The notes beneath the pieces were generated by a model, which saw only the letters and a list, made by a program, of their open reading frames with translations, searched no databases and was not told the origin of the DNA. Below are positions 1-64,000 of a stretch of 64,000 nucleotides of DNA, in pieces. A program made the position numbers and the translations under genes. Each line of letters starts with the position of its first letter. Positions within the stretch are counted from its first letter, which is position 1. The stretch comes from Macrocystis pyrifera (lineage: Eukaryota > Sar > Phaeophyceae > Laminariales > Laminariaceae): the NCBI GenBank assembly GCA_031763025.1, contig JASSKH010000030.1, positions 2,611,197 to 2,675,196 on the forward strand. Direction: 5' to 3'.

Positions 1-827
1 ATGATCGAAGCGACGTGTCGCGCCCAGCCCTTCACCCTCCCGACTATTTCAGCTCAGCCCTGTCTATACCTATCAGCGGCTGCCTCGCGGTGGCGCACCA
101 GCAGTCCAGTGGGGGTCTGGCCGAGGCCGCATGAACGAGCAGCGGTGTTAAGCATGAGGCGAGGGAGGGAAAAGGGCGGCAGTGGCGGCTGCGGCGGCGG
201 CGACGGCAACAGCAGCAGCAGTGGTAGAGACCGAGGCCGCTGGCTGCGGCGTCATCGCGAGATTCTCTGGGCTTGGTACGGCTTGAGTTTGCAAGCGGAG
301 ACCTGACGGGGAATCACCCTCTCATGCATATGATGCTCAGGCAAGAGAAAATTAAGAGCTTTGCGATTGTTGTGTGGTCGTGCGTGCGAACGGCGCGTTA
401 CATTCATTCCCCGCGCGGCGCGCCTGCTCGTTGGCCCGTTTGCGCTTTCGGGAGAGGTGTACAGTACTATAATAATATCTCCGCGACGGCACGCTTGGTG
501 TACAATCCTAGCTGGGAGCTCCAACACGAATGGCCTGAGTAAGAATTGCGACAAAGTGGCATTGCCATCTGCAGTGCAGAAACAGCTCTCAGCGCTTGGT
601 GTCTCACCTCCATGTTCATCCATCCGCTCTCGCTTCAATGCTTCAGCTCTCCTTTTGTTTCTCTCTTTTGCCTTTCTGTCGCTGTGTCTCTTTACCCAAC
701 CCCTCTCTCTCTGTATGTGTCTATCGATCCCCAACTCTCCCACTTCCTCCCCCCGCCCGGTCTTTCTCGATTTATGTATTTGCTTTCCCCCTTCTCTCTC
801 TGTCTTCCCCTCTCTCTCTGTCGTTAG

Positions 828-998
828 AGCACGTTCATGATGATCGGGCGGGACCAGTTGCAGGTGTACCTGTACGCTCTTAACCCTGCCGACGGCTCGG
901 CGCGGAGGAAGAGGATGGAGGAAGAGGTGGAGCACTTCCGCGACCTCAGCGCGCCCACCGCTCTAGAGGCGGCGGCCACCATCTCGGAAGACGGATGA
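828..998 (+). CDS. Terminal exon of an unrecognised plus-strand gene (copy 1)
   Basis: A strong 3' splice site precedes this exon: a ~60-nt CT-rich tract ending TCGTTAG. The exon then stays open for 56 codons to a TGA at 996-998. The peptide begins STFMMIGRDQLQVYLYALNP, continues with a highly charged, helix-prone stretch (RRKRMEEEVEHFRDL) and ends in an Ala-rich tail (residues 41-56). It starts in phase 0. Upstream exons would lie left of the window. I recognise no family and see no signal peptide or membrane segment. The GC-rich codons contrast with the AT- and repeat-rich DNA around it. Confidence 0.6.
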   Translation, partial: STFMMIGRDQLQVYLYALNPADGSARRKRMEEEVEHFRDLSAPTALEAAATISEDG

Positions 999-2414
999 GG
1001 ATAGACAGGTGAAGCGCGCGCCTCACCGCACCGCGCAGGGATGGATTCCCTCTGCAGGAATTTGATCCTGAGAATCGCGAGACCCTATCCCGGTGTAGGC
1101 GTGACTTGGATATCATATTTTTTGAGCGAATGCGAGTTTTTTTTTTTTTTTAGCGACGACGACGAAAAATGGGAACCAGTTTTTCGAGACGGTCGAAACC
1201 TTCTTTGTCTTGATTAACCGATTTTTTCCGTCGGCGGTGTTCATCAAATGTCTCAGGACTTTCTTTTACCCAAAAAATACCCCGGTACGGACCACTTTCA
1301 CTGCGGAACAACCATACACGACCACAGCCAAGCCTATAAGGGCACATGCTCACAGCGGAGCAGGGACCGTCCGTGTGCAGCAGCAGCAGCAGCAGCAGAA
1401 GCAGAAGCAGAACCGGCACAGTGGCGTGGGCACCCAGTGCTGTCGCGGCCGCTGCGCGCACCGTCTGCCATATCCCCAAACACCAACGCACACAAGTTGA
1501 CGATAGTTACAAATACCCTGCTGCGCGAGTTCCGTCCTGGTTCGCGAGTGCCTAGCGACAGCTATACTCTTTGTACCCGAAGCAAGATTTTGTCCGAGCA
1601 ATGAAAAAACAGGGATGGGAGAAGGAATGAAGAACCTAAGCTCACCACACTTGCACATATTAATATGGCTGCCGTTGGTCAATTGTACTCTTTATTAGTA
1701 GTGCACAAAGCTTCACGTTCACTTTCCAGCTCAACTTATGGGAGGTATTGCCCTCAACAGCCCGCCGGACGAGCAGAGTGGCCACAGGCGTCTCTTCCGT
1801 TTCCCCCCCCCGGTGCTTCCCTTCCCTTTCGTCGCAAACACATATGATACGAAGATACGTATGTACGTACACGGTTCAGCGAAGCCTTTTCTGCTCGTTG
1901 ATTTGTATCGAATGCTTCACACTCCGAACGGATCATGAGCTACAGCAGATCACCTATTCCCTCACTTGCCGTTGTGAGTGAATGTGAGGGGATCTGCATA
2001 GTGCAGTTCCAAACGAGCAACAATGTGCTAGACCATGTAGGTTATACGAGTCCCACCCGGCAACATGAGCTATTAATAGGTCACACAAGATCGGGAATAG
2101 ACGTGTCTTGAAATATCTAGATCATGAAGAGGGAATCAGTATTTTGTCCGAGGTGTGGACTGTTTTGCCTCCCCAAAACATTTTTAGTTTTCACTACGAG
2201 GACCATTCACGTACGTATAACGTTTCAGGCGCTTTTACTGTTATTATTAATAACACCACCACGTAGTAGTATTAATAGTAAGCATCTGACATTTTCGTTT
2301 GATTTTTGCTCTGATTCATGAAATATAACATCAGCTACCCGCACCGAGGCACAGTAAATCCAACTGTAAATACTGTTGTGTATCTGGAGGTTTTTATCTG
2401 TCCCATCCTTGCCC

Positions 2415-2461
<47 letters not shown>

Positions 2462-2463
2462 AG
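999..2463. other. No supported gene; interspersed repeats
   Basis: Contains a T-run at 1,137, a CAG microsatellite (about 1,378-1,410), a member of the R4 repeat family (about 1,700-1,935, marked by CACTTTCCAGC...GGGAGG), an R2 fragment (about 2,010-2,150, marked by TCCCACCCGGCAACATGAGCT) and three TATTAATA words (2,071, 2,245, 2,270). A fourth lies at 1,658, where copy 2 differs by one base. Open frames here look like chance. Confidence 0.6.
2416..2461. repeat. Poly-C tract of 46, abutting an AG
   Basis: An uninterrupted C run ends in CAGG. The same tract in copy 2 (29,926-29,957) has 32 C, so it is length-variable. It could act as the pyrimidine tract of a 3' splice site at 2,462-2,463. 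Such long runs are also prone to sequencing and assembly error. Confidence 0.9.
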
Positions 2464-2640
2464 GTCTCATTTCCTGGCTATCACCTCCAGCTGTACACTG
2501 CCCACACCGTGGCCGGCGACGCGCTGTGGACAGGGAGGGGTAGGGGTGTCCATAACAATGCTACGGGGAATGAAGAGCCTTGCTCGTCGAAGCCGCGGGG
2601 GTGCCCGAGCTGGTCACGGCGGACTCTCTCGAGGAGTTAA
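2464..2640 (+). CDS. Candidate terminal exon after the poly-C tract (copy 1)
   Basis: Reading from the AG after the poly-C gives 58 codons to TAA, starting VSFPGYHLQLYTAHTVAGDA. It then becomes Gly/Arg/Ser-rich and less protein-like. A competing frame over 2,574-2,665 (ALLVEAAGVPELVTADSLEE..., ending at a GAG|GTGACG donor) looks equally coding. Something here may be exonic, but the frame is unresolved. The segment is repeated at 29,960-30,136. Confidence 0.3.
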   Translation, partial: VSFPGYHLQLYTAHTVAGDALWTGRGRGVHNNATGNEEPCSSKPRGCPSWSRRTLSRS

Positions 2641-3536
2641 TATGGCTGCTGCAAGCTCTGGCGAGGTGACGGTGACGGTGACCTACAGTAATACTTGAGT
2701 AATATACGGTATGACTCTGGACGGCATTATAAGAGTAGGTTAGGCATAAATATGAAGACTAAACGATCCTGACATTTCCGTCCGGAGCGGTATATACATA
2801 GGAGCCCGCGGTTTGACCTCCTTGACTGACCTCTTTGACTGACCACCCTACACTGAAACTAGTATATCAAGGTCTCAAGAGGTAGGACACCGCGGTTTGA
2901 CCGCCTTGACTGATCGCCCCTATACTGAAACCAGTACAATATTGCTGACAGAGGTCTTGACGCGTCTGAAAAGACCGGTCTCCTGTGTATGGTGTCACTC
3001 TGGCGGGTAATGTAAGATACGTTTGATGTTCATGTCAGAGTCCAAACGAAGGTTATATTCCCAGCCAAAGTAGTGGCGTATTTGACGGTGAAGGTGCAGC
3101 ATGCTTGATCAGTTTTGAACGGGGCGCGTGGCGGTTCTCAACTTGCTTGCTGCAGCTAGGATCAGACGCTTCAGTGGACTCCTATAGCAGCAAAATACTG
3201 GTATTACAGTAGTTTTAGTACAGCAGTAGTATATCTACTTGTAGGACAGGAGATACAATAGTCCATTGAAACTTCTGGACAGAGATCCCACCTGCGAGCG
3301 AGCACGTACAGGAGATCCTCGCGCTTTGGCAGCCAGGTCATTCCGTGCTGTCGCCGTTCGAATAGATTTGCAGCAGTACTGGAGATGAGATGCTCCCGCT
3401 TGTTCCGCCTTTTCAGCAATTTTCTTGCCATCTAACACCGCCGCCGCCGCCGCCGTACCTCCACCCTTTCTCCTCGCCCTTGCCCCCACCCCTCCCCTCC
3501 GCCGTGTTCTCTGATCGCTCGCACTACAGCATATTA

Positions 3537-3720
3537 TGATAGCGGACAGGGATGACCAGCTTCGCCAGGAGGAGTTGAGAGATAAAATCTGGGCAGAGCA
3601 CGTCGGACGTGTCGTCCGTCCCCTGCTTGACACGCGGGCGCTGGGTTCGCGATGCCGGAGACGTGCTTGCCTTGGCCGTGGGAAGGCGACGAGATGCAGG
3701 ATTGTACTGATGGCCACCCG
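3537..3720 (+). other. GC-rich, coding-like stretch, unresolved
   Basis: This open frame (MIADRDDQLRQEELRDKIWA...) is rich in charged residues and GC-rich, unlike its flanks, and is preceded by a CCGCCG microsatellite and a CT-rich stretch. It has no convincing splice partner and shows no recognised domain. It recurs at 31,030-31,210. Confidence 0.25.
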
Positions 3721-4758
3721 CGCATCGCTACGTAGACCGGCGGCGAGATACCGGAAGCCGAGTGTTGCCTTGTATACAGCGCGTTCCGTGTGCAGAGCTT
3801 TAATTTCGCACGGATTGCGATTATTTCAATTGTGCTCTCTGTGTCACAGTCTGTGACCGTAGCATTCATATCTCTGTAGGACGAAGAATCAGGACGGAAA
3901 CCGGGTGTACTGATGTAGTTGGGCAGAGAAAAAGTGATTTGATCTGAAGACAAGAACGGCAACAAGAGAGGTGTTGAATTGCCATGCCATCAATCGGATA
4001 TTTGCTGCATGCCTCCTTTTTATTTTCGGGATGGTTGACGGGTTCGTGTATTTTTAGCATCTCAGCAGTCTAGATTTTGAATGAGTTCGATCGTCTTCTC
4101 GGCGCTCGCCCGCTTTTTCTCGACAACGGCCTACATACGCTGTGTGTGTGCCAAAAGTTGGACTATGTTTGTTTCGGAAAGCTTCGTATTAATACCATAC
4201 GTACTGTATGTAGCCCTATTATAGACCGGACATTTCCAAGAATCTCACCCTTTTCGGCCTAGGAAAAAAACAACCTTCCCGTCTATTAGTACAGTAGGAA
4301 AAATCGAGGGCTGGAGCACGATCTCACCCCTGCGCGATACCAGAGCGCTTCACGGTATGGTACCATTTTAGCGTATATAGCTGGGCGTGGGGATACCGGG
4401 TACGTATACAGAATGAATATCCGGACTGGACTGTTGAAATGGTGTGAGTAGAGTGTGCTTCCCGGGGGGAGAAGGGGCGATGTTTGTAGGGTTAAACAGG
4501 CGTTTTTGGGTCTACGGTGCGCCGCCGTCATTTCCCGAATATGTGTACAGTACGTACTCGTAGCCATTGAGGGAACAGCCGCTGAGCTTTGCTGCCGCAT
4601 GCCGGTGTCCGCGGTAGGTTTATCCGGAGGGAGGTTCCGCAGGCCTACTGCTGCAGTCATGAGTACGACCCACACCCCGTATGGTCGAGTCGGGTGTACG
4701 TGTGACGTCGAAGAAGTGAATAGTTTTGCTCTTTGGACCCCTACGTACCCCTTGCGTA

Positions 4759-4808
4759 ACCCTCTGAGAACCGCACTCCCGTTTTGGGGACAAACCACTC
4801 GGAATATA
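4759..4808. mobile_element. MITE2 half-copy
   Basis: Shows only the left arm of the MITE2 foldback family: CCCTCTGAGAACCGCACTCC followed by GTTTTGGGGACAAACCACT. Repeated at about 32,253-32,301. The full form is seen at 53,085-53,173. Confidence 0.5.
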
Positions 4809-5089
4809 TGTGCTGATGTACAGTGCGGCACAAAGAAGGGTCCTGTTTAGGTTTTGCGCCCGAGCCGCACATCCGTCAACAATCAATCGTCAATCACCTC
4901 AAAAAGTAGTATGGAGAGGGATCGATCGGCATTTTGGCTATTAATACAGTACAGTACAGTACAGTACAGTACATCCGTACGACAGTCTAGCTCGGTTGTT
5001 GGTGCCACTACTGTATTGCAAGCAGCAACACGGACGATGACGCACGCATGCATGGATGGATGGATGCGTGGGGCTCACTTCCGTATTTT

Positions 5090-5345
5090 TTAGACCATCG
5101 CTTTTACTTTCCAGCTCGTAACTCGTGGGAGGTTTAATTTTGACCGTCAGCGGCATTCTGGCGTTCTGGACCATAGCAATAGCCGTGGCCACAAGCAAGC
5201 AAGCGAGCGAGCGTTTTTCTTCCCTTCTCTCCCCCCCCGGCACAGCAGTACCTGCCTTCGTTCGGATCGCGCATAGTTGAGTTCTTCAGCATTCCCAAAC
5301 TGCTCGTTGATTTGGGTCGATATCGAGTTTGCCATCTCGCGCAAT
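5090..5345 (+). repeat. Interspersed repeat R4
   Basis: The family is marked by TTTACTTTCCAGC...GGGAGG at one end and TCGCGCATAG...TCAGCA(T/A)TC...CTGCTCG at the other. Sister copies are at 1,700-1,935, 57,362-57,535, 63,113-63,180 (partial) and 43,378-43,560 (reverse). Related fragments with GCGATAAAAA...GGCACGT lie at 6,540-6,615 and 10,530-10,610. No coding capacity was seen. Confidence 0.55.
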
Positions 5346-5410
5346 CTCGCACTTTCGCCATCGGAAGAAAACTCAGAAAAAAAAACACTATTAATAGTGT
5401 GTAAATAAAA

Positions 5411-5480
5411 CACACCAGCCGAGATTCGAACTCCGGCACATCCACCAGCAAGGATGACGGTCTACCGTTGATACGAAGGG
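5411..5480 (-). other. tRNA-like sequence, probably SINE-derived (copy 1)
   Basis: On the minus strand there is a D-loop-like GTATCAACGGTAGAC, then a perfect 5-bp stem CATCC/GGATG with an 8-nt loop, then a T-arm-like CCGGAGTTCGAATCTCGG with one mismatch, followed by TTTT. The first and last 7 nt do not pair as an acceptor stem, so this is not an intact tRNA gene. It fits a tRNA-derived SINE head or a decayed tRNA. Copy 2 lies at about 32,895-32,963. Related B-box-like motifs occur at 6,450 (GGGTTCGATTCTCC) and 7,958 (GGGTTCAATACTCC). Confidence 0.35.
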
Positions 5481-6314
5481 ACACGTGCTACAAATCATAA
5501 CGCCGTAACACGCGAGAGAGGACACCATGACACTGACCCCTATGATACGAATCGTCAAACTTGAGCACGAAAGCTGATTTCACATCGATTGGTTGGGGTT
5601 TGACCACACCTCGGGCTAATCCTCGACGAGTGGAAAACGCTTTCTGAGTGTAAAGATGTGCATATTGTATACCAGGTGTGTGTGTAGGGAGGAAAACGAT
5701 TTCCTTTTGTACACTAGAAGGAGCTCTCCCTGGCTTCGGCAGACGCCTCAGAACATAGCTATTGCATTGTAGAGGGGGTGGTAGGGCTGTGAGTCGGAGG
5801 TGCCCACTTAACCCTTCGGTACTGCATTGTACAGGAACATATGTATGACTCTACTATCAAGTAATTTGTCCCTTAAACGAGAGCGCAGCTCTCAAGGGGT
5901 TGAGTCGCCCACTAGCAATTTTTGGTCGGACTGATAGTCAGTCGTGAAACGGAGGTGCGGGCTATCCGAGTTATTGGGTTTCCTTAGTTGTACGCAAAAA
6001 GTAACGCAGGATACAGCTTCTGAACGTAAATCTCTGCGGGCTGCGGCTCATACCCGGCGACACTGCAGCGCGCCGTGGGAGATCCACATGCACACACACG
6101 CACACCTGGTGGGACAGCCCACCTCTCCCAACGGTGCCGACGGCGTAACGCTTTGTCTTTCGTATGATACTATATTGCATATATAATAGGCGGTTTGTCG
6201 AGGCGCGCGTTTCGCGCAAGGTTGGGAAAGACGAAGGAAAGCCATGACGGAGGGATCCACGAACCGAACCCTATTTAATAACAGGTGGTTAGGTTAATGT
6301 TAACCTCGAATACT

Positions 6315-6426
6315 ATTGCGGGGGACCATACAGTAGTAAATAGGACCGAATACTATGAGTAAAAATAAGGAAACATATAGGTTTTTGTGTGTACCGTAGG
6401 TCCTATTTACTATGTTCCCCCGTAAT
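6315..6426. mobile_element. MITE1 copy a (palindromic, TA-flanked), with internal TACAGTA
   Basis: This ~110-bp near-palindrome runs ATTGCGGGGGACC...CCCCCGTAAT. The consensus arms are about 28 bp (TTACGGGGGACCATAGT... and its complement) around an AT-rich core. Compared with sister copies it carries exactly five extra bases at 6,329-6,335, where CCATAGTAAA has become CCATACAGTAGTAAA. Confidence 0.85.
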
Positions 6427-7136
6427 GCCAATGGCGTTGGTGTCAGGGGTTCGATTCTCCGTACGATGTTTGGAATGTTTATTTTTCAAATAGCACCAAC
6501 TGTCGACGAGACCGCCTGTTATAGCGTGGGCAGGCACAATGCGACCCGACTCGACAAGGGAAGAAAGTGCTGAGCCCTTCTGGCGATAAAAAGGCAAGGC
6601 ACGTACCGTAGTGAGGAGGGAGGAGAAGGGTCCTACTAGTGTACGTGAGCTCGGATCTGACTTACGAATGCGAGGGAGCAGGAGCAAGAAGGGCAGAGAG
6701 AATACCTGGTAGATGAGATGGGAAAAAAAGAAGGGGGGAAAAAAAAAGTGTTCTTCTGGGAATCTGTTTACTTTATGTACCGCTGCCGTGTAGCTGTCAA
6801 ATACTCTGCTTGGTGATGAGCTCGGTGTTTCGTTCGTATCCCCATCGGGGTAACCTTGCGACTGAACCAATAATAGCTGTCACGTTCCTCTACTCGTAAG
6901 GCAGGGTAGAGAACTATTGCTTTTTTGTGCTTCTGTTTCTTTTACCTTTCTTGTGGAAACTGAAGTCATTCCTGTCTTGTTGAGGCATAAGTGAAACTCC
7001 TAGGGCCAAATGTTTTGCGCAGGTAGCCTCTAGAATAACTCCCAAATGGTCCTTTTCGGAGAGTTTTGTGAAGGTCATCATGCTTCAGACGGCGAAAATT
7101 CCAAAGCTATTCGCGGGAAACGTCAAGTCTCACAGG

Positions 7137-7320
7137 TTACGTCGAGTCGGTTTGGGTCGGGTCACCCAACCCTCGAGATTTTAGACAACGTTTGACCCGA
7201 GCCGACCCGTCCCGACCCGATCCGATCCGATCCGTTCTGTGTGACAAACATAACCTGACCCGCGATACTTGAAACCTCTTGACCCCACCCGACCCGACCC
7301 GACCATTTTGAACGTTCCCT
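7137..7320. repeat. GACCCG/CGGGTC pentamer-hexamer island (copy 1)
   Basis: Dense degenerate CGGGTC, GACCCG and GATCCG words in both orientations, interrupted by ordinary sequence rather than forming a clean tandem array. Repeated at 34,621-34,804. Open frames here (Arg/Gly/Ser-rich) are by-products of the repeat. Confidence 0.7.
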
Positions 7321-8489
7321 TTCCCGCGAACAGCCCTGGAAAATTCAGCCAAAACTTGTTGGCCCGGGGACCACAATCACATGTATATGACACGAATATA
7401 GCCTGCACTTGATATGTACAAATCCGTGGTATAACTATGACGTATCATGCGACTGACAAAGTTGGGTATCAACCACTCCGTCGTTCGAGCTCGCTGCTGA
7501 CGCCTTGAAGCTTCTTGTAAAAACGGTAAAAATTGTGCGTTTCATTCGGAAACTTTTCGGCGCGTCGTTCTCGCTCGGTGACCTTGTATTAACTTGCATT
7601 CCCCTCCTCCTGTTGTTGACCCCGTTGGATTGTGGCAATACATGTGTCATCCTCATATTCCGGGGATTTGATGCTTTCTGTACTTCTTATTGTACGCACC
7701 AGGGTCTGGTGGTGTTTATCTTGCGGGCAGTCCGGAAATAAATCCTCTAGACAGTTAGTGTGGTTGGCTTTACGTCGACGGCTGATGTGGTTTTGCTCCT
7801 TTCATGCCTGCCTGACCATAACTATTGTACTACATACAGTACTAATAGTATTCGTGCTCGTTCAGCGTCTGTCGCGCCGAAGATCTATGGCCTATGTAAT
7901 ACTAGTACTCCAGGCCTAGTAGTGTTTAGCCACGAATACCCACCAGCGTTGATGCCACGGGTTCAATACTCCGTACGAGTATAAAAGAAGTGTGGTATAA
8001 GCAGTACTTTATACCAGGGTAACCAAGGTATATTTCGAAGTACGAGTATGTGTGTTCGTCTTTTTCTCGAAAGCCACCAACTGCCGAGAGCGCCTACGGT
8101 ATTACATATTAAATCGCGTAGTGCCAGGTAGGTGTTATGCATGGTTTGAAGCGAGTCCACGAGGGAAGACAGTCAGTTGCGCTGAACTCTTCTCGAGGAA
8201 AAAAAATGCAACTCGCCTACCACCGTGGTTTGGGGGCCCCGGGGGGAAAAGGACCTGGTATGTGATTATCTGCTTTGCGACTACTCCTACCGTATATACG
8301 GGGAGGGCGCAGGAGAAAGAAGGGCGACGTTATTGCCGGCACATATTACACGTACATCGGCAGTGGATGGACTGGAAAAAGGAACGACGAGAAAGAACAA
8401 ATCGCGCAACGAAAAACGATTTCCATCTCCGTCCCACGGAAAGAAAAAAGAAGAACAATAATATTTTACACGTTTCAGTTACGTACGAA

Positions 8490-8590
8490 CACGTCAGCTG
8501 TGACTTCGACCGATGGATTGGTTAATACTCAACTTTCTATGTATATTTCGTGCACGCTGCGTGATACGTCCGGCTCGCTAGGTTTGTACC
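8490..8590 (+). repeat. Interspersed repeat R3 (copy 1 of the large duplication)
   Basis: ACGTCAGCTGTGACTTCGACCG...TTAATACTCAACTTT...GCTGCGTGATACGTCCG. Sister copies are at 13,153-13,245 and 21,505-21,600; a weaker one is at 9,270-9,345. No coding potential. Confidence 0.55.
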
Positions 8591-9523
8591 TGGTATTATT
8601 TCATACCAGGTATCCCTTCACTTATCATCATGTATATGTATGGTGTCAGTGAATTCGACTGTCGATGTACCGGTAGAAGTTAATGCTCAGTTTCACAAGT
8701 TGTATGGTAGGTAGGCCGTTCGTGCGTTCGTGCGTGGTGTACTACTTTCATTCCTCGTCCCTCGTGAAGGATGTATCATGTATCACACTTTGGTTGACGA
8801 ACAAAAAAATGTACCAGTATCATCTGCAACGTGAACGCTCTCTTCTTGTGTTTCGTCGATGAAGGCCTCTCTCTCAGCTCGACGTGTTCCGTACTCACTG
8901 CTCGCTCTCGCTCGGGACGCTACTATAATGTTGTACGTACAGCAGTACCGGTAGTAGCTTCCATGTCGTAGTCTTTGTGTGCTGGGATACTGGGATGGTC
9001 GTACGAGTATGTCGTACGTCAAAAATGGTGAAACGTCAAAAAAATGAACCGTTCGTGATTGCGCCGCATATTCTTGTGATGTGGTAGATGTTTGATGATG
9101 CGGGTGTGGCGCACAGCGAGCACATAGCAGCTGCGAGATCCGCCAAGTTGTTCGACACCATAGTTTGCAAGCTGTGTGGTTCGCCGGTGTCGTGTGTTCT
9201 ACTTTCCTCGTGAAGGATAGAAAGTTGAAAAAATATCAAATTTTACCTATGAATACATGTTTTTAGCTGTCAGCTTCAGCCCCAGCTGCGACCTCGATCA
9301 AATTGGTCGAATATGTACGGTATTAATAGTACTCAGCTTTGCAAGCTACTGCTGCTGTACGTGATACGTGATATTTGCCAGGTGCCCGGTAAATCGGTCG
9401 TGCCTGTCGCAGGCCTCTCAGCCCCTCTTGTTGAGCCTTCGATGGCGGCGGGGGGGTCCACAAGCCACATATATTTTTATATGTAGTATCTATACCTCCT
9501 GTATGCTTGTATACGCAACACAT

Positions 9524-9562
<39 letters not shown>

Positions 9563-9633
9563 CAGGGTAGAAGCAGAAGCGGCAGCAGCAACAGCAACAG
9601 AAGCAGCAACAGCCCTTCTTTTTTTTCACGCTT

Positions 9634-9739
9634 ATAACGGCGGACCATAGTAAACAGGACCAAATATTGTTAGTAAAAACAGGTAAACATACAGTCTTTT
9701 TTTGTACCATAGGTCCTATTTACTATGGACCCCCGTAAT
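9634..9739. mobile_element. MITE1 copy c
   Basis: Left end ATAACGGCGGACCATAGT and right end ACTATGGACCCCCGTAAT, followed by A. The core is the usual AAATATTGTTAGTAAAAA block. The left arm is somewhat diverged. It lies just downstream of a CAG microsatellite. Confidence 0.85.
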
Positions 9740-10185
9740 AGCAGATAGACGCATCACGGCTCTCTCTCTCTCCGCCTTGCCTTGCATCCCCACGGGGCTT
9801 GCCGTGGATGCAGTGGTGAGTAATGGGATCTCTACTGTAGACTACCAAGGTGCAGACTATAAGGCGACCCCCATTTTGACGGCCTTATCTCGAGAGGTCG
9901 CCTCACACCTTTTTTTACGCTCGTATATAATCACTCGTAAATTGATAGGACATTTTGAGATTCCCTCAATAAATAGGGCAGGTACCGCCCTATTGCGTAG
10001 ACAATACTGCGTTTTGGTGTACAGCAGTGGAGTATGCCACGTACAACAGCACTGACCGAACGGATGATACAAAGTGCTGCACGGAGGGGGAGACTCGTGC
10101 TCGGAGAAGTCGGTGCATCACTTCCGGGGTAGGGCTACTACTATCACTGTTTGTACAGTAGTAGTAGTAGTGAACGCGTGTGATG

Positions 10186-10489
10186 TCAAATAGGTGCATG
10201 CACCATACTCCAGCAGAGTAGATAGGTGCACACACAACAGCAGTTTATGTCACGGCGTGGAGTAATACTACTATTAATACTACCTCGGCTGTGGAGCTGC
10301 ATGCGACCTGAGCCCCATGGCCGACGCCCCGGTGGTCTGTTAATAGCGGTTCAACTACAGTACAGCAGTACTACATACAGCAGTAGTACTACTGCTGTAA
10401 GAGTCAAGGTCGTGAGTGCGAATCGTGCCACGCCACGCAGGATATATTCTTGTTGAAGAAAGGACTGCCACAGGTACAGCACTTTTACT
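10186..10489. other. Segment present in copy 1 only
   Basis: Copy 2 jumps from GTGTGATGT directly to TTACAGAAAG. The extra 303 bp contain a dense chain of TA-bounded words (10,361-10,399) and one tRNA-T-arm-like stretch (GAGTGCGAATCGTG). It could be an insertion in copy 1 or a deletion in copy 2. Confidence 0.8.
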
Positions 10490-10829
10490 TACAGAAAGTG
10501 CCTATTATCATGGCGTGTGGATGCACAACAATTCGACGTGAGTCGACGCCGGGAGAAAATAAATGCTGGTGGGCTCTTCCCGCGATAAAAATCGAGGCAC
10601 GTGCCGTACCGTAGCGGGGGGGGTGTCCGCTATATGACCATGTGTGACCATGCTATTAATGAGGGATCGCAGCACGAAAGGGAGGGAGCTGGAGAAGTAG
10701 GGCAAAGACAATAAAAAATACTCGTAGACGGGATGGAAAAAAGCAGAAAACATAATGTCTGCCGCCTTGAGCTTGCCCACCTTGCGCGTGCTTGCCCGAG
10801 ACACCCTTGGGAAATTGCTTGGTGGCAAA

Positions 10830-12028
10830 GCAATCGTGCACCAGCATACCTGGTACTATTTAATACTGTACTGTGTATAACCAACGTCAATGCAAGACAA
10901 AACGCGTCGGGCACGAGCGGAGTGTTCCGATACAGTATCAACCTGCTTCAACCAGCTCTTTTAGGTCTACAGATTGAACATCATCAACAACAAGAGCCCT
11001 TCAGCGTAGGGTATAAATAGATCAATGCGAGCACAGCAAGTAAGTACCTGGTAGTAATAATAATAGTAATAATAGTATGCCAAGCAAGCCTATTCATAGC
11101 TTTCTTTCGTATATTTGAGGTGGTTACAACCACGGAGTGAGAGCCCTTCCTTGCTGCTGACGGTGTGGCGGCGTGACGGCGATGGCCTTTGACCCCACCC
11201 CGTAGTCGAACGCGCCCCGTGGTGCTTCGCGCTTGCTGCAAGCAATGTCTACCTGGTTGGTGAAAACCCGACGTGCTCCGTCCCGGCCCTGTAGGGGTGC
11301 AAGGGCCCCTTATGTATGGTATGGTCATACGAGTACGGCCATGCATGGCATGAATGCGTACACCCTCACGTCGAAGGGAGATACGAGAGGGCTCGTAACT
11401 AAGAAAACAAGAGCATTCATGAAATCATAGCCCAAATTTCACCTTGTTCCATATCGTCCTTGGTCCCTGGTAGCCACGGCTAGCGTGCAGCAGGCAGCAG
11501 GAGCGGTCCGCGATCTCCTGCATGAGCTTCGACGCTGTCGCGAATTAATTGCAAACCACGAGCTACCACAATCAGTAGTAGTAGTAGTAGCATCTTGGTA
11601 TATTTTGTTGCATCGTACGTGTTTCACCGCACGCCAAAAGCGCGTTTTTTATCATATTATCAATAAGAGATTGTCGAAAAAATCAAAAGCGAGGGGCCAA
11701 AGGCAACATACATGATGAATTTGGTTGCGGTTGAATGTGTGTATGTTTCATTAGAATGTAGAGTTGAGAGCGTTTTGATTGGCCTACACTACTAAGTGAA
11801 ATGTGGTGGACGAAGAGGAACATCCGTCTGCAGTAAAGCCTGCCCAAGCACCAGGTATGTAGACCCATCACTCATCATGCACGCCCCCCTCCCTATCATG
11901 TTCACTCTCGACCGCTCCCCTTCGCTACCCGGTACTACTTTGGTTCACCTGTGACACACAGAAGAGATCCACCGCTTACTACCTCGTACCACGACTGCAC
12001 AGCTTCTTCGCCCAGAATAGCTACAACA
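10830..12028. other. No supported gene; R1 fragment and possible 5' UTR
   Basis: Contains a reverse-orientation R1 repeat (about 11,130-11,370) and a GTA microsatellite (11,575-11,590). An acceptor-like CCTGTGACACACAG at 11,948-11,961 could end a 5' UTR intron of the 12-kb gene. No recognisable core promoter element. Confidence 0.5.
11130..11370 (-). repeat. Interspersed repeat R1, reverse diverged copy
   Basis: Matches R1 at GCTTCGCGCTTG..GCAAGCAATG, GTGAAAACCCGACGTGCTCC and TACGGCCATGCATG. The best copies are 39,765-40,440 and 61,785-62,330. Confidence 0.65.
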
Positions 12029-12859
12029 ATGTCGTGTTCCAGTCCTACGATCGGTTTCGGCGAAGCTTTGAAGTTCTCAGCCATGAAGACTGTTCAGCTG
12101 CGCATCGTTGATGACCTCTCAGTCGAACTGGCGCCTGCAGACCCTCAGCAAGCTCTCACGCCGGCCCAGTGCCTCGAGTACCTGCCCGCGGCAGTGGCCA
12201 TGTGCCCGGCCGACAGCTTCTGCGAAGCCGCCAACGTCTTCGCGTGGGGTGCTAACGCAATCCTTGGCGTTGTCGAGGAGGCTTCGCTCGGAGGAGGTGA
12301 CCGATTCGCGGACGGGGGATCGTGGAAAAAAAAAGCCATCCCTGCGATCCAACAACTGGATTTCATTCACGAGCGCTGCTGCATCACCTGCTACGAGAAC
12401 AAATGCGCCGAACTCAACGATGTCCTCAACGACATGTGGGACCAGTTCCGCAGCGAGCAGTCGGTTCGTGCTTGCACGGGGGTGGTCGACCTCGACAACC
12501 TGCCGCAATCGGCATCCATCCTTCCGAGCTACCCCTACACCGAGGAGAGAAGCTACAGCAGCCCCGCCGACGTGTTTGAGGACCGATCCCCCAACCAGCA
12601 GCAGCCGCAGCACTACCCCACGCCCTCCAACTACGACGTCGACGTCGCGGGTTACTACTCGAGCAGTTGCGACATCTCCGACATCTCGGACGACAATGAC
12701 ACCACCTTTGACTACGCTTATGACGATGGAATCGACTACAGCAGCAGCACCGGCAGCGCCGGCAGCACCGGCAGCAGCGCCAATCCGTTCGACAAGCAGG
12801 CCGGCTCCATCACGTACCAGTCATGGCTCGATGCGGGTGAGTTACGACAGCAGTATTAA
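12029..12859 (+). CDS. Unrecognised protein with acidic Ser/Asp-rich C-terminus
   Basis: From ATG at 12,029 (ACAACAATGTC context) the frame is open for 276 codons to TAA. An in-frame upstream ATG at 11,951 looks less likely. A consensus donor (GCGG|GTGAGT) at 12,836/12,837 may instead end the exon in phase 1 after 269 codons. Residues 1-165 look globular, with a Cys cluster CCITCYENKC near residue 118. Residues 175-265 are Pro/Gln/Ser/Asp-rich (SDDNDTTFDYAYDD, SSTGSAGSTGSS) and probably disordered. There is no signal peptide or membrane helix. I recognise no family. Codon use is strongly GC-rich, unlike the flanks. Some transcriptional or scaffold proteins look like this, but nothing specific supports that. 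Confidence 0.75.
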   Translation: MSCSSPTIGFGEALKFSAMKTVQLRIVDDLSVELAPADPQQALTPAQCLEYLPAAVAMCPADSFCEAANVFAWGANAILGVVEEASLGGGDRFADGGSWKKKAIPAIQQLDFIHERCCITCYENKCAELNDVLNDMWDQFRSEQSVRACTGVVDLDNLPQSASILPSYPYTEERSYSSPADVFEDRSPNQQQPQHYPTPSNYDVDVAGYYSSSCDISDISDDNDTTFDYAYDDGIDYSSSTGSAGSTGSSANPFDKQAGSITYQSWLDAGELRQQY

Positions 12860-12934
12860 TATCAATAGTTTTTTACGCGATTTTATCAATGCATTCAATT
12901 GCACGACGCTGCGGTGCGGAGGTTGGTGTTGGAG

Positions 12935-13420
12935 AATCGTTCGTACCTACGGTGCGGTGCGGTGCGGTGCGGTGCGGTGCGGTCCGAATCTTGTTTTTTA
13001 TAATCAAGCTGTGCGGTGCGGTTTGACATCGTGCGGTGCGGTGCGGCTCGGCGAAAACCGTTGAAAACCACACTGTACTGTGTCAAAGTAGTTGATATTG
13101 GCCTGACCGCGGTTTTATATATTTTTTTTTTTTTTTATAATTTTTGAAATACGTCAGCTGTGAGTTCGACTGATTAAATAGTTGATACTCAACTTTGCAA
13201 GCTGCGTAATACGCCTCGTCTATATTCCATTAGTACCTAATTTTACTATTATTGTGATAAACCGAGCGCGCGTATTCTATTTGTGAAATTCGAACGGTGC
13301 GATTCGGTTCGGTGCGGATTATTTTTTGTTTTTATCCATTCGTGCGATGCGCTGCGGTTTCGGAAAAAAAAAAAAAATCGTGCGGTGCGGTAAAGCCGCA
13401 ACGAACCGCATCGGGCAACG
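12935..13420. repeat. GGTGC/GCACC pentamer islands
   Basis: (GGTGC)n runs at 12,949-12,985, then scattered GTGCGGT words to 13,060, and a second cluster at 13,285-13,420 (CGGTGCGATTCGGTTCGGTG, TGCGGTGCGGTAAAGCCGCA). An R3 repeat (13,153-13,245) separates them. The first cluster begins ~75 bp after the stop codon of the 12-kb gene. Confidence 0.75.
13153..13245 (+). repeat. Interspersed repeat R3
   Basis: ACGTCAGCTGTGAGTTCGAC...GTTGATACTCAACTTTGCAA...CGTAATACGCCTCGTC, nearly identical to 21,505-21,600. Confidence 0.7.
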
Positions 13421-13559
13421 AGAAAAAAACTCACAGCGAAAAGCCGTGATTATTACCTGGCACCAGGTATGAAGGTATGCTGTCGTTTGGTACATGCGCA
13501 CATGTCATACCAGGTACCCGTTTTTTTTTTTCGTTTTTCTCGGGTATTATGTGGCACAG

Positions 13560-13796
13560 AATATCTATGGCGTTCCCCTGTTTGAGCAAAAGCCCTCTCC
13601 CGTGTTGTTTGGCGTCCTGTGCTGCCGTACGTTCTTTCCCTGCGACACAGCAGATCTACCGTGCGATGCGCCCTTGTCCCCGATGGCGGAGCGGACCGAA
13701 CGCCAAGACGGCAAGGACAGCAGCAGCAGTTCCAACGGCAAGCGACAAGATACGTCAGATAAGAAAAAGAAGGGGGAAGGCTTTGTCGTGCAATCT
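13560..13796 (+). CDS. Candidate exon, 79 codons, unrecognised
   Basis: A T-rich tract and GGCACAG acceptor precede an open block that ends at TCT|GTGAGC, phase 0 at both ends. The peptide starts NIYGVPLFEQKPSPVLFGVL, has a CC...C...C pattern, then a Ser/Lys/Asp-rich hydrophilic tail (SSSSSNGKRQDTSDKKKKGE). The phase does not match the 12,836 donor, so if it belongs to the same gene another exon must intervene. A second frame is also open. Confidence 0.35.
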
Positions 13797-16700
13797 GTGA
13801 GCCTTGCTGGTAGTAATGCGGGAAGTAAAGTTTCGCCGGCTGGAGTTGATTATGCGCCGGCTATGTTGGCAGTGACGCTGACTACAGTGAGGCGCCGTTT
13901 CGGAAAGGGTACCGCGCGGTCGAGACGGAGCAGGAATTCGTCCAATCGTAGGTCCGAGGTCAGACACACGCGCTCAAGGGTCCGCGTGGGCAAGGCGAGG
14001 ATCGCGGCTGGTATTGGGTAGGTAGAATGCGGTAGCATACAGTAGGTGCCGAACAAACCAGGGTACGTACTGCATGTGCGCGTGAAATTGCAGCAGGGCT
14101 GCCGATGGGCTTGCCGCAACACGTACCTTGTACTCCGAATTGCGCAACTGTTTTCGCCGCCGTACGATATGATATGATAGGTGCGGAAAAACTGCTGCCC
14201 GGGATCGTTTGCATCTCAGCAGGCAGACATTTCAGTTGTTTGAGGCCTTCGCGTTTGGCCGCGAGTAAAGTCAATTTTAGTAGGCCGTTTTTCAAAAGCG
14301 GTTACGTGAAACGATCCGGGTAAACCTGATATGCCGTGTCTACCAGCAGAGACATGAATAAATAAAAATGGAAAAACAATGAACCGATTTCTTTTGAAAA
14401 ACCAAAACGGACGAACACCCGGGGTTGTTAGCCGGGCATCCCCTGGGCGACCCCGAGGAAGTTCCATTGGAATTATGACTGATGATTTTTTTTGCCACTG
14501 CTCTTGGCCGCCAACGGCATCGTATCGTAACACACAAAACGTCAGTACCAGGTACTCGTACAAAGCATATATTCTCTTTTTTCGTTATCCCGAAAAATGT
14601 AGGCAATGTTTCCGGCCAGAATGGTGCATATTATTATACGAGTACATACTGCAGTATCATACTCGAAACGTTTTTCGGGCGGAATATTCGTTGGAGTTTT
14701 TTATGCCTGGTCATACATGTTGTCGTAGACGTTTGACCATTGACCGCGCATCCCTTTCGAGACGGAGCGAAAAATCGAAAAGTCCAAGTGCATTGTAGAT
14801 TTTGTTTTAATGGATGCTGTATGTAGGTAGAGACGAATGGCATCATTGCTACGAAGGCACGGACACGTACGTGCATCTTCTAGGAATGGTGTCGTTTGTC
14901 CCGCTTCCCTTCCGTTCGGAAAGGTTGTGTGTGACCGGAAATGATCGATGCCTCCTCGTGGCTCCGGTTGGATATAGGCCCTGGAAGGTAAAAGGTTTTG
15001 ATGAGCCTCAATATTACCTTCTTCAGGCTGAACTGAACTCGATCCCGAAGACCAGAAGGAAACCAGACGAACAGTAAGAAGAGGAGAATGGTGTTGTTGC
15101 TGGGGTGGAGTACAAAACAGGTGATGTTTTTTTCCTCTTTTTTTGCTTCTGAGTGTTTGAGGCGTTCTATTGAAACGTGCAGAGCATATGTGGGGGTACT
15201 GTAGCAGAGTACGAGCTGGGCCATCCGAAAAACAGAGAACGCTTCCTAAATAAAGTTGTATATCTCGTCACCCACTGCAAATGAATCTGCGAAAGTAACC
15301 CTTGGAAGCACTAACCCTGACATACCACTGCTTATGCGAAGACAACAACGTATCAGAAAAAACTATTCCTATCCTTTTTTTGTCCGGCTCGATCTCGCCG
15401 TAAATCCGTGAAAACTCGAAAGCACCAACTTTTCTGGCACTCAATTCGTCCAAAATAATCATCATTCTCGATCAAGATTTAATTTGTTGGAGACAATGCT
15501 GGAGACACAAGGAGAAGATCCACGTAAGTCTCGTTGCCCAATTCGCCACCCAACAGGAGATATTAACAAAGCTCGAATCCATATATGAACAAGCAATCAC
15601 GAACGAATCGCATTTCTGCGATGCCTCGCTCAATTTTGGGAATTTGCGCTATTCATAGATATTTACATGAACCCGGATTTGAATCGCACGTTCAAAGGCG
15701 CTCACTGTCGGCCCTGTTTCTTTTTTTGTTTTTTTTAACGACATATATTTAGTCGTTTTCGGTATTTTTCCGGGTAGGTGCACCGGTCATATCTCTCGGG
15801 CAAACACACAAAAACACAGAGGGGACCGCACGTCAATGCGTGGATGAATGCAAAAAAATCAAGTCCAAATCCGTAAAATCGATGGGGGCATGAACAATCC
15901 GACGTTTAAACCTTGTCAAGGCTGGCCCAGCTCGTATTGTGCTCTGCAGTAGGGACGAAAAGTGGTGACGTTAACTTTTTTCTCATACTGAGTGTACTGT
16001 ATTACTTATGTGTGGTTGTGCATGAGTTGTTGAAAAGCGCGCCCTAGATTTTTAGTACTACTACTGCTGTTTTAGTACCACTACTCCTGTAGTAAACAGA
16101 TCTATGCTCATGTGTGCCAACGCTTGGATAAGATCGCCCGATATATTATATCTAAGTTTGTTCTTTCTCCCGCGTCAATTGGTAGGTAGGCACACACTCA
16201 CTCGTTTTCTTCTGAAACATCCTTCCGCATAGCCTACAGCAGTAATGCAACACACTCACAGGCAGGTACACAAGCATCAACAGTCAATCACCGGTATTCT
16301 CCGTATTAATAGTATGCAATGCCTGAATTGCCGCCAGCTCGTGTTGCGTTCGCGACGTTTTTCCGCAGCTCGGCTTCTTTTAAACTCGTTTTCTTTTGTC
16401 ACACCCGTAAAGTCGATCGATGAGTAAAATACAAAAGTACTTCTCCCTACGTACGTACGTCTACAGCCGAAATGAGTTGTTTCGTTACCACGTGTCCCGG
16501 TCTACAGTAGTTCCAAGTAGGTACTGTAGTTTGTTCTCGAAATGTGGGTATTCCTATCCTATCTCTTTCCAAGTAGATTACCCCGCGGAACGTGGATTCC
16601 TGTTATAGTTCCAAGTAGTTTGTCCCCGAAACGTGGGTGCGTTTCAAGCTTCTAGATTGATCCCAAGTATTTTGTGTCGCCTAAACATTTTTTTTTCACC

Positions 16701-19700
16701 TTACGAGTGCCATAATTCCAAGTATTGATCGTCCAACACCAAGGTTTCAGCCTGTCCCCGAAATGACGGTTCCGCCGCACCCGGGGAAGATGAGGTGACA
16801 TCCTCGGTTCAGAAATGCTTCCTCCGTAGCTCTACAACTCCGACAAACCGGGAAAAAGCAAACGGTGACATCTCGGATCTAAACCTTCCGGCTCGGTTTG
16901 GAAACCCCAACCCTTCCGCATCTCTCCGAATCCAACGAATCGGGTGGACAAAAGGTGATCTCCCGGAACCCGGACGATTCCGCCCCGCATGATGTAGAGA
17001 CCCCAACTCTAGGCACACGATTGTTGACTGCGTATGGATTCTGTGAAGCGAGCGACATGCGGGGATGTCAGGGCCCCACATCCCCGAATCATAAATCCTT
17101 CCGTATACATTTCCAAGTCCAACGAGCCAGGTGACGAAAACAGTGATTTCCCCTTGCGAGTAGCCCCAACTCCGGGTACACTGTACACACCGTCGTCTGT
17201 AGTTGGCATTGTCAGAGGCGCGGTGAGAAAACGGCCTATTAATAGTCCCTTGATCATAGCCCATTCAATATATCTACAGCTCTAACGAAGAAGGGGCTGA
17301 AGAGGTGATCCCCCGTGTCGCAACCACCCCGCCCGGTGTGGAGACCCCAACTCCGGGTACGCCATTGACTGGGGGCTGGGGCTCGTAAAGCCAACAGCAC
17401 CTTGGGGGGGTACAGCCCCCTTCTGGGATCATAAATACCAGGTACTTCTCATTTATTTACAACTCCAAGGGATCGGGGACGAAAACGGTGACCCCTCCGG
17501 ACGATACCACTTCGCACGGTGTGGAACCCCCTAGAGCTGCTTCGAAATGCTATTCTTTTACATGTTATGAGTACATGCTTCTTGAGCATCGAAGGCGGTT
17601 CGGGACATGTTCAAACCGATGAGAGGTTCTCTCGCCTTCATCGTTGAATTGCGCCACCAGTGGTTGTCAAATCCTCAAAGTAGCGGCTACCACTAGAAGC
17701 GCCTTCCGCAATCAAGCGTCAAGGCATTCGCCAGGGGGTGGGATGATAAGGAAAAATTCCCTCCAAAGATGTGAAAATTTTATGGTGTGCTTAGAGTGGC
17801 CCCTTTGGTACGGGCTTCGGGATTCACTAACGATTCTAATGGTTTGTACCCGGGTTTCAACGGTTATGGTCGGGCGGCTGTGGTAAAATCCCAAGAAAGC
17901 AAAAAAGCGGGGATGATACAGAAATATCCCCTCCGTTTCAATCTGACTGAATTTTTTTCAGGGTGGGTTGAGTTTGGGCCGGAGATCATAGATCCGAAGT
18001 CAGAATTTGGTAGTCATACATCGTTACATACCAAAACGTGTGGACCGCTGGGCAGTTCGCTCATTGTTTTCGGCGCTAAGCCTCTTTTCAGCATGAAACA
18101 CGACCTCAAAATCAAAATGGTCGGATGAAAAAAAAAACCGACGGAATCATATGACCGCACAGCTTGTACCCGACATAGCCCAGTTTTTTGTCCCATACGA
18201 GTTTGTTTCTCAGGCACACTTGCAGTACTATCCCTCGAAAACCCAAACGCAACGAGAATGTACTGATTTCATGCATGAACTCCCCACCCTCCGGAGGTCC
18301 GAAGTTTGCTCGGATCGCCATTCTGAAAAGCCCTACCTCCCCCTAAGGTGGCCAAGCGGCGTCGTTGGAGCGGGTGCGCCAAGAAAAAAACCATCCAGCA
18401 TCGTCTTGGTGGACTTGATTTTTCTAAAAGTGTTTCAGGAATTTTGTGGTCGGGAAGTTTTTGCTTTTTTTGCGCACGTTTTCTGTCGTGTTAAAACGAC
18501 GTTTCTCATCGTTTCCCCTAGTTTCTTTTTTTTTTTTTTCTTTTCATGAGTTGTTCGCGTCTCCCCAACAAATAGCGCTTGATTGCGGGAGCCGCCTATA
18601 GCAGTAGTATTACGAATAAAAACACAGCAGTATAACGAATGATAACAGTTATCATATACCCTGCCTGTAACGAACATGATACCACTATTGATACTGCTGT
18701 AGCTGGCCCACACCGCCTACATATAACATCACAATATTATTGTGGTTTCTAGTAACAAACAATTTCCGCTTTACGGTACGGTCGGTACTTCGAATGCCCG
18801 ACATTCACTGCTACGTACCTTGTGTGAACTACTATTGCTGTTTTTATAGTTCCCGCACATTAACTCATCGCCATAATGTAGTCCGTGGTCACAGGACAGG
18901 CTCCAGTAACTTTGTAGTGGAAAATTTCAGTATTTCCTCGGGAGGAAAATGAAACAGAGACGAATACGCATGATAATATATATATATACGTGAAAAGAAT
19001 CGTATGACCAGACCAAAGCAGAAAGTGATATCTTCGGCATACATACACGTATGAATGATATCATATACATATAATATAGTACGCTGCATGAGCCGCGACA
19101 GAAACCGAGGAGACAGTCAAATACCCCCTAGAGAAAAAAGGATGAAGACAATCGACGTTGGAACAAAACAAAAATCGAAACGGGAAGGAAGAGGAACTAT
19201 TAACAGCAAGCACGGAAGGAAGAAGACAAAAAACAAGAGAATACGCAGGCTTGCAGACTCGCAAGTATTGCGCGGGGGAGTGTAGCGCCTTTACCAAAGA
19301 CAGGACCCGTCACCAAAGAGAAAAAGGAAGCGAAACAAAGTGAAAAGACGATCCCGGGAAGAACGCCAAACGAAAAAAAACAAAAATTGGGAGAGGAAAA
19401 TGGAAAACCGGAATGTGGGAAAAAATTGAAGAAAAGGGAAAAAGGAGAAAGGGGAACGAGGGAGCAAACACAAGCGAAAGGTATGCATTGGAACCTACAG
19501 AAAGGCAAAAGGGGTGTCCAGGCAGCACTATGCTAGCTACTTGGGTCTCAACGTGGGGACGAATCGTGACGGTGATATGGCCACACCCAGGCGTCAGTCC
19601 TTCACGCCTTCCCCCCGCCCTCCGCCCTCTCTCCTTCCGCGCGCGTGCATTGGCGTCAACGGGTAGCGTCGCGTCAGTAACCGTCCTCTGCCGCTCTGCG

Positions 19701-20698
19701 GTTGCCTCGTCCCCATCCTTGTGCCATTTCCGCATGAAGACCTCCGTCCCTTCCACTACCCGTCGGAACCATCCGCCGACCTGCTGTGCAGCCTCACGCC
19801 ACCCTTCCAACTAGAACTGATGCCGTACGCCGTATGGTCCTTCTCGGGGTCCTTCATTCAGCCCCACTCCTTTCCCCCGGAGTAGCCCTTACCCGCGATC
19901 ATCTCCCCAAACATCACCCTTTCGGCAGGCGCTCTTCACCCGTGCGTGACACAAAACCCGCGACCAATGTTCTTCGCGCACCGTCGTCTCAACGTTTTCG
20001 GAGTCTGTCCTGAGAAGCACGTTGGCTCAGGATAGATAGGATGTAATCTTTGGGCTTTCGTTTCCGCCAGACGAGGCATTAAAATTCGTACTAGGCGGGT
20101 TCCGCGCTAAATCTGAATATTTTGGGGGGTGTTCCGTGAATTCTTACCATCTATTTCTTGCCCCTCGAATTTGTTTTGACATGCTTATGTGATGAAGTTA
20201 TGATATTTTGTAAATTTTGAGGGGAAACTTCATTCGTCTTGCCCGGGTTTCAGTGAGCACTAGTATACTCCGGTGGCTAATAACCGAAAAGCAGAAAACG
20301 GGGTTGGTACCGAAAAATCCCCGGAATCGAAAATGACTCGGATGAAGCTGAGAAAATCCGCTTAGTGTATTGTTGGGGCGGGGATCATTTATTCAGTGTA
20401 GAGGTGCATAGTTAGGTGACTTTATGCCTCGCTTTGTTTTTATTCGCCGCCGTCGCAAAAAACGTCCAAGAAAAAAAACATTTTACAAGCGCCAGTAGGC
20501 AAACATTTGCACAACCCCCCGACAATTCGAAACGCGCGTTACCTACGCGACACCCTGCCCAGTCTACCTCTCTTTACGTACTGCCGCAGAAGGAATCTCC
20601 ACATTGCGTACGAGTAACCCCCTGCATCAAACAGGTGCTGTGCTCCTACTGGGTAACTTGATTTCTTTCTTTTTTTTTCCTTCGGCCACCGACCCCAG
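13797..20698. other. Gene-poor region, repeats and AT-rich DNA
   Basis: Imperfect repeats of roughly 190-270 bp occupy about 16,750-17,540 (marked by GAGACCCCAACTCCGGGTAC and ATCATAAAT). Arrays of CCAAGTAGTTTGTCCCCGAAACG lie at 16,500-16,760. A T11-rich run is at 18,529 and an AT microsatellite at 18,970. Two open frames are noted but not called: 14,814-15,077 plus (87 codons) and 19,535-19,804 minus (90 codons, charged, GC-rich, following a TTCTAG acceptor). Neither has a confirmed splice partner. Confidence 0.5.
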
Positions 20699-20762
20699 CA
20701 TCCACCCCAACGGGATCTACCCCGGTATCCATGCCATCTTCTCCTCGACCACGTTCAACTAA
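20699..20762 (+). CDS. Candidate terminal exon
   Basis: A strong 3' splice site (TTTCTTTCTTTTTTTTTCC...CCGACCCCAG) is followed by C-ATC-CAC-CCC..., giving IHPNGIYPGIHAIFSSTTFN and then TAA. The exon enters in phase 2 and is 64 bp. The peptide looks protein-like, but the upstream exon was not identified and the family is unknown. Confidence 0.4.
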
Positions 20763-21227
20763 AGCTTCGAGACAAGAGCAGGGAACTTGGCGAAAACGAA
20801 ACACTTATCGTAGTCACACACTCGGCAGGCTGAGCAAAAACAAGACGCCGAAGAAGTGTACAGCTTGTGGTTGACGGTAAACTTCTCAACGCGAACCGTC
20901 TCTACCCCCGACACAGAATCCCTGTTCTCCACATCCTCACGCTCCTCCTCGTCTTCATCCTACTCTTTGGATGACTCCCCCCCCCCCCCCGCCTTCTCCC
21001 GTCCCGTATACTCTTCTTCAGAGGCCGTCCAATACGCCTTGGCCCACCCCCCTCCGCTCCCGCTTCTTCAGAGACCTCTCCCGGCCCCCCCTCCTCCTGA
21101 TCACTGAGATTCGCACTCCTCTGCCGCTTCCGACGACCGGTTCGCCTACCCCCCCCCTCCCCGCTTCGGCTCTTCCGAAATCTCCTCCCCTTCCCCCTCG
21201 CCCCCCCTCCCTTCCTCTCCCACGCAG

Positions 21228-21262
21228 AGCTCCACGGCACATACTCCCTTGCGACTTTTACG
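21228..21262 (+). CDS. Candidate 35-bp microexon
   Basis: It follows an exceptional pyrimidine tract (about 50 nt, ending CTCTCCCACGCAG) and ends at ACG|GTGAGC. In one frame it reads LHGTYSLATFT. Size and splice sites fit a microexon. The parent gene is unknown, and the C-rich tract itself may be low complexity. Confidence 0.35.
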
Positions 21263-21504
21263 GTGAGCCCCGAAGTAATGGGACGGTTCTTCATGATCCG
21301 GCGAGTGGTACTAATAATATATATATATATATTAAGTAATAATAGTAGTGCTGCTGTAGTACCCAAAAGGGGTAAAATATACGTTCACGCGCGACGACCC
21401 GAGGACGCCTGGAGCCAGGAGAACCCCAGCGTATCATCGGCGCTTTCGCCACAACCTGGGCCCAGCCTGGAATATTTATCCTATTTCATGAAATTATGAA
21501 AGTA

Positions 21505-21600
21505 CGTCAGCTGTGAGTTCGACTGATTAAGGAGTTGATACTCAACTTTGCAAGCTGCGTAATACGTCTCGTCTATATATTCCATTTTTACTGAATTTTA
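21505..21600 (+). repeat. Interspersed repeat R3
   Basis: Near-identical to 13,153-13,245; the similarity continues to the CGCGCGTATTCTATTTGT block (21,620-21,642 and 13,265-13,287). Confidence 0.7.
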
Positions 21601-22384
21601 CAAGTGTTACGATAAGCCGAACGCGCGTATTCTATTTGTAATTCCTTGTCAAGGATATACGCCAGTGGCTCCCCCGGATGCTGCCCGGGTCAACAGGGCA
21701 ATTTACGTAATCATTCTGCGCACTGATACTACAAAACCCGAACAAGGGAGAATGATACGACGTTGCAACATGTGGAAACCTTTTCATTTTACAAATATTT
21801 ATGTATTGATTGAGTGTTGTTGAGTTTTAGTATAGTATGGTTCTAAATGTGAGTGATTCTCCCGGGGATGAGCTGCTGCTGCTGTTATTGCTGCTGCTGC
21901 TTTGATGCCTAGCTTTTATTTGATATGGCTCGAGGTAGCACCTACTGTAAATCAGGCATCGGTGTTCGCGACACTATATATATATATATATATACCTGGT
22001 ATGGTTTCCTAAACTCTACCAGGTACAAGTTATTATGTGGATTGTGATACCTTGTGGCGCCGTCGAAAGTAAGAACGTTTCGCCAATAATAATATAATGC
22101 TATTAATATTAATTACCACAGGTACATTTATGCTTTGCTTTTTTCGCGTTTGGCGCGAAGGGTACATATTGGTTGATAAAACGCTCACTCCGTGTCTGCC
22201 TCTTCGCATACAGCAGTGTAGCAGCCTTCGCTTCCGAACTCGGCAGACCACAAACTGGCCGCCCCGCCAGACGATGGACTCCTTTGCAACGCGCGCTTGT
22301 GCCACAGGCGTACAGCAAGATGGAAAAAGATCGGGGTGTGTGGGTGTGTGAAACGGAAAACCCGAAAACCCCAACACTTTGGTG

Positions 22385-22835
22385 TTCGTAGTATGTTGGG
22401 TGGGATGTCTACTAGGGAGCCTCCTGATTGTTTTATCCGCTCTCTCAACGCTGTGGGAGGCTGAGGCAGAGGAGGGGGGGGCAGGCTCCATGCGCTGGAC
22501 CCTCTTCAACTCGCTGATGAAGGCGTTGTGCCTTCTTCCTCCAATCACCCTCACTCTGCTTCCGTCCGTGGAAGTCTATGCGTGGGCATGGGCCACTTAG
22601 TTGCGCCTGTACTTCGACATATGGCCAACCATCATTCACGACCTTGTCGCCCAAGCACATGCACTATCCATTTCATCACGAGAGGACCCTCGCACGGAGC
22701 CCATGCAGCCCTACGAGGACGAGGAACATAGCACTGCAAGGGTGGAACACCTGCTCGCCATTGACCGCCGGCATGCTGTAGCGAGCAACCCCGCGTCCGC
22801 CACGCGGCAGTTCCGGCGTGCAGTGGACTAGTGGA
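22385..22835 (+). other. GC-rich, coding-like block, strand unresolved
   Basis: Two adjacent plus-strand frames look coding. One has a hydrophobic stretch (GSLLIVLSALSTLW...LCLLPPITLTLLPSVE) to a stop at 22,600. The other is hydrophilic (DLVAQAHALSISSREDP...ATRQFRRAVD) to a stop at 22,831. A minus-strand frame over 22,690-22,830 is also plausible. I could not place splice sites confidently. Flanked by a GCTGGT microsatellite (23,000-23,040). Confidence 0.3.
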
Positions 22836-23303
22836 CTCTTGGCCCCGTGCTCGGCTATGTGTAGCGAGCAGAGCTTGGTCTGGGTTTTGTTCGGCGAGGC
22901 AAGCGAAGTGTGCGTTCAACAACCTCCTCGATACTCGCTGAAGGGTGGGCTCTTTCTGTGGAGTCAGTACTACAGGGCGGGTATGGAGATCGAGGTGAGC
23001 TGGTGCTGGTGCTGGTGCTGTGTGGTGCTGCTGCTGCTGTTTCCTACAAGTAGCGGTTTGCAATATACTGGTATCGAACATCGAGATCGAAAACGAGGTC
23101 AAATATCGAGGTCCGCTCTACTAAACTACTGCTGTACGTACGTGGGGAGAGTACATATCAGATATGTGGCCTCGCCGCCCCCACGGCGGCGGCCAGGATG
23201 ACTTCCCCGTAAGAAAAAACTGCTGTTACTTCTGGCGCTCCTGTAATCTCCCCTCACTATGGCGGGTCTTGCTCGATGGTCAGGTGGTCAGCTTGATCCC
23301 AGT

Positions 23304-23419
23304 ACTACGGGGGTCCATAGTTAACGGGACCAAATTTTTTGTTAGTAAAAATAGGTAAATGTATACCAGGTAGGTTTTTATCTATACCATAGGTCCTATT
23401 AACTATGGACCCCCGTAAT
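23304..23419. mobile_element. MITE1 copy e, with internal TACCAGGTA
   Basis: Ends ACTACGGGGGTCCATAG...CTATGGACCCCCGTAAT. Where sister copies read AAATATATAGGTTTTT, this one reads AAATGTATACCAGGTAGGTTTTT. That is a TA replaced by TACCAGGTA at 23,364-23,372. Confidence 0.88.
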
Positions 23420-23803
23420 AGTAAACGAGAGTAAACGACGTCGACAACTCTATGCATGGTATGACAGCACAAAGCTTGTACTGGTACTCCTTTGGACACA
23501 TCCCATTCTCGGTATTCGAAATTAGGATGTCTTCGGAAAGCCGAACTCTGCTAACCCGACATATGGTACTGGCTTCCGTGCATAACAACACTGGAGGTAC
23601 AGGTAGTATTATAGCTGGTATGCTACCGGTTTACGATAACACAAAACAAATACTGGTATACATACTACTGCAGTTGCCCACGAATAGTCTCCCAAAAAGT
23701 GAATAGAGGTGAAGGTATTTTGCACCCGGTATATTTATTAAACCAGGTAGGTATCGATAACATTTACAGCAGTAGCTGGTAGGCAGTTTTAATTATAACC
23801 CTC

Positions 23804-25745
23804 AGGGCCGGTCCTAACGGGGGCAAGAAAAAAAAAAAAAAAAAAAAAAAAACGAACAGACTTTGTTTTTTTTCGTAAAAAACAGCAGGTTGAGTTCTAA
23901 GGGCCCATATTATATCGAGGACTTTTGGTTCTTTCAATTCGATTCGATTTTTTCTTTTCTAATTTAATTTGCATCTGATTGGTCGAAGAGTGAACGACCA
24001 GGCAAGATTCGAAGGGGCAAACTAGAAAAAATCAATTTGAGTGAAAAGTCTTTCGGGACTTTTTTCGTGTGATTTTTCTAATTTCAATTTCGAATTTGGG
24101 AGTTGATCAGCCTTGATGTAGCATGTTCATGGTGCGTCAACACCCCCGCTGGAGTCTGGGGTGATTCTTGGCCGCTTCCGTGACCACCGTCGAGGCGATA
24201 AAACGCGAACCTCAACAACTGGCCACCGGAGCAATAGCCGCGCCCACGGCCACAGACCATATCACATCGTACCCCGGCGGTGGCGCCTCAAAAGAAATCA
24301 TGGCGGCCGCAAGCCCAATTTTTCGGCCTGCTCGATCGGCCAACCATCACGAAAGCCGAGCAAACGAGCGAAAAAACAGAGGATACGCTCGAGACCTCGA
24401 TAGCTGCACCACCGTTGCAGTTTCGCACGTGGCGCTTGAGGGCTCCCTCCGCCCACCCAAGACACCCTGAGAGTGATAGCTTCCTATCCTGCGCCACCAA
24501 AAAAAAAAAAAATGCTGGCGGCGCCGCGCACGCGACAACGCAAACCTTCGCTCTCGTCTACGCTCGTCGCAGTTTGTCGGCTGGGCGTTGTGTGACGCGC
24601 TGCGTTATTCCAGGTTGTTTCGATTTCCTTTTTGTTTGACAATGAACGCGCCGTTTCCCGATAGGATACACGCACGTTTTTTTTTTCGAAATCAAACTAA
24701 AATACATTGGAATTGAAATTTTATTTCCAAATAACGAAATTTAGTGTTCCCCGTTAAGATGGGCTCTAACGAGAAAAAAAAAAAAACGAAACAAAAAATG
24801 AAACAAGAAGAAGCAGCCGAGTCGAATTTTTACGCGGTGCAATTTTCGACAATGACTCAACCACCACAGCACGTGATTCCCGGCGATCGCGCTCGACAGC
24901 GACGGTGGATAGACACAACTCGCACACGCGAGGCACCCTACAAAGCAGGCGGTTCTCGTGGTCCAACCCGCTCCCTCCGGAGTGCTCTAGAACTTGTGTG
25001 TATCGGCCGTCGCTGTTCGATGGCAGACCTTTGAATGTTGAGTGGGACTCATGTCGAAAAATATACCGCCACAGCCACGTCCTGATCCCCCGGTTTCTTG
25101 CGAGGGCATCCCATGGTGATTCCCTACCCATATATGCTCGCGCCGTCAGGAGACAAGCCGTGTGGCAGCCACATGCACTACCTCGGCCATCGTGCGCTTG
25201 ACAACCGGTCGTAGAAACTTTATCGGAACTTCATCCCAACGATTCGAGCTCCTCCTATGTTCCTCTTGGACCCTGGGTATCCCATATTTCGTTTATTTGG
25301 CACGCATTTCGTTTTTTTTCAAGTCAGCTGGGACTTGAAAAAAAATTAAATGTGAAAACGGAGGTATCGGGATCTCTACTTCTAATTTTTTTTATTTGAC
25401 TGTTCGGAGTGCTCACGTACTTGGTGTATGGGTTCATGTGTAACGGTATTTGGGAGTTCCACACAGGAGATATGCGTGTTTCTGCGTGGAGCAGTCAGCG
25501 GGTTGCGACGCGTTTTGTCCGCCAGTTGTTGATGTTCTCCCCCTTTCTTCCTTGTCTTGTGTGTTTTAAATAATACTAGAGTATATATACCCTGAGGGGC
25601 TTCTATGAACTGACTCCGGCTTGGCCTATCATATCAGTGAGCGCACCCAACATTGACCAATAAAGCTCACGTGCTCTTTAGTTCTGCTCTTCGTTTTTTT
25701 TTTCTTTTTTTTTTTTTTTTTTTTGCCCCCGTTAGGACCGGCCCT
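23804..25745. mobile_element. DNA transposon-like element with hAT-like inverted ends
   Basis: Left end AGGGCCGGTCCTAACGGGGG followed by an A-run; right end a T-run followed by GCCCCCGTTAGGACCGGCCC. The ends are inverted over more than 20 bp plus the homopolymers. The imperfect 8-mers TAACCCTC (left) and TAACCCCC (right) could be target-site duplications. The AGGGCCGG start resembles hAT termini. Inside are only short frames (such as 24,168-24,470 plus, Ala/Arg-rich) and no recognisable transposase, so it is probably non-autonomous or dead. A related terminal motif in the same orientation (CGTTAAGATGGGCTCTAACG plus A-run) sits at 24,746, suggesting nesting. Confidence 0.65.
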
Positions 25746-26393
25746 AACCCCCACCGCCTGTTTTGGGGAGTTGATGTGTGCACTCGCTATAGTATCTGGG
25801 GACCTGGTATATGCTGTGCTCGATGGGTAGTTGTTTTAGTGGTAGACTTCTTGGTATGACTTTGGAAATTTATTTACTATTATACAGTACAAGTATTGCA
25901 CTATAGACGCCACAAGCAAATCGACGGCACACGCATATTCTATTCTACCGCACCCTACAGTAGTGGATGCTACGTATCTTGAGGGAGTGAGCGGGGGACT
26001 CGGTAGCGCTCGACGCCATGTCGGGCGGGAAAGGGCTGTTCGACTAAAGGCCTGCCATGCGATAGAGGACATCAGCACTGCTGTCTACTTTCTAAGGAGG
26101 TGATCATCAGCAGAAACAACGACGCAGGCTATTGCTACAGGATCGTGATGGGTTCATCATTGTGATAGCAGGCTTGTAGTTGGTTCATCATGTCTTTCCG
26201 AGCGTTGTACGGATGCTGGGGTGAAACTACCACACGTGAGTTTTGAAAGAGGGTAGAGTAGAAAGCAATACCTGGAAAAGCAAATACTTGAAGAAATCCG
26301 AAAAAAGTGGGCATCAAAACCCACTTCTATTCTACTTCCACTATGATTCGTTGGGCATCAGAGCAAACTGTGTGTAAACGATATTGTAGATAG

Positions 26394-26681
26394 ATGATAC
26401 GAGTACGTGTCAGAACGAGGATGAACTTTATAATCTCAGCAGAGATCAAGAGTAGCAACCGCATTGCTGCAATAGAGCAGCCGCGAATCGCTGTGACCAC
26501 GACGAAAAGCACGACGCAAGCCCGAGTTGTATCACGGTATGCCAACCTGCGACGTCAGAAGAAGGTACCGGACGTGCCGGCGTGGGATATTTGGCTTCCG
26601 AAGCCCTACAATACGCTCTTTCTCTCTAGGACTAGTACTTCCCCACCCGATGCCCATCGGCTGACCCGTTTACTCAAGTAA
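26394..26681 (+). other. Open frame, possible exon
   Basis: 95 codons with a protein-like stretch (RYANLRRQKKVPDVPAWDIW) before a CTCTCTAG. No confirmed splice sites. Followed by a CCCT microsatellite (26,696-26,757) and the candidate exon at 26,775. Confidence 0.2.
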
Positions 26682-26774
26682 TCCATTGTCCAAGCCACCC
26701 TGCTTCCCTCCCTCCCCTCCCCCCCTCCCTCCCTCCCTCCCTCCCACCCCCCCTGCCACCTCGCCGTGCACCAG

Positions 26775-26987
26775 CCTGACCCGACAAGCGTCGAGACCGT
26801 CACGATGGCCTGGCCGCGCTTAGCGTCGACTCCGGTCGTCCAAACCGAGGCCGCCGCGTGCTGCCGCCGCTGCCTCGAGCATGGCGCCTCGGCGACCCCT
26901 GCGTCCAGCAGGCAGGCAGGCTACCGACAGCGCGCTGACAAGACGCTGGTCGGTGGCGCTGTTCAAGTGTCACGCCTCTCTCTGCGG
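26775..26987 (+). CDS. Candidate internal exon upstream of the 28.3-kb terminal exon
   Basis: This GC-rich block of 71 codons lies between a CT-rich acceptor (...GTGCACCAG) and a consensus donor (CGG|GTGAGA), in phase 0 at both ends. It would join in frame to the exon at 28,335. The peptide has a Cys-pair motif (ACCRRCLEHG near residue 27) and a basic middle. A second frame is also open over the last third of the exon, so the frame is not certain. It is unrecognised. The counterpart for copy 1 would lie outside the window. Confidence 0.3.
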
Positions 26988-28334
26988 GTGAGATATCTGG
27001 GACGCCGAGGCTCGCGCCCTGAGAGCCGCGGTACAACGAAGGCGAGGAGGTGGGGGGAGGAGCTGGAAGAGGAGGGAGGCGGGGTGCGGAAGGGGAGGGG
27101 AAAAAGTGGGGGAGAAGGGGTGGTTGGAGGTATGGGGTGCCAGTGACGTTGTCGTGGTCGCCGCGCCGCCGCCGCCGCCGCTGCCGCCGCCTCCGCCACG
27201 CTGTGACCGAGACCTATTGCTGGGGTTAGAGTTGCTTTTTCGGGAGAGGTAGGGAGGAGACGCTTTTCTCGTGTCGGCAAGTACACGGAGGTTACGAAGG
27301 GGACAAGGGGGGGGGGGGGGGGGTGCTGGCAGGGAACTGATCGAGACCGCGGGGGGCGGCACCAACCCGCAGTGCAAAGGAGATAAAAACGGCGGCAGCT
27401 ACTGCTGTGAACGTCAGATCTGCCGAGATGCTCTAGCCTCGCCGCCACTGCCGCTTCTAACGCCGCTTCTGACGCCGTTTCCTTTGTCAAAGCACCTCCT
27501 TCTCGATGAAAATGATCGAAGCGACGTGTCGCGCCCAGCCCTTCACCCTCCCGACTATTTCAGCTCAGCCCTGTCTATACCTATCAGCGGCTGCCTCGCG
27601 GTGGCGCACCAGCAGTCCAGTGGGGGTCTGGCCGAGGCCGCATGAACGAGCGGTGTTAAGCATGAGGCGAGGGAGGGAAAAGGGCGGCAGTGGCGGCTGC
27701 GGCGGCGGCGACGGCAACAGCAGCAGCAGTGGTAGAGACCGAGGCCGCTGGCTGCGGCGTCATTGCGAGATTCTCTGGGCTTGGTACGGCTTGAGTTTGC
27801 TAGCGGAGACCTGACGGGGAATCACCCTCTCATGCATATGATGCTCAGGCAAGAGAAAATTAAGAGCTTTGCGATTGTTGTGTGGTCGTGCGTGCGAACG
27901 GCGCGTTACATTCATTCCCCGCGCGGCGCGCCTGCTCGTTGGCCCGTTTGCGCTTTCGGGAGAGGTGTACAGTACTATAATAATATCTCCGCGACGGCAC
28001 GCTTGGTGTACAATCCTAGCTGGGAGCTCCAACACGAATGGCCTGAGTAAGAATTGCGACAAAGTGGCATTGCCATCTGCAGTGCAGAAACAGCTCTCAG
28101 CGCTTGGTGTCTCACCTCCATGTTCATCCATCCGCTCTCGCTTCAATGCTTCAGCTCTCCTTTTGTTTCTCTCTTTTGCCTTTCTGTCGCTGTGTCTCTT
28201 TACCCAACCCCTCTCTCTCTGTATGTGTCTATCGATCCCCAACTCTCCCACTTCCTCCCCCCGCCCGGTCTTTCTCGATTTATGTATTTGCTTTCCCCCC
28301 TTCTCTCTGTCTTCCCCTCTCTCTCTGTCGTTAG

Positions 28335-28505
28335 AGCACGTTCATGATGATCGGGCGGGACCAGTTGCAGGTGTACCTGTACGCTCTTAACCCTGCCGAC
28401 GGCTCGGCGCGGAGGAAGAGGATGGAGGAAGAGGTGGAGCACTTCCGCGACCTCAGCGCGCCCACCGCTCTAGAGGCGGCGGCCACCATCTCGGAAGACG
28501 GATGA
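28335..28505 (+). CDS. Terminal exon of an unrecognised plus-strand gene (copy 2)
   Basis: This is identical in coding content to 828-998, with the same CT-rich acceptor and the same TGA (28,503-28,505). Here the upstream flank is visible. The nearest phase-compatible candidate exon is 26,775-26,987, which ends in phase 0 at a good GTGAGA donor. Both copies keep the open frame, so neither looks like a pseudogene from this exon alone. Function unknown. Confidence 0.6.
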   Translation, partial: STFMMIGRDQLQVYLYALNPADGSARRKRMEEEVEHFRDLSAPTALEAAATISEDG

Positions 28506-28884
28506 GGATAGACAGGTGAAGCGCGCGCCTCACCACACCGCGCAGGGATGGATGTTCTACAGGAATTTGATCCTGAGAACCGCGAGACCCTATCCCATTG
28601 GTGTAGGCGTGACTTGGATATCATATTTTTTGAGCGAATGCGAGTTTTTTTTTTTTTTTAGCGACGACGACGAAAAATGGGAACCAGTTTTTCGAGACGG
28701 TCGAAACCTTCTTTGTCTTGATTAACCGATTATTTCCGTCGGCGGTGTTCATCAAATGTCTCAGGACTTTCTTTTACCCAAAAAATACCCCGGTACGGAC
28801 CACTTTCACTGCGGAACAACCATACACGACCACAGCCAAGCCTATAAGGGCACATGCTCACAGCGGAGCAGGGACCGTCCGTGT

Positions 28885-28917
<33 letters not shown>

Positions 28918-29924
28918 GAACCGGCACAGTGGCGTGGGCACCCAGTGCTGTCGCGGCCGCTGCGCGCACCGTCTGCCATATCCCCAAACACCAACGCACA
29001 CAAGTTGACGATAGTTACAAATACCCTGCTGCGCGAGTTCCGTCCTGGTTCGCGAGTGCCTAGCGACAGCTATACTCTTTGTACCCGAAGCAAGATTTTG
29101 TCCGAGCAATGAAAAAACAGGGATGGGAGAAGGAATGAAGAACCTAAGCTCACCACACTTGCACATATTACTATGGCTGCCGTTGGTCAATTGTACTCTT
29201 TATTAGTAGTGCACAAAGCTTCACGTTCACTTTCCAGCTCAACTTATGGGAGGTATTGCCCTCAACAGCCCGCCGGACGAGCAGAGTGGCCACAGGCGTC
29301 TTCCGTTTCCCCCCCCCGGTGCTTCCCTTCCCTTTCGTCGCAAACACATATGATACGAAGATACGTATGTACGTACACGGTTCAGCGAAGCCTTTTCTGC
29401 TCGTTGATCTGTATCGAATGCTTCACACTCCGAACGGATCATGAGCTACAGCAGATCACCTATTCCCTCACTTGCCGTTGTGAGTGAATGTGAGGGGATC
29501 TGCATAGTGCAGTTCCAAACGAGCAACAATGTGCTAGACCATGTAGGTTATACGAGTCCCACCCGGCAACATGAGCTATTAATAGGTCACACAAGATCGG
29601 GAATAGACGTGTCTTGAAATATCTAGATCATGAAGAGGGAATCAGTATTTTGTCCGAGGTGTGGACTGTTTTGCCTCCCCAAAACATTTTTAGTTTTCAC
29701 TACGAGGACCATTCACGTACGTATAACGTTTCAGGCGCGCTTTTTTACTGTTATTATTAATAACACCACCACGTAGTAGTATTAATAGTAAGCATCTGAC
29801 ATTTTCGTTTGATTTTTGCTCTGATTCATGAAATATAACATCAGCTACCCGCACCGAGGCACAGTAAATCCAACTGTAAATACTGTTGTGTATCTGGAGG
29901 TTTTTATCTGTCCCATCCTTGCCC

Positions 29925-29957
<33 letters not shown>

Positions 29958-29959
29958 AG

Positions 29960-30136
29960 GTCTCATTTCCTGGCTATCACCTCCAGCTGTACACTGCCCA
30001 CACCGTGGCCGGCGACGCGCTGTGGACAGGGAGGGGTAGGGGTGTCCATAACAATGCTACGGGGAATGAAGAGCCTTGCTCGTCGAAGCCGCGGGGGTGC
30101 CCGAGCTGGTCACGGCGGACTCTCTCGAGGAGTTAA
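29960..30136 (+). CDS. Candidate terminal exon after the poly-C tract (copy 2)
   Basis: Same sequence and same ambiguity as 2,464-2,640. The frame is conserved between copies but so is nearly all of the DNA, so conservation adds no support. Confidence 0.28.
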   Translation, partial: VSFPGYHLQLYTAHTVAGDALWTGRGRGVHNNATGNEEPCSSKPRGCPSWSRRTLSRS

Positions 30137-33100
30137 TATGGCTGCTGCAAGCTCTGGCGAGGTGACGGTGACGGTGACCTACAGTAATACTTGAGTAATA
30201 TACGGTATGACTCTGGACGGCATTATAAGAGTAGGTTAGGCATAAATATGAAGACTAAACGATCCTGACATTTCCGTCCGGAGCGGTATATACATAGGAG
30301 CCCGCGGTTTGACCTCCTTGACTGACCTCTTTGACTGACCACCCTACACTGAAACTAGTATATCAAGGTCTCAAGAGGTAGGACACCGCGGTTTGACCGC
30401 CTTGACTGATCGCCCCTATACTGAAACCAGTACAATATTGCTGACAGAGGTCTTGACGCGTCTGAAAAGACCGGTCTCCTGTGTATGGTGTCACTCTGGC
30501 GGGTAATGTAAGATACGTTTGATGTTCATGTCAGAGTCCAAACGAAGGTTATATTCCCAGCCAAAGTAGTGGCGTATTTGACGGTGAAGGTGCAGCATGC
30601 TTGATCAGTTTTGAACGGGGCGCGTGGCGGTTCTCAACTTGCTTGCTGCAGCTAGGATCAGACGCTTCAGTGGACTCCTATAGCAGCAAAATACTGGTAT
30701 TACAGTAGTTTTAGTACAGCAGTAGTATATCTACTTGTAGGACAGGAGATACAATAGTCCATTGAAACTTCTGGACAGAGATCCCACCTGCGAGCGAGCA
30801 CGTACAGGAGATCCTCGCGCTTTGGCAGCCAGGTCATTCCTGCTGTCGCCGTTCGAATAGATTTGCAGCAGTACTGGAGATGAGATGCTCCCGCTTGTTC
30901 CGCGTTTTCAGCAATTTTCTTGCCATCTAACACCGGCCGCCGCCGCCGTACCTCCACCCTTTCTCCTCGCCCTTGCCCCCACCCCTCCCCTCCGCCGTGT
31001 TCTCTGATCGCTCGCACTACAGCAGTATTATGATAGCGGACAGGGATGACCAGCTTCGCCAGGAGGAGTTGAGAGATAAAATCTGGGCAGAGCACGTCGG
31101 ACGTGTCGTCCGTCCCCTGCTTGACACGCGGGCGCTGGGTTCGCGATGCCGGAGACGTGCTTGCCTTGGCCGTGGGAAGGCGACGAGATGCAGGATTGTA
31201 CTGATGGCCACCCGCGCATCGCTACGTAGACCGGCGGCGAGGTACCGGAAGCCGAGTGTTGCCTTGTATACAGCGCGTTCCGTGCAGAGCTTTAATTTCG
31301 CACGGATTGCGATTATTTCAATTGTGCTCTCTGTGTCACAGTCTGTGACCGTAGCATTCATATCTCTGTAGGACGAAGAATCAGGACGGAAACCGGGTGT
31401 ACTGATGTAGTTGAGCAGAGAAAAAGTGATTTGATCTGAAGACAAGAACGGCAACAAGAGAGGTGTTGAATTGCCATGCCATCAATCGGATATTTGCTGC
31501 ATGCCTCCTTTTTATTTTCGGGATGGTTGACGGGTTCGTGTATTTTTAGCATCTCAGCAGTCTAGATTTTGAATGAGTTCGATCGTCTTTCTCGGCGCTC
31601 GCCCGCTTTTTCTCGACAACGGCCTACATACGCTGTGTGTGTGCCAAAAGTTGGACTATGTTTGTTTCGGAAAGCTTCGTATTAATACCATACGTACTGT
31701 GTGTAGCCCTATTATAGACCGGACATTTCCAAGAATCTCACCCTTTTCGGCCTAGGAAAAAAACAACCTTCCCGTCTATTAGTACAGTAGGAAAAATCGA
31801 GGGCTGGAGAACGATCTCACCCCTGCGCGATACCAGAGCGCTTCACGGTATGGTACCATTTTAGCGTATATAGCTGGGCGTGGGGATACCGGGTACGTAT
31901 ACAGAATGAATATCCGGACTGGACTGTTGAAATGGTGTGAGTAGAGTGTGTTTCCCGGGGGGAGAAGGGGCGATGTTTGTAGGGTTAAACAGGCGTTTTT
32001 GGGTCTACGGTGCGCCGCCGTCATTTCCCGAATATGTGTACAGTACGTACTCGTAGCCATTGAGGGAACAGCCGCTGAGCTTTGCTGCCGCATGCCGGTG
32101 TTCGCGGTAGGTTTATCCGGAGGGAGGTTCCGCAGGCCTACTGCTGCAGTCATGAGTACGACCCACACCCCGTATGGTCGAGTCGGGTGTACGTGTGACG
32201 TCGAAGAAGTGAATAGTTTTGCTCTTTGGACCCCTACGTACCCCTTGCGTAACCCTCTGAGAACCGCACTCCCGTTTTGGGGACAAACCACTCGGAATAT
32301 ATGTGCTGATGTACAGTGCGGCACAAAGAAGGGTCCTGTTTAGGTTTTGCGCCCGAGCCGCACATCCGTCAACAATCAATCGTCAATCACCTCAAAAAGT
32401 AGTATGGAGAGGGATCGATCGGCATTTTGGCTATTAATACAGTACAGTACAGTACAGTACATCCGTACGACAGTCTAGCTCGGTTGTTGGTGCCACTACT
32501 GTATTGCAAGCAGCAACACGGACGATGACGCACGCATGCATGGATGGATGGATACGTGGGGCTCACTTCCGTATTTTTTAGACCATCGCTTTTACTTTCC
32601 AGCTCGTAACTCGTGGGAGGTTTAATTTTGACCGTCAGCGGCATTCTGGCGTTCTGGACCATAGCAATAGCCGTGGCCACAAGCAAGCAAGCGAGCGAGC
32701 GTTTTTCTTCCCTTCTCCCCCCCCGGCACAGCAGTACCTGCCTTCGTTCGGATCGCGCATAGTTGAGTTCTTCAGCATTCCCAAACTGCTCGTTGATTTG
32801 GGTCGATATCGAGTTTGCCATCTCGCGCAATCTCGCACTTTCGCCATCGGAAGAAAACTCAGAAAAAAAACACTATTAATAGTGTGTAAATAAAACACAC
32901 CAGCCGAGATTCGAACTCCGGCACATCCACCAGCAAGGATGACGGTCTACCGTTGATACGAAGGGACACGTGCTACAAATCATAACGCCGTAACACGCGA
33001 GAGAGGACACCATGACACTGACCCCTATGATACGAATCGTCAAACTTGAGCACGAAAGCTGATTTCACATCGATTGGTTGGGGTTTGACCACACCTCGGG

Positions 33101-33800
33101 CTAATCCTCGACGAGTGGAAAACGCTTTCTGAGTGTAAAGATGTGCATATTGTATACCAGGTGTGTGTGTAGGGAGGAAAACGATTTCCTTTTGTACACT
33201 AGAAGGAGCTCTCCCTGGCTTCGGCAGACGCCTCAGAACGTAGCTATTGCATTGTAGAGGGGGGGTGGTAGGGCTGTGAGTCGGAGGTGCCCACTTAACC
33301 CTTCGGTACTGCATTGTACAGGAACATATGTATGACTCTACTATCAAGTAATTTGTCCCTTAAACGAGAGCGCAGCTCTCAAGGGGTTGAGTCGCCCACT
33401 AGCAATTTTTGGTCGGACTGATAGTCAGTCGTGAAACGGAGGTGCGGGCTATCCGAGTTATTGGGTTTCCTTAGTTGTACGCAAAAAGTAACGCAGGATA
33501 CAGCTTCTGAACGTAAATCTCTGCGGGCTGCGGCTCATACCCGGCGACACTGCAGCGCGCCGTGGGAGATCCACATGCACACACACGCACACTGGTGGGA
33601 CAGCCCACCTCTCCCAACGGTGCCGACGGCGTAACGCTTTGTCTTTCGTATGATACTATATTGCATATATAATAGGCGGTTTGTCGAGGCGCGCGTTTCG
33701 CGCAAGGTTGGGAAAGACGAAGGAAAGCCATGACGGAGGGATCCACGAACCGAACCCTATTTAATAACAGGTGGTTAGGTTAATGTTAACCTCGAATACT

Positions 33801-33912
33801 ATTGCGGGGGACCATACAGTAGTAAATAGGACCGAATACTATGAGTAAAAATAAGGAAACATATAGGTTTTTGTGTGTACCGTAGGTCCTATTTACTATG
33901 TTCCCCCGTAAT
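33801..33912. mobile_element. MITE1 copy b
   Basis: The copy-2 counterpart of 6,315-6,426, with the same ends and the same internal TACAGTA, so the extra bases predate the large duplication. Confidence 0.85.
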
Positions 33913-36900
33913 GCCAATGGCGTTGGTGTCAGGGGTTCGATTCTCCGTACGATGTTTGGAATGTTTATTTTTCAAATAGCACCAACTGTCGAGGAGACCG
34001 CCTGTTATAGCGTGGGCAGGCACAATGCGACCCGACTCGACAAGGGAAGAAAGTGCTGAGCCCTTCTGGCGATAAAAAGGCAAGGCACGTACCGTAGTGA
34101 GGAGGGAGGAGAAGGGTCCTACTAGTGTACGTGAGCTCGGATCTGACTTACGAATGCGAGGGAGCAGGAGCAAGAAGGGCAGAGAGAATACCTGGTAGAT
34201 GAGATGGGAAAAAAAGAAGGGGGAAAAAAAAAAGTGTTCTTCTGGGAATCTGTTTACTTTATGTACCGCTGCCGTGTAGCTGTCAAATACTCTGCTTGGT
34301 GATGAGCTCGGTGTTTCGTTCGTATCCCCATCGGGGTAACCGCGACTGAACCAATAATAGCTGTCACGTTCCTCTACTCGTAAGGCAGGGTAGAGAACTA
34401 TTACTTTTTTGTGCTTCTGTTTCTTTTACCTTTCTTGTGGAAACTGAAGTCATTCCTGTCTTGTTGAGGCATAAGTGAAACTCCTAGGGCCAAATGTTTT
34501 GCGCAGGTAGCCTCTAGAATAACTCCCAAATGGTCCTTTTCGGAGAGTTTTGTGAAGGTCATCATGCTTCAGACGGCGAAAATTCCAAAGCTATTCGCGG
34601 GAAACGTCAAATCTCACAGGTTACGTCGAGTCGGTTTGGGTCGGGTCACCCAACCCTCGAGATTTTAGACAACGTTTGACCCGAGCCGACCCGTCCCGAC
34701 CCGATCCGATCCGATCCGTTCTGTGTGACAAACATAACCTGACCCGCGATACTTGAAACCTCTTGACCCCACCCGACCCGACCCGACCATTTTGAACGTT
34801 ACCTTTCCCGCGAACAGCCCTGGAAAATCCAGCCAAAACTTGTTGGCCCGGGGACCACAATCACATGTATATATGACACGAATATAGCCTGCACTTGATA
34901 TGTACAAATCCGTGGTATAACTATGACGTATCATGCGACTGACAAAGTTGGGTATCAACCACTCCGTCGTTCGAGCTCGCTGCTGACGCCTTGAAGCTTC
35001 TTGTAAAAACGGTAAAAATTGTGCGTTTCATTCGGAAACTTTTCGGCGCGTCGTTCTCGCTCGGTGACCTTGTATTAACTTGCATTCCCCTCCTCCTGTT
35101 GTTGACCCCGTTGGATTGTGGCAATACATATGTCATCCTCATATTCCGGGGATTTGATGCTTTCTGTACTTCTTATTATACGCACCAGGGTCTGGTGGTG
35201 TTTATCTTGCGGGCAGTCCGGAAATAAATCCTCTAGACAGGTAGTGTGGTTGGCTTTACGTCGACGGCTGATGTGGTTTTGCTCCTTTCATGCCTGGCCA
35301 TAACTATTGTACTACATACAGTACTAATAGTATTCGTGCTCGTTCAGCGTCTGTCGCGCCGAAGATCTATGGTCTATGTAATACTAGTACTCCAGGCCTA
35401 GTAGTGTTTAGCCACGAATACCCACCAGCGTTGATGCCACGGGTTCAATACTCCGTACGAGTATAAAAGAAGTGTGGTATAAGCAGTACTTTATACCAGG
35501 GTAACCAAGGTATATTTCGAAGTACGAGTATGTCTGTTCGTCTTTTTCTCGAAAGCCACCAACTGCCGAGAGCGCCTACGGTATTACATATTAAATCGCG
35601 TAGTGCCAGGTAGGTGTTATGCATGGTTTGAAGCGAGTCCACGAGGGAAGACAGTCAGCTGCGCTGAACTCTTCTCGAGGAAAAAAAATGCAACTCGCCT
35701 ACCACCGTGGTTTGGGGGCCCCGGGGGGAAAAGGACCTGGTATGTGATTATCTGCTTTGCGACTACTCCTACCGTATATACGGGGAGGGCGCAGGAGAAA
35801 GAAGGGCGACGTTATTGCCGGCACATATTACACGTACATCGGCAGTGGATGGTCTGGAAAAAGGAACGACGAGAAAGAACAAATCGCGCAACGAAAAACG
35901 ATTTCCATCTCCGTCCCACGGAAGAAAAAAAGAAGAACAATAATATTTTACACGTTTCAGTTACGTACGAACACGTCAGCTGTGACTTCGACCGATGGAT
36001 TGGTTAATACTCAACTTTCTATGTATATTTCGTGCACGCTGCGTGATACGTCCGGCTCGCTAGGTTTGTACCTGGTATTATTTCATACCAGGTATCCCTT
36101 CACTTATCATCATGTATATGTATGGTGTCAGTGAATTCGACTGTCGATGTACCGGTAGAAGTTAATGCTCAGTTTCACAAGTTGTATGGTAGGTAGGCCG
36201 TTCGTGCGTTCGTGCGTGGTGTACTACTTTCATTCCTCGTCCCTCGTGAAGGATGCATCATGTAATACACTTTGGTTGACGAACAAAAAAATGTACCAGT
36301 ATCATCTGCAACGTGAACGCTCTCTTCTTGTGTTTCGTCGATGAAGGCCTCTCTCTCAGCTCGACGTGTTCCGTACTCACTGCTCGCTCTCGCTCGGGAC
36401 GCTACTATAATGTTGTACGTACAGCAGTACCGGTAGTAGCTTCCATGTCGTAGTCTTTGTGTGCTGGGATACTGGGATGGTCGTACGAGTATGTCGTACG
36501 TCAAAACTGGTGAAACGTCAAAAAAATGAACCGTTCGTGATTGCGCCGCATATTCTTGTGATGTGGTAGATGTTTGATGATGCGGGGTGTGGCGCACAGC
36601 GAGCACATAGCAGCTGCGAGATCCGCCAAGTTGTTCGACACCATAGTTTGCAAGCTGTGTGGTTCGCCGGTGTCGTGTGTTCTACTTTCCTCGTGAAGGA
36701 TAGAAAGTTGAAAAAATATCAAATTTTACCTATGAATACATGTTTTTAGCTGTCAGCTTCAGCCCCAGCTGCGACCTCGATCAAATTGGTCGAATATGTA
36801 CGGTATTAATAGTACTCAGCTTTGCAAGCTACTGCTGCTGTACGTGATACGTGATATTTGCCAGGTGCCCGGTAAATCGGTCGTGCCTGTCGCAGGCCTC

Positions 36901-37011
36901 TCAGCCCCTCTTGTTGAGCCTTCGATGGCGGCGGGGGGGTCCACAAGCCACATATATTTTTATATGTAGTATCTATACCTCCTGTATGCTTGTATACGCA
37001 ACATCACACAT

Positions 37012-37044
<33 letters not shown>

Positions 37045-37115
37045 CAGGGTAGAAGCAGAAGCGGCAGCAGCAACAGCAACAGAAGCAGCAACAGCCCTTC
37101 TTTTTGTTCACGCTT

Positions 37116-37222
37116 ATAACGGCGGACCATAGTAAACAGGACCAAATATTGTTAGTAAAAAACAGGTAAACATACAGTCTTTTTTTGTACCATAGGTCCT
37201 ATTTACTATGGACCCCCGTAAT
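37116..37222. mobile_element. MITE1 copy d
   Basis: The copy-2 counterpart of 9,634-9,739, one base longer in an A-run. Confidence 0.85.
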
Positions 37223-38009
37223 AGCAGATAGACGCATCACGGCTCTCTCTCTCTCCGCCTTGCCTTGCATCCCCACGGGGCTTGCCGTGGATGCAGTGGT
37301 GAGTAATGGGATCTCTACTGTAGACTACCAAGGTGCAGACTATAAGGCGACCCATTTTGACGGCCTTATCTCGAGAGGTCGCCTCACACCTTTTTTTACG
37401 CTCGTATATAATCACTCGTAAATTGATAGGACATGTTGATATTCCCTCAATAAATAGGGCAGGTACCGCCCTATTGCGTAGACAATACTGCGTTTTGGTG
37501 TACAGCAGTGGAGTATGCCACGTACAACAGCACTGACCGAACGGATGGTACAAAGTGCTGCACGGAGGGGGAGACTCGTGCTCGGAGAAGTCGGTGCATC
37601 ACTTCGGGGTAGGGCTACTACTATCACTGTTTGTACAGTAGTAGTAGTAGTGAACTCCGCGTGTGATGTTTACAGAAAGTGCCTATTATCATGGCGTGTG
37701 GATGCACAACAATTCGACGTGAGTCGACGCCGGGAGAAAATAAATGCTGGTGGGCTCGTCCCGCGATAAAAATCGAGGCACGTGCCGTACCGTAGCGGGG
37801 GGGGGTGTCCGCTATATGACCATGTGACCATGCTATTAATGAGGGATCGCAGCACGAAAGGGAGGGAGCTGGAGAAGTAGGGCAAAGACAATAAAAAATA
37901 CTCGTAGACGGGATGGAAAAAAGCAGAAAACATAATGTCTGCCGCCTTGAGCTTGCCCACCTTGCGCGTGCTTGCCCGAGACACCCTTGGGAAATTGCTT
38001 GGTGGCAAA

Positions 38010-38109
38010 NNNNNNNNNNNNNNNNNNNNNNNNNNNNNNNNNNNNNNNNNNNNNNNNNNNNNNNNNNNNNNNNNNNNNNNNNNNNNNNNNNNNNNNNNNN
38101 NNNNNNNNN
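38010..38109. other. Assembly gap (100 N)
   Basis: Exactly 100 N, the conventional placeholder for a gap of unknown size. It cuts copy 2 of the large duplication on its left. On its right it hides the downstream (C-terminal) part of the minus-strand OSCA/TMEM63-like gene. Confidence 0.99.
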
Positions 38110-39509
38110 AAACCGGTTTGCCATAACAGATGGCCTTACGGTCCTTCCTGGTACCTTTTTCCGCCCGGATTCCAAACGGCAATATCAGGACCATTTCGAA
38201 TTGATTTTCATACGAGAATGGTGATTATATTTCCATCCAAAGTTGTAAAGTTTAGTTCAAACCGTTGACACTGTCAGAAGGCACGCTTGCAAGACCCCCC
38301 CCCCCCCATCTTTTTTCAAACTTTTCTCATTTTTTTCAAAAATCAACTGAACTAAAAAAAAAACTCGCACAAGTTTTGGCTTTCTCTTTTTCAAACCCTT
38401 TTATTTGAAGAAAATGGTCGAACAATTCCATTTAAAAAAACACTCGAATCAGTTTGGTTTTATTTTTTTCAAAACTTTTTATTTGAAGATAACGCTGGAA
38501 CAATTTCATTTTTGTTTCAACTTGAAAAACAAACGGTATGAAATCGTGCTTACAGCCAAAATCACCATCAATCCTCAGAAAGGCATAGCGCGACGGGGCT
38601 GTCGCCACCCTCTTTAGATATAACTTCACCCGAAACCATCCATCTACTGTCTCGGAAGGAACACACGCTTGCTTGGTTGCTTGCGGCAGAACCACAGCAG
38701 CAGCACCTACTGTATCATTGCACACATGCGTTTTTTTCAGCCAAAATCACCTAAGAAGATAGAAACGGACCTGTGATCTCCTTCTTTCGATATTATTTTC
38801 CACCGCTTTGACCGAAAACATGCGACAGCAAAAAACTTTGCAGAAAAACAGACATTGGTTTTTGAGGCAGAACCACCAACAAGTTTCAGAAGGGCGCCTC
38901 GCAGATAAATCCCGGCTTTCTTACGTCTTCGATATCTCGACAAATGCCAATCAATAATCATGCTGTTTTTTTCCTCTATTGGTTTTTAAACTGTCGACGG
39001 CTGTGTCACAAATGACAACAATTTGAGTCTGTAATTTTTGACTCCGAGGGAAACACATCACACGCTTACGACAGGCCTCTACTAAACCTGTCATCGCGTG
39101 CACCAGGGGTTTTGTTTATAGCCCAAAAAAATCACCAATAATTTTATTTTCGAGAGCAAAACGGGACCTGTCATTTGCTTCTTTCGAGGCAACTTTACAC
39201 CGCATTTGACCGAAAACATGCGGCAGCAAAAAACATGTGGAAACCCAGATACTACCAATCTGTCTCCAATCAAAGTGACCATTCGTTTACTAACATTCAA
39301 TCGAAACTTTCTTTACATTCAGGTGCAGAGCGGTATGTTTTTGAGCCAGAACCACCGACACGTAACAGAAGGGCACATACGCTGGCGACAGGCCTCCATT
39401 AATCATAAAACCTATCACCATGTAACACCACGTGTTTTTTGAAGCCCAACAAATCACCAATCTAAAAAAAAAACTATGAAAAAGACATACCAGGTACATA
39501 CATATGTAC
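38110..39509. other. AT-rich intron sequence with an imperfect ~400-bp repeat
   Basis: Two to three diverged units share GACCGAAAACATGCG.CAGCA (38,810 and 39,208), GGACCTGTGATCTCCTTCTT / ACCTGTCATTTGCTTCTTTC, and CCCAAAAAAATCACC. The ACCTGTC..CTTCTT block also matches the exon H donor region at 39,508-39,527. No coding exon recognised; this should be intron downstream of exon H. Confidence 0.55.
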
Positions 39510-39682
39510 CTGTCGTCTCCTTCTTCCAGGGTGTAGACCATGTACACCGCTGCGTCATTGCCCAAGGCGGCCTGGCAGCCCAAGTCTCGATCGTTGCGGT
39601 AGCTCTGGTCCGGCCTGACCAGAGACAGATAGTCCACCAAAGCCAGTGATGCAGAGTAGTTGCTCAAGTACAGCGCCGGCAC
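39510..39682 (-). CDS. OSCA/TMEM63-like gene, exon H (extracytosolic loop)
   Basis: 173 bp, phase 0 to 2, acceptor ACAG, donor CGACAG|GTACAT. It reads VPALYLSNYSASLALVDYLS..., hydrophilic with one Cys, between the helix of exon G and the next helix, which is not in the window. It is the last exon before the N gap. Confidence 0.85.
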
Positions 39683-42600
39683 CTGTTAATTTGACACATG
39701 CAAACAGGTGAGGAGGTTATTTAAGAAACATGTTTGAGTGGGGTGTGGGCGGGGGGTGGGGGGGGTCAGAGGTGAGCGGTTGGGGCAGGGGGGGGGGGGG
39801 TGTACTCATACCATGCATGGTACTGTTAGTCGTATGACCACAGACACTCGCACCCTGCAATGCCGGGACGGAGCACGTCGGGTTTTCACCGATCAGGCAG
39901 ACAATGCTTGCACGAAAGCAGCGAAGCGCCGTGAGGTGCCCGGCGAGTCGCATGAAGGGCGAGCTGCATCCTGCTAACAACCGCCTGTGAGGCGGACTTG
40001 CAGATGAACGACAGCTTCAACGAGTTGATCTGACTTCCGATGTGGCCAATTCCAGAGACAGCAATAGGTATATATATTACATAACTGCCCCTGGGTGTCT
40101 TACCATAAACACTACCAGGTACGTGATACGATCCTTCCCCTTGTGCGGAATAAATATTTTTCATCCTGCACAAACGATCTACTTCGACCGCCAACAGTGA
40201 CCGCCCGCCCCAAATAAAAGAAGAAAAAAACGGTACCCTGGTTGTCTAGCTCAAGTAATGAGCAGCATGTCTAGCTCAAGTTGTTAAGGTCTTAGTCCGT
40301 TGGGCTAAAGGTAAAAGGTTAACCAATCGCCTACCCCATCTAAGCCACACAACACGATATCGTTACCAGCCGACGCCAACTCAGCCTATATTTAATATAT
40401 TGGGGGTGGATGCTGGGGGGGGGGGGGGGGGGGGGGGGGGAGGGGGTCCATGTACCAGTGTCATGCACCCCTCTGACTGGCTACGTACGCCCACTGACTA
40501 GTCGTAAAGATACGAACGTACGTACACCCCCGCCCCTGAATTCCATAGCTGTCAACGCAACCCTTTTAATGAATAGTACCTCACCGCACTTTTCACAGAA
40601 ACCAAAACATGACTCTAATTCCAAGTGTTGTGCGCCCCAAACGGAGCACAACGGTAAGTGCACTACCAAAGGGGTAAGTTGCCCCCCCCCCCCCCCCCCT
40701 CCCGAGGGTCTTGGTGTGCACAGAAGTATTCACAAATCGGACGGACATATCAGGATCTACAGTAAATCCTCTAGCTCCTCACCTGCCGATAGGGGTAGCA
40801 CTCTTTTTTGCTTTGCCTTATGAGACAAATATGTCCCCACCCGGACGGATATATCATCTACAGATAGATCATGATCTATCTATGTACAGATCATCTAAAT
40901 CATCACCTGCCGTCATGAGAGGTTGCGCAGGATCTGCCTTGTAGGGCAGATCCCATCCAGAAAACATGTGCTCTATAGAGCATGCAGACTATATACGGGT
41001 CCCACCCGGCAACATGAGCTGGATCATACAAGATCGGGACCACAGGTCTGCCTCGAAAGATCTAGATCATCAAGAGGGAATGAGCATGCAGACTATATAC
41101 GGGTCCCACCCGGCAACATGAGCTGGATCATACAAGATCGGGACCGCAGATCTGCCTCGAAAGATCTAGATCAAGAGGGAATGATTTATGGATGATCCAT
41201 CCGAGGTAATCGTCCTGTTGAACCCTGGCGCTATCCACCCAGGCCATGTGCAAACCGTATTATATCTCCTTTGCCAGGTCACACACAAACCCGTATTGTA
41301 GTGTTCTTAATGGTAGTAGTGAGCAATGCCACGGTACGAAAGAGGGGCGGTGGCTTATTTTCTCACCCGAAAAAGAGCTTCCGAATCAATTTTGTATGCG
41401 CTTGGTTTGAAACAAATACTGCACGAAAAGTATCATACTAATCGGTATTTCCTCACTTGAGAAGCTCAACCGGTCCGAAAACATTTTGCCCGAAAAGGCA
41501 ACTCCTACCGTGGGACAATTTTGTAGTTTGTTTGTTTTTTGACATCCGACTTTAATATTCAGCTTTGAGTTTCAACAGTGATCACTCACAAACATCCCCC
41601 CACACAAGAGAACCAAGACACAAAAAACGAAGACAAAAAAAAACTTGCGTACGCTTTGATTGTGCAGTACAGAGCGCGCGGTCCAAAAAATTTGCACACA
41701 GCAAATGTTTTTACACACAGAAGGTATTTACTAAAAAAACACGGAAAGTAAGTTGCACAACTTACTACCGTAGCAGTGTTTGGACGAAATCCTCCTCGAT
41801 CTGGCATCATGAGGGAGGCGTTTCAAAATAGCAGATCACACCTCGGATAGGCCGTCCCGTCCCGCTTCATGCTCTACAGCAGTATAACTGCACCAGGTAT
41901 ATCATCCACCGCGGGTAGATTCCTGATGCGTGTATGTGTGTACGTACGTGATTCAGCAGCCTCGTGCCGCCGGAGCGAGATTCGTCTAACCTGCATGATC
42001 TACTCGTACGGCTGTGAAATGTCCCCTGCGTGGGATCTGTACTCGATTATTATTCCGGTTGCGTCTAACAACGTGCGGCGCCTATTCCACAATGATGCCG
42101 TCCACATCGTAGATCCCGCACATAATTTCATTTTCGGCAGGTGGGGACCTCGATCATCTACTGATAGATCGCGGTACATGCGTATGTCCAGCGCGGTGGG
42201 ATCTGCGCTCTGTAGATCCCGCACGGAATGGCACTGGAAACGGCGAAGTTGTGAGTCACAGTGTTCTTTTTCTGCGTAGATGTTCCGTGAAATATCCTGT
42301 CCGATGTAATTTTTTTTTGTTGTTTTTGTTTTTGGTTTTGTTCTTGTTTTTGTTCTCGCTTTTTTGTATTTTTTCATTACCTCGGACTGGCAGTAGGTGA
42401 TCTTCGGGATGATCTGGGCGTAGGTCTTTTGGACGCCGCTCGCGCTAAGCACCAGGGCGAAGGCAACAAGCAGAAGAACGAAAGACACCAAGCCGGTGAC
42501 GTTCTGACGAAAGTAACGCTTCATCTTGGGGAACTCCAAGTTCTCCCAGATGATGTTGTCCGGCTCGGGGGCCTTCACCACCTGGCCGGGAGGGTTTGCG

Positions 42601-45600
42601 CAATTGCATGATGGACCGAAATATATAAATCGAGGATGTACTAGAGAGGAGCGGAAAATTTGATCGGAAAATAATGCGTTGTTTGTTCTGCGTGAGAGAA
42701 TGGTGCGTGTTGGTTCTGCGCGAGATACTGAGGCGTGTTGATTCTGTGTGAAATGCTGAGGCGTGTAGGTTCACACTCTGTGTGGTTTTCGACAAAAGGG
42801 CCAACAAAGTGACTTGTGTTGAATGCATGTCACAGTTGGTGCTTTGGTGGCTTGCTTGGGCTAAAAAGGGAGGGGGGTGACGGCAGTATATCCAAAACCG
42901 TAATCGCAGGCAGGAAAGACGTGGTTGGCTGCGGTTCGAGAATAGCTCGGCAGCAGTCTTATCTACCAGTATGCTATCGTGAAGAAGCCGAGTGTTATTT
43001 TCCCTCCTTGGACACCGCTCTGGACGGAAATGTAAGGGCCATTTGATATTCATAATTAAGCAACAACGGTCCTCATATTTCAGTCACAGGTATGATTTAG
43101 TGGAAGCGCGTAGCAGCACGAACATTGGTTAAGGTTAGGGTCGGCGTATTGCTACGCACAACAATCCTAATCGTCCTTACGTCTCCGGACAGAGTTGTGC
43201 AGGGGAGCTACAAAGTGGGTGTTTCACTACGACGTGTTTGAAACGTGTTTGCATTCTTTGAGGTACACATGAATACAAGTATTAACCGTATCATACAGCT
43301 GGTATTGTTCCACTATTTACGTTCATCCTTCTTTGTGTACACACATTGATTAGCGGAAAGCGCGAATGCGTGAGTTGGCAAAATTCGATGAAAAATCGAC
43401 GAGCAGTGGGAATTGCTGAACCCTATGCGCGATAAAAATGAAGGCACGTACCGGGGGGGGGGGGTAAGGGACGACACCTGTGACTCACGGCTTGTCCAAA
43501 GAAGATCGCTGAGGGTAAAACCTCCTACCAGTTAAGCTGTAAAGTAAAAGTTGATTGTTAAAAACTAATATTTGTCGATCCCAACAACAACATAAACGAC
43601 AATGTTCCTAGGGATGTACCGAACGACTGTTGTCTTATCAGGCAGTGACTATAGAAAATATCGTACCTCAAAGTTACCGGCATGCATGTAGTTAGTTTTA
43701 CTGCACCTTGAGCCTATGGAGCCCCTCGAACTTGAGCTCCTTGGGGTACTTCTTGAACACGCTGAGCGAGGAGAAGTCTTCCATGCACCGGTGGAGGCTC
43801 AGGGGATGGTTGAACACGATGAAGCCCCCAACACATGCCTGGACACAGGCGAACGTTACATGGACAAACAGGACAGATCACGATCTTCCGTAGACCAATT
43901 CACGCTCTCGATCAAGAACGCAACCTGCCGCTATGAAGTGTTGTCTAGGGTCTGTACCGGGACACATGTTCTGGATCATGCAACTTTTTTTTCGGCTCCC
44001 ACCGACACATGAATCACCGCAGCATAGATCATATACACAGATCAGGGTTCTATCTTAACCTGAAAACTTATATATATAACTATTACGGGGGTCTATAGTT
44101 AACAGGACCTATGGCATACATAAAAAAACCTATATATTTAGGTATTTTTACTAACAATATTTGGTCCCGTTAACTGTGGACCCCCGTAATAGGTGGGGTT
44201 CGTTCACCAGTCCGAGGTGTCCAATGTTACACAGGTGAACATTGCTGTTAGGGGCCATCTTAACGAGAATTTTTTTTTTATGCTACTCTGCCAATACTTT
44301 TTGCGTGTGATTTGATTGGCATCTGATTGGTCGAAAAGTGAATCATCTATCAGGCCCTTTGACAGTTGATTCGAATGAAAACGAAAAAAAACGAATTCGA
44401 CAAGAAGTCTCTTGGGACTTCTTTTGCTCTTCGTGTTATTCGATTCGGGGAGTTTCTGTACACAAGAAATAGTACCCCGCCCGGGGGGGGTCGATTTCGC
44501 GAAAACGACATTCTTAAAGTATTACGGGGAAATATAGCATCATTGATCAGAACCAAATATGATGTTTGAACATGGGAGGATACATGGTTTTTGGAGGGGC
44601 ATTGTGGGTTCTGATTATTGTAGTATTACGGGGGACCATAGTAAATAGGACCAAATATTGTTAGTAAAAATAGGTAAATATATAGGTTTTGGTGTGTACC
44701 GTAGGTCCTATTTACTATGGTCCCCCGTAATATGATATGGCCGCTATACCGTGATCGTACAGTAATCACCAGTGGGTGCTGTAGTGGTACCTTTTTGTGT
44801 TATAGCCTATGACAATGGTACTCATACCCTTTTTTGGTGTCATAGCCTATGGCTGTGGTACTCGTTTTTGTGTCACTACCCTATGACAGTAGTGAAACCT
44901 TTTTTGTGTCATAGTCTACGACAGTGGTACCTTTTTTATAGCCTAGGGCAGGGGCAGTTGTTTTCGAGTCACCATTAATAGTCCATGACAATGGTGGTAC
45001 CTTTTTTGTGTCGTGGCATATGGCAGTGGTACACATTCTTTGTGTAATATCATAGCCTATGACAGTAGTGGTACCTTTCGTTGCTATAATGGTAGTGTTA
45101 TCTTTTTTTGTTGGTGTCGCAGTCTAATACAGTAGTGGTACCCTTTTTGTGTCTTAGTCAATGATAGGGGTATATAATCTTCGTGACATTGCCGATGACA
45201 TAGTGGTATCTTTTATTTTTCCTGTGACAGTAGTGGTACCTTTTTTGTGTATAAAAAGTGGTACCTTTTATTTGTGTCATAGCTATGACAGTGGTACCTT
45301 TTCTTTATGTCGTAGCCTATGGTCGCGCTATGTTTTTGGGGTCATAGCTTATGACTATGACAGTGGTGCCTTCTTTGTGTTATATATATCCTACGGCAGC
45401 AGTACCTTTTGTTTGTGTCGTGGCCTGTGACAGTTGTACCCTGTTTTGGTGTCGAAGCCTATTACAGCGGTGGTACCCTGTTCGTGTCAGAGACATTGTT
45501 AGTGGTACCTTTTCTTTGTGTCATAGCCCATGACAGTGGTATCTTTTTTTGTGCGATAGCCTATGACAGTAGTATTAGTACCTTTGTGTGCCGTAGCATA

Positions 45601-48600
45601 TGACAGCAGTGGTACCTTTGGTTTGTGTCATAGCCTATGACAGCAGTGGTACCATTTCTTCGTGCCATAGCCAGTGTTCGTGGCACCTTTTTTAGTTGTG
45701 TCATGGCCTATGATAGTAGTGATACCCTTTTTTGTGACGTATATCACGTATGGCAGCTACATGTTACTTTTTTAGTTTGTTGTGCCATTATTTTTTGTAA
45801 TTTGCTGTACGTTAGTACCATCCGACAGCATGAGCTGCAAGTACTTTTTTTACATCTCCCTGGATTTCGAAGCCTTAATTAACACCCTTGAAGTGCTGTA
45901 CTGCACTGCACACAAACCCAAAATTGACGTTAGCGGTAATTTCCAAGCGTTTTTCTTCCCACGACGGGGGTGCGGTCCTAAACATGTAAATGGGCCAACA
46001 AGCCGAGCACACGGAAAATCACCGTCGAGCGATAAACAAATATGTAAGCTAGTATATATTTATTTGCGTCGAAAACCATCTGACGAGTACACAATAATGG
46101 AGCAAAACGAGTTGGCAGATACTTGCTATGTGTGTGATTTTCTCATTTTTTTAAAGTCCTTCTTGGAGATCTGGGTAAAAAAAGCTTTCGCCCAACACAC
46201 TTTCTTATTTGTGTACCGGTACGGAGATACATATATCCGTTAGCTCTCGGTCCATGACACATCGGAGCTATGCGAGTGAACGTTCCAAGCCTTGCATACC
46301 TCCAACAGATCAGATAGATCATGATCTATCTATTTATCTATCTATGTACAGGTCATGTAGTTCCTCACTTGCCGTCGTGAGAGGTTGTGCGGTACAGATC
46401 CAGCCCAGGAGGCATGTCCCAAAATCATGCAGGATCTGAAGGGTACAGCTCCCACCCCGCAACGCGAGCTACTATATGAACAGTAGATCATGCAGACCAG
46501 GAATAGATCTATCTGATCTTCCCTCAAGGATCTACTACTGTAAATTGTCCAATACGAACCGATTTATCTGTCCGAGCTGTTGTACGTTCGTTTGGGTACG
46601 ATCTCCACTTAGGCGGAAAAAAAACGATCTGCAGCAGTGCCGGTATGTATGCGCCAGCCAACAATACCGGCACTATATGTAGCGGTAACCGGCACTAAAT
46701 CCTCCGCACTCTACCACACTACTGAATCCTGTAGTATCTGCGAACCGATTCTACAGGCACTATAGCGGGCAACCGGCACTACTCGACCCGCACTATAGCG
46801 TCAACCGGCACTACTCCCTCCGCACACTGCTACACTGGTGAATCCTATAGCATATGTGCCAAGAAATGACACAGCTGTCACTTTGTCATAGCGGGCAACC
46901 GGCACTACTCGACCGGCACTATAGCGTCAACCGGCACCACTCCCTCCGCACACTGCTACACTGGTGAATCCTATAGTATATATGCTAAGAAATGTCAGTC
47001 ACTTTGTTACAGCGGGCAACTGGCACTACTCGACCGGCACTATAGCGTCAACCGGTACCACTCCCTCCGCACATTGCCACACTGGTGAACCCTATAGTAT
47101 ATCTGCCAAGAAATGACACAGTCACTTTGTTACAGCGGGCAACGGCACAACTCAACCCGCACTATAGAGGGACCACAACTGCAATGGTGACCAACCGACC
47201 AACCGACCTGCTTCCCGTTGATGTCCTTGCGCATCTCCATGATCTTGTCGGTCGTCCTAGCTATCGCTTCGCCTAGCTTGTCGGCGACCTTGACAGCCTT
47301 TTCGAACTTCCGCGCGTTGGCTCCGTTCCCCTCAAGAAAAGGAGTTCCCTTCTCAAGAAGGCGGTACAGCAGTGGGGGGTCACGGTTTAAGAGAGGAGTA
47401 CGTCTGTGTCAGGCCTGTTTCTCCTCTCTCTTGAACCCGAAATTCTCTTAAAGCCGAACTTCTCTTAATCCTGTTGGGATCGCAGTCCCGTTTTGAGGAC
47501 AAACTACTTGGAATTTGACTGGTTTGTCCCCAAAGTGGGCCTGTAGTTTGCTCTTTTAAAACTGCAGTCAGTCCCGTTTGGGAACAGACCAGTCAAATTT
47601 TAAGTGGTTTGTCCCCAAACGGGACTGACTGCGGTCCTAAAAGGGAATGGGCAATAAATACCTGGCACGGCTTTTTATTTTACACGGCGCCTTTTTCATT
47701 TTTTTCAGGGGCCCCCTTTCGAAATTCGCTGTAACATACGGCAGTAGTTCCATTCGATTTACAACGCGAGGGGACGAGAGGGGGTGCTAAGGATACGAAT
47801 GCACCTGGCAATGTTTTTCTGAAGCTCCTCGCTCACTCAGAGGAAGTACAGTGCTGTACCACCCAATCATTGGCACCGGGATACCATCCCACGATATACC
47901 GTTTTATGCTCGAATTCTTCTGACCGTTTGAGCTGACACCAGTATTCCGGTTATAGTAGAACACTCTTTCTACTTGAAGTAGTACTCGAATTATTCTGAC
48001 CGTTTGAGCTGACACCAGTATTCCGGTTATAGTAGAACACTATTTCTACTTGAAGTAGTGCTCGAATTCTTCTGACCGTTTGAGCTGACACCAGTATTCC
48101 GGTTATGGTAGAACACTCTTACTACTTGAAGCAGTAAAATTCGTTCGAGGACTGACACATGAAAATGCCAGTCGGGTTGCGTGAGCAAAAAATATCCTGC
48201 GAGAAGGGCTCACAAACAAGCCGCCACTCCTACATCGTATGCCGTGGCATTGCCTCTCCCCCAAAACTCTTGATTTTGAGAAAAAGCGGACGCTTAACCT
48301 TAGACTATCGTATTACGGAGGACCATAGTAAATGGGACCAAATTTTGTTAGAAAAAATAGGGAAATATATAGGGTTTTTTTGTGTACCATAGGTGTTATT
48401 TACTATAGGTCCTCCGTAAATAGGTATTGTTCGAATAAAACTGTGAAACAAATAAGGGACTTCACGGCAATGGGCTGTTCGTTCCTCGGTTCAGGAACTT
48501 ACCGTTAACAGTAGCCAGAAATAGTAGCCTTCCAACGCGAAATGAGCTACCTCTACCCCCATCGTAGCAGAAGGCGTCTTCCATCCGTCGACCCGACTGC

Positions 48601-51600
48601 GATAGTTGCCTCTCGATGAGGCAACGTCCACTCAGTGCTGTCCACCATCCGCCAACGCACGCGCACAAGTTGACGACATCTACAAAGATCTTGCTGGACG
48701 CGAGTTCCTTTCTATATAGCGACAGTTTCAACTCATCACGTTACGGGGGACCATAGTTAGTAGGACCTATGGCATACATGAAATCCTATATATTTACCTT
48801 TTTTTACCGACAATATTTGGTCCTATTTACTATGGCCCCCCGTAACAGCTTCTTTCAGTATGCTCCCAACCAAGGCGAAAAAAAAAAATCACCCATCAGA
48901 AACACTAAAAACTGCTTGCGCTTTATTTGGGCGCCTTTTCTGTTTTCTCTCTATCTCTGTCTCTGTCTCTTATCTCTCTCTCGCTCTCTCTCTCGCTCTC
49001 GCTCTTACGTCGTTGTACATCTTCGCCTCGGCGCGCTTCCTCCGCAGCCGAAGCACCGTGTCCTTTTTCCCCTTGTAAGCTTTCACGCCGCGACCAACCT
49101 CCCGCGCCGCGCAAACCTCGGCGACCCACTTTGCGTATCAATAGTTGGAGCAACCGTTTCGACGAGTAGACGTGAAGGAGTGGGTAGGTAGGTAGGGTGG
49201 GTGGGTGGGTAGGGTGGGTGGGTGGGTCGGTGAGTAGGCGGGAGGATGGGTGGGTGAGTGGATGGGAGCAAAAAGAGACACGGCCGCGTCAGATCACAAA
49301 GCCGAAGACCGGAAACGTGGCGATAAAGTTACGGTAGAGATGGGAGAGAACGCCGGTGCGGTACGTAGACGGAGAGGAGGGAGCGAGAGATGGTGGGTGG
49401 TGATTTCCTCAGCCACAGGTATACGTAGATCATTTCTTTGGCTATTTTCTGTTCAAGGAGGGACACCGGCCCAGACTCTTTCCTTATTGTTTTTGCCTTG
49501 TGGGGAGCAACTCGCGTTGACGGTGAACTAAAGCGTAGACCCATACGTAGTGAGACCGGGCGGATCCGGAAATTATTTACTCCGCACTGTCCGCCGATTT
49601 GTGGGAAACCAGTACTGTTACCATCTGATAAGATCACAAATATACTCCATCATCTGGACCCTTCGGTTGATTCGGTGCGAGATACTACTCAGGACAGAAA
49701 TATAAGGGTCGTTTATATATGAATATCAATGCCAAGCATTCCTTATATATCCGACCATAGTAGTACAACAGGTTTTACGAAAGAGCAAGAGCCGCGTCAT
49801 ACAGATAGATAGATCCTCTCCCAATCGTCGGCAAGCATGGTCTACAGCAGTACTGATAGAGCGCACGCAGATTATACAAATCTTTCATGGCAGATAGATA
49901 GATGGATAGATAGATCCCTGGTCTTTAGAATCTACGAGTAGTATCACTAGCTCCTGTTTTTCTTACAATTTTATATGCAGAGCTTTTTTCGTCAAGTGTT
50001 GAATACATGTATTTATTTTTTTTACTTTCTGGTCCTTTGCTATCAGCCGTTCGCAAGAGCCACTCTCGGTCGAGTGAATACTCTGCCGTTAGGATTGATT
50101 TACAGTTTTGAGATTTTGTGTGCTATTTGGTTTCCTGATTTTGTGCACACCGCCAAATGGCGTTGAGTGGGGTTCAGAATAACTCGGCCGAGTGACCTGT
50201 ACACACGCGGTAGCGAAAACAATGGCATCATACCCTCTCCCCCCTCAAAAAAAAAAAATCTACGTAATATATGGAAGCAATGTAATGAGTGCCCAACTGC
50301 TGCTGGAGGCGTTTGTAGTAGGAGTTACAACGGTGATCCGTCTCGAAAGGGATGCGTGATCATTGGCCAAATAAATTACCTAGGCAAGCACCAAAGGAGC
50401 TCGCCCCCCCCCGTGCAAGGGGAATGATCGTATCACGTACCAGGTAGTATTTATGGGAGGGCACCCAACAGGCAATTACACAGCAGTACTTCCATTCCTG
50501 TCTCTGGGCGTGACCACGCCGGAAATTCTATGAACTCACTGAAGCTGCCGTCCATAAGCAAGTTTACGCCTCACAAGAGGTTCTCAGTAGCGTGAACAAC
50601 GCGCCGAGCCCCTGTGTTCTGCCACCATACTGCCCCCCTCTCTTTCTCACCAAGGACCAAGAGGAAAAACAACAATATTAAGAGAAGCCTATACTACAAA
50701 CAAGAGAAGCTGCCTCCGGCCAGCCAGTTCCTGCCTTCACTTCCCTTACCTCTTCACGGACACCGTGACAGCAGCTCACCCTTCATGCGACTCGCCGGAC
50801 ACCTCACGTTTCGCTTCGCGCTTGGTGCAAGCAATCTCTGCCTGGTTAGTCCCGATGTGCTCCGTCCCGGCATTGTATACAGGGACGCGAGGGTCCATGG
50901 CCATACGACTACGGCCATGCATGATCTTGAGTAGACCCCCCACCCCTCACCGTACCGTAACATCGGTCTCAATATTCTAGTTGCGTTTGCCATCCGAGTA
51001 TGTTTAGCGTGAAGGAGCATCAGCGTTGATCACTCATACACATTACCCTAACGAAGAAGAGAATTATGTGATCAGGGGGGGGGGGGGAAGGGGGGGGGAA
51101 CGGCAACCTATTGGACTGCAACAGCAGTAGGCTATAGTAGACTATTGGGCTGCAGTAGTCTATTGGACTACAGCAGCTTCAACGTTGATCACCCATAAGC
51201 ATTCCCTGAAAGAAACAACAAGAAACACCGAAACCCGTACTGGAACACGTGTGTAGCGCTTCCCAGCTTCTCTCGCTACAAACATACTACTGTATGGTAC
51301 GAGCAGATACCTTCGTATATACGTACAAACTTGAAAGTAAAATCAGTCAAAGAAAAGGAATCGAAAGATCCGTAGACCCTCGAAAAATGTACACCCGAAA
51401 GATCTACTCTAGCATATCACCGAAATATCTAGACCCTTGAAAATATAATATCTAGTAGATAACCGAAATATCTAGTGTATCACCGAAATATCCAAGTATA
51501 TCACCGAAAGATCTGGACCCCTGAAATATCTAGTAGACCCCCGAAAGATTTTGTAGACCCCCCGGAAGATCTAGCAGATCACCGAAAGATCTAGTGTATC

Positions 51601-54600
51601 ACCGAAATATCCGAGCATATCACCGAAAGATCTGGACCCCTGAAATATCTAGTAGACCCCCGAAAGATTTTGTAGACCCCCTCGGAAGATCTAGCAGATC
51701 ACCGAAAGATCTATTAATAGTGTATCACCGAAATATCCGAGTATATCACCGAACGATCTAGACCCCTGAAATATCTAGTAGACCCCCGAAAGATTTTGTA
51801 GACCCCTCGGAAGATCTAGCAGATCACCGAAAGATCTAGTGTATCACCGAAATATCCGAGTATATCACCGAAAGATCTGGACCCCTGAAGTGTCTAGTAG
51901 ACCCCCGAAAGATTGTGTAGACCCCCCGGAAGATCTAGCAGATCACCGAAAGATCTCGTGGACCCCCGAAATATCAATAGACGCCCGAAAGATCTATAAT
52001 AGTAAAAGCGAGGAGTTCTACGATAGAGGTAGCACATTTCCGCTAAAGTGTTTTCTGAATGACGGGGTTCCTTAACTCAAAATCGTCGGAATGCCAATCC
52101 TGTTTCGAAAAATGACGTTTTTGTATACCTGGGCCGTGGGATTATTCATTGGGATGCAACTATTAATAGGGTTTTTCTGAAATCAGTTTTCGGGTGAGGT
52201 ATGGAGCTCCTTAAGGTCAAGTGAGGAGCCTCAGAAAAATGAGTGTGAACCTCTATCGTAGAACGCCTCAGACCCCCGAAAGATCTGCAGCAGATCACCG
52301 AAAGGTCTGGGCCCCCGAAATATCTATTATAGTAGACCCTCGAAAGATCTAGTGCATCACCGAAATATCTAGTAGACCCCCGAAGTATCTAGATAATGGA
52401 ATGGAGATCTGTCTCTGACTTGTTCCGATATACCGAAACTAACAAGGAAACTATAACAAGACAAATGCCCCGAGCCATCGACCATCATGGCTCGTGTTGC
52501 TCGTCCTCCGCAATGTAAACAAAGCACAGCGAGTGACGCATCACGCTACGTACGGAAGAGGGGTGCACCCTGCGTTTCTGCTGTTTGTGAGGAGCCCACT
52601 AGCGTTGAAGAGCCAGCCAGCCTGGCCTCTACACGTACTCCCATAGAAATAAAAAATCTGGCTTGTTTGTCTGAGTTGAAGAATTATTACGGGAAAAATT
52701 TGAAGGGCTCTCAGAACTGGGATTTTTTGCCGAAAACCCACGATTTGCTCGAGGAGACTGTCATAAACACCGGTAGACTCCTCAGGATGCCCCCCGTGGT
52801 TTTGGGAGAGTTTTCCCAGTTCTGTGACAAACAGGCCTTATTTTTGACACTCCAAAGAAAACTGATTGGCTGCTCCAAAAATCAAACTAGGACTCTCGAG
52901 AAACGGGAATATATTCCTGAAAGCTCTAAAAAAACTCAGGGGAGCATTCTGAGGAATCCACGGGCGGTTTTGGCTGTCCGCCGAGTAAAACGCGTATATT
53001 CGGCCTGAAAACCCAGTTCTGAGAGCTCAGAAATATTTTCCCTTGATATGGTCTTAACCCGACAAGGAAAAAAAAAAGTGTTAACCCTTTTAGGACCGCA
53101 GTCCCGTGTAGGGGTCAAACTACTTAGAATTTGACTGGTCTGCCCCCTAAACGGGATTGCAGTTCTAAAAGGGTCAATAAATACCAGGGGAAAATCGATG
53201 ATCTGTTCAGGGTGCGAACGCATCGATAGAAATTTTGGGAGGGGGAATTCGGTACGTGGATTTATACCGGAACCTCGGGATATATTTTAGGCGGGCGTAA
53301 CCGAACTTATACCGGAGTGTCGGGTAACGGGATCGACGGGTAACGGGATCGAGTTTCGTACCGAACCTTAACCTTGTGCCGGGGGGTGTTCGGTAGGGTA
53401 TTGAGGCCGTACCGAAACTTTACCGAATATCTAGGTAGGGTACTTACCGAAAAATACCCTCCGGAGTACTTTGGTACGTACCCTATTACGGAGGAACCTA
53501 GTCAATAGGACCTACGGTACACACAAAAGCCTATTTACCTATTTTTACTAAAATAACAATATTTGGTCCTATTTACTATGGTCCCCCGTAGTAGACCGAA
53601 TCACACCCCTTGTACCCTTCGGAACTGACCTTTCCCTTGTACCACTTGTCCTCCGTATTCTCGACGCTGAAAACGGGCTGCGCGAACTCGTACGGCGGCC
53701 TTCCCTTCCAGTCCACCTCCTTAAGCTGATACAGATCGCTGAGCGATTTCGTTGTCGTCAGACGATGCCCAGTTGTAAGGCGGGAGGGGTGGAGCGAGGT
53801 GGGGCCGGGTGGGGTGGGGTGGTGAGGTGGGATGGGGGTGGGGTGTGGTGGGGTGGATGGGGTGGGGTGGGGTGGGGTGGGGTGGGGGGCGGGTTGGGTG
53901 GGGTGAGGTGGGGTGGGGTGGGGAGAAAGTGGGATGACCGGGGGGTGCGGTTGGGGAAGAGAGGGGGGGGGGGGGGAGGCGAGGGGGGGGGGGGGGGGGG
54001 GGAGGTCTCACACGTACCAGTCTGTCCCGAAATACAAGCCTGGTTCGGGCTTTTTGCGGCATAAATTCTGCTGTTTGACGTTTATTGCAACCCCGTTTTT
54101 TTAATCGGATTCGGGTGAATCGCAACGTAACTCCAAAATCCGTCTTTTTCCAAAAAGTCGAAGTGACACCCCCCTCAGCGCCGCCGCAAGGCCCAGACAA
54201 CAGGCCTCTCTCGCGGGGATCGCCGGTTGAAGACAATCCCATCTTGTATTTGAGATGCCCGGCCCTGGAAGTGCTACCCCGAAGGCAACTCGAAGCAACG
54301 TCAGCGAAAAAACAAAGGCACCGACTCGTCGAGCATCTGCTCAAAGGCAGCAATAAGAACAGGAAAATCGATCAGGGCGACCTGAAGAAAGATGCTGCAG
54401 ACTTCTGTTTCACTTGATTACAGGGTGTTTTCTAATCAGGCTTGTGTTCTGAGGGGTGGACAGAGACCTTGATAGTAGATCTTTATGGGGGTTTTGTGTT
54501 GGGTGCCTGAAGCCGAACCCTAACCCGAACCCGAACCCGAACCCTATGCCAGTGGTCAGTGCTGGGATGCTGTGCTTGTTAAGACTCTAGGTTGGCTCGG

Positions 54601-57600
54601 CCGGCGTGGATGCTGAGCTGGGAAGACTCTAGGTTGACTCGGGATGACTCGGGATGCTGTGGCTGGGAAAGACTCGAAAGTTGATTAAGCCGCGTAAAAC
54701 ATACCCCTAGCCAATCAGAGTGCCTAAAATTAGCTACCTCAGGAAGATCTACTATCAAGGTTTGTCCACTACTGTATGTTCTGGTCATTTAAAACCAGGC
54801 ATATATTTCGAGACAGACTGGTACTGATTTTGACGAAACCATTGATACGGGGGTCCATAGTTAATAGGACCTATGGTGTACATAAAAAGCTATATATTTA
54901 CCTATTCTTACTAACAATATTTGGTCCTGTTTACTATGGTGCCCCGTAATAGGTGTTTCTCAGGTGGGATGGAAAGCTGCAACAATGAGCATTCGATTAG
55001 CTAGGGTCGGGGTGTGAACTGGACATTGTCAAAAAGGGGGAAAAAAAATCCAGGAAAAAGCACAAAAAAACGCGGTTCAACAGTACAGTATGTATGACCG
55101 TAACATAGCAGTGTTTCGTGGGTGCTCCTTCGTCGATAAATGCCAGACTCTGATGCTGGCCTCGCTAGGCGGGTCGGGGGGAGTAGCAGGTGGAGGTGGT
55201 GAGTAAATGAGAACCAACTTTAGTTAAGATGGCGTAAAAAGTACAGGGATAATGTAAGCAGGTTATAAGCAGGGTTTTGCACGGGTCATGACCCCAACCC
55301 GCGGGTGGAACCTTGCATAAAATGGCTACAATTGCGGAGCTGTATACCGCTGTTTTTAACCTATCGCCCAATGTCTAAAAGTACCTGAAAAACGTTCCCG
55401 AAGTCATTGCTGCGGGCCAGTACACTAACAGCAGGTGTTGTATGGACGATGGAGCGTTAGCCAATCAGAGCGAGGGTCACTAAGCCTTCTCCCGAGTGCT
55501 GCTGTGGGTGTACCTCAAGACCCAAGTTGCTAAAAATCGGTGGTGTACCTTTTTTGGCTATTTCCCGACAAAAAAGCACCTAAACAAGTTCTCGACGGCT
55601 TTGCTACGGGCCAGTAAACCAAACCCAGGTCTAGTTTGTACGATGGAACGTTGGCCAATCAGAGCAAGGATCAGTACGCTTTTTCCCGAGTGTTATTTTC
55701 GGTGTACCTCAAGACTAAATGGCTACACGTACGGAGGTGTACGAGTACGTTTTTTGGGGGGGTCAAGCTTAGTACCTGAAAAAGGTCCCGATGTCTCTGC
55801 TGCGGGCCGTCTTCGGCAGCCCTTCCACGTAGACGGCGTAGTCTGTTGCCGTGATCTTGCCCATTCTCACCTGAAAAACAAACAAACAAACAACAAGGCA
55901 AAATATTCACGCAGCTTTTTGTTTGTTTTTCGTTTCTTCAGGTAAATATCAAATAGCATGGAACACCTATTGTACGGAAACCCAATAATCCATCGCTGTT
56001 ATCTACTGCGCATTGATGATCCTACATTTTTTTCAAGTAGTTTGTCTCCAGACGCGGGTGGAGTCAGTTCTGAAGGGGTTGACCTTTTCGCCATCGGTAC
56101 ATACATACATACCGCAAAAGTTATCCGACTCTATAGTTCCAAGTAAATTGTCCCCAAAACATGGGTGGGAGGAGTTGTAGAGGCCTTTCCGCGGTGCTCA
56201 GGAATGGCTTCCCCTTCCTCCCTCGCACGTTGGAAGCACATTTTTGAGAGAGAAAGAGATACAAAGAGAGCGAGCCGAAAGCTAAGCTAGTCTCACCATC
56301 TACACCTATGTATGATTGATAAAAATCAAACAAATTTATATAAAAAATCCTCAGCTGTGTGATCGAGGACCTACGTCGAAGCCCATGTTTGCAAAGTGTG
56401 TGACACGGGTACTTCTATCGCGCGTACGAAGTTCCAGGTACGGGTTTTGTGTGACCTCTGAATGTGCTGGTGCCACAGCGCGTGGGTGGGAGGAGTTGTA
56501 GAGGAATTCGCAGTGGATGTCCCTTCCTTCCTTGCACGAGGGAAACACAATGAGAGAGAGAGCCGACAACTATTCCGACCCGCGGCGCCTGACTGTTCCG
56601 AAATACAATCAACTTTTGTACGTTCATATTGAACCCAAACGAAGCTTATGTTTTGAGACATGGCTGTACAACAAAAGCGCGAGTTTGGATCCGACGTCGA
56701 TGCATGCGCACGTGTCCAATCGGTGTGCGTATATGCCTACGTATGACACCACTCTGTCCCATAATACAAGAAATGTCTTTAAAATAATTGTTAAACCAAA
56801 CGGTGCTTATATTTCTGTACAGAGTTGTTCGTATATATCGTTGTGAAACTGAAGAGCAAGAAGAAAAAAACAGAACAAAAAACTTGCGATTGGATGACCC
56901 TCGTCATAGAAGTCATGTTCGCATGCAGATGCAGATGGGAGAGTCATTCGCACCTCGGAACAGCTCCTCGATTCCCGCTTGATGATCTAGATCATTCAGG
57001 GGAGACAGATCCCTAATCTGTACCACTCGTTTCTAAACCCGAATCATAAAAAAGGACCGTTTTCATTTTTGCGACGAATTTGGGTGAAACCGATGTGGTT
57101 GGTTTTCTTGTGTATGTTTCCTATAAATAAACGACCCCAACCCGCGAAACTTTATATCTTCCTGAGAAGGCCGTAGAAAAAGAAGCGGTCACAATGCCTC
57201 TTTTTTTAACCGAATTGTTCTCAGGTTGGATTAACTGTTACAGCAGGGAGGAAAGGTTCCACGGGTTGAGGTCATTGTAGTATAGGAAATAGACCTCAAG
57301 AAATCCTACCGAATCGATTCCGACAAAACTCCTCGCAAACATCCTACTTTTTTGTTTTTTAATCATCACTTTTACTTTCCAGCCTAACTCGTAGGAGGTT
57401 TTAACCTCAGCGACCTTCTGGACAAGCCGTGGTCACAGGTGCCATCCTTTTCCCCCCCCCCCCGGTACGTGCCTATATTTCTTATCGCGCATAGGGTTCA
57501 GCATTTCTACTGCTCGTAGATTTTCATCGAATGCAGCTATTACGGGGGTCCATAGTTAACGGGACCAAATTTTGTTAGTAAAAATAGTTAAATATATAGT

Positions 57601-60600
57601 TTTTTAATGTATACCATAGGTCCTGTTAACTATGGACCCCCGTAATAACTGACGCTCTCGCGCTTTCCGCTAATCAGTTTTTATGCAAGAAAAAATCCCT
57701 ACGAGCATGCACTCGGTGACACTTGAACCCATGAAATTGATCTTGATAGGCACGCGGACCACCTACCAAACCACCGGGAACGCCGGCGCTACTACTAATA
57801 CATAAACGTTATTATACTTCGAGACAGAGTGGTAGGATCTATTAGTAGCTCATTTTGCGGGGTCGGAGACGTGTGACCTTCATGATCTAAAGCAGTAGGA
57901 AGTGCTTCCTGGGTTGAGATCTGTACTGTACAGATCCAGTCGCGCACAACCTCTGAGCGGCTGGTTACTTGCAGTAGGGTATATAGGGTCTGCTGTAGAT
58001 CGCGATGGGTCCGACGCGAGTGGAGGTTTTCGAAACAAACTAAACGCTGCCATTAGCATGTACCTACATGGAAGTTGGGGTGACGTCTTAACGAAACTTT
58101 GCGTACATTCTTATTTGTTGTTGTTGTTGTGTTTGCCATCCGGACTTGTTTAGCATCAGCTTCAACCTTGATCACTCGGGGGGGGGGGGAAAAAACATTC
58201 CCCGAAAAAAGAGGAAAAACATGGGAAGAAACCGAAACATATTGTATAATGTCTGCCCTGCGGGCAATCCCTGAAACAAGTACGTACACGGTTACGCTTT
58301 CGACCTCGAACTTTGACTTTGATGCGAAGTTCGGGCTTGAACTCGAGTTTAAAGTTGATAAGAGCATGTCCATGTGTACAAGTTAGAGCACTCTTCTTGA
58401 CGTTTGGTTTTAGATCTTTTTTTTTTTTTTACAATATGTCGGAGCTAAAGCTTCAATCTAGAACTGCAACCACGGAGCAGTGTTCAGGGGCAGACTACTT
58501 CGCTTTCTAGTGTCCAATATTGTTTGCGGTAGCTAAAAAGATCTACTTCTCTGGCCGCCGGGAATATAGCAACCCTTTTATTTTCACATCAGAGTACAAA
58601 CGGGCATTACATTCCCGGCGTGAGTGGCGCCACCTCGTAACAGTCTACACCTTGGACAGACCACGATCACGATAACTCTATTCACAGATAGATCATTTAG
58701 ATCCTAGCCTGCTTTCATGATATATTGAGCAGGATCTGTACACTCGTCGGACAGATAATCCACAGATAGATCATCTAGATCCTAACCTGCCGTTAAGATA
58801 TGTTGAGCAGGATCTATACGCTCGTCGGACGGATCAGGATCAACAGATAGATTATCTAGATCCTAACCGTTATGAGATGTTGTGCGGGATCTGTCCGCTC
58901 GTCGGACAGATGAGATAGATCATCTGCAGATAGATCATTCAGATCCTAACCTAACCGGCCGTTATGAGATGTTGTGCGGGATCTGCCAAGTACAAATCCA
59001 TCCAAGGAACAATTTCCTACCCGGCATGTACCATGCAGATTACACTGCTCCCACCCCGACAACACGAGCCAGGACACACATACAGACATATCACCATGAA
59101 AGATCTAGCTCATGAAAGTCAAGTAGTAGGTACCGATGACAATTTGTCCGAGGCGTGAAATTACAAAATCGAGGCTAGCCCCTCAGGTTTGTCGCCGCCG
59201 GCTCACCCGCTCCACGGCACGATTAGTCCTCAGCCTCCAGTACACGATGGCCAGGATGAAAAACACCGAGCTCAGGCACTCGAACGCGGTGATGTAGTAC
59301 GACACCTCCAGCGACGTGAACTCCGTCCCGAAGACATCCTTGCATCCGAAGGCAGACAGGGAGATTCACAACCACCGATGGTTGGGCTTAGGCGTAGGCT
59401 TTGGTTTAGGCTTTGATCTGGTCTCAGGCTTAGGCCCAGGCTTGAGTTTAGACGTGGGGCTCGGAGAATGAAGGTGGGGGGTGCGGGTGTACTACTGTAT
59501 CTTTCATGCATGGCCGTGGTCGTATGACCGAAGACCCTCGCATCCCTACAATGCCGGGACGGAGCACGCCGGGTTTTCGCCGACCAGGCAGCCATTGCTT
59601 GCACCAAGCGCGAAGCGCCGTGAGGTGTCCGGCCAGTCGCATGAAGGGTGAGCTGCATCCCACGAAGAGCCGCTTGCGAGGCGGACTTTCTTGCATGTGG
59701 ATGACAGCGTCGTATCAGTGTTCTCTGTCTTGCGGCGTAGCCAGGCGGGGGGGGGGGGGGGGGGGGCACCGTCTGCGTACTTTACTTTAGCCTTTTCAAC
59801 CGAAAGGAATCTCAGCGTGGGGCTCTAGGAGGTGGGGGAAGGGCGAGGGTTAGACCTCACGTCATGCATGGCCGTGTAGTCGTATGACCATAGACTACAC
59901 CTGTTTTTTTTTGTTTTCAATAGTCCGAACAGGAACAAATATCAGAATTGGGCTCGGAGGAGGCAAAAGGAAAGGACGGGAGGGGGGAAGGCGACATCTG
60001 AGTATTATATAAATGGCGTCAGCCGACAACGATTTTGGCATGGGGCTTAGAAGAGGGGGGGGGGGGGTGGGGGGGGGGGGTGGTAGGGAGGCGGGGGTCA
60101 ACACCTGAGTTTTTGTTTTCAACATTTCCAGCAGACAGAGATGCCAGCGCCGGGATCTAGGACGGTTGGGGAGAGGGGAGCGGGGGGGGGGGGGGGGGCA
60201 GCACCTGAGTTTCTACCGCCGTGGAATTGCAGCCGAAGGTGTACTCAGTGATGGTTGCATCCTCGTCGCAAGGAAACCCTACGTTGCCGACCATCGTGCT
60301 CGACATTTTGTTGAAGTAAGTCACCTGCGCGGACGCAACACACGACGCACGGCGCAGCACTAGCGTTGTGTATCGATGTTGGAATCGAGCTCAATACGAT
60401 ACCCCGACAAACACAGAAACAAAAACAAAAACTTGGCGATGCGATATCGTATACGATTTCGATGTATCTATTGATGTGTATATATGTACACAATAAAACA
60501 CGGGGGATGCCAGGGGATGGAGCGGCCGAAACAAAACACGTTCGATGCGAGATATGATCGAAAGTTCGATAAATCGATATATCGAAAAAATCGTATGATA

Positions 60601-63363
60601 CATTTGTCGAATGCTCGATATTTCGACCTATCGAAACCTTCGATACGATATGCGACCGGTCACAAAGCAATGACGACAACAGCGCAGAGCGAATATCTCG
60701 TCCACGCCAGCTGCACAAACCAATCGAACACACAGCCAAACGCGGATAATGCGGCGTAACTACAGTATTGCCATCTCCCGATACACGGCACACTGGCACA
60801 TACGCACGCACATCACGTTTTTGCTCATAGATTAGTGCATCTTCTTCTCTTTCCATCCGAAAAAGGATCGAATACATACACCGTTCGGTCCGATTTTCAT
60901 CCGAATGCCCTCACATGGTCTCTATCATACCATACGTACAGCAAGCAGTATCTTTTGTCACCACCACTCCGAAAACAACTACCACTCCGGACGGAGATAC
61001 AAGAAAATCTTGGCATGAATATTGGCGTGTAAAAATTCCTTACATTTCCGCCCAGAGTGATACATTTTTTTTACTGGTATCACTTTTCCGCTTTTCGAAA
61101 AACGCCTCCGTACAGAGATCATGTATCGCTCCTTCCTCCCTCCAGGGGACAACAGAGCGGGAGCCGGCTGGCTTCTTGTCAAGATTTGGATTTTCGTCAA
61201 CAACGAGCGTCAACCCTTCTCAATATAATACCGCAGTCCGCTTCGGGGAGAAACTACTAGGAACTAGACTGGTTTGTGCCAAAAACGAGACTGCGGTTCT
61301 AAAAGGGTTAATTTCGCGCAAGAGGTGAGATCGTTCTTTGTCAGCGCTCCATTTTTCCAGGACACGGGAAGGTTGTTATTAGCAGTAGCGAACAACGATG
61401 TTGAGGTGTTTTCGGAGAAGGTCTGCTCGGGAGAGAAAGAGAGAGAGAGCCCTCCGAAAAATTCACGTTCGAGCTTTTTTCAGCACCCTTACCTTTTGCT
61501 GTCGAGAAAAAGCGAGAGCTGCTGAAAAAACGGTTACACCCCTTGTGCGCACTCGACGCTCGTTTTTACGGTAGCTGTACAGTAGCTGCTCTGAAGGGTG
61601 TCGCGGTACGGGGTAGCAGCACGCACATTTTCTGATAATTTTCTGAGATTTTTCGCAACTTCGAGGACCTCTCTATGTCTCTGCGTATCACCCCAGAAAC
61701 ACTGATACATTATGGAACACCGTGCGCTTAGCCCACTGAACAACTTACTCCACTAACCCTACTGTATGTACCGGGGGGGGGGGTGTACTCGATAAGAGAG
61801 ATGTACTCGATCTCATGCATGGCCGTAGTCGTATGACCATAGACCCTCGCATCCCTACAATGCCGGGACGGAGCATGTCGGGTTTTCACCGACCAGGCAG
61901 GCATTGCTTGCACCAAGCGCGAAGCGAAACGTGAGGTGTCCGGCCAGTCGCATGAAGGGTGAGCTGCATCCTACTAAGAACCGCTTGTGAGGCGGACTTG
62001 CATATGGATGACAGCTTCAATGAGTTAGTTTAATTTCCGGTGTGGCACTTCTAGAGACAGCAATGGGAGTACTATGTAACTGCCTCTTGGGTGCCGTACC
62101 TTGAACACTACGTGATACGATCAATTCCCTTGTGCGGAGTAAAGGTTCTTTACTTCGCACAAATGATCTAACTAGACGACCAGCTGTGGGCGACCGCCAA
62201 AAAAAATAAATAAAAAAAAAACGGTAGCCTGATTGTCTAGCTCACGTAGAGGCATGTTTCACAGTGTCGTTGCCAACCGACGCCAACCCAACCCATATAT
62301 ATATATGGGGGTGTGCCGGGGGGGGGGGGTACATAGTAATTGTAACCTACGACGGACCCCAAACGCCATGTACTGCGATGTCCCTCAAAATAAGGAACTT
62401 TTTTTATTAAATAATAGTATAAAATGTTTCTCTTATTTAGGTACATGTTGATATCCGCTTATGCTCATACACCATTTTTGTTCTGAATCGTATTGATAAT
62501 ATGTTTTCACCGTAAATATATGTAAAACAAACATGCCTCCGTATTGTAGGTAAATTGTTAAAAAAGAACGCAAAAACCGAAAATGGGATTCCAACGATAC
62601 TAGTGTATAGTGTACTGCAGAAGCTGTAGGTCCTCAGTTGAGGGCCCCCTCTCTTAAACCCCTGTGGGGGTGGCGGCTTACTCTCTGAGCTCCTCACGTG
62701 CGGAGCTCAATATCTCTCGGCCCAAAACACGCACGACTGCGAAGAAGTTGTTTCGCGCAACCAGATCAGGATTCTGTATGCGCTATTAATAGTCCTGAAA
62801 CAAGTAGTCTAGTAAAAACGTGATATGCTAGCCGGTATGCTAATAGGTGCTCACTTGAGGCGCTCAACCGGTTGGAAAATATTGCCTCAGAAGGTAAAAA
62901 GTGCAACCTACCTACGATCGAGCCGTTGGATGTGTCTAGTACAACGTTATACCCCTCCCTTAGCCCGTTTTAAGACTGCAGTCCCCTTCTGGGCGCAAAA
63001 CACTTGGAATTAGAGTCAGGTTTAGGATTATGGGGAGTGCAACACTGAAAGGGTTTAACCGTAGCATCACGCACCTACCCAAACAGTACTCGTATATATA
63101 TACGTGTAGGTTTTTAATCGTCACTTTGACTTTCCAGCCTAACTCGTAGGAGGGTTTTACCCTCAGCGATCTTCACGAGTACCCCTAACTACCGTTCCCA
63201 TCCCTGCCGCCGCTGCCGGTTGGCAAACCGGGGCTTCAAGAGACAAAATACGTTGAATGGAAGGCTTGGCCGTTCCTGACACGATAGCCGTACTGAGGGC
63301 TGTGATTGGTTCAACGCACACATATATATTATATAGGCTGTAATTGGTTCAACTCACACACTC

Positions 63364-63397
<34 letters not shown>

Positions 63398-63974
63398 GTA
63401 GACGGGTTGTGGTTGCACGTGTGGTACACCTGGTACAAAGTGGACCGACTGTGATCGGTGCAACACATGCCAGGAATACGTATCTGAACGGACTATGGTT
63501 GGTGTCACGCATACAGTATGCGATAACACTTGAGAACCTCTAAGTTTAGGCCAGGGTCGAATTACTATGTGTGTCCAACTCGATTTTCAGTATAAAAGGG
63601 TCACATAATCATCATCGTCCAAAACTCGAGCCTGAATTATTAACTCCCAAATTATTAAGTTATGTCGCGCAGTACACGCGCAATATATAAGGGTATACAT
63701 GTACCCCGAAGACTGCTTGCCTCCGTGAAGCCCTCTCCAGAAACAGCGAAGATAAGAGACGGTAAGCTTAGAAGAGTAAGAACTAAGTATGTTCCAGTCA
63801 AAAACTGTCGATGGTAATGCAGAACGGAGGGACGGAGGAAGGGGGGGGTAGGGAGGAAGGGTAGGGAGGAAGGGTAGGGAGGGAGGGAGGGAGGGAGGGG
63901 GGGGGGGGAGGGAGGGAGGGAAGAGGCTGAAGTTATCGTACTGTACCTGATTGACGAAGGTTAAGCTCGAAGAG
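39510..63974 (-). CDS. OSCA/TMEM63-like (CSC1/DUF221) mechanosensitive cation channel, partial, nine exons
   Basis: The exons (minus strand, 5' to 3') are 63,974-63,947, 60,324-60,205, 59,338-59,207, 55,870-55,776, 53,738-53,630, 47,330-47,208, 43,838-43,707, 42,581-42,381 and 39,682-39,510. All join in frame with GT-AG borders. The ~370-residue fragment has a Cys-containing lumenal segment, a membrane helix (VSYYITAFECLSSVFFILAI), an RRM-like cytosolic start (ITATDYAVYVEGLP), a coiled-coil-like helix (exon E), the beta strand GGFIVFN, then APEPDNIIWENL and another helix (GLVSFVLLLVAFALVLSASG). That order and the PEP..IIWENL signature are hallmarks of OSCA/TMEM63, osmotically or mechanically gated channels of plasma or endomembranes. 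The N-terminus lies beyond the window. The pore helices lie beyond the N gap. Family assignment is by motif recall, not search. Confidence 0.85.
39765..40440 (+). repeat. Interspersed repeat R1, long copy
   Basis: Begins after a G-rich tract (GGGTGTACTCATACCATGCA), runs through GTCGTATGACCACAGAC, CCGGGACGGAGCACGTCGGG, GTCGCATGAAGGGCGAGCTG and GTGATACGATCC, and ends at a long G-run. Collinear with 61,785-62,330. It carries TACCAGGTA at 40,113-40,121 where the other copy has TA. No coding capacity seen. Confidence 0.8.
40417..40440. repeat. Poly-G tract
   Basis: About 24 G, at the edge of R1. Similar runs are at 40,681-40,699 (C), 51,076-51,087, 53,966-54,002, 59,748-59,766, 60,055-60,080, 60,182-60,198 and 63,898-63,908. 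They are G-quadruplex-prone and hard to sequence. Confidence 0.85.
40840..41185 (+). repeat. R2 repeat with a 104-bp tandem duplication
   Basis: R2 is rich in AGATAGATCATCTAGATCC-type words and contains CGGGTCCCACCCGGCAACAT. Here a 104-bp unit starting GAGCATGCAGACTATATACG occurs twice (40,978 and 41,082). Other R2 pieces are at 2,010-2,150, 43,860-44,040, 46,300-46,560 and 58,640-59,150. Confidence 0.75.
41186..42380. other. Intron G-H, remaining sequence
   Basis: No exon seen. Contains a fragment resembling 62,820-62,900 (CACTTGAGAAGCTCAACCGG at 41,455) and a TTTTTG-rich tract just after the exon G donor (42,310-42,375). Confidence 0.5.
42381..42581 (-). CDS. OSCA/TMEM63-like gene, exon G (signature and helix)
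   Basis: 67 codons, acceptor CCGGCCAG, donor CGAG|GTAATG, phase 0 at both ends. KAPEPDNIIWENLEFPKM is the diagnostic motif. A basic amphipathic linker follows, then a ~22-residue hydrophobic helix, then GVQKTYAQ. Confidence 0.93.
43378..43560 (-). repeat. Interspersed repeat R4, reverse copy
   Basis: The reverse complement of the R4 consensus is readable (GCAGTGGGAATTGCTGAACCC, GCGCGATAAAAATGAAGGCA, then GATCGCTGAGGGTAAAACCTCC). It is interrupted by a G-run at 43,450-43,460. It lies in the intron between exons F and G. Confidence 0.5.
43707..43838 (-). CDS. OSCA/TMEM63-like gene, exon F (last strands of cytosolic domain)
   Basis: 44 codons, acceptor GTGTCCAG, donor CAAG|GTGCAG, phase 0 at both ends. 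ACVGGFIVFNHPLSLHRCME corresponds to the family's A-F-V-x-F strand and following helix, placed just before the APEP motif. Confidence 0.9.
44082..44190. mobile_element. MITE1 copy f
   Basis: Textbook TA-flanked copy: T-ATTACGGGGG at the left and CCCCCGTAAT-A at the right, core in reverse orientation. Lies in the intron between exons E and F of the OSCA/TMEM63-like gene, 435 bp from the next copy. Confidence 0.9.
44240..44560. mobile_element. Diverged relative of the 23.8-kb element
   Basis: Begins TGTTAGGGGCCATCTTAACG followed by a T-run. It shares CATCTGATTGGTCGAAAAGTG with 23,972-23,992 and an AAGTCT..GGGACTT block with 24,043-24,062. Only one end is recognisable. It lies between two MITE1 copies in intron E-F. 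Confidence 0.5.
44625..44731. mobile_element. MITE1 copy g
   Basis: The least diverged copy. Its arms are almost perfectly complementary (ATTACGGGGGACCATAG / CTATGGTCCCCCGTAAT), with TA on both sides. Same intron as copy f. Confidence 0.92.
44775..45770 (+). repeat. ~1-kb degenerate tandem array
   Basis: About 25-30 imperfect units of ~30-45 bp built on GGTACCTTTTTTGTGTCATA and GCCTATGACAGT. Unit length varies. Apparent ORFs (Val/Tyr/Cys-rich) follow the repeat. In intron E-F. Confidence 0.85.
46300..46560 (+). repeat. R2 repeat copy
   Basis: AGATAGATCATGATCTATCT, TGCCGTCGTGAGAGGTTGTG and GCTCCCACCCCGCAACGCGA, in the same order as at 40,840-41,185 and 58,640-59,150. Confidence 0.65.
46650..47180 (+). 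repeat. ~125-135-bp tandem array (CCGGCACTA)
   Basis: Three to four units with TAGCGGGCAACCGGCACTAC, CCCTCCGCACACTGCTACAC and CCAAGAAATGACACAG. The array stops about 28 bp from the exon E donor. Confidence 0.85.
47208..47330 (-). CDS. OSCA/TMEM63-like gene, exon E (helical segment)
   Basis: 41 codons, acceptor TTCTTGAG, donor CAG|GTCGGT, phase 0 at both ends. It reads ARKFEKAVKVADKLGEAIAR then TTDKIMEMRKDI, an amphipathic, highly charged helix as in the long cytosolic helices of this family. The previous intron is 6.3 kb. Confidence 0.88.
47471..47645. mobile_element. MITE2, compound copy
   Basis: Two foldback units appear joined: CGCAGTCCCGTTTTGAGGAC...TTTGTCCCCAAAGTGGG, then AAAACTGCAGTCAGTCCCG...ACGGGACTGACTGCGGTCC and TAAAAGGG. 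It begins 140 bp upstream of exon E, within the D-E intron. Confidence 0.65.
47909..48136 (+). repeat. 76-bp tandem repeat, three units
   Basis: Units start CTCGAATTCTTCTGACCGTT at 47,909, 47,985 and 48,061, more than 95% identical by eye. Confidence 0.9.
48312..48420. mobile_element. MITE1 copy h
   Basis: Arms ATTACGGAGGACCATAG and CTATAGGTCCTCCGTAA show a compensatory G/C change on both sides (GGAGG/CCTCC). This suggests a subfamily rather than random decay. Intron D-E of the OSCA/TMEM63-like gene. Confidence 0.88.
48739..48846. mobile_element. MITE1 copy i
   Basis: CGTTACGGGGGACCATAG at the left and CTATGGCCCCCCGTAAC at the right, core in reverse orientation (CCTATGGCATACATG). The outer base pair is mutated on both sides. 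Intron D-E. Confidence 0.85.
49180..49262 (+). repeat. GGGT microsatellite
   Basis: (GGTGGGT)n and TAGG variants. Preceded at 48,950-49,010 by a CTCT(G/C)T microsatellite. Confidence 0.85.
49263..51359. other. Intron D-E, unassigned sequence
   Basis: Apart from the R1 copy (50,750-50,945) and GATA-type microsatellites (49,805-49,915) I see no feature. Open frames are short and unsupported. Confidence 0.5.
50750..50945 (-). repeat. Interspersed repeat R1, partial reverse copy
   Basis: CTCACCCTTCATGCGACTCG, GTGCTCCGTCCCGGCATTGT and ATACGACTACGGCCATGCAT are the reverse complement of R1. It ends in a C-rich tract, as expected for the G-run boundary. Confidence 0.75.
51360..52400 (+). repeat. 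~1-kb GATCTAG-type tandem array
   Basis: Units of about 115-125 bp are built from CACCGAAAGATCTAGTGTAT, CGAAATATC, GACCCCTGAAATATCTAGTA and GACCCCCCGGAAGATCTAGC. The middle four units are the most regular. A 200-bp unrelated insert (about 52,010-52,260) splits it. Three units carry extra TA-bounded words (51,712; 51,995; 52,325). Confidence 0.85.
52487..53043 (+). other. 173-codon open frame over an imperfect foldback
   Basis: An ORF runs 52,487-53,008 plus (MARVARPPQCKQSTASDASR...). Its second half overlaps an inverted repeat: GGCTCTCAGAACTGGGATTT at 52,690 against CCCAGTTCTGAGAGCTC at 53,015, with matching flanks. It lies inside an intron of the opposite-strand gene and shows no recognised domain. 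It is more likely a transposon remnant or chance frame than a gene. Confidence 0.3.
53085..53173. mobile_element. MITE2, full foldback copy
   Basis: This ~89-bp inverted repeat has outer arms CCCTTTTAGGACCGCAGTCC and its near-complement ending CAGTTCTAAAAGGG. Inner arms read GGGGTCAAACTACTTAGAAT and GACTGGTCTGCCCCC. Other copies are at 47,471-47,645 (two joined), 61,213-61,307 and 62,963-63,054. No coding capacity; a small non-autonomous element is the simplest reading. Confidence 0.75.
53215..53480. repeat. TACCGA/TCGGTA island
   Basis: Degenerate ACCGAA, TACCGG, TCGGTA and GGGTAACGGGATCG words on both strands, ending directly at MITE1 copy j. Confidence 0.65.
53485..53592. mobile_element. 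MITE1 copy j, 37 bp downstream of exon D
   Basis: ATTACGGAGGAACCTAG...CTATGGTCCCCCGTAGT, core reversed. The core reads ACTAAAATAACAATATT where others read ACTAACAATATT, another five-base gain at a TA (TA to TAAAATA). It sits directly after the exon D donor in transcript sense. Confidence 0.85.
53630..53738 (-). CDS. OSCA/TMEM63-like gene, exon D
   Basis: 109 bp, phase 2 to 0, acceptor CGCTCAG, donor AAAG|GTCAGT. The split Ser codon restores the frame (FF-S-DLYQLKEVDW). The first branch of the reading (KEVDWKGRPPYEFAQPVFSV) is charged and soluble. The acceptor lacks a strong pyrimidine tract; the intron before it is a G-rich (C-rich in transcript) GGGGT array. Confidence 0.8.
53765..54002 (+). 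repeat. GGGGT array and poly-G
   Basis: GTGGGGTGGGGTGG repeats, then GA-rich DNA, then G-runs of up to ~18. In transcript sense this is a C-rich tract upstream of exon D. Confidence 0.85.
54085..54417 (+). other. Open frame, plus strand, unassigned
   Basis: 110 codons. The second half (LEVLPRRQLEATSAKKQRHR..., then a Lys/Asp-rich end) looks protein-like and GC-rich. It is antisense to, and inside an intron of, the OSCA/TMEM63-like gene. No splice sites or family recognised. Confidence 0.25.
54512..54545 (+). repeat. ACCCGA short tandem repeat
   Basis: CCCTAACCCGAACCCGAACC... about five units, interstitial and too short to be a telomere. Confidence 0.8.
54844..54950. mobile_element. MITE1 copy k
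   Basis: GATACGGGGGTCCATAG...TACTATGGTGCCCCGTAAT, core reversed. Intron between exons C and D of the OSCA/TMEM63-like gene. Confidence 0.85.
55300..55800. repeat. ~195-bp tandem repeat including the exon C 3' end
   Basis: Units begin at 55,384, 55,576 and 55,774 with ACCTGAAAAACGTTCCCGAA, ACCTAAACAAGTTCTCGACG and ACCTGAAAAAGGTCCCGATG. The last is the real exon C end and donor in reverse. CCAATCAGAGC and GTGTACCTCAAGAC recur once per unit, and a fourth partial unit ends near 55,383. Confidence 0.85.
55776..55870 (-). CDS. OSCA/TMEM63-like gene, exon C (start of cytosolic domain)
   Basis: 95 bp, acceptor CAG, donor TTCAG|GTACTA, phase 0 to phase 2. It reads VRMGKITATDYAVYVEGLPK then TARSRDIGTFF. 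The T-x-x-DY-V-V-x-GLP pattern is the first strand of the RRM-like cytosolic domain. Its 3' end and donor are repeated twice in the following intron. Confidence 0.9.
57362..57535 (+). repeat. Interspersed repeat R4, intronic copy
   Basis: Shares the CTTTTACTTTCCAGC...TAGGAGG block and the CTTATCGCGCATAGGGTTCAGCA block with 5,090-5,345 and with the reverse copy at 43,378-43,560. It lies in the intron between exons B and C of the OSCA/TMEM63-like gene, and a MITE1 copy starts 4 bp downstream. Confidence 0.55.
57539..57646. mobile_element. MITE1 copy l
   Basis: Well-preserved copy with TA on both sides (ATTACGGGGGTCCATAG...CTATGGACCCCCGTAAT). Intron between exons B and C. Confidence 0.9.
58640..59150 (+). 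repeat. R2 repeat, tandem units
   Basis: Four diverged units of ~75-90 bp share CAGATAGATCATCTAGATCC and TTATGAGATGTTGTGCGGGA, followed by the CTCCCACCCC..AACACGAGC block. In intron B-C. Confidence 0.7.
59207..59338 (-). CDS. OSCA/TMEM63-like gene, exon B (membrane helix)
   Basis: 44 codons, acceptor ATGCAAG, donor CGG|GTGAGC, phase 0 at both ends. Residues 12-34 are a hydrophobic helix ending in W-R-L-R-T-N-R, a basic cytosolic stop. This matches the helix that precedes the RRM-like domain in the family. Confidence 0.88.
59470..59720 (+). repeat. Interspersed repeat R1, partial copy
   Basis: CATGCATGGCCGTGGTCGTA, GCCGGGACGGAGCACGCCGG and GTCGCATGAAGGGTGAGCTG, ending after GCATGTGGATGACAGC where the long copies continue. 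Preceded by a GGGTGCGGG tract. Lies 130 bp upstream of exon B in transcript sense. Confidence 0.75.
60205..60324 (-). CDS. OSCA/TMEM63-like gene, exon A (lumenal segment)
   Basis: 40 codons between CGCAG| and ACTCAG|GTGCTG, phase 0 at both ends. It begins VTYFNKMSSTMVGNVGFPCD and contains two Cys and an N-S-T glycosylation sequon, which fits an extracytosolic position before the first visible helix. A run of 17 C starts within ten bases of its donor. Confidence 0.8.
60545..60660. repeat. TCGATA/TCGAAA island
   Basis: Overlapping TCGATA, TCGAAA and TATCGA words in both orientations, with the same architecture as the 7.1-, 12.9- and 53.2-kb islands but a different word. Confidence 0.65.
61213..61307. 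mobile_element. MITE2 copy with altered left arm
   Basis: The right arm GAGACTGCGGTTCTAAAAGGG is intact. The left arm reads CCCTTCTCAATATAATACCG where others read CCCTTTTAGGACCG, consistent with a TATAATA word inserted at a TA. Confidence 0.6.
61785..62330 (+). repeat. Interspersed repeat R1, long copy
   Basis: Same order of blocks as 39,765-40,440, about 80% identical by eye, and also bounded by G-runs at both ends (61,771-61,780; 62,319-62,329). At 62,105-62,117 it has ACACTACGTGATA without the extra word. Confidence 0.8.
62963..63054. mobile_element. MITE2 decayed copy
   Basis: CCCGTTTTAAGACTGCAGTC...AAACACTTGGAATTAGAGTC...CACTGAAAGGG. Both arms are recognisable but diverged. Confidence 0.5.
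63363..63402. repeat. AT microsatellite
   Basis: (AT)n of about 18 units with one T insertion. Flanked by a short repeat (GTGATTGGTTCAACGCACAC / GTAATTGGTTCAACTCACAC). Confidence 0.9.
63826..63922 (+). repeat. GGGA microsatellite
   Basis: GGGAGGAAGGGTAGGGAGG repeats merging into (GGGA)n and a G-run, about 25 bp from the exon at 63,947. Confidence 0.9.
63947..63974 (-). CDS. OSCA/TMEM63-like gene, 5'-most visible exon
   Basis: In transcript sense CTTCACCCTTCCAG precedes ...SSSLTFVNQ, ending CAATCAG|GTACAG in phase 0. This joins directly to VTYFNKM of the next exon. The frame is also open leftward past the putative acceptor, so the exon may be longer and run off the window. Confidence 0.5.
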
Positions 63975-64000
63975 CTGGAAGGGTGAAGAGGGGGGAGGGA

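What the first reader, a model, noticed from the sequence alone, without database searches (positions are those of the whole stretch)
1..64000. Four TA-bounded micro-words recur genome-repeat-wide and behave as TA-site insertions
By eye, TATTAATA occurs at least 15 times outside copy 2 (for example 2,071; 4,187; 4,939; 5,389; 9,321; 10,272; 16,304; 17,237; 22,101; 51,712; 52,161; 62,784). TACCAGGTA or its complement occurs at least 14 times (6,703; 8,587; 8,604; 10,847; 11,045; 13,508; 14,546; 17,436; 21,993; 22,017; 23,364; 39,488; 40,113; 50,438). TACGAGTA or its complement also occurs about 14 times, and TACAGTA/TACTGTA is common. Random expectation is about 1-2 each for the 8-mers and below 1 for the 9-mer. 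Paralogous repeats with and without a word differ by the word minus one TA. That is the form left by Tc1/mariner-type excision (TA, a few terminal bases, TA). The inference is that this genome is littered with footprints of several TA-targeting transposon families, most copies gone.
Basis: partly seen in the sequence, partly recalled or inferred. Interest (0 to 1): 0.9.

Follow-up and report, generated by a model that had tools for sequence, protein, structure and literature searches.

The report
Giant kelp genome's transposon excision scars
Hundreds of thousands of tiny TA-bounded words in the giant kelp genome look like scars left when jumping DNA elements cut themselves out, and likely parent elements of two of the words are still there.

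Summary
The window lies in a 537,376,219-base, 223-contig genome whose statistics match giant kelp, Macrocystis pyrifera. Genome-wide: TACC(A/T)GGTA 121,279 sites (reversed-word control 2,421), TATTAATA 94,130 (7,522), TACGAGTA 84,876 (16,978). New here: TATTAATA has a parent, a ~105-bp MITE with TA duplication and TTACGGGGG ends (55 places in ~273 kb); TATTAATA flanks match its insertion-site preference (0.70; held-out MITE ends 0.74; 2,000 random TA sets at most -0.225). TACGAGTA has a likely parent: two old ~720-bp TA-bounded elements with CGAGCTGGGCCA ends, one in this window. One 805-bp element with CCAGTCTG ends may be the CC(A/T)GG parent. TACC(A/T)GGTA sits at one TA of a MITE motif in 598 copies against 26,735 empty ones, in both A and T forms. 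CAG has no parent seen; CGAG has no with/without pair. Best reading: end-joined excision footprints of several Tc1/mariner-like families, two of them now rare.

The parts
1658..1665 (.). TATTAATA word; copy 2 of the duplication reads TATTACTA here
2071..2078 (.). TATTAATA word inside a repeat; a paralog lacks TTAATA (with/without pair)
2245..2252 (.). TATTAATA word
2270..2277 (.). TATTAATA word in GTAGTATTAATAGTA context
4187..4194 (.). TATTAATA word
4939..4971 (+). Mixed chain TA-TTAA-TA-(CAG-TA)x5; copy 2 (from 32432) has one CAGTA unit fewer
5389..5396 (.). TATTAATA word
9321..9328 (.). TATTAATA word
10272..10279 (.). TATTAATA word
12854..12861 (.). TATTAATA word
16304..16311 (.). TATTAATA word
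17237..17244 (.). TATTAATA word
22101..22108 (.). TATTAATA word
51712..51719 (.). TATTAATA word in a 119/245-bp tandem array; an aligned unit lacks it (with/without pair)
52161..52168 (.). TATTAATA word
62784..62791 (.). TATTAATA word
6703..6711 (-). TACCTGGTA word
8587..8595 (-). TACCTGGTA word
8604..8612 (+). TACCAGGTA word
10847..10855 (-). TACCTGGTA word
11045..11053 (-). TACCTGGTA word
13508..13516 (+). TACCAGGTA word
14546..14560 (+). Mixed chain TA-CCAGG-TA-CTCG-TA
17436..17444 (+). TACCAGGTA word
21993..22001 (-). TACCTGGTA word
22017..22025 (+). TACCAGGTA word
23364..23372 (+). TACCAGGTA nested at an internal TA of a MITE copy (23306-23418)
39488..39496 (+). TACCAGGTA word
40113..40121 (+). 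TACCAGGTA word in a repeat also found at 50438 and in L022; L022 has an uninterrupted TA here
50438..50446 (+). Same repeat position as 40113, opposite orientation: reads CCTGG where 40113 reads CCAGG
7974..7981 (+). TACGAGTA word
8041..8048 (+). TACGAGTA word
9002..9009 (+). TACGAGTA word
11328..11335 (+). TACGAGTA word
14637..14644 (+). TACGAGTA word
20609..20616 (+). TACGAGTA word
26398..26405 (+). TACGAGTA word
49933..49940 (+). TACGAGTA word
55740..55747 (+). TACGAGTA word
4555..4562 (-). TACTCGTA word
6891..6898 (-). TACTCGTA word
10719..10726 (-). TACTCGTA word
42001..42008 (-). TACTCGTA word
63087..63094 (-). TACTCGTA word
6329..6335 (+). TACAGTA nested in a MITE copy (6316-6425); the query copy lacks CAGTA here (with/without pair). 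All other TACAGTA/TACTGTA sites are listed
15210..15936 (.). Likely parent of the CGAG word: 723 bp between two TAs, inverted ends CGAGCTGGGCCA (exact over 12); an old relative lies at L019:9079-9797
54015..54823 (.). Candidate parent of the CC(A/T)GG word: 805 bp between two TAs, inverted ends CCAGTCTGTC(C/T)CGAAATA, 28 of 31 bases inverted-repeat match
6316..6425 (+). TTACGGGGG MITE copy (carries a CAG word)
9637..9738 (+). TTACGGGGG MITE copy
23306..23418 (+). TTACGGGGG MITE copy (carries a CCAGG word)
44083..44189 (-). TTACGGGGG MITE copy
44626..44730 (.). TTACGGGGG MITE, copy used as query: 105 bp, TA on both sides, first 18 bases identical at both ends
48313..48419 (+). TTACGGGGG MITE copy
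48741..48845 (+). TTACGGGGG MITE copy
53486..53590 (-). TTACGGGGG MITE copy
54846..54949 (+). TTACGGGGG MITE copy
57540..57645 (+). TTACGGGGG MITE copy
27512..38009 (+). Second copy of parts of window 1-10829 (two aligned pieces, 0.44% substitutions); repeats many of the words and two MITE copies listed for copy 1

Best explanation
The words are excision footprints. A TA-targeting cut-and-paste element inserts at a TA and duplicates it. When it leaves, its transposase cuts a few bases inside each end, so a few terminal bases stay with the flanks as 3' overhangs. End joining of the overhangs gives TA-(terminal bases)-TA. TATTAATA is the footprint of the ~105-bp MITE family with TTACGGGGG ends (TT from one end, AA from the other). 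TACGAGTA is the footprint of a ~720-bp family with CGAGCTGGGCCA ends (a four-base overhang CGAG pairing at its outer bases). CC(A/T)GG fits a four-base overhang CCAG meeting CTGG over CAG/CTG, as an 805-bp element with CCAGTCTG ends would give. C(A/T)G is the Sleeping Beauty type. Shown: the genome-wide excess, TA-exact with/without differences (TTAA, CCWGG, one clean CAG), the MITE and its shared target preference, elements whose ends begin CGAG and CCAG, a separate CCWGG target preference, and A and T forms of CCWGG at fixed sites. Inferred: transposase class, overhang lengths, end joining, the link of the CCAG element to CC(A/T)GG, and that CAG and CGAG work the same way.
For: Counts over control, genome-wide: 121,279 v 2,421, 94,130 v 7,522, 84,876 v 16,978. 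Bond test of 3,667 words: TTAA, CAG, CGAG and CCAGG lead the words with three or more inner bases. Paralog insertions: all 4 TA-form 7-base ones are CC(A/T)GG; 3 of 5 TA-form 6-base ones TTAA; 2 of 5 TA-form 5-base ones CAG/CTG, one in a TACAG array. MITE: 55 places, 43 full length, 32 of 43 with TA exactly at both ends. Flank score under the MITE target model: TATTAATA 0.704, held-out MITE ends 0.742, 2,000 random TA sets mean -0.78 and maximum -0.225. CCWGG preference R-TA-YNNNNT: A at +1 1%, T at +6 60% of non-chain sides. MITE motif with the word at one TA: 598 copies, control 0; without it: 26,735, control 213. Of the 100 rows listed, 30 read CCAGG and 70 CCTGG in the same orientation (counted by eye). 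CGAG parent: the 14-mer TACGAGCTGGGCCA starts all four ends of two elements 719 and 727 bp long (TAs included), which are also 70% alike over 161 internal bases. CAG equals the published Sleeping Beauty footprint TAC(A/T)GTA (PMC3432063, passages).
Against: No CAG-ended parent was seen in about 273 kb. CGAG has no with/without pair and no significant flank preference, and a satellite adds to its count (L011, 9 sites). The CCAG element is a single copy in the sample; its outward flanks fit the CCWGG preference at +1 on both sides (C, C) but at +6 on one of two (G, T), and its ends read CCAGT, not CCAGG. CAG enrichment is about 3-fold and mixes with CAG/CTG repeats. Inner-permuted controls reach 27 for the CGAG word (44 sites) and 49 for the CAG word (129). 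In one search dinucleotide AC scored 13 against 14 for TA among 5-7-base insertions, so TA stands out by which words occur, not by raw number; three of the four 7-base cases lie in one repeat family. Under the MITE model CAG flanks score -0.218, also just above the random maximum. No transposase is tied to a word: DDE_3 0 hits; Transposase_1 0 hits, with no control genome ringing; DDE_1 39 hits, no TA-bounded inverted ends in the three copies scanned. Some of the 598 filled copies may be a MITE subfamily that amplified with the word inside. Canonical footprints are not universal for these elements: HSMAR2 left non-canonical ones (PMC3770610, passages).
Confidence: 0.86

Rival explanations
1. 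The words rise only through base composition, simple repeats (TA, CAG, ACT runs) and slippage.
For: ACT/AGT, CAG and TA runs are strongly over-represented; TACAGTA is only about 3-fold over expectation; window 4945-4973 is a TACAG run differing by one unit between two copies. Inner-permuted controls reach 49 for CAG and 27 for CGAG.
Against: Order-3 Markov still leaves 57 v 5.8, 60 v 1.9, 44 v 10.7, 129 v 45.3; of 29 inner-permuted controls of TACCAGGTA only TAGGACCTA (36, a string also found inside the MITE) exceeds 4. Flanks are diverse, and TTAA and CCWGG carry their own preferences.
Confidence: 0.05
2. The words spread as passengers inside larger repeats (satellites, segmental duplications, a word-bearing MITE subfamily), not by separate events.
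For: TACGAGTA occurs in a satellite in L011 (9 sites) and in clusters at C4 and C5; the window's 10-kb duplication doubles many sites; 598 motif copies share one word position; three of four CCWGG paralog cases lie in one repeat family.
Against: One search counts distinct contexts, duplication removed. With the L011 satellite masked 44 TACGAGTA v 10.7 remain. CCAGG and CCTGG both occur at the fixed MITE site and at the shared repeat position, so at least two origins each.
Confidence: 0.05
3. TATTAATA marks empty or precisely repaired TTAA targets of piggyBac-type elements.
For: The core TTAA is the piggyBac target (table in PMC3878927, which gives no footprint).
Against: The insertion is 6 bases with TA repeated, which precise piggyBac excision does not make; the flanks fit a MITE with TA duplication and TTAC ends.
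Confidence: 0.02
4. The palindromic words are conserved regulatory or protein-binding motifs.
For: They are near-palindromic and very common.
Against: They vary by presence or absence between paralogs at exact TA positions, also inside MITE copies; TACCAGGTA shows decay, about 56 excess one-mismatch neighbours to 58 excess exact sites.
Confidence: 0.02

Closest known systems
Tc1/mariner excision footprints (Sleeping Beauty TAC(A/T)GTA; Hsmar1 T(T/A)A)
   Same: TA duplicated, a few terminal bases kept, central A/T ambiguity; the CAG word is identical to the Sleeping Beauty footprint (PMC3432063 and PMC3878927, passages).
   Different: Those are experimental excisions. Here about 300,000 sites of three words were counted in one genome (controls about 27,000), and three of the four words are four or five bases long. 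The passages read give 2-3-base overhangs for Tc1/mariner; CGAG and CC(A/T)GG fit four-base overhangs better.
Stowaway MITEs and their mariner partners in grasses
   Same: TA-duplicating MITEs whose excision usually leaves a short footprint with end bases (PMC4561436, abstract).
   Different: TTACGGGGG ends instead of the grass Stowaway consensus (recalled). In a rice comparison over several superfamilies only 8 of 94 excisions left just the two target copies; the others came with deletions or filler (PMC4423477, passages). Here exact short footprints are very numerous; the share of exact repair was not measured.
Mariner-Tc1 families of the brown alga Ectocarpus
   Same: Brown alga with 17 Mariner-Tc1 families, 11,912 copies, mostly non-autonomous MITEs (PMC12477816, passages).
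   Different: The word footprint and the name Macrocystis do not occur in that paper's main text; its named MITE is 217 bp, the kelp one about 105 bp. Sequences were not compared.
Minos (footprint TACGAGTA, recalled)
   Same: The CGAG word is what I recall as the Minos footprint, and the kelp elements' ends begin CGAG.
   Different: Recalled only; my search (three papers listed; Minos passages of one read) gave no confirming passage. Apart from CGAG no likeness to Minos was tested.

Membership tests
Tc1/mariner superfamily (TTACGGGGG MITE) | TA target-site duplication | tested here: met
   32 of 43 full-length copies have TA exactly at both ends
Tc1/mariner superfamily (TTACGGGGG MITE) | Terminal inverted repeats | tested here: met
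   window 44624-44732: first 18 bases identical at both ends; other copies similar
Tc1/mariner superfamily (TTACGGGGG MITE) | Footprint of TA, terminal bases, TA | tested here: met
   TATTAATA fits ends TT..AA; its flanks match the MITE target model. Excision itself was not observed
Tc1/mariner superfamily (TTACGGGGG MITE) | Mobilised by a DDE/D transposase of the superfamily | tested here: inconclusive
   DDE_1 39 hits, DDE_3 none, Transposase_1 none with no control ringing; none linked to MITE ends
Tc1/mariner superfamily (CGAG family) | TA-bounded element with inverted ends matching the word | tested here: met
   two elements, four ends TACGAGCTGGGCCA
Tc1/mariner superfamily (CGAG family) | TA-exact with/without differences | tested here: not met
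   0 CGAG cases among 14 TA-form insertions of 5-7 bases
Tc1/mariner superfamily (CC(A/T)GG family) | TA-bounded element with inverted ends matching the word | tested here: inconclusive
   one 805-bp element with CCAGTCTG ends; needs a particular overhang overlap to give CC(A/T)GG
Tc1/mariner superfamily (CC(A/T)GG family) | TA-exact with/without differences | tested here: met
   4 of 4 TA-form 7-base insertions; 598 filled and 26,735 empty motif copies
Tc1/mariner superfamily (CAG family) | TA-bounded element with inverted ends matching the word | tested here: not met
   none convincing in about 273 kb; rarer parents not excluded
piggyBac | TTAA duplication and footprint-free excision | tested here: not met
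   MITE duplication is TA; insertion is TTAATA
PIF/Harbinger (Tourist) | Three-base TNA-type duplication | tested here: not met
   complete copies read TATTAC..GTAATA; only TA is a direct repeat
Grass Stowaway MITEs | CTCCCTCC-type terminal repeat (recalled) | tested here: not met
   ends are TTACGGGGG

The most novel reading that the evidence does not exclude
The CC(A/T)GG and CGAG families inserted on the order of 100,000 times each and were almost wholly erased by excision without lasting reinsertion, leaving a genome-wide scar record with few elements (60 scars to one candidate element, 44 to two, in the same 272 kb). Because a fresh scar TA-CCAGG-TA satisfies that family's own target preference (R-TA-YNNNNTW), scars seed new insertions next to themselves and grow into chains (5 chains in the sample against 0.24 expected by my arithmetic).
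Probability: 0.2. Interest if true: 0.85.

Novelty: new variant of a known kind. Interest (0 to 1): 0.7.

Why it matters
Excision is normally invisible in a genome. If these words are footprints, kelp keeps a countable record of hundreds of thousands of excisions, so excision history, target choice, end-joining outcomes and the past of families that are now rare can be measured from sequence alone. The self-matching target of the CCWGG scar would also explain chained scars.

Tried and rejected
Composition and slippage as the whole cause. piggyBac and Harbinger readings. One search also listed TACAGTAGGTGCT and TACCTTGGTTTTA at four places each; one search shows no shared downstream sequence for the first and one local array for the second. 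(TACCWGG, TACGAG, TACTCG not followed by TA) was cut in output. Tying a transposase to a word: pogo-type loci L027-L029 gave no TA-bounded inverted ends, and L028-L030 are copies of one duplicated block. TACGACTA looked like a further word but its flanks are conserved, so it sits in a repeat. Genome-wide counts of TACAGTA, of the MITE end, of CCWGG chains and of the CGAG element end were asked for but did not complete (tool busy); those figures are sample-based.

Dropped rows: window copy 2 was removed and its rows in 58 and 97, but not. L001-L004 (fetched because they hold the CCWGG word) were left out of the sample statistics except; L027-L030 were left out, but L027-L029 were. The L011 satellite was masked only. 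One search dropped homopolymer and dinucleotide-run insertions (321 to 267). One search tried 19 control words; two with under 30 sides were not printed, and the 17 printed are 16 distinct.

Literature: searches listed no report of excision footprints in kelp or other brown algae; eight papers were opened (passages or abstracts), the rest seen as listings.

Full report
Where this is. The window is contig C212, 2,611,197-2,675,196, of a genome of 537,376,219 bases in 223 contigs. The giant kelp paper reports 537 Mb, 35 scaffolds plus 188 contigs (223), N50 13,669,674 and 50.37% GC (PMC10498591, abstract and passages); contig C196 is exactly 13,669,674 bases long. I take it to be Macrocystis pyrifera. 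The longest open frame listed in the window is 318 aa; there is no tRNA and no Rfam match at gathering score.

Observation. All 26 coordinates named for the two main words are right. Window counts far exceed Markov expectation, though a 10-kb duplication inflates them. In the window plus 18 stretches of 10 kb, TATTAATA is the most enriched 8-mer by ratio among those seen at least 20 times (43.7-fold). Whole-genome counts against the reversed word: 121,279 v 2,421 (TACCWGGTA), 94,130 v 7,522 (TATTAATA), 84,876 v 16,978 (TACGAGTA, both strands summed). TACAGTA could not be counted genome-wide; the sample gives 129 against 45.3 expected.

No choice of words. For 3,667 words w of 1-9 inner bases I asked whether TA on the left and TA on the right go together more than each alone predicts, counting distinct contexts once.

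Insertion at TA. All-against-all alignment of the sample gave 321 distinct inserted stretches of 3-12 bases, 267 after removing homopolymer and dinucleotide runs. Those of TA form and 5-7 bases number 14: 4 CC(A/T)GG (all 4 at length 7), 3 TTAA, 2 CAG/CTG, none CGAG, 5 other. AC-form insertions number 13, so TA does not lead by raw number; the identity of the words carries the evidence. Three of the four CC(A/T)GG cases lie in one repeat family: window 40113 and 50438 hold the word at the same repeat position, one as CCAGG and one as CCTGG in repeat orientation, where L022 has a plain TA, and L022 holds it at a neighbouring TA. The fourth is inside a MITE copy. Among 103 hits of the MITE (window copy 2 and L001-L004 included) four copies carry CC(A/T)GG at or next to one internal TA, and one, seen twice through the duplication, carries CAG. 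Genome-wide the motif AAATATATAGG occurs 26,735 times (control 213), and the same motif with the word at its TA 598 times (control 0); membership of each in the MITE was not checked. Of the 100 rows listed, 30 read CCAGG and 70 CCTGG, counted by eye. Both forms in one orientation mean at least two origins and fit either-way repair of a central mismatch; how many are separate events is not shown.

Parent of TATTAATA. One high-copy TA-bounded family stands out: about 105 bp, TA-TTACGGGGG(A/T)CCATAGT...-TA. In about 273 kb there are 55 places, 43 full length, 32 of 43 with TA exactly at both ends, median identity 85% to one copy, which extrapolates to about 108,000 copies (my arithmetic). TT kept from one end and AA from the other gives TATTAATA. 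Insertion-site flanks of this MITE favour TAC-TA-GTA, and so do the flanks of TATTAATA. Under the MITE's target model TATTAATA flanks score 0.704 bits, held-out MITE ends 0.742, 2,000 random TA sets average -0.78 and reach at most -0.225, CCWGG -1.115, CGAG -0.862, CAG -0.218, and 17 printed control rows (16 distinct words) -1.42 to 0.03.

Parent of TACGAGTA. The 14-mer TACGAGCTGGGCCA occurs four times in the sample, as both ends of two TA-bounded elements: window 15,210-15,936 and L019:9,079-9,797 (723 and 715 bases between the TAs). The two are also alike inside, in opposite orientation: 161 bases at 70%, E 1e-17, with further short collinear pieces, so this is an old family. Neither has a stop-free frame above 84 aa. 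A four-base overhang CGAG would give CGAG or CTCG. Two elements against 44 footprints in the sample. A with/without pair for CGAG is still missing, its flanks are not significantly biased, and a satellite inflates its genome count.

CC(A/T)GG. It has its own preference, R-TA-YNNNNT (A at +1 in 1% of sides; T at +6 in 60% of non-chain sides), and homochains: 5 in the sample where 60 x 60 / 14,835 TA sites would give 0.24 (my arithmetic). The scar TA-CCAGG-TA itself satisfies that preference. One-mismatch neighbours of TACCAGGTA exceed expectation by about 56 against 58 for the exact word, roughly 10% divergence, so the scars are old. A candidate parent lies in the window at 54,015-54,823: 805 bases between TAs, inverted ends CCAGTCTGTC(C/T)CGAAATA, 28 of 31 bases matching. 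Overhangs CCAG and CTGG overlapping over CAG/CTG would give CC(A/T)GG. It is one copy; its flanks fit at +1 on both sides and at +6 on one. A related end lies at window 57834.

CAG equals the Sleeping Beauty footprint (PMC3432063, passages) but is the least enriched and has no parent here.

Mechanism. For Tc1/mariner elements, excision leaves 2-3-base 3' overhangs, and joining gives the overhang sequence flanked by the target duplication (PMC3878927, passages). The overhang geometries above are inferred. Transposases: DDE_1 (pogo-type) 39 hits, many with open frames, domain confirmed in two; DDE_3 none; Transposase_1 none, uninformative. No transposase is linked to a word.

What is known and what is new. 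Footprints of TA elements are well known, and Stowaway-like MITEs are stated usually to leave them (PMC4561436, abstract). Brown algae have many Mariner-Tc1 MITEs (PMC12477816, passages). I found no report of genome-wide footprint accumulation in kelp in searches. The scale, the match between scar flanks and MITE target, and scars far outnumbering the CGAG and CCAG elements are the new parts.

Noticed in passing
window 27512-38109: Copy 2 of the 10-kb duplication (0.44% substitutions) ends at 38009, directly before a 100-N assembly gap at 38010-38109; it may be assembly redundancy rather than a real duplication.
   Followed up: partly
L028, L029, L030 (C32, C202, C194): Pogo-type DDE_1 transposase genes lie in nearly identical blocks (97.7-99.7%), several on small contigs, one about 12 kb from the end of C194; L027 is a 72% relative with LLMNG where the others read LLMDD.
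   Followed up: partly
L011:5800-6650: Satellite-like array with TACGAGTACGATATCGTACTTGAG units in both orientations; similar clusters of TACGAGTA at C4:161275-161908 and C5:159589-159888.
   Followed up: no
sample-wide: TACAGCAGTA (39 v 15.3 expected) and TACCAGTA (28 v 10.8) are also enriched and may be further footprint forms; TACCAGTA would fit the CCAG-ended element.
   Followed up: no
window 51447-51975: Nested tandem array with 20-, 119- and 245-bp periods, part of which carries TATTAATA.
   Followed up: no
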